A stretch of DNA of 64,000 bases from Heloderma charlesbogerti (lineage: Eukaryota; Chordata; Lepidosauria; Squamata; Helodermatidae), in NCBI GenBank assembly GCA_026122225.1, contig JANEZZ010001514.1, positions 1-64,000 of the forward strand, written 5' to 3'. The notes under the pieces were generated by a model that was given only the letters and a program-made list of their open reading frames with translations, had not been told where the DNA came from and did no database searches. Numbering within the stretch: the stretch's first letter is position 1; each line of letters opens with the position of its first letter. Positions 1 through 64,000 of this stretch are shown here, in pieces. Both the position numbers and the translations under genes were made by a program.

Positions 1-60
1 AACCCCCCCCCCCCCCCCCACACACTTCACCCACCCCCCATCGGGCCCCATAGGATATTA
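1..60. other. Low-complexity window start (poly-C)
   Basis: A run of 17 C near base 3 is followed by C-rich and CA-rich sequence. This is the only part of the first 30 kb that does not mirror the right arm. The corresponding sequence outside the right arm (60104 onward) is different, with at most patchy resemblance. It looks like a contig or read edge; that is inference. Confidence 0.6.
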
Positions 61-76
61 CAATTGTTGGCGGTAA

Positions 77-3000
77 AGACTTTGTTGCCAGGCAACGCTC
101 CCTGCGATATCACTGAGATAAATCCTGCCATAATGGAGTGAGCGGATACTTTCTGTCCCAGCTGTTTATGCCTTTTTCTCTCCTGCTGGTCCTGCTCTCT
201 CTCTCGGGTCGCAGCTGCTGGCACAAAACGACCTTTCCGCGTTCTGAAGGGCTCACGGGCTTCATGCTCAGTGATGAGAACAGAACAGTGTGATCTAGCC
301 AGGTTTTGACTGGGGCTCTATTGCTGGCGGTTCCATATCGGGAAGCTGCCATGAGGACAAGCAGTCACAAGGAGATGAGATGCTGTGGTGAGGGCGGGGG
401 TGGGGTGTCCGCGTGCAAAGGAGGACTGGGAAGAGGACATTTCACCAGGTGCAGATTTTCTCTTCCCTGCAGCACTGTGCCATGACACTTCCTTCTCCTG
501 CCCTCTAAGGGCTCCTTCACACGGAGCTTTTATCCTGCAATTCAAATGGCTCCTTCACGGAGGTTTGTGGGCTGTTTCCATGATGCCGCGACCCTGCCGT
601 GACCCTCCAGGGCATCTCCTGTACTAAATGCTCTTTATTCCATTTCTAAATAGATCGGAGATACTGAGCTATCACATTACCCCATTGCGCTCCGCTCGAG
701 TTCCCTCTGTGAAAAAGGGAAGAAGAGGAGCGAGACCAATGAAACATATGGAAGACTCAAATAAGGGGGAGAAGGAGGGGGAAGGGGAGGGGGAAAGGGA
801 GCGCGTGCAAAGGGAGCCCGTTGTGATCCTGCATTTAAAACGGAAGCAGAAAGGCCCCCTTTAAAGGCGGGATTTTAGGCTGGTGTAGAGATGCCCTAAA
901 GCAGTCGTTTTCAGCCTGTGATCCAGGGAACCTGATTATCTCAGGAAACGTCTCATCCCACACCAGCCCCTCACACTGGCTTCTAATAGCATCTCTGAAT
1001 TCCATCTTATGAGGAAGGCTGGATCAGCCTTCACATGGAACAGGCCCTGTTCTGTAGCAGTCCCAATGCGGTGGGGGTCTTTAACAAAGGACGTTGGTAT
1101 AACCTCCTCCCACTCAGTTTTCTGAAGGCAAGTGAAACCCTTTTTGCCTCAATGAGCCTTTGCGAACTCCGTTTGGCTCTTTGCTCGCTGCTGTGTTCCG
1201 CTATTGGTCTATTATTGTATGAGTTTATTGCAGAAGTTGGGAACCTTTTTCCCCTTGGGGGTTGCATTCCCTTGGGGGAAATAGTTTTTTTGCGGGGGGG
1301 GGGGGCATGCCGGCAGTGGGCTGGTTCCAAGTGGGCAGGGCCAAAGCATACACACGCCCCATTCACCCACACACAGCTCAGCAGTGCCAAGGGAGGGACT
1401 GCTCCTTCAGGGGCAGTCCCCGCTTTCCCTCCGTCATCAGCTGCTTCCCAATCGGCTGAGCAGTGGGGATGGGGAGATTTTGTGGGGCTTACAACTCCCC
1501 CCCTTCACCACTGCTGAACTGACTGGGGGGCTGGCTGCTCCTTTTGGCACTGCTGCCTCAAGGTGTTCCAGGGTCCTGATGAAGATGGCTTCCCTCACTT
1601 TTCCCTAATGGGATGAGGCTTCAGAGCGGGTCTAGAGCCTAGGACAGTTTTTGGAGGGGGGGGGGGTTCCCCATCCCTAGTTTATTGTTTGTTTTCAAGC
1701 TGTGAACTGCCAAGAATAAAGGTTGAATAGAGGTCTAGAAATACTTTTAATATATACAGAAACCTTGGGGTTGTTCAGACACTTATAGGGGTTCCTCAGT
1801 GAGACATGAATGGGCCCTTAATGAGAGCTGACCATCTTCTCCTCCAATGCTTGGCTGCAATTCCAAGGCAGGTGTCTGTGGCAGGTGGCAGGGGCTCCTC
1901 AATAGACAAGGTGAGGTGGAGAGATTCCCCTAGAAGTGGAAAGCCTGAAAGCCGCTGCCTTGATGGGAAGGCACAGGGCCCCTCACTGGTAAGATGGAAG
2001 CCCCAGCACCACACTGCTGAAGAAAGCCATTGGATCACCTCCAGGGCTGGGTTCTTGGCTTTTTGACCCCATGAGGTAACTCACTGTGGCCCACATCATT
2101 GCAAGGGCATCCCCCCTTGCTTTCATTCATTAGCGGACTCAATGATCACTTCCCTTAATCTATTTTTTCTTGTCCTGTGAGACCAGCATGGCTACCAAGG
2201 TTGTACGAAAGCTCATAGGATTGGGCTAAAAACCCCATGGTTCATATTCAGGCAACAACAACAACAATAAAGCCTAGACTTCTTCGTGATGTATTACAGT
2301 TCTGCAGTCATGGGGCAAGGAGGTTTTTGAGCATGGTGGACCATGCAAACATGATATTCCTTGACCTGAAGTATCATAGTCCCAAGAGGGCTGTACCACG
2401 TGTTCTTTCTAAACATGTGGATCAACTCTGACTGTTCCCCTGTTGAGCATTGTATTAGCCAGACACAGAGGCTCTCATGTACCACATCATCCCGGGAGTC
2501 ATTTTCCCCACTTAAACCAGAGTAGCACAGGATAGGCAGGTGTTGTGCTGACCTGACCTTATTGCTCACAGATGACCACACGACTACCATATGGTAATAA
2601 CCTGTACTAATGAACAATACAAGCTGGATTGGAACTGACAACCAACAGGCAAAGTAGCTCTGTTTTGTTTTTCACCCAGCGACTCCAGACCATTATATGG
2701 GAGGCAACGTAATTACTACTGTACTAAATAGGGATTGTAGCAGTGCAGGGGGCCATCTATTCCGCCCAGTGACATATCTGGTAAACTTGCTTTGTACAAC
2801 ACCCTTGCCAGTTATCCTCATTAGCGGGATAAATTAGCAGGCACCACAGGTATTGGATGCCTTCTGTCCGAGCATCAGACCTGAAATCTTCCTGTGCTGA
2901 TTCCCGTTCCACTCATCACCTAAGAGAAGATATCATCTCGGTAAAACATTCATGAGCAAGTTTAAAATAATAAAAAATTAAACAGCCTTTTGCCATAAAG

Positions 3001-3334
3001 TATGAAATATTTACTGAGCTGCTCTAAGCTAATTGCATATGGAAACTATGAAGTGCTTTGGATTATTGGCTACGTGGCAAGATCAGAAGCTGGTGGCGGC
3101 TGTCCAGTTTTCAGTTCCCTGGAATTTACATGATGGGATAGAAGAACCAAGCCAGATTTCTTTGGGTGAGGAAGAGAGGGGGCTGTCTTCAAATTAGCGA
3201 TGGGCCTTGCACAATTTAGATCCCAATTCAGATCTTGTCAGATTTGGACACTTCTTTCCCTGCTTCTCCCTCCTGAGCTTCCTGAACGATTAATTATTCT
3301 TTGCACTCTCTTGAGAAGAAGTCGGGGTGATGAG
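77..3334. other. No recognisable gene or repeat (left arm)
   Basis: Short ORFs only, none with a recognisable domain. Contains G-runs near 1297 and 1656 and a CAA/ACA run near 2248-2266. Mirrored at 56834-60090. Confidence 0.5.
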
Positions 3335-3967
3335 TAAGGATGTACGAAAGTCACTTACCTTTTACAAAATTTGATTCGTGGGGGGGGGAGGCGCTCCATC
3401 CCTCCCCCCGAAATTCTGGCGGGGGGGAGGCGCCCCGTCCCTCCCTCCACGAATCCTGGCCGGCCGGGTCTGCAAATGGTGGCAGCCGTAGCCGCTGCCG
3501 TTTGCGTCCCTGCAGTCAGCCGTGATAGGCTACATAAATGTTTACGTAGCCTATCACAGATAAGTTAAAAAAAAAACCCCACATGTACGCAAAGGGCAGC
3601 GCCCATGGGCGCCGCCATTTGCATACGCGTGAGTTTTGTTTTGTTTTTAACTCAGCCATCACGGCTGACTACGTAAACATTTACGTAGCCACCGCCATTT
3701 GCGTACGCTTTTTTTTTTTTAAGGCAGACGTGATAGGCTACGTAAGTCTTTACGTAGCCTATCACGTCTTGTAAAAAAAAAAAACCCCGACAAGACTGCA
3801 AATGGCAGCGGCAGCCAGTTGGAAGACCAGCCACCGCAGCCACTGCCGCCGCCCGGAAGATCCACCCCAGGTAAGTCTCATCCCGGGGGGGATCCACGGG
3901 GGGGCGGGGGGGCAGGCCGTTCTGCCACAGATTTCGAGATCCATGGAGGAATTCTCTGCCATCCCTA
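3335..3967 (+). mobile_element. hAT-like hairpin-ladder element, copy a (left arm)
   Basis: Begins TAAGGATGTACGAAAGTCAC (A-type end) and ends at CATCCCTA (B-type end). Between them lie a G/C-rich hairpin, palindromes with TAGGCTACGTAA cores (3521-3560, 3729-3770) and CAAATGG palindromes (around 3590-3625). Flanks gtgatgag and agcttagc do not match, so this copy has lost its target duplication or is a composite. The B end lacks the usual GGCCGAATGC stem. Outward GGTAAG occurs near both ends. Confidence 0.8.
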
Positions 3968-5490
3968 AGCTTAGCCCCATTTTGCCCCATTCCAGCACTT
4001 TGCCCCAGAGTTATTGCTTCCAATACCCCCTTTCTCCCTTTCTCCTTCTCCCTGCTTGCAATGAGAAGCTCCCATAAACCAAAAGAACCTTACTGTGATA
4101 AAGCGATAAAGTGGAGAAGGGACTTTACATAACAATGGAGAAATGACTTTACATCAGAGAAACCACAAAACATCAAAGAAGCACAACATTGCAATAGTGA
4201 TTTAAGAGAGCAACGGAGAAGTGAAAGAGCGCTTTAGGTTGAGTTACTAAAGTTAGCCTTTAACCCTTTCAATGCAGGGGAATGAGATTTATTTATTACT
4301 TCCGAGTAAACATGCACAGATGAATGAGTGTCCCCACTACTGCGGTAATGTGAAGGGTCGCTGCTGCGCTCCTGGGGATTTTCTCAATGGGAAAAGTTAC
4401 TTCCACTGGGGAAGCAAGAGGGAGTGGGGCATCCCACCCCCTTGACCACATCACTGCCATGTCACAGAGCCGTGCCCAAGATTTAATGTGTGTGTGGGGG
4501 GGCATGGCACACAGTGGTAAAACTACCAGGGAGTCGCTTTCAGTAAAAAAAAAGTCAGAGTAAAAGGAGTTTCAGAAAATGTGGCTTTTCAAGACGGAAG
4601 CAGCTGGTTGGCAGTGGATGGGTGACGATGTCCTCTGTGGCGAAGGAACTCAAACTGCTCTAACTTTGCACTCAATCGCTCATGAAGACAGTCCCCAGGT
4701 TGTCAACTGGAAATGGGAGGCAAGTAGGGGCACCCCTCTGCAGCTGGACCTGTCCCACAGCTGCCAGTCACTGAATCTAAAATATAGAAATACATAAATA
4801 AAAATGGCACCGGTAAAGGCTATTGAGAAAAATGCAGGCTGTGTATTCATTTTAGCCCTAGAGCAGAGAAAACGCAAAGCTGGCCAAATGTCAGGTGGTG
4901 TGCAGGCAGTCCTTTATTCCTTGATGCACTGGAAAGAATTCATCATCCTGCACTATTCACATGCATCACAAGCAAAGCCCTTCCAGAGTCCAGACTGCGT
5001 TTTTTCCATGCATGCGCCTTGCAGTCCCCACCCTTCTGGCATTTTCAAAGAAGCCCAGAGAAGCCCCCTCCTTTCCATGCCTGGGACCTGTCCTCTGGCA
5101 ACGTGCCCCCTGTGGCCATCGGGACGAGCCCCCTCCCTGCCCAAGCCCAATGTGACCTCTTGGCTCTCAGCTCTGTGTCAGATTTTTATCATAACTTTGC
5201 ATTCAGTATAAAGGGGTGGAGAAGGAGGACATTCAGAGTAAAAGCAACAACTCTGAAACGTGAGCCTCATCCTTGCATTCCAGCAGGGCAGACTACTGCT
5301 GAGAGGGCTTGCAGCATCCCCACAGTTCAGCATCTCCTAAGCTACCACCATTCCCTCTTGCCACAGCATTCCATGGAGTCAGCCTTTTGTTTTTCAGGCC
5401 AAACCAGGGGGTGTGATGTGGTCAGGCTCTCAGTCAGAGAAAAGCTCCTGATTTGCAAAAAGAAGAGATTATTCACTATTTCAAATCTCT
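3968..5490. other. No gene; one short interspersed-repeat fragment
   Basis: The only recognisable item is at 4294-4316 (ACTTCCGAGTAAACATGCAC). It resembles a repeat that, from memory, is widespread in squamates. ORFs up to 158 codons (5019-5495) show no family resemblance and run into the CR1 tail. Mirrored at 54678-56200. Confidence 0.4.
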
Positions 5491-5649
5491 TATAGAATCA
5501 TAGAATAGTAGGGTTGGAAGGGGCCTACAAGGCCATCGAGTCCAACCCCCTGCTCAATGCAGTAATCCAGGTCAGAGCATCCCTGACAGATGGCTGTCCA
5601 GCCTCACCTTGAACGCCTCCAGTGTGGGAGAGCCCACCACCTCCCTAGG

Positions 5650-7710
5650 TCATGGGTTCCATTGTCGTATTGCTCTGACAGTCAGGAAATTTTTCCTGAT
5701 GTTCAGCCGGAATCTGGCTTCCTGTAACTTGAGCCCATGACTCCGTGTCCTGCACTCTGGGATGACTGAGAAGAGATCCTGGCCTTCCTCTCTGTGACAG
5801 CCTTTCAAGTACTTGAAGAGCGCTATCCTATTTCCCCTCAGTCTTCTCTTCTCAAGGCTAAACATGCCCAGTTCTTTCAGTCTCTCTTCATAGGGCTTTG
5901 TTTCCAGTCCCCTGATCATCTTTGTTGCCCTCCTCTGAACCCTCTCCAGTTTGTCTGCATCCTTCTTAAAGTGCGGTGCCCAGAACTGGACACAGTACTC
6001 CAGATGAGGCCTAACCAGTGCTGAGTAGAGGGGAACTACAACTTCCTGGGATTTGGAAGTTATGCTTCTATGAATGCAGCCCAAAATAGCATTTGCCTTT
6101 TCTGCAGCCCCATCACATTGTTGGCTCATATTCAGCTTGTGATCAACAACAATTCCAAGATCCTTCCCACTTGTCGTGTTGTTGAGCCATGTATCCCCCA
6201 TCTTGTAACTGTGCCTTTGGTTTCTTTTTCCTAGGTGCAGAACTTGGCATTGATCCCTATTAAATGTCATTCTGTTGTTTTCTGCCCAGCGCTCCAGTCT
6301 AGCCAGATCACTTTGAATTTTGTTTCTGCCTTCCAAAGTATTAGCTATCCTGCCCAATTTTGTGTCATCTGCAAATCTGATCAGCATTCCCTGCACCTCC
6401 TCCTCCAAGTCATACATAAAAATGTTGAAGAGCACTGGGCCCAGGACTGAGCCCTGCGGTACCCCACTCGTTACCTCTCCCCAGTTTGAGAATGTCCCAT
6501 TGATAAGCACTCTTTGAGTCTGATTCTATAGCCAACTGTGGATCCACCGGATCGTTGTTTCATCTAGCCCACTTTGAGCTAGTTTGCTCATCAGGAGATC
6601 ATGGGGCACTTTGTCGAAAGCTTTGCTGAAGTCGAGGTATATGATGTCTACAGCATTCCCATGGTCCACAAGGGAGGTTACTTGATCAAAAAATGAGATC
6701 AGATTCGTTTGGCAGGACTTGTTCTTGACAAATCCATGTGGGCTTCGAGTAATCACTGCATTGTTTTCAAGGTGCTTCCAGATGGATTGCTTTATCATCT
6801 GCTCCAGAATTTTCTCAGGGATTGATGTGAGACTGACTGGTCTGTAGTTCCCAGGTTCCTCCTTTTTACCCTTTTTGAAGATGGGAACAACATTAGCCCT
6901 CCTCCAGTCATCTGGCACTTCCCCCGTCCTACATGATTTCTCAAAGAGAATAGACAGTGGTTGTGAGAGTTCTTCTGGCAGTTCCTTTATTACCCTAGAA
7001 GGATGCAGTTCATCTGGCCCTGGAGATTTGAACTCATTCAAAGTAATTAAGTGTTCCTTGACCATATGCCTGTCGATCTCAAGCTGCAATCCTGCCCCTT
7101 CAGCCTGTACTTCACCTTTGCCAGGGGGTGAAGTACCTTTGCCATAGACCCTCTTTTGGGAGAAGACTGAGCCAAAGTAGGAATTGAGCACCTCTGCCTT
7201 TTCTTTGTCATCTGTTATCGTTTTGCCATCCTTATTTAATAGCTGAACCACCATTTCTTTCCTCTGTCTTTTACTTTGCACGTAGCTAAAGAAAGCCTTT
7301 TTGTTGCTCTTAGCATCCCACGCTAACCTCAGCTCATTCTCAGCTTTAGCCTTCCTGACACCATCCCTGCAATTCTGTGCTACCTGCCTGTACTCTTCCT
7401 TTGTTACCTGGTCTTCTTTCCACTGCCTATATGTGTCCTTTTTTGTTTTCAGGTCATCTCTAAGCGTTTTGTGAAGCCACATTGGCTTCTTCTGTTGTCT
7501 TCCACCTTTTCTTCTTGTTGGAATGGTTTGTAATTGTGCCTTGAGAATTTCCTTTTTTAAAAGCTCCCACCCATCTTGGACTCCTTTTCTTGTTAGCGTC
7601 GCTTGCCATAGGACCTTTCTGATAATTGTTATGAGTTTATTGAAATCAGCTTTCCTAAAATCCAGGGTACGTGTTTGACTACACTCGGCTTTTGCTTCCC
7701 TTAGAACCAA
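5650..7710 (-). pseudogene. CR1 ORF2 reverse transcriptase, one stop codon (left arm)
   Basis: Two consecutive open stretches, 6526-7710 (394 codons) and 5650-6510 (286 codons), form one reverse-transcriptase reading frame interrupted by a TAG at 6526-6528. Motifs are as given for 52458-54518, of which this is the mirror copy with an identical translation. Confidence 0.95.
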
Positions 7711-8318
7711 GAACTGAAGTACAACATGGTCGCTTTCCCCCAGAGTTCCTGTAACTGCTACTTGTCTCCCATGAAATATCGGGGAAATTGAAGTCCCCCA
7801 TTACTACTACATCATGCTTCCTTAAAATATTAGCTATTTGCTTTTCAAAAGTTTCATCCTTGTCTTCTCCTTGATTGGGTGGCCTGTAGTAGACTCCGAC
7901 CATCAGGTTCCTTTTATTCCTTTGTTCCATTTATTTTGATCCAGATGCTCTCGATGGGGCTACCAAGCTCCTCCTCCTGTATTTCTGTGCAGAGATATGT
8001 ATTTTTCACATACAGTGCAACCCCACCTCCCTTTCTGTTCCTCCTGTTCTTTTTGAACAAGTTATATCCTTCCATTGCTGTATTCCAGCCATGAGAGTCA
8101 TCCCACCAAGTCTCAGTTATACCTATCAGGTCATAATTTCCCTCCTGTATTAAGAGTCCAAGTTCGTTCTGTTTGTTTCCCATGCTCTGGGCATTAGTGT
8201 ATAGACCTCGAGGACCATGTGCTTCATAGTCTGGCTTCCTTCCTACATGTGTCTGAAGACTATTTTGGGGCGCTATCAGAGCTGTTCTCTCCGTTGCGGT
8301 GCATGCGCCTTCATGCAT
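7679..8318 (-). pseudogene. CR1 ORF2 endonuclease domain, frameshifted (left arm)
   Basis: Mirror of 51850-52489. Two overlapping frames (7914-8318 and 7679-7930) carry the apurinic-endonuclease-like domain, with ITETWW and GDFNFPD motifs, split by a frameshift. Confidence 0.9.
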
Positions 8319-8541
8319 TGTTACCCCAACTTTATGTTTCCCTTCTGCGTAGGATTCAGTTTAATTCACATTGATTTCCCACATAAGAAGACCCACTACT
8401 TCCCTAGTATTTCTCCCCCAATGCACAATGCCTTGTTGCTCTTGGAGCCCAGTGTGCTTCTCTGCAACATAGCAAGACTTGCACAGCCCAGAGACAGCTT
8501 TAACGTGGAGCAGACTGAAACAGCCTGATCCTGGTGGTGGA

Positions 8542-8970
8542 TAGGGATGTCAGAGAATTCCGCCACGGATTTCAGTGAGGCCGAATGCACTGACATTCGG
8601 CTCCCCAAAATCCATGGCGGAACAGCCTGCCACCCCTCTGCCCCCCTGCGGATTCCCCCCAGGATGAAGCTTACCTGGGGCGGATGTTCTGGACGGCGGC
8701 GGCTTCGGCGGCGGTGGTAGCGGCAGTGGCTGGTCTTTCGACCGGCTGCCACAGCAAGCCAAGGGGAAAAAAAACGGCGTATGCAAATGGTGGCGGCTAT
8801 GACGGCCGCCATTTGCGTTCCCTAATTTTTGCTGTTTTATCCTACGTAACTATTTACGTAGGCAATTACGGCAAAAAAAAAAAAGGGAACCACAAATAGC
8901 GTAGTGGGTGCTATTTGCGTTGTTTCCCCCCCCCCCGCCATTTTATCCTACGTAAATATTTACATAGGCT
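8542..8970 (+). mobile_element. hAT-like hairpin-ladder element, copy b, 3'-truncated (left arm)
   Basis: Starts TAGGGATGTCAGAGAATTCC (B-type end). It has the subterminal stem with CCGAATGCACTG, CTTACCTGGGGCGGATG, and CAAATGG and TACGTAAATA palindromes. It ends abruptly inside a TACGTAAATATTTACATAGG palindrome without an A-type end. The (AAAT)n/(GACT)n tract follows. Confidence 0.85.
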
Positions 8971-9043
8971 TTTATTTGTATTTTATGTTGTTATTTGTAT
9001 TGCATGCCATCTAGAGTGGCTGGGTAGCCGGCCAGATAGGTGG

Positions 9044-9104
9044 CTAATAAATAAATAAATGACTGAATGACTGACTGACTGACTGACTGACTGACTGACT
9101 GAAT
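9044..9104 (+). repeat. AATA/GACT microsatellite (left arm)
   Basis: TAAATAAATAAAT followed by 8 uninterrupted GACT units. The mirror tract at 51060-51124 has 9 units, the largest length difference between the arms (4 bases). Confidence 0.95.
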
Positions 9105-9627
9105 AACTGAGGAGGGAAGGAACATATGAATGATCTGCCACACTGTAATACATTGAGATGGTGATGCTCCCAGCTGATAATGTGAAAAGCAGGTCAGTGG
9201 TCTCATTCTACAGCCACATACAATTGGCTTGTTCCCATTTCTAATGATGAATACATGTGAACTGCCATTGGTACACTGGCATCACCAGGGGCTGCTGGCC
9301 AGAAGCGGGTACTGCTGCTAATGACTCGGCAGCTGCCAGGTGGAGCCAAGGAGGGTTTACCTGGCCCTCTAAAATCATAGCCTTTGGCCTGCCTGTGTCA
9401 GAGTTGGTCTCAGCAACTTGTCTTCAGTGCAAAGGTCAAAGCTGTTCCCAACCAGTTGTTCTCATCATGGCGTATCAAGTGGTGTACCGTTTGTCTCTCA
9501 TCGGTCCAGTGGCTTCCTTGGTTTGCCTCTCCCATCTGCCTGTCAGGTGATGATGGCCTCTGTTTCCCTGTCTCAGCAATGATTGCGCCTGCAGCCACCA
9601 TCAACCCATATGCAGTGGGCAAAGAGC

Positions 9628-9800
9628 AGCATCGGAAGCCGCCTTATCCTGAGTCGGAGCCCCCTTGGTCCATCCAGCCCAGTACTGCAGGCATCGGCTG
9701 GAGCAGCGGCTGTCCAGGGTGTCCAGCAGGGCTCCTTCCCAGCCCTGTCTGGAGGCGCCAGGGATCAAACCTGGGACCTTCTGCATGCAAGCCCCCATCT
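9628..9800 (-). mobile_element. tRNA-derived SINE, 5'-truncated (left arm)
   Basis: Mirror of 50364-50536; see there for the promoter box and tail. Confidence 0.7.
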
Positions 9801-10578
9801 GAAAAATGATAACAACAGAAATAGTGGAGAATAAATAATAAACTGTAATAAATGCAGCAGGGGATGGGGGGAATCCACAGAAATTGGAAGTCTGGCACAT
9901 TGCCAGAAATGAAATTCAAATTTCAGCTCAAATGCAACTCTTGCTCTTGAAATTCAATAGCAAGGGGCCCTTTTTAAAATAAAAAAGCTACAGCTGCTAT
10001 CTTCATAATGCAGTTTTAGGTGATACTTTTAAGTGTCAAGTTGACAAATTCAGGTTTTTTAAACATTCTGGGTTGATCCAACAGCCATCTATTACTGGGA
10101 AATTCTGACCCCCTTAATTAATTTGAGCTATATTTATAAGGTGCATAAAAGCTATTTTCTTAATGAATAATAACATCTAAGGCTCTTGGTTTCACGTCCC
10201 CATTTCCTTTCTCCCAGTACTGAATTCTACTCACATCTCACCCTCCTCCACATGTCCAGATTCCGACTGCTATCTTAGTCAGCAAAGAGAAACTGATACC
10301 ATCCATTAGCTGATCCCCTCTTCTGCAGTTGTCTCCCCTCCAACAAATTTGCACACACCAAGGGAAGATGACATTCCACAGCCAAGCACATATGGAAGTC
10401 ATCTGTCATGACAAATATGTTTTGTTTATTTGTTTGTTTGACAAAGTTCCATATGCAAAGTTAACATCAGTGTCTGACTTCTTTGGCTGAAAAGCTAAAG
10501 ATAAGCTAAAATGGCTAGTGGCCATAGAAATCTCAGAGTGAGGAACAGCAAGGCAAAATAATTGGTTTTTTTTTTTTT
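9801..10578. other. No gene or repeat recognised (left arm)
   Basis: AT-rich single-copy-like sequence with no long ORF. Contains a TTTG/TTTA run near 10420-10440 and a T-run at 10565-10579 that borders the truncated hAT-c. Mirrored at 49586-50363. Confidence 0.4.
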
Positions 10579-10773
10579 TAAGTCAGACGTGATAGGCTAC
10601 GTAAAGATTTACGTAGCCTATCACGGCTGACTACAGGGATGCAAACGGCGGCAGCTCTGCAGAATCCCCGCAGAGCGGAGCCGGCCGGTGAGGATTCCGG
10701 GGGGAGGGACGGAGCGCCTCCCCCCCCAGCGGAACCCGGCAGAGCCAGGTAAGGCCAATTTCGTACATCCCTA
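10579..10773 (+). mobile_element. hAT-like element, copy c, truncated with one rung (left arm)
   Basis: Keeps a single TAGGCTACGTAAAGA-type palindrome (10583-10626), the G/C-rich A-side hairpin, GCCAGGTAAGG (outward splice-donor-like) and the A-type end TCGTACATCCCTA at 10761-10773. The B half is missing; the break is at a T-run. It has inserted into the L2 endonuclease remnant to its right. Confidence 0.85.
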
Positions 10774-11147
10774 CTGCACACGCACATCAGAGACCACCTC
10801 AAGCACTTTGGCCAGGGAGTCTGTCGTGCAGCGGGGTGGGCAGTACACAAGCAGAATCCCCAGACTGCCCTTCGGGCCCAACCTCCAGTTCATGCAACCA
10901 GCACCCTGTTCTCCCGGAGGGGGAGTCTGGTGAGGACCAAGGTCTCCTGGTATGTAACAGCCACTCCCCCTCCCTGACCCCCAGCCCTTGGCAGCTGCGC
11001 CTATGAAAATCCAGCTGGGCAAACGGCTGCAGGAGTGGAAGCAGTGGCCTCATCCAGCCTGGTCTCCATAGTACATGCCCGGTCCGCACCCTCAACCAGG
11101 ATCATGTCATGGATTAGAGATGTTTTATGGGCAACGGACCTGGCATT
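10774..11147 (-). pseudogene. L2-like LINE endonuclease remnant (left arm)
   Basis: Mirror of 49017-49390, described there. Confidence 0.75.
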
Positions 11148-12599
11148 TCACAGCAGCAGAGCAAGGCCAGAGGATGGAGTCACGCATCCCCCAGCTATCC
11201 TTCGGCTCTGGACAGGCCCGGAACAGGGGACAGACATTACGCATCTTTCCCCTGCTCCCGTTACCTGGCAAGGCCTGCCCCTGGCACTCCGCCAGTGTCT
11301 GCAGCCAGCCTCAGTATGTTCTGGCCTCCAGAACTCCCCCCACTGCCTCCGCCAGGTGGACACATGCCTCCCTCGCTTCCACCTATCGGGTGGGCACCCC
11401 TCCCCTAAAACCACAAACACACCCCCGAAGCCCACCACCCATCAACAATTTTTAAAAACTACAACCCAGGCTCTCTGCTCCCTTGTGGCTCCCCTAAGTG
11501 GCTCACCCGAGTTATCAGCCTACACAGGTGGCTCTATCCCACCCCTATTTGGATGGCGCTTATCTTTCTCCACCCCTGACTCTCACTCGCGGGGGGGCTC
11601 CACACACCACAAACTCCCCCCACCCAGGCTCTCGCCCCAGGTGAGGGTCACAGGCCTGTCTCTCACACAGGAGCCTGGCAAGCTTCCTACTGCCAGACCA
11701 GCAGAGGGGCGCTCTCGCCCATGTGGCAACGGAAGGGGGCAACCCCCTTTGGTGTCGCCCTTCCGGGGTTGACCCTGCTGTGGCAGGGCTGGTTCTTTAT
11801 GAGCCTCTTCCCAGAGCTGCTCCGCTCACAGGTGAGGCTCTGGCCCACTCCAGCCACCACACAGTCCTCAGCTGCAAACCCTTCCTAGCAAGCAGCAGAG
11901 GAAAACAGTCCAGCAGAGCCAGCGATCCAGCAAAAAGGCAGGCAAGAAGGCACTCTTGCTAGCAGGTGACGGCAGATGAGGCAGAGGGCTTGGTGTTTCT
12001 TGTGGCCCCGTCAGCCCCCCTCTGCCAGTTGTTCTTCTGTGCTGCTCCCAGAGAGGCACTCTCCCAGTTGAGAGTTCATCTGCGCACACGTGCTCTTCAA
12101 GTGATCATTCGCATGTGTGAATCAGCCATCTCAGATTAAATACTACAGGCAGAGCTTGCATACCATCTCACATCTCTTTGCACTCAATAGTTTTCCAGGG
12201 TGGCTGTTAACACCTTTAAATGCAAGCTGCTGAGTGATAAGATACAGAGTGCCCTAAGTTCACCTGTGTCTTAATATTGTGGTTGCTCCGAAGAGATTGG
12301 GCTGGTGCTTTCAGCCTGATATGTTCCAATAATTCCAATCCTAGATGAACCTAGTTTGAGCTGCAGCTTCTGTGGTTGCAACAAACCTCTCTTGAAACTT
12401 CTTCTAACCCAGTTTGCCACTTGCCCAACTCTGCAACTTTATCAGGATTTTCAGAATATTAAACACAAGTTAAATAATATTCTTTCACAGTAGGTGGAAT
12501 TTGCCTTTACCTGTGTACAAGTATACTGGGAAAATGGCGAGTGTCCAGGTAAGATTCTGATCATCATCTTAAGCAGCAAAAGCCTGGACATTTTATTTC
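11148..12599. other. No clear gene; GC-rich stretch upstream of the L2 remnant (left arm)
   Basis: The first part (to about 11900) is GC-rich and lies 5' of the L2 endonuclease remnant on the minus strand, so it may be L2 5' untranslated sequence; this is inference. The 245-codon plus-strand ORF at 11035-11772 overlaps the antisense of the L2 coding region and is not a gene. Mirrored at 47565-49016. Confidence 0.4.
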
Positions 12600-13172
12600 A
12601 GCTATTAAAGATTAGGGTAATACGATATAGACCTCTACCAACCAAATATATAGATTTACAATTTTTAAAGTTTTATTCTGACTTGTATAGTACAGGTAGT
12701 GAAATACTGGAGCAGGACATGGATGTTTCTTTTTTTTTTTCTCTCATGTTGATCTTCCATGTCTAGATTCTTCACAACAGCAGTTTCTTCCACCTTCTTT
12801 GCTTATACAGGAAATTATGAAAGCAATTAGGAGTATGAATACTGGGAAATCACCTGGTCTGGACAGGCTTCCAATTGAATGGTATAAAACATTTTCCAAC
12901 CTGTTTGTTCCAAACCTTCATCGTCTTTATAATCATGTCTTTGAATCAGGCTCCCTTTCTTTTTTGTCAAATGATGCTTATATTACCGTGATTCCTAAGC
13001 TTGGCAAGGATCACACTTATTGCACTAACTTTCGGCCTATCTCGTTGACTAATGTACATATTAAAATATTAACTGCTATTTTTGGCTGATAGACTGCAAG
13101 AAGTTATTACAACACTGGTTCAAGCAGATCAGGTGGGATTTATTAAACATGGATGGGGGTTGATAATCTTAG

Positions 13173-13626
13173 GGCACAATCCTATGGCCACTAGTCAGCA
13201 GGTAGATGGCCATAGGATAGGTCGGTTTCTGGGAACCAACCTCAGAGCCCGTGATCTGAGGTCAGTTCCCTGAGAACCGACCTCCACCCCTTCCCGCACC
13301 GCCTCATAGGCAGCGCAGAACAGCCCCATAGTCCACACTTAGAAGAAGAGCACAGAGAGGCAAAAACGGGGAGTTCCTGGGGGCATGCCAGGGCGGGGAA
13401 GTCAGAAATGCTGGTACGACACATCCTATGTGTTGTCCAGCTGCCGCTTCCCGCACCCCAAGGTCCCACGGCTAGACAGCCAAAATTGGCTGTCTAGCCA
13501 CGAAAGCTGGGCGGGGGGAGAGAGGAGGAGATCCGCTCCTCACCACTCCTCCTGCCCTGCACTGGATAGATGGTCACCCCCGGGCTTGGAGGTGACCGTC
13601 AACCCAGATAGGATTGCTCCCTCCGT
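13173..13626. mobile_element. Non-autonomous terminal-inverted-repeat element inside L1 (left arm)
   Basis: About 454 bases interrupt the L1 frame between GVDNLR and LVIDLIVLS. The ends are imperfect inverted repeats, GGCACAATCCTAT and ATAGGATTGCTCCC. TTAG lies on both sides (13169-13172, 13627-13630). The interior has its own palindromes: GGTCGGTTTCTGGGAACC near 13220 pairs with its complement near 13265-13282, and GGCTAGACAGCC pairs with GGCTGTCTAGCC around 13470-13498. Superfamily is uncertain. Confidence 0.6.
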
Positions 13627-14395
13627 TTAGTTATTGATCTGATAGTTTTAAGCACAGATAGAATGGACCAGGCTGCCATTGTTTCCTTGGATGCTGAAAA
13701 GGCCTTCAATAAAATTCATTGGAAATTAATTTTTGCTACACTGAGTAAATTTGATTTTCTTGTAGAATTTTTGTAATGGCCCAGAACTTTATACTCAACC
13801 TCAAAGAGCTAGGGTTATGACTAATGGCTTTTTTTTCCAGCTTTCTTTTCATGTAGGAGAGGTACCAGACAAAGATGTCCACTTTCTCCTTTGATATTTG
13901 ATTTATGCTTGGAACCTCTGGGCTGTGTCATTAGATGGAATAGTAGTATTCACAGCTTTGTGCATGATAGTTTAGAATTTAAAATTATTCTTTACACTGA
14001 TCCGATGATCTTTTATTGTTTATCTTGGAACTCCAGTTGTCTGTTCTGGCTCTGATGCAGTTGCTTAATATTTCTGGTAATTTGTCTGGCTATTCCATTA
14101 ATTGGTCAAAGTCTGAACTGATGCTGATTGGATATACTGTATCTTGTACTTTATTGGCTGACTGGCAATTTTGATGGTGCCCGGATGTTATTACCGATTT
14201 GGGAATATTTTATTCCTAGAGACATATCTCAAATGATCAAGCTTAATATGAATAAATTGATTGATGAGTTCTCTTGGGAATTAAAACTGAGTTTGCAGGG
14301 CAAAAAAATATAGTCAGGATGAATACTTAACCTCAGACTGTTTATGTTATATGTGGAATTCCTCTACCTATCCCTGGCAAATATTTTCCAAAAAA

Positions 14396-14441
14396 ACCAT
14401 AGAATCATAGAATAGTAGGGTTGGAAGGGGCCTACAAGGGC
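14396..14441 (-). mobile_element. CR1 3'-tail fragment (left arm)
   Basis: Starts CATAGAATCATAGAATAGTA and continues GGGTTGGAAGGGGCC, the reverse complement of the CR1 3' terminus, inserted in the L1 remnant. Only about 46 bases. Confidence 0.8.
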
Positions 14442-14736
14442 ATCAGCACCTTGTTTCATAATCAACACCTTGTTTCATAATTTTGTGCATGGGGGGGGGG
14501 TCCGCTCCACCATGATTATCCTTGGAAAGGATGCAACTTCCAGTAAAAGAAGGTGGGTCTGGTTTTCCGGACCTTGCTTTATATCATTGGGCTTATTTGT
14601 AGACTTGTACTAAATTTTTGTCTTTTCCATTTAGATCAGATTTTTCACCTTGGTCAGTTTTGGAATATTCTTGTCTGGACCTTCTCTCTAAATGGATGGT
14701 ATTCGGTCCTAGGCATATTAGAAAAGATAGGGTTAT

Positions 14737-16163
14737 AGAATCATAGAATCGTAGGGTTGGAAGGGGCCTACAAGACCATCGAGTCCAACCCCCTGCTCAA
14801 TGCAGGAATCCAAGTCAGAAGAGCATCCCTGACAGATGGCTGTGCAGCCGCATCTTTAATGCCTCCAGTGTGGGAGAGCCCACCATCTCCCTAGGTCATG
14901 AGTTCCGTTGTCATATTGCTCTAACAGTCAGGACGTTTCTCCTGATGGTCAGCCAGAATCTGGCTTCCTGTCACTTGAGCCCATTATTCATCATCCTGCA
15001 TATTGGGATGATTGAGAAGAAATCCTGGCCTTCATCTCTGTGACAACCTTTCAAGTACTTGAAGAGCACCATCATATCTCCCCTCAGTCTTCTCTTCTCC
15101 AGCTAAACATGCCCAGTTCTTTCAGTCTCTCCTCACAGGGCTTTGTTTCCAGTCCCCTGATCATCTTTGTTGCCCTCCTCTGAACCCTCTCCAGCTTGTC
15201 TGCATCCTTCTTAAAGTGCAGTGCCCAGAACTGGACACAGTACTCCAGATGAGGCCTAACCAGTGCTGAGTAGAGGGAAACTAGTACTTCCCGGGATTTG
15301 GAAGCTATGCTTCTATTAATGCAGCCCAAAATAACATTGGCCTTTTTTGCAGCCACATCACATTGTGGGCTCCTATTCAGCTTGTGATCTACAACAATTC
15401 CAAGATCCTTCTCGCTTGTACTGTTGTTGAGTCACGTATCCCCCATCTTGTAACTGTGCATTTGGTTTATTTTTCCTAAGTGCAGAATGTGGCATTTATC
15501 CCTATTAAATGTCATTCTGTTGTTTTCTGCCCAGTGCTCCAGTCTAACAAAATCACTTTGAATTTTATTTCTGTCTTCCAAGGTATTAGCTATCCCTTTG
15601 AATTTTCCAGGGTTTTAGCTATTCTGCCCAATTCTGTGACATCTGCAGATTTGATAAGGATTTCCTGCACCTCTTTCTCCAAGTCATTAATACAAATGTT
15701 GAAGAGCACTGGGCCCAGGACTGAGCCCTGCGGTACCCCACTCATTACCTCTCCCCAGTTTGAGAAGGTCCCATTGATAAGCACTCTTTGAGTCCGATTC
15801 TGTAGCCAACTGTGGATCCACCTGATTGTTGTTTCATCTATCCCACTTTGAGCTAGTTTGCTCATCAGGAGATCATGGGGCACTTTGTCGAAAGCTTTGC
15901 TAAGTCGAGGTATATGATGTCCACAGCATTCCCATGGTCCACAAGGGAGGTGACTTGATGAAAAAATGAGATCAGATTAGTCTGGCAGGATTTGTTCTTG
16001 ACAAATCCATGTTGGCTTCGAGTAATCACTGCATTGTTTTCAAGTTTCTTACAGGTTGATTGCTTTATCATCTGCTCCAGAATTTTCCCAGGGATTGTTG
16101 TCAGACTGACTGGTCTGTAGTTCCCAGGTTCCTCCTTTTTACCCTTTTTGAAGATAGTCAATG
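14737..16163 (-). mobile_element. CR1 LINE, 5'-truncated, inserted in L1 (left arm)
   Basis: Mirror of 44001-45427. L1 sequence resumes on both sides, so this insertion is younger than the L1. Confidence 0.9.
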
Positions 16164-16420
16164 GATTGCTACCTTGGCATCTGTATCTGATGTGTCTATG
16201 GATCTCAGGTTGCATCTTATTCAGCAAAAACTTTTGTTTCATGGCTATTGGATGCCACAACATTTCCTTAATAAGGGTTTGTCTAAGTTGTCCAATTGTT
16301 GGAGGTATAATGCAGTTAATGCTTCTTTTAAGCATATGTATTTGCAAGCCCAGTAGTTGCCTCTTTTGGGGAGGAGGCCATTATATGGATAAATTTTGTA
16401 TTGGAACAGTCTTTAATGTT

Positions 16421-16698
16421 TACTGAAGTACATGCTATTTTAAATGATCTACCTGCTTCCTGGAAGTTAATGCATGGTCAGTGCAAATGGATTCTCAATG
16501 CCCTTCTGACAGCTAAGTACTGATATTACAATATTGGAAGGATAAATGCTCACCTCCTATAATGCAATAGATTGAATACCTTACAATGCTTTCAGTATTT
16601 GAACAAGTTGTGTATAGACACCACCTGCAAATGGATGCTCATTTGAATATTTGGTCTGCTGTTGTTGAAGTTTATGTATAGTTCTTAGAAACTGTGTC

Positions 16699-16745
<47 letters not shown>

Positions 16746-16908
16746 CTATAGAAAGACTAACAACAGAGTATTTTTAAAAAAAACACCTTTGAGCTAAACA
16801 TTTCAGCTTCTGCCTCAACAGTAGCTGTACTGTTAAATGGATATCAGGAGTGGCAGTTTAGAATGCCTGGAGATGAAAGTTCCTTAGGAGAAAAAACAGA
16901 AGTATGAC
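16421..16908. other. No gene; TA microsatellite
   Basis: AT-rich sequence. A (TA)n tract lies at 16701-16741 and starts CTATAT, whereas the mirror at 43421-43462 ends ATATATG; this is the one-base offset change between the arms. Confidence 0.5.
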
Positions 16909-17723
16909 TAGGGATGTCAGAGAATTCCCCCGAAAACCGTTGAGGAACAAAGCCCCCCCCCCAACCCACGAAAGGCGCGTGGGACAAAGTGCCCGCCGCC
17001 CCCACCCCACGAAAGGTGCGTGAAACGGAGCACTTACCTGCTCCCATCCACACTGTTGTGGGAATGGCGGCCGTCCAGCGGCTGCCATTCGTGTCTTCCT
17101 CTTCAGCCGTGATAGGCTACGTACATACTTACCTAGCCTATCACGGCTAACACAGGGACGCCATTTGCATCCCTGCGGAGGCCATGATAGGCTACGTATT
17201 TACATAGCCTATCATGGCGGGGGGGGGGAACCCAGTGTATGCAAATGGCGGCGGCTACCGCCATTTGCGTATGCTGGGTTTTTTTCCCCCCCTGCCACGA
17301 TAAGCTACGTAAGTATTTATGTAGCCTATCACGGCAGGGGGGGAAAAAAACCAGAGTACGCAAATGGCGGCGGCTTCCACCATTTGCATACGCTGGGGTT
17401 TTCCCCCTGCCGTGATAGGTTATGTAAATTTTTACGTAGCCTATCACGGCGAAAGAAAGGGACGCAAATGACGGCGGCTATGACAGCCACCATTTGTGTC
17501 CCTGCAGGTCTGCCCAGCGGCTGGATGTCTGGCTGTGGGTGGCTGGAGCCGGCCGGCGGCTCTGCGGCTTGGCCATGGAGCGGAGCCGGCCAGCCAGGAT
17601 TCCAGGGGAAGGCACAGAGCGCCTCCCCCCCCCGGCAAGGATTCCGGGGGGAGGGACAGAGCGCCTCTCCCCCCCCCAGCGGAACCTGGCAGAGCCAGGT
17701 AAGCGGGGTTTCGTACACCCCTA
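16909..17723 (+). mobile_element. hAT-like hairpin-ladder element, copy d (left arm)
   Basis: Full-length copy of 815 bases with B-type end TAGGGATGTCAGAGAATTCC and A-type end CGTACACCCCTA. The 8-bp target duplication is agtatgac / cgtatgac (one mismatch). The interior alternates palindromes with TAGGCTACGTA cores (17105-17145, 17187-17215, 17295-17335, 17408-17450) and CAAATGGCGG palindromes. Outward GGTAAG motifs lie at 17031-17040 (minus) and 17698-17705 (plus). Confidence 0.9.
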
Positions 17724-18045
17724 CGTATGACTGGTATAGTGCTTACAAATTGGCCTCCAGACAAAGGCCATTGGGACTAAGAGTTCTCAGTCTGTAGATC
17801 CAGAATTTTTCCCTTTTGTCAAGCATGTCAGTGTCTTTTGTTTGTTCTCCTGGAAGCAACTGTCAATCAGAAAGACTATGTGCAGGTGAGCTGAAATGTC
17901 TTGCAACTGGCTGCTCCGGTTTTTTGTAAGAATTACAGATTTGAGGCTATGGAATCTTGTTCTTCGGTCCATTGTAGTTTTCCCTACATATTTTTTGCAT
18001 ACAACATCCGCAGCGACCTTGATGCTGTTGTTAGTGCAGTACCAT
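17724..18045. other. No gene or repeat recognised (left arm)
   Basis: Spacer between hAT-d and hAT-e with no supported ORF. Mirrored at 42118-42439. Confidence 0.4.
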
Positions 18046-18560
18046 TAGGGATGTCAGAGAATTCTGCCATGGATCTCGGTGAGGCCGAATGCACTGGCAT
18101 TCGGCCCCCCAAAATCTGTGGCGGAACGGCCTGCCCCCCGCCCCCCCTGCGGATCCCCCCCAGGACGAGACTTACCTGGGGCGGATGTTCTGGGCGGTGG
18201 TGTCTTCGGCGGCGTCTTCGGCGGCGTCTTCGGAGGCGTCTTCGGCGGCTGGTCTTCCGACCAGCTGCCGCTGCCGCCATTTGCAGTCTGGTCGCCTGGG
18301 TTGTTTTTTTTTGACAGAGACATGATAGGCTACGTAAAGACTTATGTAGCCTATCACATCCCGGTTAAAAAACAACAACAACGGCGTACGCAAATGGTGG
18401 CGGCTATGTCTGCCGCCATTTGCGTTCCTTATTTTGGGCCATCTTAGTCTACGTAAATATTTACGTAGACTATTACAGTGAAAAGAAAGGGGAACGCAAA
18501 TAGCGTAGTGGGCGCTATTTGCGTCCCTTTTTGATTTGCCGTTTTAGCCTACGTAAATAT
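18046..18560 (+). mobile_element. hAT-like hairpin-ladder element, copy e, truncated (left arm)
   Basis: B-type end TAGGGATGTCAGAGAATTCT, GGCCGAATGC stem, CTTACCTGGGGCGGATG, then a local expansion of GGCGTCTTC units (18200-18245) not seen in other copies, then palindromes at 18325-18360, 18385-18425, 18440-18478 and 18490-18525. It ends inside the next palindrome (CTACGTAAATATG) with no A-type end. Confidence 0.85.
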
Positions 18561-18716
18561 GTGCAAAAATTGGGGCAGATTGGACAAGGGGGAGCTTAGC
18601 TATATCCCCAAAACAGACTTTTTGCCCCTGTGGAAAAATGCGCAAAAGAGTGTTCCCCACCATAACAGTGGGTGGCCTGCCCGGGCCACCCACAATCATA
18701 TGTATGCATTGAAACT

Positions 18717-18857
18717 GATATGTTCAAAGCTATTCAAGACAAGGCTGGACAGCCACTTGTCAGGGATGCTCTGACTTGGATTCCTGCATTGAGCCGGGTG
18801 TTGGACTTGATGGTCTGATAGGCCCCCTCCAACCCTGCTATTCTATGATTCTATGTA
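18717..18857 (+). mobile_element. CR1 3'-terminal fragment (left arm)
   Basis: About 140 bases of the CR1 3' end: GGCTGGACAGCCACTTGTCA, TTCCTGCATTGAGC, TTGGACTTGATGG and the terminal ATTCTATGATTCTATG. Opposite orientation to the larger CR1 copies of this arm. Confidence 0.9.
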
Positions 18858-21800
18858 GCTACCATACCACCCCATTTCTTTTCTTTTGTTGAACTTTTAT
18901 AATAAAAATAAGTCATAAAAAAACAAACCTATCTTGTAAGATCTCAAGATAAGAAGATAGAAAAGTAACACTATGGAATACGTGCAAGATGTACACATCA
19001 CCTGAGGAAATGCCATAATTAGGAGTCCAGGTAGAAGAAGAAATGGGGGTGGGGGGTGGAGTCAAGACTTTGTGCTCATGAAAGCTGCTTCCAGACAAGG
19101 GATTTATTGTGGACTCACCATAGCTCATTCACTGACATTTTATGGGGCCCCACCATGATGTCATCATGCAGTTGTAATCCTCCCATATTTTCCAAGTGCA
19201 GCTTCTTACTGCAGGAAATCTGACCTTTTGGAGAAGGGCAGAAGAGTAAGGCAATCTCTGCAGTTGTAGATGCCCTTAGCACAACTCTTCCATCTTTTTA
19301 AGAGGCATGTTTTGATGTGGGCAGGTAAGCCCACATATTTCAGCACAAATCCAGTCAAATCTTTATGGCGCACACCATTTTATAATTATTGTTTTTTTTT
19401 AAATGGCCTTTAAAGCAGCACTAAAATGCTATTCTGTCTGTCCATCCATCTGTCTCTTGATAGATACATAGCTAGATAGAAATATCCATATTCATATATA
19501 TATATATCTCCCCCATAAATACATAGCCCTATTCATTTAAGATCTATTAGATGAATAGTAATACCAATTAAATGAATTTTGTAGTGTGTATTGTGTGTGT
19601 GTATGGGGAAAAAAGAATCCTTTCCATATACTGCCATTTTAACAAAGTGGTTAATGATGGTGACTGGAAAGGTATCTGTTTTTTGTAAAACATCAACAAC
19701 ACAATATAGAGTTAAGTTCAATAATATTGAAATAGTATTATAGCATTATGATGCTACAATGCTCATATGAAAAGTAAATTTTAAAACCCTTCCTAGTCAC
19801 TGTCATTATCCTCCTTGCTAAAATCCATTTTAGCGTGATTGGGAAGGGTTCCCCCACCCCTCTATCTGAGAGAGAGAGAGAGCATCCTAGGTGTATAGCA
19901 TTCTTTCAGTTGTGGTATTTTTCATTATTGTTTACCAAGGGTATAGTAAATGTGGGCTGAGCTGTGACCCACAAAAAATGTGGGTTTTTGCTGCCTGATA
20001 AATCACTACAGAAGAGTAGTGCTCAGGGCACTGGTGTGGACAGACCATAGTGGGATGTACACAGAGGAAAAACACAATATCCCCCAGTAGTGTGAAAACT
20101 GAATTGCCATTTCACATGTAGCTTACAGCACTGTCCAACTGGAAGCATACAAACTATTAATGCTGTACATGATACAACAAAAAACCTCATTTTTGCAATA
20201 AGTACCTGAGAAATGAACTTTCTTTCTTCCCCATAGACTTGCTTTTATGGGACCGTTTGTTGATGTGCCACCCTGAGTATTACTTCCATATTGTGAAATC
20301 CACTTAAATAGGTCGTTTGCCTTAAAAACTGAGTTGTTATCCCAAGGTTTTGTATTTATTGTGATTGTATTTCTGAAGTCTGTATTTGTAACCACACTCT
20401 CACTCCCTCCCTCCCTCACCCCGTCCCTCCCTCAAATGTACACACTTGAACAGCTGGAAAAATTAGTCCATTTAACACAACTACATGCCTCAGAGTACAA
20501 AGATTACAAGACACATTAAAAAACTGAAAAGGGCCTTTTGTTCAGCCACTTCTCCTGCTGTTGCATTTGAATAAAATCATCAGAGGCGAGAAGGGAGGAA
20601 TAAACCAGACAAAAGGAAAAGAGGTTCCCATGGAAAATGAAATAAAGCGCCTTAAAATTCTACAGTATCTTAGCTTAGCAATGCCAAAAGTTGTAGAATA
20701 CATTGTAGATTAGGGTTGACTGGGGCAGGGAAAAGAAAGAATTGTCCATAAACCATGTGGGAAAAGACCCAAATCATCAAGTGTTCTTCTCCCTTTTTCT
20801 CACAATTTTTTTTTGTTCAGATACTCCTGTTTCCTTGTGTGTTTGCATGTGTAATTCCGTATGTTTATGTTTAGTATTTACTCTTTTTCCAGTTCTCCCC
20901 AAAAAGCGAGGGGCGTATGTGTCAGAAGAAAAAACCCAAGGATGTTTCTGTTGTTGTTTTTCAAAGCACAAAAAAATGAGATGTAAAGAGCTCAAATAAT
21001 TCCAGGCAAAGAACGTGGACCCAGGCATGTGATGGCAGTTGCAGTCTTGAAACTTCACCAGCCTGGACAATATGAGATGCTCTGAGATTCTTCCAGACTG
21101 GTGGGGGTATAAGAGCAACAAGCCAATAAGTATTTTTTTAAAAAAAATCAAAGAAAGAAGGAAGCACTTTGTTCAAGAGAATGGTACAGTAGCTAGAGTG
21201 TTGTTTTTGGCTATGAGAAATTACAGTTCAAGTCCTCTATGCAAGCAGCCATGGGCAAGGTATTCACTTTCAGTCAAGCCTACTGAAAGGAAGTTTCAGG
21301 GCTAAAATACCACTTCTTGGAAACACAGGTGAGACACAAATGTAAAACTAACAGGAAGATTTCATTTAACATCTTGCTGGAAAAGTTTTTTTTTTATCAT
21401 TATAGTAAAAACTTCATGGAATGTAATTATTGATCTCTGTGACGATTTCCTTTTATTTTGGAGCAAGACAACTGAGAGTTCCAGGGTTTAAGGAAATGGT
21501 AAAACAAAAGCCAAAGGCTGGTCAGTAGAGCCTTGTCTTTGCATATTTATTTAATTACTTACTTACTTCACTTGGCACTGGCAGATGCCTGCCTAAATGT
21601 TCTTTGCCTCGGATGAAAAAAATTGTTAGAAGTAATTTCAAAACACAAAAATCCACAAAATACAATTCAATAAAATTCAAAAATCAGCGCTACAACAATT
21701 ATAAAACAGTGAGAAACGCTTAAAAATAACATCAATCACAAACAATACATACATACAAGTTCCAGAGAGGAAGGGATCCACATTTAAAACACAGCATAGT

Positions 21801-23364
21801 GTAAAGCTAATGTATCAGATTTTCAAAGTGTATGAGAATTAGAGGTCTTTGCCGGGTGCCAAAAGGACACTGAAGTAGGTGGCGGGCAAGCTGTCTCAGG
21901 GCAGGGCATGCCATAAATGAGGGGCCATGGAGGAGAGTTTGGCATGCTGAGATATGGCGTGCTTGGGAGAGTCTCTGGTATGCAGCCTGGCTGGCTGGCT
22001 GGCTGGCTGGCTGGCTCCAAGATTCTACAGCAAGTTCCGCAATGGGGTGATGGGGAAAGGCAAACAGTCGATCCACACCAACCAAGGCTGTCTCGTTGAG
22101 TTAGATGCATAACCTTCACTCACCTGATAGAGATTTGGCTTTTGAACTCATAGCATCAGTGCTATGACCTCTAGAACTTTTATCGCTTTGCATACCTGGC
22201 TCACACCGTGCATTCCTGCCCAAATCTCTACAAGAGCCTCCAGGCCCCTCCTGTCAACATTAATTTCTTTGCTGTTCCTTCAATCAGCCAGATTCAGAAA
22301 GTGTCTCACACCTCCCATATCTGACCTTGCTTTGACAGTAGTTTTGTAACACTCAGGTTTACCTCCAGTGCTACTGACTTGTATTGAGATAGGAGACTGG
22401 ATCAGGTACCTCAGAAATGGGCTGTTAGGCTTAGAAAAAGTTGAACGATTCTTCTCTGGTGAAAGTTAGGGAACTTTGTATCTCCAAAAAGCACATTTCA
22501 AAGTATGGATAAGTTTTCTGGAGTCTGTAGTTCTCAAGGTATTAGAATTGCTAAATTGTGCACAATTTGTTTTTGCTTATCTGGTCGAAACAGTTTGCTT
22601 TTCTCGACATTCTTTGCATGTTTCTCCCAAGTAGGGTCTCCAGAGCTAGGTTTAGGTGGAATGTGGTGGCAACTCTTGACTGAGGGCTTGTCAGCTTTGT
22701 ATTCTCAACAGAGAACTGCTTCACTAGCCCCCGTTGTCCTGGTGAAATGGAGATGATGACACCCTCAACACAGCTTGACTAAGAACTTGCATTAATGATT
22801 TCTTTTGATCCAAGGTGTGAAAACAAAGGGTGTGTATAGGGTTTGGCCAGATCACAAATCTAGAACCAAACTGGGCTGATTCGGACAGATTCAGGAGATG
22901 AAGCCAACTGAATTTGAATCTGAACACTCCTGAAGATTCAGGATTTGAAGGGGCACAGAGACAGACAGGCGCTATTCAGGCATTATACATCTACGCAGAG
23001 TAAACACACAAGGAAGGGGAGCACACTAGCCACACTGCCTCCTCGTGCATTTCCATTGTCCTCCACTTATTCATTTTCATTTATTACATTTCCATACCAC
23101 CCAACAGCCAAAGCTCTCTTAAAAATACTGTAGCAGACTTCAGGTTTCTAGAAATGTAATTAGGTCTAAACAACAGGGCAAGGTTAACACAAATTTATAA
23201 AATAAAAGAAATGGACAGAACAGAATTCAGGTAATAAAAAAGGGGAAGTCAATATATATATATAACAATGATACCAGAATTAACCAGTGCTTCCAGCATT
23301 TAAATAAATACAGTTTCAACCAGCAGTAACACGTAGACCACAGTGAGTCTGTTGCAGTTCTGTC
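18858..23364. other. 4.5 kb without recognisable gene (left arm)
   Basis: No ORF above 124 codons and no domain recognised. Contains microsatellites: TATATA near 19496-19508, AG near 19867-19882, CTCC/TCCC near 20400-20430, and (GGCT)n near 21986-22015. Sequence composition is ordinary and AT-rich. Mirrored at 36799-41305. Confidence 0.5.
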
Positions 23365-24468
23365 TGTCAGGGTTGGATCTGAGCCCATAGAGTCCCAAAG
23401 TAGCTCTGATTCTGAGGAGGAGATAGAGTCCGTGGGAGAGGAACCCCTTCAGGTTTCAGAGGTGCAGTTGGAGGGGGACACCCCCCCGCTTACATTCCTG
23501 GGAGGGATACTGACCCTGGCATTGAAAGGGAGGAACAACTTGAGCTTTTAGACGCGAGGCACAGGAGCAGGCTCAAGCGAGAGGTTGTGGGAGCCGAGCT
23601 GAGGTGCTCAGCCCGTTTGGCTCGACGTCAGCAGCTCCGCCCCGAGGCCCCACGGGAAAGGGGTAGGGATGTCAGATAATTCCGCCACGGACTCCAGTGA
23701 GGCTGGATTTTTTCGAATCCGGCCCCCCAGAATCCATGGCGGAATGGCCTCCCCCCCCCCCGCTACCCTGCGGAATCCTCCCGGGACAGAGCTTACCTGG
23801 CGGCGGATGTGGAGGCAGATGCAGCAGTGGATGTGGCGGTGGCGGCTCCGGCTGGTCTCCCAGCTGCTGCTGGGCTGCTGTGGCCACAAATGGTGGCTGC
23901 TGTAGCAGCCGCCATTTGCGTGGCTGCCTTTTGCCATGATAGGCTACATAAATACTTACGTAGCCTATCACGGCAAAGATCAGGGGTGCAAATGGCGGCC
24001 GCTATGCCATTTGCGTGGCTGCCTTTTGCCATGATAGGCTATGTAAGTATTTATGTAGCCTATCACGGCAAAAGGCAGCCACGCAAACAGCGTAGCAGCC
24101 GCCATTTGCGTGGCTGCCTTTGGTCGTGATAGGCTACGTAAGTATTTACGTAGCCTATCACGGCTTGGCAGCCACGCAAATGGCGGCCGGCATAGCGGCT
24201 GCCATTTGTGGCCGCAGCAGCCTGGCAGCAGCCAGAATTCCGGCAGCAGCCGTCCACAGCCGGCAGCTCCGCGGAGTCGCCGTGGCGTGGAGCTGGCCGG
24301 GGAGGATTCCAGGGGGGAGGGACAGAGCACCTCCCCCCCACTGCCGATGCCCCGGAACGGACGGGTGAGTGGGATTCATACATCCCTAGAAAGCGGGAGA
24401 ATTTCCCCTCCTACTCCTTAAGTTCAGAGAGTTGCCGCGCAACTTTTTTTTCCAAACGGAGACCAAGC
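23365..24468 (+). mobile_element. LTR-like fragment interrupted by hAT-f (left arm)
   Basis: Starts TGTCAGGGTTGGATCTGAGC, the same start as the solo LTR at 60950. It shares stretches with it (TCTGATTCTGAG, GAGGCACAGGAGC-like, AAGTTCAGAG and CCAAACGGAGACCAA). The hAT-f insertion occupies 23664-24388. The expected LTR 3' part does not follow in this orientation (see 24469-24622). Confidence 0.6.
23664..24388 (+). mobile_element. hAT-like hairpin-ladder element, copy f (left arm)
   Basis: Full copy of 725 bases: B-type end TAGGGATGTCAGATAATTCC and A-type end CATACATCCCTA. The 8-bp target duplication is gaaagggg / gaaagcgg (one mismatch). Rungs alternate TTTTGCCATGATAGGCTACA-type and GCAGCCACGCAAATGG-type palindromes. 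The A side has GGGTGAGT instead of GGTAAGT, which still fits the donor consensus GTRAGT. Confidence 0.9.
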
Positions 24469-24622
24469 TGTCAGGAATGCCCTTGTAGTCTTCTGAGCCC
24501 TCCAATAGCCAGAATCAACAGTCAGACAAAAGGGCTGCTTTCTAAAGCTTTATTTCCATTCAACCTAATGAGGCTTACAGATGCTAATTGCCTAAGACTC
24601 AGAGGAAATACTAAGGAACAGC
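24469..24622 (-). mobile_element. LTR 3'-end-like fragment in opposite orientation (left arm)
   Basis: On the minus strand this reads AATAAAGCTTTAG, then GGCTATTGGAGGGC, and ends CATTCCTGACA. This matches the 3' part of the solo LTR at 60950-62976 (AATAAAGCCTTGG, GGCTATTGGAGGGG, CTCCTGACA). It abuts the plus-oriented 5' LTR fragment head to head. Confidence 0.55.
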
Positions 24623-25830
24623 CTACCTGGGGTTTCTAAGGGTTAGGATGTCAGTTGGTCTCTGTTTGGAGGAAAAGCGCAGCAACTCAGAAGAACCACC
24701 CACTAACAGCATCTCGATCTTGTCTGGATTGAGTTTCAGTTTATTAGCCCTCATCCAGTCCATTGTCACAGCCAGGCACTGATCTAGCACATCCACAGTC
24801 TTACTAGTTGAAGATGAGAAGGAGAAGGAGAGCTGCGTGTCATCGCCATACTGATGGCAGTGCCCTCCAGAACTCCAGATGACTGCACTCAGTGGTTTCA
24901 TGTAGATGCTGAATAGCATGAGGGACAAAACTGACCCCTGCAGAACCCCATTTGGAGCTATGGCAGAACAATATTCCCCAAGCACCACCTTCTGGAGCTG
25001 ACCCTCCAAACAGGAGTGAAAACACTGCAATGCAGCACCTCCCACTCCCAGCTCAGACAATCATCCCAGAAGGATACTATAGTTGATGGCACTGAAAGCC
25101 GCTGACAGATCAAGGAGAATCAACAGGGTCACACTCCCCGTGTCTCTCCCGACATAGGTCATCATACAGAATGACCAAAGCCATTTCCATGCCAAAACCT
25201 GGCCTGAGCCCTGACTGAAACAGATCCATATAATCAGTCGCATCCAAGACTGTCTCGAGCTGGTCAGCAACCAGCTGCTCAAGGACCTTGCCCAGGAGAG
25301 GAACATTTGCCCTGGCCTATCATTATTAAGGTTTTCTGGGTCTAGGGAGGATTTCTTCAGGAGTGGTCTCATCACTGCCTCTTTCAGGCAGCCCACGACC
25401 ACTCCCTCTTGCAAAGAGGCATTAATCACTTCCCTGGCCCAGCCAACTGTTCCCTCCCTGCTAGTTTTTATGAGCCAAGAGGGGCAAGGATCCAGTACTG
25501 AAGTGGTTGCATAAACCTGTCCAAGCACCTCATCATCATCCTCGAAACTCATTCAAGAAAACTGGACCAGGCTGTGCTCTGGGTGGCTCACCTGATTCAC
25601 CTGCTGTGACAATGGAGTCCTGGCAGATGCAAGATATTTTATCTTGGAAGTGCCTTGCAAATGTATTACAGCAGGCCTCAGCCAGATCCACAGTGTCCTT
25701 AGGACCAGCATGTAATAGACCCTGGGCGACCCTGAAAAGCTCTGCACATGTGCTCTTGCACATGGAGGATTCAATAGAGGAAGCAAGATGTTATTTCTGT
25801 GCTGCCCTCACTGCCCCGTAATATATGTGA
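24623..25830 (-). pseudogene. L2-clade LINE reverse transcriptase remnant (left arm)
   Basis: Mirror of 34333-35540, described there. Confidence 0.85.
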
Positions 25831-26042
25831 CCATATACTTATGGTGACCTTCTGAAGAGGAGGGCCTTCTGTACCCTGGGTTCCAAGCATTCAAAATCAC
25901 CTGGAGAGCCTCCTGCATCTCTGGACACCCTTCTCTTTAAAAGGTTGCCATGAGTAGAGGGTAACAGAAGTGCAGAAGGAGGGGGTGGGTAGGGATGACC
26001 GAACTCTGCTGCCTCACTCAGTGCTTCCAATGCTCTGGCAGC

Positions 26043-26578
26043 TAGGGGTGTACGAAACCCCGTTCACCTGCGTCCGTGGGGGGTCCACCGGGGGGGAGGC
26101 GATCCATTCCTCTGCCCAGAATCCTCGACTGGGGGGGGAGACAATCCATTCCTCCCCCCCGGAATCCTCCCCAGCCGGCTCCGCTCCATGGCAACTCTGC
26201 GGAGCCACCGGCTGGGCCCATCCACAGCTGGACCTCCGTCCGCTGCCTGGCTGCTGCGGCCACAAATGGCGTCCTGCGTAGGGGATGCTATTTGCGTCCC
26301 CCCTGTAGCTGTGATAATATTTACGTAAATATTTGCATAGCCTATCACGGGTAAAGGAGGGACACAAATGGAGTCCCCTACGCAGGACGCTATTCGTGGC
26401 CGCACACCGGAGCAGGAGACTGCAGTGGCCAGATCCGGACACGCCGGAGGCAGGTAGGATCTGGTCCATAGGGACTTCATGGGGTGGAGCAGTCTGTTCC
26501 GCCATGGATTCCAGGGGGGCCGAATGCTAAAGAATCCGGCCTCACTGGAGTCCGTGGTGGAATTCTCCGCCATCCCTA
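26043..26578 (+). mobile_element. hAT-like hairpin-ladder element, copy g, short form (left arm)
   Basis: Short full copy of 536 bases. A-type end TAGGGGTGTACGAAACCCCG, B-type end CATCCCTA. The 8-bp target duplication is ctggcagc / ctggcaac (one mismatch). It carries one degraded TACGTAAATATTT rung (26306-26352) flanked by a distinct outer palindrome, ATGGCGTCCTGCGTAGGGGA (from 26267) pairing with its complement near 26371-26393. Splice-donor-like sequences are weaker (GTGAAC and GTAGGA). Confidence 0.88.
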
Positions 26579-28141
26579 CTGGCAACCAACGTTTTGTGCA
26601 AAATGGAGGTTAGGCTTTTTTTTTCACAAATCCCAATTTTGCTTAAAATCATTATGTTTCCCATCTCTCCCTGCTAAGATAAACTTTTGTGGTGCTTCTT
26701 TTAAAAAATCTATGAAATGGGTGGATTATTTTCAAAATATTATTTGACATTTTTCATTACTGGCACTTTCAATAATCACACTTGTACTAGGAAACATGGC
26801 TACATGCATGACACCCCGAGCAGCAGCACCACTCTCATGGCCTGCTGCATCTCCCACCATTTAGCCTATCCTGCCGGCTAGTGATGTAAGCAACAAACAG
26901 GCATGGGTCACCTAACTCATGAAAAATTGACAGTATAATGGAAAGTTCTTTCTGAAGCAGTCACACTTGTACAAATGCAGCATGAAGGAAAAGATTAGCA
27001 AGCTTCTCTTTGTTTGAATAAAAAGCACACTCTGCGCATGCTCAGGGAATGGACAAAATGAGGAATAAACATACCAGGGGATATGAAGAACTGTATTCTT
27101 CCATTATGTGTGTGTGTGTGGGGAGAGATTCTCTCTCAATCCAGCTGTTTCCCTGGTAAGTTTATACTGTCTCTTTCTCATAACTGAAGTGTGGTGCAGT
27201 GGTGAGAGGCCAGCCCAAAGTCACCCAGTGAGATAACTAACAGGAGGTTTGGTAATGAGCTGGATGTGGAAATACAAAGCTGAGCTGGGGGCAAGTGGGG
27301 TGCTGACATGTTTAGGATTAAGTCGCATTGAATTCAGTAAGACTTACTTCTGAGTAGACATGCACAGAGTTGGTTCTCCTCTCCATTTTAGCCTCACAAC
27401 GTCAACAACAATGCTGGATGTGGAAATAGAAAGTTTAGCAGGGAGCATAATACCTCATGCAGGGCTCCAGGACCGGCATGGTCATTTTGAAAGGTTTTTT
27501 TCTTTCTTTAAAACAGTGTTGCTTTAAACAAAGAGTGCAACTCTCAGGCACACCTAGGGCAGCCTTCTTTTGGGAAGCCCCGAGGAGGAGGAAGTGTTTT
27601 GACTGAAAGTCATTACTGCACGTCTCGGGGCAGGGGAAAAAATAGGAAAATATCTACGAAAATAGCCTTTCTTACGGAAGTTATGCAGACTCACGGAGAT
27701 GGCTGGGCACCAGAATTACGGTTGTCGGTACGGATTTATCTTCGTAATTTTCAGAGCAGAAAAAAAAGAGAATTCCGGGGGCTTGTTAAGGACGGAACGG
27801 AGCACTGGCTCCAAACTGCTGAACTCAAGCGGCACCGAAGGTACACAATTCGTACATCCCTAAGCAATACAGGATCAGGACAATGCGGGGCATCTTTGCC
27901 AGTCCCAGGCACTCTGTCCTTCCCATCTGGATATGGACCTGAAAGACCAAGGGAAGCTTTGGGTGAATAGAAGATGATTTGTAAGAAGAAAGCACAATTT
28001 GTCACATTGAACAACATAATCACTAATCATGGGACACATCAGTTAAGGTATCAGTTTTGGCTTCCCGTTTCCGGGCATTGTGGAGCTTGACCCAGGATGT
28101 GGAGCCTTAACTCTGGCCTTAAACGGGCAGTTCTTTTGAAC
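26579..28141. other. No gene; short interspersed-repeat fragments (left arm)
   Basis: 27213-27260 (CCCAAAGTCACCCAGTGAGA) resembles the core region common in reptile L2/MIR-like repeats. 27311-27372 contains AGACTTACTTCTGAGTAGAC and resembles a repeat remembered as common in squamates. Both calls are from memory and tentative. Mirrored at 32022-33584. Confidence 0.4.
27600..27862 (+). mobile_element. Possible second hAT-like family: one terminus (left arm)
   Basis: Ends CACAATTCGTACATCCCTA at 27862, sharing the last 13 bases of the A-type end, but the adjoining interior (GGTACCTTCGGTGCCGC on the minus strand) is unrelated to the hairpin-ladder family. The other terminus was not found; the left boundary is a guess. 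Confidence 0.35.
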
Positions 28142-29098
28142 TAGGGATGTACGAAAGTCACTTACCTTTTCGCGAATGTGATTCACGGTGGGGGGGGAGG
28201 CGCTCCATCCCTCCCCCCGGAATCCTCAATGGGGGGGAGGAGATCTGGTCCTCCCCCCCGGAATCCTGCCCGGCCAGCTCTGCTCCACAGCTGCTCCATG
28301 GAGCAGCCGCCGGCCAGGGACATCCGCAGCCGGAGTTCTGGCCGCAGATGGGCTGCTGCGAACGCAAATGGCGGCCACTGTAGCGGCAGCCATTTGCGTC
28401 CAGCCAGGCTGCCGTGATAGGCTACGTAAGTACGTACGTAGCCTAGCACAGCAGGCAAAAAAAAAACAGTGTACGCAAATGGCAGCAGCTACAGCGGCTG
28501 CCATTTGCATTCCCTATTTTTCGCCATTTTATCTTATGTAAATATTTATGTAGGCTATTATGGCGGGGAAAAAAAGGGGGAACGCAAATAGCATAGTGGG
28601 CGCTATTTGCATTCCCCTCTTTTTTCCTGCCGTAATAGCCTACGTAAATATTTACGTAGGATAAAACGGCGAAAAATAGGGAATGCAAATGGCGGCCGCC
28701 ATAGCTGCCGCCATTTGCGTACGCATTGTGTGTGTGTGATTTTTTTCTTGCCGTGGTAGGCTACGTAAATACTTATGTAGCCTATCACGGCCTCCGCAGG
28801 AATGAAAAAGGCGTCCCTGCCTTAGCTGTGATAGGCTACATAAGTATTTATGTAGCCTATCATGGCTATGATCAGGAAGCGAATGGTGGCCGCAGGGCGG
28901 CTGCCATTCGCAAGTCAGTGCGGATGGCAGCAAGTAAGTGCTCCATTTTGCATGCCTTTCGTGGGTTGGGGGCTCCGTTCCATGCGCCTTTTGTGGGTTG
29001 GGGGGGCGGGGGCTTCGTTCCGCCATGGATTTCGGGGGGCTGAATTCACTGGCATTCGGCCTCACCGAGATCCATGGCAGAATTCTCCACCATCCTTA
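28142..29098 (+). mobile_element. hAT-like hairpin-ladder element, copy h (longest intact; left arm)
   Basis: Intact 957-base copy with a perfect 8-bp target duplication TTTTGAAC at 28134-28141 and 29099-29106. A-type end TAGGGATGTACGAAAGTCAC, B-type end CATCCTTA. About ten consecutive palindromic rungs: 28361-28400, 28410-28453, 28471-28510, 28522-28565, 28580-28615, 28629-28670, 28681-28722, 28750-28791, 28824-28867 and 28880-28910. CAAATGGC-type and TACGTAAATA-type palindromes alternate. Splice-donor-like GTAAGT faces outward at 28161-28167 (minus) and 28931-28940 (plus). No coding capacity is conserved among copies. Confidence 0.95.
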
Positions 29099-29206
29099 TT
29101 TTGAACATTGAATTTCCCTGGTTTCTGAAGAGGAAATGTATAATCGCAGTGTTTGCAATCCTTCCCCTGCCCCAATGCATTGCTCTCTTGCAAGTTGACC
29201 TATGTG

Positions 29207-30010
29207 TAGGGATGGCGGAGAATTCCACCATGGATTTCAGTGAGGCTGAATGCACTGGCATTCGGCCCCCTGAAATCCGTGGCAGAACAGCCTGCCACTC
29301 CCCCGCCCCCCCCCCGCGGATTCCCCCGGGAGAGACTTACCTGGGGCGGATGTTCCAGACGGCGGCAGCTCCAGCGGCAGCTTCAGCGGCGGCGGTGGCT
29401 GGTCTTTTGACCGGCTGCCACGGCCGCCATTTGCATCCTGGTCTTTGCCGTGATAGGCTATGTAAGTCTTTACGTAGCCTATCACAGCAAGCCAATCAAA
29501 AAACAAAACAAAAAAACCGGCATACGCAAATGGCGGCGCCTACAGCGGCCACCATTTGCATTCCTTATTTTTTGCCGTTTTAGTCTACGTAAATATTTAC
29601 GTAGACTATTACGGCGAAAGAAAAGGGGAACGTAAATAGCATAGTGGGCACTATTTGCGTTCCTTTTTTATTCGCCGTTTTAGCCTACGTAAATATTTAC
29701 GTAGACTAAAATGACGAAAAATAAGGAACACAAATGGCGGCCACTGTAGCCGCCGCCATTTGTGTATGCCGTTTTTTTTATCCAGACGTGATAGATGTAC
29801 GTAGCCTATCATGGCTCCCTGGCTGGACGCAAATGGCGGCCGCTATGGCAGCTGCCATTTGCATCCGCACCAGCCAGTCCGCGGCCAGAAATCTGGCTGC
29901 GGATGGCCCTGGCCTGGCCAGCTGCTCCGCGGAGCCACCACGGAGTACAGCCAGCCATCGAGGATTCCGGGGGGGAGGACCGGATCGCCTCCCCCCCCCC
30001 CTGTGAAACA
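29207..30010 (+). mobile_element. hAT-like hairpin-ladder element, copy i, running into the palindrome centre (left arm)
   Basis: B-type end TAGGGATGGCGGAGAATTCC at 29207, then about nine rungs, then the G/C-rich A-side hairpin. The A-type end TAGGGATGTACG never appears: sequence identity with the family stops about 50 bases before the fold at 30064. The fold point of the giant palindrome therefore sits at the A end of this element. Confidence 0.88.
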
Positions 30011-30063
30011 CAATCCGCGATAAGCTAAGAACAAACCTAAGAATTGTCGTGTTCCCTGTTAAC

Positions 30064-30100
30064 CCCCCCCCCCCCCCCTGTTTCACGGGGGGGCGGGGGG
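30064..30100. other. Centre (loop) of the giant palindrome
   Basis: The arms close on CTGTTAAC at 30056-30063 and GTTAACAG at 30101-30108. The loop is a C-run, TGTTTCAC, then a G-run interrupted by one C. TGTTTCAC followed by G repeats, in inverse orientation, the C-run/TGTGAAACA sequence at 29991-30010, so the loop carries a short extra fold-back. No sequencing-adapter sequence was recognised. Confidence 0.9.
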
Positions 30101-30149
30101 GTTAACAGGGTTCTCGTCTTTTCTTTGGTTTGTTCTTAGCTTTTCGCGG

Positions 30150-30956
30150 ATTGTGTTCACAGTGGGGGGGGGAGGCGATCCGGTCCTCCCCCCCGGAATC
30201 CTCGATGGCTGGCTGTACTCCGTGGTGGCTCCGCGGAGCAGCTGGCCAGGCCAGGGCCATCCGCAGCCAGATTTCTGGCCGCGGACTGGCTGGTGCGGAT
30301 GCAAATGGCAGCTGCCATAGCGGCCGCCATTTGCGTCCAGCCAGGGAGCCATGATAGGCTACGTACATCTATCACGTCTGGATAAAAAAAACGGCATACA
30401 CAAATGGCGGCGGCTACAGTGGCCGCCATTTGTGTTCCTTATTTTTCGTCATTTTAGTCTACGTAAATATTTACGTAGGCTAAAACGGCGAATAAAAAAG
30501 GAACGCAAATAGTGCCCACTATGCTATTTACGTTCCCCTTTTCTTTCGCCGTAATAGTCTACGTAAATATTTACGTAGACTAAAACGGCAAAAAATAAGG
30601 AATGCAAATGGTGGCCGCTGTAGGCGCCGCCATTTGCGTATGCCGGTTTTTTTGTTTTGTTTTTTGATTGGCTTGCTGTGATAGGCTACGTAAAGACTTA
30701 CATAGCCTATCACGGCAAAGACCAGGATGCAAATGGCGGCCGTGGCAGCCGGTCAAAAGACCAGCCACCGCCGCCGCTGAAGCTGCCGCTGGAGCTGCCG
30801 CCGTCTGGAACATCCGCCCCAGGTAAGTCTCTCCCGGGGGAATCCGCGGGGGGGGGGCGGGGGAGTGGCAGGCTGTTCTGCCACGGATTTCAGGGGGCCG
30901 AATGCCAGTGCATTCAGCCTCACTGAAATCCATGGTGGAATTCTCCGCCATCCCTA
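30150..30956 (-). mobile_element. hAT-like element copy i (right arm)
   Basis: Mirror of 29207-30010. Here the A side reads CTTAGCTTTTCGCGGATTG, closer to the family form CTTACCTTTTCGCGAATG than the left-arm version. Confidence 0.88.
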
Positions 30957-31064
30957 CACATAGGTCAACTTGCAAGAGAGCAATGCATTGGGGCAGGGGA
31001 AGGATTGCAAACACTGCGATTATACATTTCCTCTTCAGAAACCAGGGAAATTCAATGTTCAAAA

Positions 31065-32021
31065 TAAGGATGGTGGAGAATTCTGCCATGGATCTCGGTG
31101 AGGCCGAATGCCAGTGAATTCAGCCCCCCGAAATCCATGGCGGAACGAAGCCCCCGCCCCCCCAACCCACAAAAGGCGCATGGAACGGAGCCCCCAACCC
31201 ACGAAAGGCATGCAAAATGGAGCACTTACTTGCTGCCATCCGCACTGACTTGCGAATGGCAGCCGCCCTGCGGCCACCATTCGCTTCCTGATCATAGCCA
31301 TGATAGGCTACATAAATACTTATGTAGCCTATCACAGCTAAGGCAGGGACGCCTTTTTCATTCCTGCGGAGGCCGTGATAGGCTACATAAGTATTTACGT
31401 AGCCTACCACGGCAAGAAAAAAATCACACACACACAATGCGTACGCAAATGGCGGCAGCTATGGCGGCCGCCATTTGCATTCCCTATTTTTCGCCGTTTT
31501 ATCCTACGTAAATATTTACGTAGGCTATTACGGCAGGAAAAAAGAGGGGAATGCAAATAGCGCCCACTATGCTATTTGCGTTCCCCCTTTTTTTCCCCGC
31601 CATAATAGCCTACATAAATATTTACATAAGATAAAATGGCGAAAAATAGGGAATGCAAATGGCAGCCGCTGTAGCTGCTGCCATTTGCGTACACTGTTTT
31701 TTTTTTGCCTGCTGTGCTAGGCTACGTACGTACTTACGTAGCCTATCACGGCAGCCTGGCTGGACGCAAATGGCTGCCGCTACAGTGGCCGCCATTTGCG
31801 TTCGCAGCAGCCCATCTGCGGCCAGAACTCCGGCTGCGGATGTCCCTGGCCGGCGGCTGCTCCATGGAGCAGCTGTGGAGCAGAGCTGGCCGGGCAGGAT
31901 TCCGGGGGGGAGGACCAGATCTCCTCCCCCCCATTGAGGATTCCGGGGGGAGGGATGGAGCGCCTCCCCCCCCACCGTGAATCACATTCGCGAAAAGGTA
32001 AGTGACTTTCGTACATCCCTA
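31065..32021 (-). mobile_element. hAT-like element copy h (right arm)
   Basis: Mirror of 28142-29098 with the same target duplication on the opposite strand (GTTCAAAA). Confidence 0.95.
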
Positions 32022-33584
32022 GTTCAAAAGAACTGCCCGTTTAAGGCCAGAGTTAAGGCTCCACATCCTGGGTCAAGCTCCACAATGCCCGGAAACGGGA
32101 AGCCAAAACTGATACCTTAACTGATGTGTCCCATGATTAGTGATTATGTTGTTCAATGTGACAAATTGTGCTTTCTTCTTACAAATCATCTTCTATTCAC
32201 CCAAAGCTTCCCTTGGTCTTTCAGGTCCATATCCAGATGGGAAGGACAGAGTGCCTGGGACTGGCAAAGATGCCCCGCATTGTCCTGATCCTGTATTGCT
32301 TAGGGATGTACGAATTGTGTACCTTCGGTGCCGCTTGAGTTCAGCAGTTTGGAGCCAGTGCTCCGTTCCGTCCTTAACAAGCCCCCGGAATTCTCTTTTT
32401 TTTCTGCTCTGAAAATTACGAAGATAAATCCGTACCGACAACCGTAATTCTGGTGCCCAGCCATCTCCGTGAGTCTGCATAACTTCCGTAAGAAAGGCTA
32501 TTTTCGTAGATATTTTCCTATTTTTTCCCCTGCCCCGAGACGTGCAGTAATGACTTTCAGTCAAAACACTTCCTCCTCCTCGGGGCTTCCCAAAAGAAGG
32601 CTGCCCTAGGTGTGCCTGAGAGTTGCACTCTTTGTTTAAAGCAACACTGTTTTAAAGAAAGAAAAAAACCTTTCAAAATGACCATGCCGGTCCTGGAGCC
32701 CTGCATGAGGTATTATGCTCCCTGCTAAACTTTCTATTTCCACATCCAGCATTGTTGTTGACGTTGTGAGGCTAAAATGGAGAGGAGAACCAACTCTGTG
32801 CATGTCTACTCAGAAGTAAGTCTTACTGAATTCAATGCGACTTAATCCTAAACATGTCAGCACCCCACTTGCCCCCAGCTCAGCTTTGTATTTCCACATC
32901 CAGCTCATTACCAAACCTCCTGTTAGTTATCTCACTGGGTGACTTTGGGCTGGCCTCTCACCACTGCACCACACTTCAGTTATGAGAAAGAGACAGTATA
33001 AACTTACCAGGGAAACAGCTGGATTGAGAGAGAATCTCTCCCCACACACACACACATAATGGAAGAATACAGTTCTTCATATCCCCTGGTATGTTTATTC
33101 CTCATTTTGTCCATTCCCTGAGCATGCGCAGAGTGTGCTTTTTATTCAAACAAAGAGAAGCTTGCTAATCTTTTCCTTCATGCTGCATTTGTACAAGTGT
33201 GACTGCTTCAGAAAGAACTTTCCATTATACTGTCAATTTTTCATGAGTTAGGTGACCCATGCCTGTTTGTTGCTTACATCACTAGCCGGCAGGATAGGCT
33301 AAATGGTGGGAGATGCAGCAGGCCATGAGAGTGGTGCTGCTGCTCGGGGTGTCATGCATGTAGCCATGTTTCCTAGTACAAGTGTGATTATTGAAAGTGC
33401 CAGTAATGAAAAATGTCAAATAATATTTTGAAAATAATCCACCCATTTCATAGATTTTTTAAAAGAAGCACCACAAAAGTTTATCTTAGCAGGGAGAGAT
33501 GGGAAACATAATGATTTTAAGCAAAATTGGGATTTGTGAAAAAAAAAGCCTAACCTCCATTTTGCACAAAACGTTGGTTGCCAG
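32022..33584. other. No gene; interspersed-repeat fragments (right arm)
   Basis: Mirror of 26579-28141. Includes the single hAT-like terminus starting at 32301 (TAGGGATGTACGAATTGTG) and a squamate-type repeat fragment at 32791-32852. Confidence 0.4.
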
Positions 33585-34120
33585 TAGGGATGGCGGAGAA
33601 TTCCACCACGGACTCCAGTGAGGCCGGATTCTTTAGCATTCGGCCCCCCTGGAATCCATGGCGGAACAGACTGCTCCACCCCATGAAGTCCCTATGGACC
33701 AGATCCTACCTGCCTCCGGCGTGTCCGGATCTGGCCACTGCAGTCTCCTGCTCCGGTGTGCGGCCACGAATAGCGTCCTGCGTAGGGGACTCCATTTGTG
33801 TCCCTCCTTTACCCGTGATAGGCTATGCAAATATTTACGTAAATATTATCACAGCTACAGGGGGGACGCAAATAGCATCCCCTACGCAGGACGCCATTTG
33901 TGGCCGCAGCAGCCAGGCAGCGGACGGAGGTCCAGCTGTGGATGGGCCCAGCCGGTGGCTCCGCAGAGTTGCCATGGAGCGGAGCCGGCTGGGGAGGATT
34001 CCGGGGGGGAGGAATGGATTGTCTCCCCCCCCAGTCGAGGATTCTGGGCAGAGGAATGGATCGCCTCCCCCCCGGTGGACCCCCCACGGACGCAGGTGAA
34101 CGGGGTTTCGTACACCCCTA
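33585..34120 (-). mobile_element. hAT-like element copy g (right arm)
   Basis: Mirror of 26043-26578. Confidence 0.88.
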
Positions 34121-34332
34121 GCTGCCAGAGCATTGGAAGCACTGAGTGAGGCAGCAGAGTTCGGTCATCCCTACCCACCCCCTCCTTCTGCACTTCTGTT
34201 ACCCTCTACTCATGGCAACCTTTTAAAGAGAAGGGTGTCCAGAGATGCAGGAGGCTCTCCAGGTGATTTTGAATGCTTGGAACCCAGGGTACAGAAGGCC
34301 CTCCTCTTCAGAAGGTCACCATAAGTATATGG

Positions 34333-35540
34333 TCACATATATTACGGGGCAGTGAGGGCAGCACAGAAATAACATCTTGCTTCCTCTATTGAATCCTCCA
34401 TGTGCAAGAGCACATGTGCAGAGCTTTTCAGGGTCGCCCAGGGTCTATTACATGCTGGTCCTAAGGACACTGTGGATCTGGCTGAGGCCTGCTGTAATAC
34501 ATTTGCAAGGCACTTCCAAGATAAAATATCTTGCATCTGCCAGGACTCCATTGTCACAGCAGGTGAATCAGGTGAGCCACCCAGAGCACAGCCTGGTCCA
34601 GTTTTCTTGAATGAGTTTCGAGGATGATGATGAGGTGCTTGGACAGGTTTATGCAACCACTTCAGTACTGGATCCTTGCCCCTCTTGGCTCATAAAAACT
34701 AGCAGGGAGGGAACAGTTGGCTGGGCCAGGGAAGTGATTAATGCCTCTTTGCAAGAGGGAGTGGTCGTGGGCTGCCTGAAAGAGGCAGTGATGAGACCAC
34801 TCCTGAAGAAATCCTCCCTAGACCCAGAAAACCTTAATAATGATAGGCCAGGGCAAATGTTCCTCTCCTGGGCAAGGTCCTTGAGCAGCTGGTTGCTGAC
34901 CAGCTCGAGACAGTCTTGGATGCGACTGATTATATGGATCTGTTTCAGTCAGGGCTCAGGCCAGGTTTTGGCATGGAAATGGCTTTGGTCATTCTGTATG
35001 ATGACCTATGTCGGGAGAGACACGGGGAGTGTGACCCTGTTGATTCTCCTTGATCTGTCAGCGGCTTTCAGTGCCATCAACTATAGTATCCTTCTGGGAT
35101 GATTGTCTGAGCTGGGAGTGGGAGGTGCTGCATTGCAGTGTTTTCACTCCTGTTTGGAGGGTCAGCTCCAGAAGGTGGTGCTTGGGGAATATTGTTCTGC
35201 CATAGCTCCAAATGGGGTTCTGCAGGGGTCAGTTTTGTCCCTCATGCTATTCAGCATCTACATGAAACCACTGAGTGCAGTCATCTGGAGTTCTGGAGGG
35301 CACTGCCATCAGTATGGCGATGACACGCAGCTCTCCTTCTCCTTCTCATCTTCAACTAGTAAGACTGTGGATGTGCTAGATCAGTGCCTGGCTGTGACAA
35401 TGGACTGGATGAGGGCTAATAAACTGAAACTCAATCCAGACAAGATCGAGATGCTGTTAGTGGGTGGTTCTTCTGAGTTGCTGCGCTTTTCCTCCAAACA
35501 GAGACCAACTGACATCCTAACCCTTAGAAACCCCAGGTAG
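34333..35540 (+). pseudogene. L2-clade LINE reverse transcriptase remnant
   Basis: Degenerate RT of the L2 group of the CR1/Jockey lineage, in three frames (34400-34627, 34611-35102, 35103-35540). Recognisable pieces are LDPCPSWLIK (about 34660), VINASLQEG and LKEAVMRPLLKKSSLDPENL (34736-34840), a frameshifted FQSGLRPGFGMEMALVILYDD (about 34945-35005), motif A LDLSAAFSAI (about 35049), motif B GVLQGSVLS in place of GVPQGSVLS (35215-35240), YGDDTQLSFS in place of YADDTQLY (35314-35340), and LKLNPDKIEMLLVGG (about 35425). The endonuclease end is absent. The 3' end passes directly into LTR-like sequence. Function as polymerase is lost. The same type of element supplied the endonuclease remnant at 49017-49390. 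Confidence 0.88.
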
Positions 35541-35694
35541 GCTGTTCCTTAGTATTTCCTCTGAGTCTTAGGCAATTAGCATCTGTAAGCCTCATTAGGT
35601 TGAATGGAAATAAAGCTTTAGAAAGCAGCCCTTTTGTCTGACTGTTGATTCTGGCTATTGGAGGGCTCAGAAGACTACAAGGGCATTCCTGACA
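35541..35694 (+). mobile_element. LTR 3'-end-like fragment (right arm)
   Basis: Mirror of 24469-24622. In this orientation it reads toward CCTGACA at 35688-35694 and includes the AATAAA at 35609-35614. Confidence 0.55.
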
Positions 35695-36798
35695 GCTTGG
35701 TCTCCGTTTGGAAAAAAAAGTTGCGCGGCAACTCTCTGAACTTAAGGAGTAGGAGGGGAAATTCTCCCGCTTTCTAGGGATGTATGAATCCCACTCACCC
35801 GTCCGTTCCGGGGCATCGGCAGTGGGGGGGAGGTGCTCTGTCCCTCCCCCCTGGAATCCTCCCCGGCCAGCTCCACGCCACGGCGACTCCGCGGAGCTGC
35901 CGGCTGTGGACGGCTGCTGCCGGAATTCTGGCTGCTGCCAGGCTGCTGCGGCCACAAATGGCAGCCGCTATGCCGGCCGCCATTTGCGTGGCTGCCAAGC
36001 CGTGATAGGCTACGTAAATACTTACGTAGCCTATCACGACCAAAGGCAGCCACGCAAATGGCGGCTGCTACGCTGTTTGCGTGGCTGCCTTTTGCCGTGA
36101 TAGGCTACATAAATACTTACATAGCCTATCATGGCAAAAGGCAGCCACGCAAATGGCATAGCGGCCGCCATTTGCACCCCTGATCTTTGCCGTGATAGGC
36201 TACGTAAGTATTTATGTAGCCTATCATGGCAAAAGGCAGCCACGCAAATGGCGGCTGCTACAGCAGCCACCATTTGTGGCCACAGCAGCCCAGCAGCAGC
36301 TGGGAGACCAGCCGGAGCCGCCACCGCCACATCCACTGCTGCATCTGCCTCCACATCCGCCGCCAGGTAAGCTCTGTCCCGGGAGGATTCCGCAGGGTAG
36401 CGGGGGGGGGGGAGGCCATTCCGCCATGGATTCTGGGGGGCCGGATTCGAAAAAATCCAGCCTCACTGGAGTCCGTGGCGGAATTATCTGACATCCCTAC
36501 CCCTTTCCCGTGGGGCCTCGGGGCGGAGCTGCTGACGTCGAGCCAAACGGGCTGAGCACCTCAGCTCGGCTCCCACAACCTCTCGCTTGAGCCTGCTCCT
36601 GTGCCTCGCGTCTAAAAGCTCAAGTTGTTCCTCCCTTTCAATGCCAGGGTCAGTATCCCTCCCAGGAATGTAAGCGGGGGGGTGTCCCCCTCCAACTGCA
36701 CCTCTGAAACCTGAAGGGGTTCCTCTCCCACGGACTCTATCTCCTCCTCAGAATCAGAGCTACTTTGGGACTCTATGGGCTCAGATCCAACCCTGACA
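35695..36798 (-). mobile_element. LTR-like fragment interrupted by hAT-f (right arm)
   Basis: Mirror of 23365-24468; its TGTCAGG start lies at 36798 on the minus strand. Confidence 0.6.
35775..36499 (-). mobile_element. hAT-like element copy f (right arm)
   Basis: Mirror of 23664-24388. Confidence 0.9.
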
Positions 36799-39700
36799 GA
36801 CAGAACTGCAACAGACTCACTGTGGTCTACGTGTTACTGCTGGTTGAAACTGTATTTATTTAAATGCTGGAAGCACTGGTTAATTCTGGTATCATTGTTA
36901 TATATATATATTGACTTCCCCTTTTTTATTACCTGAATTCTGTTCTGTCCATTTCTTTTATTTTATAAATTTGTGTTAACCTTGCCCTGTTGTTTAGACC
37001 TAATTACATTTCTAGAAACCTGAAGTCTGCTACAGTATTTTTAAGAGAGCTTTGGCTGTTGGGTGGTATGGAAATGTAATAAATGAAAATGAATAAGTGG
37101 AGGACAATGGAAATGCACGAGGAGGCAGTGTGGCTAGTGTGCTCCCCTTCCTTGTGTGTTTACTCTGCGTAGATGTATAATGCCTGAATAGCGCCTGTCT
37201 GTCTCTGTGCCCCTTCAAATCCTGAATCTTCAGGAGTGTTCAGATTCAAATTCAGTTGGCTTCATCTCCTGAATCTGTCCGAATCAGCCCAGTTTGGTTC
37301 TAGATTTGTGATCTGGCCAAACCCTATACACACCCTTTGTTTTCACACCTTGGATCAAAAGAAATCATTAATGCAAGTTCTTAGTCAAGCTGTGTTGAGG
37401 GTGTCATCATCTCCATTTCACCAGGACAACGGGGGCTAGTGAAGCAGTTCTCTGTTGAGAATACAAAGCTGACAAGCCCTCAGTCAAGAGTTGCCACCAC
37501 ATTCCACCTAAACCTAGCTCTGGAGACCCTACTTGGGAGAAACATGCAAAGAATGTCGAGAAAAGCAAACTGTTTCGACCAGATAAGCAAAAACAAATTG
37601 TGCACAATTTAGCAATTCTAATACCTTGAGAACTACAGACTCCAGAAAACTTATCCATACTTTGAAATGTGCTTTTTGGAGATACAAAGTTCCCTAACTT
37701 TCACCAGAGAAGAATCGTTCAACTTTTTCTAAGCCTAACAGCCCATTTCTGAGGTACCTGATCCAGTCTCCTATCTCAATACAAGTCAGTAGCACTGGAG
37801 GTAAACCTGAGTGTTACAAAACTACTGTCAAAGCAAGGTCAGATATGGGAGGTGTGAGACACTTTCTGAATCTGGCTGATTGAAGGAACAGCAAAGAAAT
37901 TAATGTTGACAGGAGGGGCCTGGAGGCTCTTGTAGAGATTTGGGCAGGAATGCACGGTGTGAGCCAGGTATGCAAAGCGATAAAAGTTCTAGAGGTCATA
38001 GCACTGATGCTATGAGTTCAAAAGCCAAATCTCTATCAGGTGAGTGAAGGTTATGCATCTAACTCAACGAGACAGCCTTGGTTGGTGTGGATCGACTGTT
38101 TGCCTTTCCCCATCACCCCATTGCGGAACTTGCTGTAGAATCTTGGAGCCAGCCAGCCAGCCAGCCAGCCAGCCAGGCTGCATACCAGAGACTCTCCCAA
38201 GCACGCCATATCTCAGCATGCCAAACTCTCCTCCATGGCCCCTCATTTATGGCATGCCCTGCCCTGAGACAGCTTGCCCGCCACCTACTTCAGTGTCCTT
38301 TTGGCACCCGGCAAAGACCTCTAATTCTCATACACTTTGAAAATCTGATACATTAGCTTTACACTATGCTGTGTTTTAAATGTGGATCCCTTCCTCTCTG
38401 GAACTTGTATGTATGTATTGTTTGTGATTGATGTTATTTTTAAGCGTTTCTCACTGTTTTATAATTGTTGTAGCGCTGATTTTTGAATTTTATTGAATTG
38501 TATTTTGTGGATTTTTGTGTTTTGAAATTACTTCTAACAATTTTTTTCATCCGAGGCAAAGAACATTTAGGCAGGCATCTGCCAGTGCCAAGTGAAGTAA
38601 GTAAGTAATTAAATAAATATGCAAAGACAAGGCTCTACTGACCAGCCTTTGGCTTTTGTTTTACCATTTCCTTAAACCCTGGAACTCTCAGTTGTCTTGC
38701 TCCAAAATAAAAGGAAATCGTCACAGAGATCAATAATTACATTCCATGAAGTTTTTACTATAATGATAAAAAAAAAACTTTTCCAGCAAGATGTTAAATG
38801 AAATCTTCCTGTTAGTTTTACATTTGTGTCTCACCTGTGTTTCCAAGAAGTGGTATTTTAGCCCTGAAACTTCCTTTCAGTAGGCTTGACTGAAAGTGAA
38901 TACCTTGCCCATGGCTGCTTGCATAGAGGACTTGAACTGTAATTTCTCATAGCCAAAAACAACACTCTAGCTACTGTACCATTCTCTTGAACAAAGTGCT
39001 TCCTTCTTTCTTTGATTTTTTTTAAAAAAATACTTATTGGCTTGTTGCTCTTATACCCCCACCAGTCTGGAAGAATCTCAGAGCATCTCATATTGTCCAG
39101 GCTGGTGAAGTTTCAAGACTGCAACTGCCATCACATGCCTGGGTCCACGTTCTTTGCCTGGAATTATTTGAGCTCTTTACATCTCATTTTTTTGTGCTTT
39201 GAAAAACAACAACAGAAACATCCTTGGGTTTTTTCTTCTGACACATACGCCCCTCGCTTTTTGGGGAGAACTGGAAAAAGAGTAAATACTAAACATAAAC
39301 ATACGGAATTACACATGCAAACACACAAGGAAACAGGAGTATCTGAACAAAAAAAAATTGTGAGAAAAAGGGAGAAGAACACTTGATGATTTGGGTCTTT
39401 TCCCACATGGTTTATGGACAATTCTTTCTTTTCCCTGCCCCAGTCAACCCTAATCTACAATGTATTCTACAACTTTTGGCATTGCTAAGCTAAGATACTG
39501 TAGAATTTTAAGGCGCTTTATTTCATTTTCCATGGGAACCTCTTTTCCTTTTGTCTGGTTTATTCCTCCCTTCTCGCCTCTGATGATTTTATTCAAATGC
39601 AACAGCAGGAGAAGTGGCTGAACAAAAGGCCCTTTTCAGTTTTTTAATGTGTCTTGTAATCTTTGTACTCTGAGGCATGTAGTTGTGTTAAATGGACTAA

Positions 39701-41305
39701 TTTTTCCAGCTGTTCAAGTGTGTACATTTGAGGGAGGGACGGGGTGAGGGAGGGAGGGAGTGAGAGTGTGGTTACAAATACAGACTTCAGAAATACAATC
39801 ACAATAAATACAAAACCTTGGGATAACAACTCAGTTTTTAAGGCAAACGACCTATTTAAGTGGATTTCACAATATGGAAGTAATACTCAGGGTGGCACAT
39901 CAACAAACGGTCCCATAAAAGCAAGTCTATGGGGAAGAAAGAAAGTTCATTTCTCAGGTACTTATTGCAAAAATGAGGTTTTTTGTTGTATCATGTACAG
40001 CATTAATAGTTTGTATGCTTCCAGTTGGACAGTGCTGTAAGCTACATGTGAAATGGCAATTCAGTTTTCACACTACTGGGGGATATTGTGTTTTTCCTCT
40101 GTGTACATCCCACTATGGTCTGTCCACACCAGTGCCCTGAGCACTACTCTTCTGTAGTGATTTATCAGGCAGCAAAAACCCACATTTTTTGTGGGTCACA
40201 GCTCAGCCCACATTTACTATACCCTTGGTAAACAATAATGAAAAATACCACAACTGAAAGAATGCTATACACCTAGGATGCTCTCTCTCTCTCTCAGATA
40301 GAGGGGTGGGGGAACCCTTCCCAATCACGCTAAAATGGATTTTAGCAAGGAGGATAATGACAGTGACTAGGAAGGGTTTTAAAATTTACTTTTCATATGA
40401 GCATTGTAGCATCATAATGCTATAATACTATTTCAATATTATTGAACTTAACTCTATATTGTGTTGTTGATGTTTTACAAAAAACAGATACCTTTCCAGT
40501 CACCATCATTAACCACTTTGTTAAAATGGCAGTATATGGAAAGGATTCTTTTTTCCCCATACACACACACAATACACACTACAAAATTCATTTAATTGGT
40601 ATTACTATTCATCTAATAGATCTTAAATGAATAGGGCTATGTATTTATGGGGGAGATATATATATATATGAATATGGATATTTCTATCTAGCTATGTATC
40701 TATCAAGAGACAGATGGATGGACAGACAGAATAGCATTTTAGTGCTGCTTTAAAGGCCATTTAAAAAAAAACAATAATTATAAAATGGTGTGCGCCATAA
40801 AGATTTGACTGGATTTGTGCTGAAATATGTGGGCTTACCTGCCCACATCAAAACATGCCTCTTAAAAAGATGGAAGAGTTGTGCTAAGGGCATCTACAAC
40901 TGCAGAGATTGCCTTACTCTTCTGCCCTTCTCCAAAAGGTCAGATTTCCTGCAGTAAGAAGCTGCACTTGGAAAATATGGGAGGATTACAACTGCATGAT
41001 GACATCATGGTGGGGCCCCATAAAATGTCAGTGAATGAGCTATGGTGAGTCCACAATAAATCCCTTGTCTGGAAGCAGCTTTCATGAGCACAAAGTCTTG
41101 ACTCCACCCCCCACCCCCATTTCTTCTTCTACCTGGACTCCTAATTATGGCATTTCCTCAGGTGATGTGTACATCTTGCACGTATTCCATAGTGTTACTT
41201 TTCTATCTTCTTATCTTGAGATCTTACAAGATAGGTTTGTTTTTTTATGACTTATTTTTATTATAAAAGTTCAACAAAAGAAAAGAAATGGGGTGGTATG
41301 GTAGC
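36799..41305. other. 4.5 kb without recognisable gene (right arm)
   Basis: Mirror of 18858-23364. Contains (AGCC)n near 38148-38177, CTCT near 40280-40297 and TATA near 40655-40668. Confidence 0.5.
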
Positions 41306-41446
41306 TACATAGAATCATAGAATAGCAGGGTTGGAGGGGGCCTATCAGACCATCAAGTCCAACACCCGGCTCAATGCAGGAATCCAAGTCAGAGCATCCC
41401 TGACAAGTGGCTGTCCAGCCTTGTCTTGAATAGCTTTGAACATATC
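41306..41446 (-). mobile_element. CR1 3'-terminal fragment (right arm)
   Basis: Mirror of 18717-18857. Confidence 0.9.
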
Positions 41447-41602
41447 AGTTTCAATGCATACATATGATTGTGGGTGGCCCGGGCAGGCCACCCACTGTTA
41501 TGGTGGGGAACACTCTTTTGCGCATTTTTCCACAGGGGCAAAAAGTCTGTTTTGGGGATATAGCTAAGCTCCCCCTTGTCCAATCTGCCCCAATTTTTGC
41601 AC

Positions 41603-42117
41603 ATATTTACGTAGGCTAAAACGGCAAATCAAAAAGGGACGCAAATAGCGCCCACTACGCTATTTGCGTTCCCCTTTCTTTTCACTGTAATAGTCTACGT
41701 AAATATTTACGTAGACTAAGATGGCCCAAAATAAGGAACGCAAATGGCGGCAGACATAGCCGCCACCATTTGCGTACGCCGTTGTTGTTGTTTTTTAACC
41801 GGGATGTGATAGGCTACATAAGTCTTTACGTAGCCTATCATGTCTCTGTCAAAAAAAAACAACCCAGGCGACCAGACTGCAAATGGCGGCAGCGGCAGCT
41901 GGTCGGAAGACCAGCCGCCGAAGACGCCTCCGAAGACGCCGCCGAAGACGCCGCCGAAGACACCACCGCCCAGAACATCCGCCCCAGGTAAGTCTCGTCC
42001 TGGGGGGGATCCGCAGGGGGGGCGGGGGGCAGGCCGTTCCGCCACAGATTTTGGGGGGCCGAATGCCAGTGCATTCGGCCTCACCGAGATCCATGGCAGA
42101 ATTCTCTGACATCCCTA
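41603..42117 (-). mobile_element. hAT-like element copy e, truncated (right arm)
   Basis: Mirror of 18046-18560, with the GAAGACGCC expansion at 41918-41963. Confidence 0.85.
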
Positions 42118-42439
42118 ATGGTACTGCACTAACAACAGCATCAAGGTCGCTGCGGATGTTGTATGCAAAAAATATGTAGGGAAAACTACAATGGACCGAA
42201 GAACAAGATTCCATAGCCTCAAATCTGTAATTCTTACAAAAAACCGGAGCAGCCAGTTGCAAGACATTTCAGCTCACCTGCACATAGTCTTTCTGATTGA
42301 CAGTTGCTTCCAGGAGAACAAACAAAAGACACTGACATGCTTGACAAAAGGGAAAAATTCTGGATCTACAGACTGAGAACTCTTAGTCCCAATGGCCTTT
42401 GTCTGGAGGCCAATTTGTAAGCACTATACCAGTCATACG

Positions 42440-43254
42440 TAGGGGTGTACGAAACCCCGCTTACCTGGCTCTGCCAGGTTCCGCTGGGGGGGGGAGAGGC
42501 GCTCTGTCCCTCCCCCCGGAATCCTTGCCGGGGGGGGGAGGCGCTCTGTGCCTTCCCCTGGAATCCTGGCTGGCCGGCTCCGCTCCATGGCCAAGCCGCA
42601 GAGCCGCCGGCCGGCTCCAGCCACCCACAGCCAGACATCCAGCCGCTGGGCAGACCTGCAGGGACACAAATGGTGGCTGTCATAGCCGCCGTCATTTGCG
42701 TCCCTTTCTTTCGCCGTGATAGGCTACGTAAAAATTTACATAACCTATCACGGCAGGGGGAAAACCCCAGCGTATGCAAATGGTGGAAGCCGCCGCCATT
42801 TGCGTACTCTGGTTTTTTTCCCCCCCTGCCGTGATAGGCTACATAAATACTTACGTAGCTTATCGTGGCAGGGGGGGAAAAAAACCCAGCATACGCAAAT
42901 GGCGGTAGCCGCCGCCATTTGCATACACTGGGTTCCCCCCCCCCGCCATGATAGGCTATGTAAATACGTAGCCTATCATGGCCTCCGCAGGGATGCAAAT
43001 GGCGTCCCTGTGTTAGCCGTGATAGGCTAGGTAAGTATGTACGTAGCCTATCACGGCTGAAGAGGAAGACACGAATGGCAGCCGCTGGACGGCCGCCATT
43101 CCCACAACAGTGTGGATGGGAGCAGGTAAGTGCTCCGTTTCACGCACCTTTCGTGGGGTGGGGGCGGCGGGCACTTTGTCCCACGCGCCTTTCGTGGGTT
43201 GGGGGGGGGGCTTTGTTCCTCAACGGTTTTCGGGGGAATTCTCTGACATCCCTA
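42440..43254 (-). mobile_element. hAT-like element copy d (right arm)
   Basis: Mirror of 16909-17723. Confidence 0.9.
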
Positions 43255-43417
43255 GTCATACTTCTGTTTTTTCTCCTAAGGAACTTTCATCTCCAGGCAT
43301 TCTAAACTGCCACTCCTGATATCCATTTAACAGTACAGCTACTGTTGAGGCAGAAGCTGAAATGTTTAGCTCAAAGGTGTTTTTTTTAAAAATACTCTGT
43401 TGTTAGTCTTTCTATAG

Positions 43418-43420
<3 letters not shown>

Positions 43421-43462
<42 letters not shown>
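43421..43462. repeat. TA microsatellite (right arm)
   Basis: (TA)n between GTATG and GAAGACAC. One of the few places where the arms differ. Confidence 0.9.
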
Positions 43463-43465
<3 letters not shown>

Positions 43466-44000
43466 GACACAGTTTCTAAGAACTATACATAAACTTCAAC
43501 AACAGCAGACCAAATATTCAAATGAGCATCCATTTGCAGGTGGTGTCTATACACAACTTGTTCAAATACTGAAAGCATTGTAAGGTATTCAATCTATTGC
43601 ATTATAGGAGGTGAGCATTTATCCTTCCAATATTGTAATATCAGTACTTAGCTGTCAGAAGGGCATTGAGAATCCATTTGCACTGACCATGCATTAACTT
43701 CCAGGAAGCAGGTAGATCATTTAAAATAGCATGTACTTCAGTAAACATTAAAGACTGTTCCAATACAAAATTTATCCATATAATGGCCTCCTCCCCAAAA
43801 GAGGCAACTACTGGGCTTGCAAATACATATGCTTAAAAGAAGCATTAACTGCATTATACCTCCAACAATTGGACAACTTAGACAAACCCTTATTAAGGAA
43901 ATGTTGTGGCATCCAATAGCCATGAAACAAAAGTTTTTGCTGAATAAGATGCAACCTGAGATCCATAGACACATCAGATACAGATGCCAAGGTAGCAATC

Positions 44001-45427
44001 CATTGACTATCTTCAAAAAGGGTAAAAAGGAGGAACCTGGGAACTACAGACCAGTCAGTCTGACAACAATCCCTGGGAAAATTCTGGAGCAGATGATAAA
44101 GCAATCAACCTGTAAGAAACTTGAAAACAATGCAGTGATTACTCGAAGCCAACATGGATTTGTCAAGAACAAATCCTGCCAGACTAATCTGATCTCATTT
44201 TTTCATCAAGTCACCTCCCTTGTGGACCATGGGAATGCTGTGGACATCATATACCTCGACTTAGCAAAGCTTTCGACAAAGTGCCCCATGATCTCCTGAT
44301 GAGCAAACTAGCTCAAAGTGGGATAGATGAAACAACAATCAGGTGGATCCACAGTTGGCTACAGAATCGGACTCAAAGAGTGCTTATCAATGGGACCTTC
44401 TCAAACTGGGGAGAGGTAATGAGTGGGGTACCGCAGGGCTCAGTCCTGGGCCCAGTGCTCTTCAACATTTGTATTAATGACTTGGAGAAAGAGGTGCAGG
44501 AAATCCTTATCAAATCTGCAGATGTCACAGAATTGGGCAGAATAGCTAAAACCCTGGAAAATTCAAAGGGATAGCTAATACCTTGGAAGACAGAAATAAA
44601 ATTCAAAGTGATTTTGTTAGACTGGAGCACTGGGCAGAAAACAACAGAATGACATTTAATAGGGATAAATGCCACATTCTGCACTTAGGAAAAATAAACC
44701 AAATGCACAGTTACAAGATGGGGGATACGTGACTCAACAACAGTACAAGCGAGAAGGATCTTGGAATTGTTGTAGATCACAAGCTGAATAGGAGCCCACA
44801 ATGTGATGTGGCTGCAAAAAAGGCCAATGTTATTTTGGGCTGCATTAATAGAAGCATAGCTTCCAAATCCCGGGAAGTACTAGTTTCCCTCTACTCAGCA
44901 CTGGTTAGGCCTCATCTGGAGTACTGTGTCCAGTTCTGGGCACTGCACTTTAAGAAGGATGCAGACAAGCTGGAGAGGGTTCAGAGGAGGGCAACAAAGA
45001 TGATCAGGGGACTGGAAACAAAGCCCTGTGAGGAGAGACTGAAAGAACTGGGCATGTTTAGCTGGAGAAGAGAAGACTGAGGGGAGATATGATGGTGCTC
45101 TTCAAGTACTTGAAAGGTTGTCACAGAGATGAAGGCCAGGATTTCTTCTCAATCATCCCAATATGCAGGATGATGAATAATGGGCTCAAGTGACAGGAAG
45201 CCAGATTCTGGCTGACCATCAGGAGAAACGTCCTGACTGTTAGAGCAATATGACAACGGAACTCATGACCTAGGGAGATGGTGGGCTCTCCCACACTGGA
45301 GGCATTAAAGATGCGGCTGCACAGCCATCTGTCAGGGATGCTCTTCTGACTTGGATTCCTGCATTGAGCAGGGGGTTGGACTCGATGGTCTTGTAGGCCC
45401 CTTCCAACCCTACGATTCTATGATTCT
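44001..45427 (+). mobile_element. CR1 LINE, 5'-truncated, inserted in L1
   Basis: Starts abruptly inside the RT at FKKGKKEEPGNYRPVSL (about 44015) and ends with the CR1 3' tail ATTCTATGATTCTAT at 45413-45427. The RT is dead. The motif A region is frameshifted after IIYLDL (about 44260). Motif B GVPQGSVLGPVLF is intact (44426-44465). The catalytic box reads SADVTE instead of FADDTK (about 44515). A short tandem duplication follows (ATAGCTAA at 44542 and 44572). Later pieces (44808-45080) encode [17 protein letters not shown] and [15 protein letters not shown]. It splits the L1 remnant, so it inserted later. Confidence 0.92.
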
Positions 45428-45722
45428 ATAACCCTATCTTTTCTAATATGCCTAGGACCGAATACCATCCATTTAGAGAGAAGGTCCAGACAAGAATATT
45501 CCAAAACTGACCAAGGTGAAAAATCTGATCTAAATGGAAAAGACAAAAATTTAGTACAAGTCTACAAATAAGCCCAATGATATAAAGCAAGGTCCGGAAA
45601 ACCAGACCCACCTTCTTTTACTGGAAGTTGCATCCTTTCCAAGGATAATCATGGTGGAGCGGACCCCCCCCCCATGCACAAAATTATGAAACAAGGTGTT
45701 GATTATGAAACAAGGTGCTGAT

Positions 45723-45768
45723 GCCCTTGTAGGCCCCTTCCAACCCTACTATTCTATGATTCTATGGT
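45723..45768 (+). mobile_element. CR1 3'-tail fragment (right arm)
   Basis: Mirror of 14396-14441. Confidence 0.8.
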
Positions 45769-46537
45769 TTTTTTGGAAAATATTTGCCAGGGATAGGTAG
45801 AGGAATTCCACATATAACATAAACAGTCTGAGGTTAAGTATTCATCCTGACTATATTTTTTTGCCCTGCAAACTCAGTTTTAATTCCCAAGAGAACTCAT
45901 CAATCAATTTATTCATATTAAGCTTGATCATTTGAGATATGTCTCTAGGAATAAAATATTCCCAAATCGGTAATAACATCCGGGCACCATCAAAATTGCC
46001 AGTCAGCCAATAAAGTACAAGATACAGTATATCCAATCAGCATCAGTTCAGACTTTGACCAATTAATGGAATAGCCAGACAAATTACCAGAAATATTAAG
46101 CAACTGCATCAGAGCCAGAACAGACAACTGGAGTTCCAAGATAAACAATAAAAGATCATCGGATCAGTGTAAAGAATAATTTTAAATTCTAAACTATCAT
46201 GCACAAAGCTGTGAATACTACTATTCCATCTAATGACACAGCCCAGAGGTTCCAAGCATAAATCAAATATCAAAGGAGAAAGTGGACATCTTTGTCTGGT
46301 ACCTCTCCTACATGAAAAGAAAGCTGGAAAAAAAAGCCATTAGTCATAACCCTAGCTCTTTGAGGTTGAGTATAAAGTTCTGGGCCATTACAAAAATTCT
46401 ACAAGAAAATCAAATTTACTCAGTGTAGCAAAAATTAATTTCCAATGAATTTTATTGAAGGCCTTTTCAGCATCCAAGGAAACAATGGCAGCCTGGTCCA
46501 TTCTATCTGTGCTTAAAACTATCAGATCAATAACTAA

Positions 46538-46991
46538 ACGGAGGGAGCAATCCTATCTGGGTTGACGGTCACCTCCAAGCCCGGGGGTGACCATCTATCC
46601 AGTGCAGGGCAGGAGGAGTGGTGAGGAGCGGATCTCCTCCTCTCTCCCCCCGCCCAGCTTTCGTGGCTAGACAGCCAATTTTGGCTGTCTAGCCGTGGGA
46701 CCTTGGGGTGCGGGAAGCGGCAGCTGGACAACACATAGGATGTGTCGTACCAGCATTTCTGACTTCCCCGCCCTGGCATGCCCCCAGGAACTCCCCGTTT
46801 TTGCCTCTCTGTGCTCTTCTTCTAAGTGTGGACTATGGGGCTGTTCTGCGCTGCCTATGAGGCGGTGCGGGAAGGGGTGGAGGTCGGTTCTCAGGGAACT
46901 GACCTCAGATCACGGGCTCTGAGGTTGGTTCCCAGAAACCGACCTATCCTATGGCCATCTACCTGCTGACTAGTGGCCATAGGATTGTGCC
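46538..46991. mobile_element. Terminal-inverted-repeat element inside L1 (right arm)
   Basis: Mirror of 13173-13626. Confidence 0.6.
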
Positions 46992-47564
46992 CTAAGATTA
47001 TCAACCCCCATCCATGTTTAATAAATCCCACCTGATCTGCTTGAACCAGTGTTGTAATAACTTCTTGCAGTCTATCAGCCAAAAATAGCAGTTAATATTT
47101 TAATATGTACATTAGTCAACGAGATAGGCCGAAAGTTAGTGCAATAAGTGTGATCCTTGCCAAGCTTAGGAATCACGGTAATATAAGCATCATTTGACAA
47201 AAAAGAAAGGGAGCCTGATTCAAAGACATGATTATAAAGACGATGAAGGTTTGGAACAAACAGGTTGGAAAATGTTTTATACCATTCAATTGGAAGCCTG
47301 TCCAGACCAGGTGATTTCCCAGTATTCATACTCCTAATTGCTTTCATAATTTCCTGTATAAGCAAAGAAGGTGGAAGAAACTGCTGTTGTGAAGAATCTA
47401 GACATGGAAGATCAACATGAGAGAAAAAAAAAAAGAAACATCCATGTCCTGCTCCAGTATTTCACTACCTGTACTATACAAGTCAGAATAAAACTTTAAA
47501 AATTGTAAATCTATATATTTGGTTGGTAGAGGTCTATATCGTATTACCCTAATCTTTAATAGCT

Positions 47565-49016
47565 GAAATAAAATGTCCAGGCTTTTGCTGCTTAAGATGA
47601 TGATCAGAATCTTACCTGGACACTCGCCATTTTCCCAGTATACTTGTACACAGGTAAAGGCAAATTCCACCTACTGTGAAAGAATATTATTTAACTTGTG
47701 TTTAATATTCTGAAAATCCTGATAAAGTTGCAGAGTTGGGCAAGTGGCAAACTGGGTTAGAAGAAGTTTCAAGAGAGGTTTGTTGCAACCACAGAAGCTG
47801 CAGCTCAAACTAGGTTCATCTAGGATTGGAATTATTGGAACATATCAGGCTGAAAGCACCAGCCCAATCTCTTCGGAGCAACCACAATATTAAGACACAG
47901 GTGAACTTAGGGCACTCTGTATCTTATCACTCAGCAGCTTGCATTTAAAGGTGTTAACAGCCACCCTGGAAAACTATTGAGTGCAAAGAGATGTGAGATG
48001 GTATGCAAGCTCTGCCTGTAGTATTTAATCTGAGATGGCTGATTCACACATGCGAATGATCACTTGAAGAGCACGTGTGCGCAGATGAACTCTCAACTGG
48101 GAGAGTGCCTCTCTGGGAGCAGCACAGAAGAACAACTGGCAGAGGGGGGCTGACGGGGCCACAAGAAACACCAAGCCCTCTGCCTCATCTGCCGTCACCT
48201 GCTAGCAAGAGTGCCTTCTTGCCTGCCTTTTTGCTGGATCGCTGGCTCTGCTGGACTGTTTTCCTCTGCTGCTTGCTAGGAAGGGTTTGCAGCTGAGGAC
48301 TGTGTGGTGGCTGGAGTGGGCCAGAGCCTCACCTGTGAGCGGAGCAGCTCTGGGAAGAGGCTCATAAAGAACCAGCCCTGCCACAGCAGGGTCAACCCCG
48401 GAAGGGCGACACCAAAGGGGGTTGCCCCCTTCCGTTGCCACATGGGCGAGAGCGCCCCTCTGCTGGTCTGGCAGTAGGAAGCTTGCCAGGCTCCTGTGTG
48501 AGAGACAGGCCTGTGACCCTCACCTGGGGCGAGAGCCTGGGTGGGGGGAGTTTGTGGTGTGTGGAGCCCCCCCGCGAGTGAGAGTCAGGGGTGGAGAAAG
48601 ATAAGCGCCATCCAAATAGGGGTGGGATAGAGCCACCTGTGTAGGCTGATAACTCGGGTGAGCCACTTAGGGGAGCCACAAGGGAGCAGAGAGCCTGGGT
48701 TGTAGTTTTTAAAAATTGTTGATGGGTGGTGGGCTTCGGGGGTGTGTTTGTGGTTTTAGGGGAGGGGTGCCCACCCGATAGGTGGAAGCGAGGGAGGCAT
48801 GTGTCCACCTGGCGGAGGCAGTGGGGGGAGTTCTGGAGGCCAGAACATACTGAGGCTGGCTGCAGACACTGGCGGAGTGCCAGGGGCAGGCCTTGCCAGG
48901 TAACGGGAGCAGGGGAAAGATGCGTAATGTCTGTCCCCTGTTCCGGGCCTGTCCAGAGCCGAAGGATAGCTGGGGGATGCGTGACTCCATCCTCTGGCCT
49001 TGCTCTGCTGCTGTGA
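47565..49016. other. No clear gene; possible L2 5' region (right arm)
   Basis: Mirror of 11148-12599. GC-rich from about 48260 up to the L2 endonuclease remnant. Confidence 0.4.
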
Positions 49017-49390
49017 AATGCCAGGTCCGTTGCCCATAAAACATCTCTAATCCATGACATGATCCTGGTTGAGGGTGCGGACCGGGCATGTACTATGGAG
49101 ACCAGGCTGGATGAGGCCACTGCTTCCACTCCTGCAGCCGTTTGCCCAGCTGGATTTTCATAGGCGCAGCTGCCAAGGGCTGGGGGTCAGGGAGGGGGAG
49201 TGGCTGTTACATACCAGGAGACCTTGGTCCTCACCAGACTCCCCCTCCGGGAGAACAGGGTGCTGGTTGCATGAACTGGAGGTTGGGCCCGAAGGGCAGT
49301 CTGGGGATTCTGCTTGTGTACTGCCCACCCCGCTGCACGACAGACTCCCTGGCCAAAGTGCTTGAGGTGGTCTCTGATGTGCGTGTGCAG
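49017..49390 (+). pseudogene. L2-like LINE endonuclease remnant
   Basis: N-terminal part of an L2-type apurinic endonuclease. In one frame it reads NARSVAHKTSLIHDMIL, then ADRACTMETRLDEATAS (family form METWLDE), then CPAGFS, a stop at about 49161, and GGGVAVTYQETLVLTRLPL. It shifts frame near 49270 to RLGPKGSLGILLVYCPPR and DSLAKVLEVVSDV. The GDFN catalytic segment that should follow is missing because hAT-c begins at 49391. One stop and at least one frameshift: not functional. Confidence 0.78.
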
Positions 49391-49585
49391 TAGGGATGTA
49401 CGAAATTGGCCTTACCTGGCTCTGCCGGGTTCCGCTGGGGGGGGAGGCGCTCCGTCCCTCCCCCCGGAATCCTCACCGGCCGGCTCCGCTCTGCGGGGAT
49501 TCTGCAGAGCTGCCGCCGTTTGCATCCCTGTAGTCAGCCGTGATAGGCTACGTAAATCTTTACGTAGCCTATCACGTCTGACTTA
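49391..49585 (-). mobile_element. hAT-like element copy c, truncated (right arm)
   Basis: Mirror of 10579-10773. Confidence 0.85.
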
Positions 49586-50363
49586 AAAAAAAAAAAAACC
49601 AATTATTTTGCCTTGCTGTTCCTCACTCTGAGATTTCTATGGCCACTAGCCATTTTAGCTTATCTTTAGCTTTTCAGCCAAAGAAGTCAGACACTGATGT
49701 TAACTTTGCATATGGAACTTTGTCAAACAAACAAATAAACAAAACATATTTGTCATGACAGATGACTTCCATATGTGCTTGGCTGTGGAATGTCATCTTC
49801 CCTTGGTGTGTGCAAATTTGTTGGAGGGGAGACAACTGCAGAAGAGGGGATCAGCTAATGGATGGTATCAGTTTCTCTTTGCTGACTAAGATAGCAGTCG
49901 GAATCTGGACATGTGGAGGAGGGTGAGATGTGAGTAGAATTCAGTACTGGGAGAAAGGAAATGGGGACGTGAAACCAAGAGCCTTAGATGTTATTATTCA
50001 TTAAGAAAATAGCTTTTATGCACCTTATAAATATAGCTCAAATTAATTAAGGGGGTCAGAATTTCCCAGTAATAGATGGCTGTTGGATCAACCCAGAATG
50101 TTTAAAAAACCTGAATTTGTCAACTTGACACTTAAAAGTATCACCTAAAACTGCATTATGAAGATAGCAGCTGTAGCTTTTTTATTTTAAAAAGGGCCCC
50201 TTGCTATTGAATTTCAAGAGCAAGAGTTGCATTTGAGCTGAAATTTGAATTTCATTTCTGGCAATGTGCCAGACTTCCAATTTCTGTGGATTCCCCCCAT
50301 CCCCTGCTGCATTTATTACAGTTTATTATTTATTCTCCACTATTTCTGTTGTTATCATTTTTC
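49586..50363. other. No gene or repeat recognised (right arm)
   Basis: Mirror of 9801-10578. Confidence 0.4.
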
Positions 50364-50536
50364 AGATGGGGGCTTGCATGCAGAAGGTCCCAGGTTTGAT
50401 CCCTGGCGCCTCCAGACAGGGCTGGGAAGGAGCCCTGCTGGACACCCTGGACAGCCGCTGCTCCAGCCGATGCCTGCAGTACTGGGCTGGATGGACCAAG
50501 GGGGCTCCGACTCAGGATAAGGCGGCTTCCGATGCT
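50364..50536 (+). mobile_element. tRNA-derived SINE, 5'-truncated
   Basis: Contains a B-box-like GGTTTGATCCCTGG at 50392-50405 preceded by GCTTGCATGCAGAAGGTCCC. This is the arrangement of the 3' half of a tRNA-derived polymerase III promoter. The A-box half is absent: sequence before 50364 is unrelated. The body runs GGGCTGGGAAGGAGCCCTGC, CTGGATGGACCAAGGGG, and CTCAGGATAAGGCGGCTTCC, which resembles a common reptile SINE (ACTCAGTATAAGGCAGCTTCC, from memory). Not a tRNA gene. Confidence 0.72.
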
Positions 50537-51059
50537 GCTCTTTGCCCACTGCATATGGGTTGATGGTGGCTGCAGGCGCAATCATTGCTGAGACAGGGAA
50601 ACAGAGGCCATCATCACCTGACAGGCAGATGGGAGAGGCAAACCAAGGAAGCCACTGGACCGATGAGAGACAAACGGTACACCACTTGATACGCCATGAT
50701 GAGAACAACTGGTTGGGAACAGCTTTGACCTTTGCACTGAAGACAAGTTGCTGAGACCAACTCTGACACAGGCAGGCCAAAGGCTATGATTTTAGAGGGC
50801 CAGGTAAACCCTCCTTGGCTCCACCTGGCAGCTGCCGAGTCATTAGCAGCAGTACCCGCTTCTGGCCAGCAGCCCCTGGTGATGCCAGTGTACCAATGGC
50901 AGTTCACATGTATTCATCATTAGAAATGGGAACAAGCCAATTGTATGTGGCTGTAGAATGAGACCACTGACCTGCTTTTCACATTATCAGCTGGGAGCAT
51001 CACCATCTCAATGTATTACAGTGTGGCAGATCATTCATATGTTCCTTCCCTCCTCAGTT

Positions 51060-51124
51060 ATTCAGTCAGTCAGTCAGTCAGTCAGTCAGTCAGTCAGTCA
51101 TTCAGTCATTTATTTATTTATTAG
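51060..51124 (+). repeat. AGTC/ATTT microsatellite (right arm)
   Basis: Nine AGTC units followed by ATTTATTTATTTATT; one unit more than the mirror tract at 9044-9104. Confidence 0.95.
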
Positions 51125-51197
51125 CCACCTATCTGGCCGGCTACCCAGCCACTCTAGATGGCATGCAATACAAATAACAACATAAAATACAAATAAA

Positions 51198-51626
51198 AGC
51201 CTATGTAAATATTTACGTAGGATAAAATGGCGGGGGGGGGGGAAACAACGCAAATAGCACCCACTACGCTATTTGTGGTTCCCTTTTTTTTTTTTGCCGT
51301 AATTGCCTACGTAAATAGTTACGTAGGATAAAACAGCAAAAATTAGGGAACGCAAATGGCGGCCGTCATAGCCGCCACCATTTGCATACGCCGTTTTTTT
51401 TCCCCTTGGCTTGCTGTGGCAGCCGGTCGAAAGACCAGCCACTGCCGCTACCACCGCCGCCGAAGCCGCCGCCGTCCAGAACATCCGCCCCAGGTAAGCT
51501 TCATCCTGGGGGGAATCCGCAGGGGGGCAGAGGGGTGGCAGGCTGTTCCGCCATGGATTTTGGGGAGCCGAATGTCAGTGCATTCGGCCTCACTGAAATC
51601 CGTGGCGGAATTCTCTGACATCCCTA
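51198..51626 (-). mobile_element. hAT-like element copy b, truncated (right arm)
   Basis: Mirror of 8542-8970. Confidence 0.85.
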
Positions 51627-51849
51627 TCCACCACCAGGATCAGGCTGTTTCAGTCTGCTCCACGTTAAAGCTGTCTCTGGGCTGTGCAAGTCTTGCTATG
51701 TTGCAGAGAAGCACACTGGGCTCCAAGAGCAACAAGGCATTGTGCATTGGGGGAGAAATACTAGGGAAGTAGTGGGTCTTCTTATGTGGGAAATCAATGT
51801 GAATTAAACTGAATCCTACGCAGAAGGGAAACATAAAGTTGGGGTAACA

Positions 51850-52489
51850 ATGCATGAAGGCGCATGCACCGCAACGGAGAGAACAGCTCTGATAGCGCCC
51901 CAAAATAGTCTTCAGACACATGTAGGAAGGAAGCCAGACTATGAAGCACATGGTCCTCGAGGTCTATACACTAATGCCCAGAGCATGGGAAACAAACAGA
52001 ACGAACTTGGACTCTTAATACAGGAGGGAAATTATGACCTGATAGGTATAACTGAGACTTGGTGGGATGACTCTCATGGCTGGAATACAGCAATGGAAGG
52101 ATATAACTTGTTCAAAAAGAACAGGAGGAACAGAAAGGGAGGTGGGGTTGCACTGTATGTGAAAAATACATATCTCTGCACAGAAATACAGGAGGAGGAG
52201 CTTGGTAGCCCCATCGAGAGCATCTGGATCAAAATAAATGGAACAAAGGAATAAAAGGAACCTGATGGTCGGAGTCTACTACAGGCCACCCAATCAAGGA
52301 GAAGACAAGGATGAAACTTTTGAAAAGCAAATAGCTAATATTTTAAGGAAGCATGATGTAGTAGTAATGGGGGACTTCAATTTCCCCGATATTTCATGGG
52401 AGACAAGTAGCAGTTACAGGAACTCTGGGGGAAAGCGACCATGTTGTACTTCAGTTCTTGGTTCTAAGGGAAGCAAAAGCCGAGTGTAG
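51850..52489 (+). pseudogene. CR1 ORF2 endonuclease domain, frameshifted
   Basis: First frame 51850-52254: YTNAQSMGNKQNELGLL, YDLIGITETWWDDSH, then GGGVALYVKN. Second frame 52238-52489: VGVYYRPPNQGEDKDETFEK, then VVVMGDFNFPDISWE. These match the DNA-nicking endonuclease used for target-primed reverse transcription. The two frames overlap at 52238-52254, marking a frameshift. After ISWETSSS (about 52405) the rest of the domain is deleted and the frame shifts again into LGESDHVVLQFLVLREAKAE, which continues in 52458-54518. The C-terminal catalytic residues of the domain are therefore lost. Confidence 0.92.
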
Positions 52490-54518
52490 TCAAACACGTA
52501 CCCTGGATTTTAGGAAAGCTGATTTCAATAAACTCATAACAATTATCAGAAAGGTCCTATGGCAAGCGACGCTAACAAGAAAAGGAGTCCAAGATGGGTG
52601 GGAGCTTTTAAAAAAGGAAATTCTCAAGGCACAATTACAAACCATTCCAACAAGAAGAAAAGGTGGAAGACAACAGAAGAAGCCAATGTGGCTTCACAAA
52701 ACGCTTAGAGATGACCTGAAAACAAAAAAGGACACATATAGGCAGTGGAAAGAAGACCAGGTAACAAAGGAAGAGTACAGGCAGGTAGCACAGAATTGCA
52801 GGGATGGTGTCAGGAAGGCTAAAGCTGAGAATGAGCTGAGGTTAGCGTGGGATGCTAAGAGCAACAAAAAGGCTTTCTTTAGCTACGTGCAAAGTAAAAG
52901 ACAGAGGAAAGAAATGGTGGTTCAGCTATTAAATAAGGATGGCAAAACGATAACAGATGACAAAGAAAAGGCAGAGGTGCTCAATTCCTACTTTGGCTCA
53001 GTCTTCTCCCAAAAGAGGGTCTATGGCAAAGGTACTTCACCCCCTGGCAAAGGTGAAGTACAGGCTGAAGGGGCAGGATTGCAGCTTGAGATCGACAGGC
53101 ATATGGTCAAGGAACACTTAATTACTTTGAATGAGTTCAAATCTCCAGGGCCAGATGAACTGCATCCTTCTAGGGTAATAAAGGAACTGCCAGAAGAACT
53201 CTCACAACCACTGTCTATTCTCTTTGAGAAATCATGTAGGACGGGGGAAGTGCCAGATGACTGGAGGAGGGCTAATGTTGTTCCCATCTTCAAAAAGGGT
53301 AAAAAGGAGGAACCTGGGAACTACAGACCAGTCAGTCTCACATCAATCCCTGAGAAAATTCTGGAGCAGATGATAAAGCAATCCATCTGGAAGCACCTTG
53401 AAAACAATGCAGTGATTACTCGAAGCCCACATGGATTTGTCAAGAACAAGTCCTGCCAAACGAATCTGATCTCATTTTTTGATCAAGTAACCTCCCTTGT
53501 GGACCATGGGAATGCTGTAGACATCATATACCTCGACTTCAGCAAAGCTTTCGACAAAGTGCCCCATGATCTCCTGATGAGCAAACTAGCTCAAAGTGGG
53601 CTAGATGAAACAACGATCCGGTGGATCCACAGTTGGCTATAGAATCAGACTCAAAGAGTGCTTATCAATGGGACATTCTCAAACTGGGGAGAGGTAACGA
53701 GTGGGGTACCGCAGGGCTCAGTCCTGGGCCCAGTGCTCTTCAACATTTTTATGTATGACTTGGAGGAGGAGGTGCAGGGAATGCTGATCAGATTTGCAGA
53801 TGACACAAAATTGGGCAGGATAGCTAATACTTTGGAAGGCAGAAACAAAATTCAAAGTGATCTGGCTAGACTGGAGCGCTGGGCAGAAAACAACAGAATG
53901 ACATTTAATAGGGATCAATGCCAAGTTCTGCACCTAGGAAAAAGAAACCAAAGGCACAGTTACAAGATGGGGGATACATGGCTCAACAACACGACAAGTG
54001 GGAAGGATCTTGGAATTGTTGTTGATCACAAGCTGAATATGAGCCAACAATGTGATGGGGCTGCAGAAAAGGCAAATGCTATTTTGGGCTGCATTCATAG
54101 AAGCATAACTTCCAAATCCCAGGAAGTTGTAGTTCCCCTCTACTCAGCACTGGTTAGGCCTCATCTGGAGTACTGTGTCCAGTTCTGGGCACCGCACTTT
54201 AAGAAGGATGCAGACAAACTGGAGAGGGTTCAGAGGAGGGCAACAAAGATGATCAGGGGACTGGAAACAAAGCCCTATGAAGAGAGACTGAAAGAACTGG
54301 GCATGTTTAGCCTTGAGAAGAGAAGACTGAGGGGAAATAGGATAGCGCTCTTCAAGTACTTGAAAGGCTGTCACAGAGAGGAAGGCCAGGATCTCTTCTC
54401 AGTCATCCCAGAGTGCAGGACACGGAGTCATGGGCTCAAGTTACAGGAAGCCAGATTCCGGCTGAACATCAGGAAAAATTTCCTGACTGTCAGAGCAATA
54501 CGACAATGGAACCCATGA
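52458..54518 (+). pseudogene. CR1 ORF2 reverse transcriptase, one stop codon
   Basis: Nearly intact RT of 394 plus 286 codons. Motifs: SPGPDELHPSRVIKEL (about 53145), FKKGKKEEPGNYRPVSL (53290-53340), motif A IIYLDFSKAFDKVPHDLL (residues 356-373 of the first part), GVPQGSVLGPVLFN (residues 16-29 of the second part), the catalytic box FADD (residues 46-49) intact, [39 protein letters not shown], and a natural end RQWNP-stop. A single TAG at 53640-53642 interrupts it after HSWL; the related copy at 44001-45427 has CAG (Gln) there, so one C-to-T change explains it. No other break was seen in the RT. Confidence 0.96.
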
Positions 54519-54677
54519 CCTAGGGAGGTGGTGGGCTCTCCCACACTGGAGGCGTTCAAGGTGAGGCTGGACAGCCATCTGTCAGGGATGCTCTGACCTG
54601 GATTACTGCATTGAGCAGGGGGTTGGACTCGATGGCCTTGTAGGCCCCTTCCAACCCTACTATTCTATGATTCTATA

Positions 54678-56200
54678 AGAGATTTGAAATAGTGAATAAT
54701 CTCTTCTTTTTGCAAATCAGGAGCTTTTCTCTGACTGAGAGCCTGACCACATCACACCCCCTGGTTTGGCCTGAAAAACAAAAGGCTGACTCCATGGAAT
54801 GCTGTGGCAAGAGGGAATGGTGGTAGCTTAGGAGATGCTGAACTGTGGGGATGCTGCAAGCCCTCTCAGCAGTAGTCTGCCCTGCTGGAATGCAAGGATG
54901 AGGCTCACGTTTCAGAGTTGTTGCTTTTACTCTGAATGTCCTCCTTCTCCACCCCTTTATACTGAATGCAAAGTTATGATAAAAATCTGACACAGAGCTG
55001 AGAGCCAAGAGGTCACATTGGGCTTGGGCAGGGAGGGGGCTCGTCCCGATGGCCACAGGGGGCACGTTGCCAGAGGACAGGTCCCAGGCATGGAAAGGAG
55101 GGGGCTTCTCTGGGCTTCTTTGAAAATGCCAGAAGGGTGGGGACTGCAAGGCGCATGCATGGAAAAAACGCAGTCTGGACTCTGGAAGGGCTTTGCTTGT
55201 GATGCATGTGAATAGTGCAGGATGATGAATTCTTTCCAGTGCATCAAGGAATAAAGGACTGCCTGCACACCACCTGACATTTGGCCAGCTTTGCGTTTTC
55301 TCTGCTCTAGGGCTAAAATGAATACACAGCCTGCATTTTTCTCAATAGCCTTTACCGGTGCCATTTTTATTTATGTATTTCTATATTTTAGATTCAGTGA
55401 CTGGCAGCTGTGGGACAGGTCCAGCTGCAGAGGGGTGCCCCTACTTGCCTCCCATTTCCAGTTGACAACCTGGGGACTGTCTTCATGAGCGATTGAGTGC
55501 AAAGTTAGAGCAGTTTGAGTTCCTTCGCCACAGAGGACATCGTCACCCATCCACTGCCAACCAGCTGCTTCCGTCTTGAAAAGCCACATTTTCTGAAACT
55601 CCTTTTACTCTGACTTTTTTTTTACTGAAAGCGACTCCCTGGTAGTTTTACCACTGTGTGCCATGCCCCCCCACACACACATTAAATCTTGGGCACGGCT
55701 CTGTGACATGGCAGTGATGTGGTCAAGGGGGTGGGATGCCCCACTCCCTCTTGCTTCCCCAGTGGAAGTAACTTTTCCCATTGAGAAAATCCCCAGGAGC
55801 GCAGCAGCGACCCTTCACATTACCGCAGTAGTGGGGACACTCATTCATCTGTGCATGTTTACTCGGAAGTAATAAATAAATCTCATTCCCCTGCATTGAA
55901 AGGGTTAAAGGCTAACTTTAGTAACTCAACCTAAAGCGCTCTTTCACTTCTCCGTTGCTCTCTTAAATCACTATTGCAATGTTGTGCTTCTTTGATGTTT
56001 TGTGGTTTCTCTGATGTAAAGTCATTTCTCCATTGTTATGTAAAGTCCCTTCTCCACTTTATCGCTTTATCACAGTAAGGTTCTTTTGGTTTATGGGAGC
56101 TTCTCATTGCAAGCAGGGAGAAGGAGAAAGGGAGAAAGGGGGTATTGGAAGCAATAACTCTGGGGCAAAGTGCTGGAATGGGGCAAAATGGGGCTAAGCT
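54678..56200. other. No gene; one short repeat fragment (right arm)
   Basis: Mirror of 3968-5490. Squamate-type repeat fragment near 55852-55874. Confidence 0.4.
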
Positions 56201-56833
56201 TAGGGATGGCAGAGAATTCCTCCATGGATCTCGAAATCTGTGGCAGAACGGCCTGCCCCCCCGCCCCCCCGTGGATCCCCCCCGGGATGAGACTTACCTG
56301 GGGTGGATCTTCCGGGCGGCGGCAGTGGCTGCGGTGGCTGGTCTTCCAACTGGCTGCCGCTGCCATTTGCAGTCTTGTCGGGGTTTTTTTTTTTTACAAG
56401 ACGTGATAGGCTACGTAAAGACTTACGTAGCCTATCACGTCTGCCTTAAAAAAAAAAAAGCGTACGCAAATGGCGGTGGCTACGTAAATGTTTACGTAGT
56501 CAGCCGTGATGGCTGAGTTAAAAACAAAACAAAACTCACGCGTATGCAAATGGCGGCGCCCATGGGCGCTGCCCTTTGCGTACATGTGGGGTTTTTTTTT
56601 TAACTTATCTGTGATAGGCTACGTAAACATTTATGTAGCCTATCACGGCTGACTGCAGGGACGCAAACGGCAGCGGCTACGGCTGCCACCATTTGCAGAC
56701 CCGGCCGGCCAGGATTCGTGGAGGGAGGGACGGGGCGCCTCCCCCCCGCCAGAATTTCGGGGGGAGGGATGGAGCGCCTCCCCCCCCCACGAATCAAATT
56801 TTGTAAAAGGTAAGTGACTTTCGTACATCCTTA
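56201..56833 (-). mobile_element. hAT-like element copy a (right arm)
   Basis: Mirror of 3335-3967. Confidence 0.8.
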
Positions 56834-59800
56834 CTCATCACCCCGACTTCTTCTCAAGAGAGTGCAAAGAATAATTAATCGTTCAGGAAGCTCAGGAGGG
56901 AGAAGCAGGGAAAGAAGTGTCCAAATCTGACAAGATCTGAATTGGGATCTAAATTGTGCAAGGCCCATCGCTAATTTGAAGACAGCCCCCTCTCTTCCTC
57001 ACCCAAAGAAATCTGGCTTGGTTCTTCTATCCCATCATGTAAATTCCAGGGAACTGAAAACTGGACAGCCGCCACCAGCTTCTGATCTTGCCACGTAGCC
57101 AATAATCCAAAGCACTTCATAGTTTCCATATGCAATTAGCTTAGAGCAGCTCAGTAAATATTTCATACTTTATGGCAAAAGGCTGTTTAATTTTTTATTA
57201 TTTTAAACTTGCTCATGAATGTTTTACCGAGATGATATCTTCTCTTAGGTGATGAGTGGAACGGGAATCAGCACAGGAAGATTTCAGGTCTGATGCTCGG
57301 ACAGAAGGCATCCAATACCTGTGGTGCCTGCTAATTTATCCCGCTAATGAGGATAACTGGCAAGGGTGTTGTACAAAGCAAGTTTACCAGATATGTCACT
57401 GGGCGGAATAGATGGCCCCCTGCACTGCTACAATCCCTATTTAGTACAGTAGTAATTACGTTGCCTCCCATATAATGGTCTGGAGTCGCTGGGTGAAAAA
57501 CAAAACAGAGCTACTTTGCCTGTTGGTTGTCAGTTCCAATCCAGCTTGTATTGTTCATTAGTACAGGTTATTACCATATGGTAGTCGTGTGGTCATCTGT
57601 GAGCAATAAGGTCAGGTCAGCACAACACCTGCCTATCCTGTGCTACTCTGGTTTAAGTGGGGAAAATGACTCCCGGGATGATGTGGTACATGAGAGCCTC
57701 TGTGTCTGGCTAATACAATGCTCAACAGGGGAACAGTCAGAGTTGATCCACATGTTTAGAAAGAACACGTGGTACAGCCCTCTTGGGACTATGATACTTC
57801 AGGTCAAGGAATATCATGTTTGCATGGTCCACCATGCTCAAAAACCTCCTTGCCCCATGACTGCAGAACTGTAATACATCACGAAGAAGTCTAGGCTTTA
57901 TTGTTGTTGTTGTTGCCTGAATATGAACCATGGGGTTTTTAGCCCAATCCTATGAGCTTTCGTACAACCTTGGTAGCCATGCTGGTCTCACAGGACAAGA
58001 AAAAATAGATTAAGGGAAGTGATCATTGAGTCCGCTAATGAATGAAAGCAAGGGGGGATGCCCTTGCAATGATGTGGGCCACAGTGAGTTACCTCATGGG
58101 GTCAAAAAGCCAAGAACCCAGCCCTGGAGGTGATCCAATGGCTTTCTTCAGCAGTGTGGTGCTGGGGCTTCCATCTTACCAGTGAGGGGCCCTGTGCCTT
58201 CCCATCAAGGCAGCGGCTTTCAGGCTTTCCACTTCTAGGGGAATCTCTCCACCTCACCTTGTCTATTGAGGAGCCCCTGCCACCTGCCACAGACACCTGC
58301 CTTGGAATTGCAGCCAAGCATTGGAGGAGAAGATGGTCAGCTCTCATTAAGGGCCCATTCATGTCTCACTGAGGAACCCCTATAAGTGTCTGAACAACCC
58401 CAAGGTTTCTGTATATATTAAAAGTATTTCTAGACCTCTATTCAACCTTTATTCTTGGCAGTTCACAGCTTGAAAACAAACAATAAACTAGGGATGGGGA
58501 ACCCCCCCCCCTCCAAAAACTGTCCTAGGCTCTAGACCCGCTCTGAAGCCTCATCCCATTAGGGAAAAGTGAGGGAAGCCATCTTCATCAGGACCCTGGA
58601 ACACCTTGAGGCAGCAGTGCCAAAAGGAGCAGCCAGCCCCCCAGTCAGTTCAGCAGTGGTGAAGGGGGGGAGTTGTAAGCCCCACAAAATCTCCCCATCC
58701 CCACTGCTCAGCCGATTGGGAAGCAGCTGATGACGGAGGGAAAGCGGGGACTGCCCCTGAAGGAGCAGTCCCTCCCTTGGCACTGCTGAGCTGTGTGTGG
58801 GTGAATGGGGCGTGTGTATGCTTTGGCCCTGCCCACTTGGAACCAGCCCACTGCCGGCATGCCCCCCCCCCCCGCAAAAAAACTATTTCCCCCAAGGGAA
58901 TGCAACCCCCAAGGGGAAAAAGGTTCCCAACTTCTGCAATAAACTCATACAATAATAGACCAATAGCGGAACACAGCAGCGAGCAAAGAGCCAAACGGAG
59001 TTCGCAAAGGCTCATTGAGGCAAAAAGGGTTTCACTTGCCTTCAGAAAACTGAGTGGGAGGAGGTTATACCAACGTCCTTTGTTAAAGACCCCCACCGCA
59101 TTGGGACTGCTACAGAACAGGGCCTGTTCCATGTGAAGGCTGATCCAGCCTTCCTCATAAGATGGAATTCAGAGATGCTATTAGAAGCCAGTGTGAGGGG
59201 CTGGTGTGGGATGAGACGTTTCCTGAGATAATCAGGTTCCCTGGATCACAGGCTGAAAACGACTGCTTTAGGGCATCTCTACACCAGCCTAAAATCCCGC
59301 CTTTAAAGGGGGCCTTTCTGCTTCCGTTTTAAATGCAGGATCACAACGGGCTCCCTTTGCACGCGCTCCCTTTCCCCCTCCCCTTCCCCCTCCTTCTCCC
59401 CCTTATTTGAGTCTTCCATATGTTTCATTGGTCTCGCTCCTCTTCTTCCCTTTTTCACAGAGGGAACTCGAGCGGAACGCAATGGGGTAATGTGATAGCT
59501 CAGTATCTCCGATCTATTTAGAAATGGAATAAAGAGCATTTAGTACAGGAGATGCCCTGGAGGGTCACGGCAGGGTCGCGGCATCATGGAAACAGCCCAC
59601 AAACCTCCGTGAAGGAGCCATTTGAATTGCAGGATAAAAGCTCCGTGTGAAGGAGCCCTTAGAGGGCAGGAGAAGGAAGTGTCATGGCACAGTGCTGCAG
59701 GGAAGAGAAAATCTGCACCTGGTGAAATGTCCTCTTCCCAGTCCTCCTTTGCACGCGGACACCCCACCCCCGCCCTCACCACAGCATCTCATCTCCTTGT

Positions 59801-60090
59801 GACTGCTTGTCCTCATGGCAGCTTCCCGATATGGAACCGCCAGCAATAGAGCCCCAGTCAAAACCTGGCTAGATCACACTGTTCTGTTCTCATCACTGAG
59901 CATGAAGCCCGTGAGCCCTTCAGAACGCGGAAAGGTCGTTTTGTGCCAGCAGCTGCGACCCGAGAGAGAGAGCAGGACCAGCAGGAGAGAAAAAGGCATA
60001 AACAGCTGGGACAGAAAGTATCCGCTCACTCCATTATGGCAGGATTTATCTCAGTGATATCGCAGGGAGCGTTGCCTGGCAACAAAGTCT
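56834..60090. other. No recognisable gene or repeat (right arm)
   Basis: Mirror of 77-3334. ORFs up to 160 codons (58650-59132) have no recognisable domain. Confidence 0.5.
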
Positions 60091-60103
60091 TACCCAACAA
60101 TTG

Positions 60104-60944
60104 CACCACCTATGCCCCACCCCACCCACAGAAACGTTGCCTTTTCAGGCACCGCCATGAAGGAATCTCACACAGACTTTGTTCTCCTCACAAGCAGGCT
60201 GTTTCATCTCTCAAGCTCGGCATCCTCCCTTTCTCACAGAAAGCCCTTCACCGAAGACCTCACTGATGCGTCCAGCTGGCGCTGCAATTCTGTGATGCTA
60301 CGACAGCCCCGTCTAGTTGCCTCAGAACAGAGCACAGTCAGTTCGGGGGCTGGGCCTGGGACCGAACCCACCTGCCCCATTCCAACCCTCCACACATTGA
60401 CCTGACCTGGCTCTTCTGCACAGAACCGGCATGCGCACAAGTAGTCTGCAGGTAGCCTCTCTCCATGGGATTGGAGGACCCTGAGTTCTGCATGTACAAC
60501 TTCTACGTGCACAGAGTCCGTGTGGAACAGCCAGACTGACCTATGGAGGCTGGGCTAGCAGGAGAGCCCTGCCCCTCCGCGTGAATTGACCATATCCTGT
60601 TTAAGTCAACCGAACTTGGCTAATATAAAATGTTACAGCATGGGAATCAACTCGCCTTTAACTCCTTAGGATATCTCCGGAACGAAGGAAGGCTATTCTA
60701 ATTTCAGAAAATCATTTCTATAATGTTTTCTGGGAAAGGCTGCAATAGAAACTCCCGTATGCGAGAGAGAGAGAGAGAGAGAGAGAGATGCACCCTCAAA
60801 ACTGCCATATTTTGGTGCCACAAAATTAAACTAGCAACAACTGACCTCTTGGCCCATCCAAACCTTCTGTGAGACTACCATTCCATGGTAAAAACATTTC
60901 CAAAACTGTGTTTCATGCTAGTCCATAAAGTCACATTTACATAT
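60104..60944. other. Unique sequence outside the palindrome, no gene recognised
   Basis: First sequence not duplicated in the left arm. Contains a (GA)n tract at 60762-60788. ORFs up to 107 codons, none recognised. Confidence 0.5.
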
Positions 60945-61332
60945 GTTGCTGTCAGGGTGGAAACTGAGCCCAGAGAGCCCCAGAGCAGTTCTGATTCTGA
61001 GTAGGAACAGCAATCCGTGGGAGAGGAGCTCGCTCATCTCTCACAAGCACAGCAGCTGGCAGATATTCCTCCCGCCAGCATTCCTGGGATAGAGAGTGAC
61101 CCTGGCAGTGAGAGAGCGCTGGAGGGGAGCTTGCTGGACACTCGGCGCAGACACAGGGAGCGACGACAGATGGAGGGCGCCAAAAGGAGGCGTTCTGCTC
61201 ATTTGGCGCTCAAACAACGGTTGCATCCCAAGGACTCAAGGGAAATAGGGAGGATCTCTCCATAGCCCATAAGTTCAGAGTCTTCCCCCTTCAAACGGGG
61301 ACCAACTGCCTTACCTGGAGCTTAGGCTACTC

Positions 61333-62168
61333 TAGGGATGTACGAAAGTCACCTTTTCACAGAATTGATTTGTGGTGGGGGGGAGGTGCTCCGTCCCTCC
61401 CCCTGGAATCCTTGACGGGGGGGAGGCAATCCAGTCCTCCCCCCCAGAATCCCGCCTGGCTGGCTGCGCTCTGCAGCAGCTCCGCTGAGCAGCCGGCCAG
61501 GGCTGTCCGCAGCCAGACTTCTGGCCACGGACGGGCTGCTGTGGACGCAAATGGCGGCCTCCGTAGCGGCTGCCATTTGCATCCAGCCAGGCTGTCGTGA
61601 TAGGCTCTGTAAGTATTTACGTAGCCTATCATGGCTGGGCAAAAAAAACACAAAACAGTGTACGCAAATGGCGGCGGCTACGGCGGCCCCCATTTGCATT
61701 CCCTATTTTTCACCATTTTAGCCTATGTAAATATTTTCGTAGGCTATTACGGCAAAAAAAGGGGAACGCAAATAGCGTAGTGGGCGCTATTTGCGTTCCT
61801 TTTTTTTTTGCCATAATAGCTTATGTAAATATTTACGTAGGCTAAAATGGCGAAAAATAGGGAACGCAAATGGCGGCCACCGTAGCTGCTGTCATTTGTG
61901 TACGCCTTTTTTTTTTTGCTTGGCTTGCCGTGATAGGCTATGTAAATACTTAGGTAGCCTATGACAGCAAAGACCAGGATGCAAATGGCGGCCACAGCAG
62001 CCGGTCGAAAGACCAGCCATCGGAGCCACCGGAGCCGCCGCTGGAGCCGCCGCCATCCAGAACATCCACCCCAGGTAAGCTTCGTCCCGGGGGGAATCCA
62101 TGGGGGGGGCAGGCAGTTCTGCCACAGATTTTCACTGAAATCCGTGACGGAATTCTCCACCATCCCAA
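61333..62168 (+). mobile_element. hAT-like hairpin-ladder element, copy j, inside the LTR
   Basis: 836 bases, A-type end TAGGGATGTACGAAAGTCAC to B-type end CATCCCAA. The 8-bp target duplication is ggctactc / gtctactc (one mismatch). Rungs at 61543-61585, 61593-61635, 61661-61700, 61711-61753, 61765-61797, 61810-61852, 61862-61902 and 61928-61970. The A-side GGTAAGTGACT is shortened to GGTGACT here, the only copy that lost this motif by deletion. The B side keeps CCAGGTAAGC at 62071-62080. Confidence 0.92.
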
Positions 62169-62318
62169 GTCTACTCTGCTATCTTTTATCTAGTGCTGTT
62201 CCTTGATTAGTTGCTAATGATTAGTATCTGAAAGAGTCATAAAGTAATAAAAGAATAAAGCCTTGGAAAGAATCCTCGTTGTCTGTGTCCTGAGTTGGCT
62301 ATTGGAGGGGACTGCAAG

Positions 62319-62945
62319 AAGGGATGTCAGAGAATTCCGCCACGGATCTTGGTGAGGCCGAATGCCAGTGCATTCGGCCCCCCGAAATCCATGGCGGAAC
62401 GAAGCCCCCTGCCCCCCCATCCCGCGAAAGGCGCGCGAAACGGGACACTTACCTGGTGCCGTTCGTGCTGCTTTGTGATGGCGGCCGCATCTGCGGCCGC
62501 CGTTCGCTTCCCTATTTTTGCCGTGACAGGCTACGTAAATACTTATGTAGCCTTGCACGGCTAACGCAGGGTCACCATAGCATGCGTCCCTGCGGAGGCG
62601 GTGATAGGCTACGTAAATATTTACGTAGCCGATCACGGCAAAAAAAGGGAACGCAAATGGCGGTCACCATAGCCGCCATTTGTGTTCCCTTTTTTTGCCG
62701 TGATCGGCTACATAAATATTTACATAGCCTATCACAGCCAAAAAACAGGAACACAAATGGCGGCTGCCGTAGCCACCGCCATTTGCGTCCGCAGGCTCCG
62801 CACGGTGCCTGCGAATGCACCCGGCTGGCAGCTCCGTGGAGGTGCCGCGGAGCGGAGCCGGTAGGGTTAGGATTTCGGGGGGAGGTGCCTCCCCTTCACC
62901 GTGAATAACCCTGTCGAAAAGGTAAGTGACTTTCGTACATCCCTA
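62319..62945 (+). mobile_element. hAT-like hairpin-ladder element, copy k, inside the LTR
   Basis: 627 bases with a perfect 8-bp target duplication ACTGCAAG (62311-62318, 62946-62953). The first base of the B end is changed (AAGGGATG). The B subterminal stem GGCCGAATGC/GCATTCGGCC is intact at 62355-62382. Outward donor-like motifs lie at 62448-62456 (minus, CTTACCTGG) and 62919-62927 (plus, AAGGTAAGT). Five rungs with TACGTAA or CAAATGG cores. Confidence 0.95.
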
Positions 62946-62981
62946 ACTGCAAGAGGCAGCTAGGGCGCTCCTGACAGTTGC

Positions 62982-63861
62982 TGTTCTATGGTTCACAAAA
63001 ATCACTGTTCTTGTTTCTGTCTGTTGCAATAAGAATTTAGCTCAGAAGCTTGAGATAGCTTGGATGTTTTTATTTACATATGAAAGAAGATATGAAAAAT
63101 ACCCTGAATTTGATGAACAATGAGAAGTTTGCCCTACTGCATAACCAAAAGGCCTTTAAAAATATTTCCATGTTTGCCTATCTGTCTGTCTGTCTCCCCA
63201 GAGATGCTGTGATGGCTCAAGAGCAATCTACCAGGTCAGAAGTTATCATCAATAATCTTCACCCTAAAGCCTTTTATTTATGAGGAATCCAACTGGCTTG
63301 AGACAAATTAGAAAAGCAGGCACCGTGGCTACTCTGCGTACTGGGCACACACAACTAGCCAAGCTGTCACTGAAATCACATCCTTTGCCATCATTGTAAG
63401 CGGCTTCACATTCCATTTAAAAAGCTGTGTATATCAGCACCTATCAGTGGGGGATTACTTAGACTCTTAGAGGAAGTCTGCATGTTAACAATAAAAATTG
63501 TTTAGTTCAAATACTTTCATGCTTAAAAAATGCTGTGATTTGGACCACCAAAATGCCATGAAGTGGGTCAGATGGAGTATCCAAAGAAACAAGAATAAGA
63601 TTGCCAACCCCCCCCCCATCTGCTGTGACTGTGCTGGAGGCCATTGGGTAGGGTGCTAGGCTCCCTTTTTACCCTTTGAAAGATTTCCACTGCCCCTTCT
63701 AGGGAGCTCAACCCTGCCAAATTTCAGGTTGATAGCTGCAGGGGGGGGCATGTGCAAGAGCCGCCTTCTGGGAGTCTCCAAAAGAGGATGTGCTTATCCC
63801 TCTATGTTCCTTGTGGACCATTCTTCTGAAACTGACAAACAGCCTAGAAGTAGCCCTAAGT
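62982..63861. other. No gene or repeat recognised
   Basis: Mostly AT-rich sequence with a TCTG run near 63180-63194 and C- and G-runs near 63611 and 63741. The longest ORF is 67 codons, not recognised. Confidence 0.5.
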
Positions 63862-64000
63862 TAGGGATGTACAAAAGTCACTTACCTTTTCGTGGATGCG
63901 ATTCGCGGTGGGGGGGGAGGCGCTTCGTCCCTCCCCCCAGAATCCTCGCTGGGGGGGAGGCGATACGGTCCTCCCCCCCGGAATCCTGCCTGGCCAGCTC
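63862..64000 (+). mobile_element. hAT-like hairpin-ladder element, copy l, cut by window end
   Basis: A-type end TAGGGATGTACAAAAGTCAC, CTTACCTTTTCG (outward donor motif), then the G/C-rich hairpin with GGGGGGGGAGGCG. Continues past the window. Confidence 0.85.

Follow-up and report, generated by a model that had tools for sequence, protein, structure and literature searches.

The first 60 kb of the window, by which we mean the whole 64,000-nucleotide stretch of DNA analysed here, form a near-perfect palindrome with almost nothing between its arms. Judged from the assembled letters alone, this palindrome is probably a fold-back chimera, an artefact of sequencing or assembly and not a chromosome structure (probability roughly 0.87). 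If the palindrome is such an artefact, which is likely, the contig carries a false duplicate of about 30 kb that would mislead work on copy number, repeats and structural variants and should be trimmed. A real one would put the tolerance of vertebrate cells for spacer-free palindromes to an extreme test.

Arm identity and the distribution of differences

The 60-kb near-perfect palindrome of the original prediction is present at 61-60103: megablast of the window against itself matched this interval to 60103-61 on the minus strand at 99.92% identity over 60,053 columns (Table 1). Its length and identity exclude a chance origin. The axis falls at about 30082; symmetry begins at base 61, and the contig runs on to the right.

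Table 1. Features of the palindrome and its surroundings (positions in the window)
Feature	Position	Strand	Remarks
C-rich left flank	1..60	.	58% C; AA + C17 at 3-19; probable contig start
Left arm	61..29999	+	strict from 76; self-megablast and arm-to-arm alignment
Imperfect hairpin round the turn	30000..30163	.	mismatches at 11 pairs; one indel of 1 bp
Core without counterpart in the window's transposon copies	30029..30134	.	106 bp; AA + C16, TGTTTCAC, G7CG7 + TT
Transposon-like element, outer 19 bases absent at the turn	30135..32021	+	second end 32008-32021
Right arm	30164..60103	-	strict to 60091; self-megablast and arm-to-arm alignment
Flank past the right arm, outside the palindrome	60104..64000	+	short repeat matches only

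In the arm-to-arm alignment, the strict arms (76-29999 and 30164-60091) are only one substitution (690/59477) and three simple-repeat length changes apart, which affect a G run (by 1 bp, 1656/58511), a TGAC repeat (by 4 bp, 9068/51100) and the site of a TA repeat (by 1 bp, 16702/43462). When the comparison is carried on to the turn, 14 difference events are counted over 76-30060, and 10 of them lie within the 61 bp that adjoin the turn (30000-30060; P ~1e-24 under a uniform model in which the events are taken as independent). At its outer end (71-77), the left arm carries two further small indels. Away from this end and the turn, agreement between the arms is near-perfect.

With all four bases counted, no homopolymers of the window are longer than two C runs, both of which follow AA. 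One, C17 (3-19), lies at the window edge, beyond the left arm, and the other, C16 (30063-30078), lies at the turn. Next in length, at 14, is a run of A at 49585 together with its mirror image. Since the left arm starts 61 bases from the window edge, this edge is best read as that of the contig, and window base 1 is probably the contig start. The 3.9 kb beyond the right arm (60104-64000) match the rest of the window in short repeat pieces only, the longest spanning 239 columns at 81%. That bases 20-60 are a degraded continuation of this right-hand flank was considered and rejected, as at least the same score was reached in 1224 of 2000 shuffles.

The turn and its transposon-like element

The spacer measures 164 bp if taken between the strict arms (30000-30163) and 39 bases if taken from one inner TTAA copy to the other (C16, TGTTTCAC, G7CG7); when the whole centre is folded, only a few bases are left unpaired. 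The spacer of 37 bases that had been predicted falls inside this range, from a few bases to 164 bp, while the exact figure was not reproduced. Around the centre, a stretch of 191 bp matches its own reverse complement at 86% identity, and a 196-base central piece folds at -95.4 kcal/mol, a value reached by none of 200 shuffles (mean -30.2). The central hairpin has 11 mismatched pairs, and on the plus strand each of them joins two pyrimidines (8 T-T, 2 C-C and 1 C-T); random single substitutions would be expected to give this in one third. These pyrimidine-only mismatches look non-random and find no explanation under the reading as a fold-back artefact. Within 30044-30053, every A in the reverse-complemented right arm faces a T in the left arm.

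A transposon-like element lies at the turn. Its family is rich in G runs and hairpins and has copies in the window at 30135-32021, 35775-36499, 42440-43254, 61333-62945 and 63862-64000. Five aligned copies, which include the facing end 32008-32021 taken from its left-arm mirror, start with TA(G/A)GGATGTAC(G/A)AAAGTC, and in four of the five CACTTACC comes next. The family ends read TAGGG(A/G)TGTACGAA, with TCTGACATCCCTA in addition in some copies. Because they face each other, we infer that the end at 30135 and the end at 32008-32021 belong to one element. Homology at the turn stops at CTTAGC (30135), which pairs with 32002, so that the 19 element bases 32003-32021 have no counterpart there. 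Where the transposon end would be expected stands the 106-bp core, which may be a diverged copy of the element or genuine flank. Its two non-homopolymer halves, compared with 30201-64000 on either strand, scored no better than shuffles.

From its features, we tentatively take this element to be hAT-like. By eye, the copies at 35775-36499 and 42440-43254 have 8-bp flanking repeats matching at 7 of 8 positions, and no such 8-bp repeats were seen at the facing ends 61333 and 62945. The arms also mirror each other in a tandem array (23908-24189 and 35978-36261) with three copies of a 95-bp hairpin unit.

Origin of the palindrome

How could such a contig arise? In a fold-back chimera, a long read or an amplified molecule would follow one strand to the end of a DNA fragment near 30080, turn there, presumably as a fold within the single molecule, and run back on the complementary strand. 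The assembler would then extend the contig end with the folded sequence, and the contig would open with about 30 kb of copied complement. Polishing would presumably equalise the arms, except that the turn and the outer end offer no place to which reads can be assigned. A single substitution in 29.9 kb is as expected if both strands belong to one molecule. The pattern of arm differences, for which gene conversion offers no reason, would also follow from polishing if reads find no placement at the fold and the contig end.

The original prediction had named a fold-back chimera as the simplest reading, and several observations speak for it: the differences are restricted to the turn and outer end, precisely these two places hold the longest two homopolymers, the left flank is nearly absent (60 C-rich bases), the expected transposon end is missing at the turn, and the shape is that of a published artefact class (PMC12870357). 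The alternatives offered at the same time, a W/Y palindrome, an amplicon or a hairpin chromosome end, gained no support from the sequence.

In the data described by Heinz, Meyerson and Li (2026, PMC12870357), foldbacks make up 0.55-0.6% of nanopore genomic DNA reads and are virtually absent from HiFi genomic DNA. The foldback reads of that report and the present palindrome have in common that the first half returns in the second as its reverse complement, from the same place, and that the turn is made within 200 bp with near-perfect symmetry. A foldback is recognised by a second segment on the opposite strand no more than 200 bp from the end of the first, where we have 164 bp between the strict arms, and by a turn within 10% of the read's midpoint. 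Unlike these reads, the present case is an assembled and polished contig with poly-C at its turn; the enrichment of homopolymers between foldback segments described in PMC12870357 concerns K562 transcriptome samples, with poly-A and AC repeats the commonest. A noisy turn is no general mark of foldbacks, since the raw signal at the breakpoint differed in no notable way in the eight foldback reads inspected in that report.

Such a shape can come from a foldback in nanopore sequencing, from a PacBio adapter that was missed or from whole-genome amplification. In one PacBio control, 0.5% of reads were palindromic, which was ascribed to false positives and to missed or missing adapters (PMC6218980). 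Numerous artificial inverted duplications in a published gorilla Y assembly are ascribed in the same source to whole-genome amplification. These too are inverted duplications in an assembly derived from palindromic molecules; they differ in coming from amplified DNA, of which the present sequence bears no sign. A retained adapter at the turn was sought and rejected. Six adapter sequences were compared on both strands with the centre, against 191-bp pieces of 30200-63800, and the smallest tail fraction among the 12 tests, 0.068, is not significant; a SMRTbell adapter gave an 11-letter gapped match at the centre with a tail fraction of 0.148. Against the first 80 bases, none of the six adapters gave a tail fraction below 0.53.

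A chimeric read is not needed if the assembly graph alone is at fault, with a coverage gap at the G-rich, hairpin-rich transposon and a return along the reverse-complement path. The almost identical arms agree with such a walk, as does a turn at the end of a repeat rich in G runs and hairpins. But a walk of this kind recycles existing sequence, and by itself supplies neither the 106-bp core nor the outer C17, so that we hold a pure graph artefact to be improbable. Taking it together with a folded molecule, an artefact of one sort or the other is very probable. The place of the turn, at a transposon end, might also bring to mind a transposase that hairpins the end of its element. We reject this reading, which we rate as scarcely credible, because the element end is not preserved at the turn: its last 19 bases are absent, and 106 bp of unrelated sequence separate the element copies. 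Furthermore, hAT transposases form their hairpin on the flanking DNA and not on the element end, which for an element that is presumably hAT-like also tells against it.

A real inverted duplication, of recent date and by whatever route, is likewise improbable. A short inverted repeat could let a broken end fold back and be copied into an end capped by a hairpin, which replication would turn into a palindrome; a breakage-fusion-bridge or ODIRA-type event and a young sex-chromosome palindrome are variants of the same idea. Great youth or gene conversion is consistent with the near-identical arms, and the non-random look of the pyrimidine-only mismatches also counts in its favour. Against it stand a left flank that ends after 60 bases, arm agreement that is poorest at the turn and the outer end, and the presence at these two places of the longest poly-C runs of the window. 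With the ODIRA or hairpin-capped inverted duplications described in yeast (PMC10766183), the present structure shares a short loop and an inverted repeat at the junction, and its centre could be the pre-existing repeat that primes the fold. Breakage-fusion-bridge and ODIRA junctions are recognised by a short interrupted inverted repeat that existed beforehand; here an imperfect inverted repeat is seen in the folded sequence. The 164-bp imperfect central hairpin would be the priming inverted repeat if the palindrome were real.

Palindromes of ape sex chromosomes are defined in PMC11168930 by arms of at least 8 kb, identity of at least 98%, a spacer of at most 500 kb and a repeat content below 80%, and the present arms fall within these limits of length, identity and spacer. 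Arms over 8 kb and over 98% identical are thus shared with the palindromes described there, whereas here there is almost no spacer, no left flank and no gene domain found. The risk that a palindrome poses to genome stability is described as higher when its arms are long and similar and its spacer is short or absent (PMC7999016). The present one would be of this less stable kind, which lowers the chance of a real palindrome and does not remove it. In its fullest version, this alternative has a squamate chromosome or fragment end in a genuine 60-kb palindrome, very young and without a spacer, which arose next to a DNA transposon through fold-back and hairpin capping and which the sampled cells tolerated; it is more doubtful still.

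Coding content

Searches for structured RNAs gave no match in Rfam at the gathering threshold, and the tRNA scan returned none. Protein domains were sought with Pfam in 24 frame translations of 30083-64000, complete but for about 60 bp near 59720-59780, and in eight open reading frames (ORFs). Among these translations and ORFs no host-gene domain was found, only retrotransposon domains. Matches occurred in 7 of the 24 frame translations, all to reverse transcriptase or endonuclease of retrotransposon type (three of the seven under Pfam's cut-off), and RVT_1 in three of the eight ORFs, one of them just under the cut-off. Of the left arm, which mirrors the right, the search covered one of the eight ORFs.

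The open stretch 52368-53642 encodes a CR1-like reverse transcriptase. Of 7990 scored candidates, 5290 proteins were found. Among the best 120 of these 5290, the top four, with 58% identity along the full query, are from Podarcis muralis. They are followed by Anolis carolinensis (55% over 86%), then by a crane and Salvator merianae (54%), and birds and turtles are numerous further down. By these matches, the DNA looks squamate. Read on to 54518, the CR1-like reverse transcriptase continues from 52368 in one frame as two adjoining open stretches with a stop between them.
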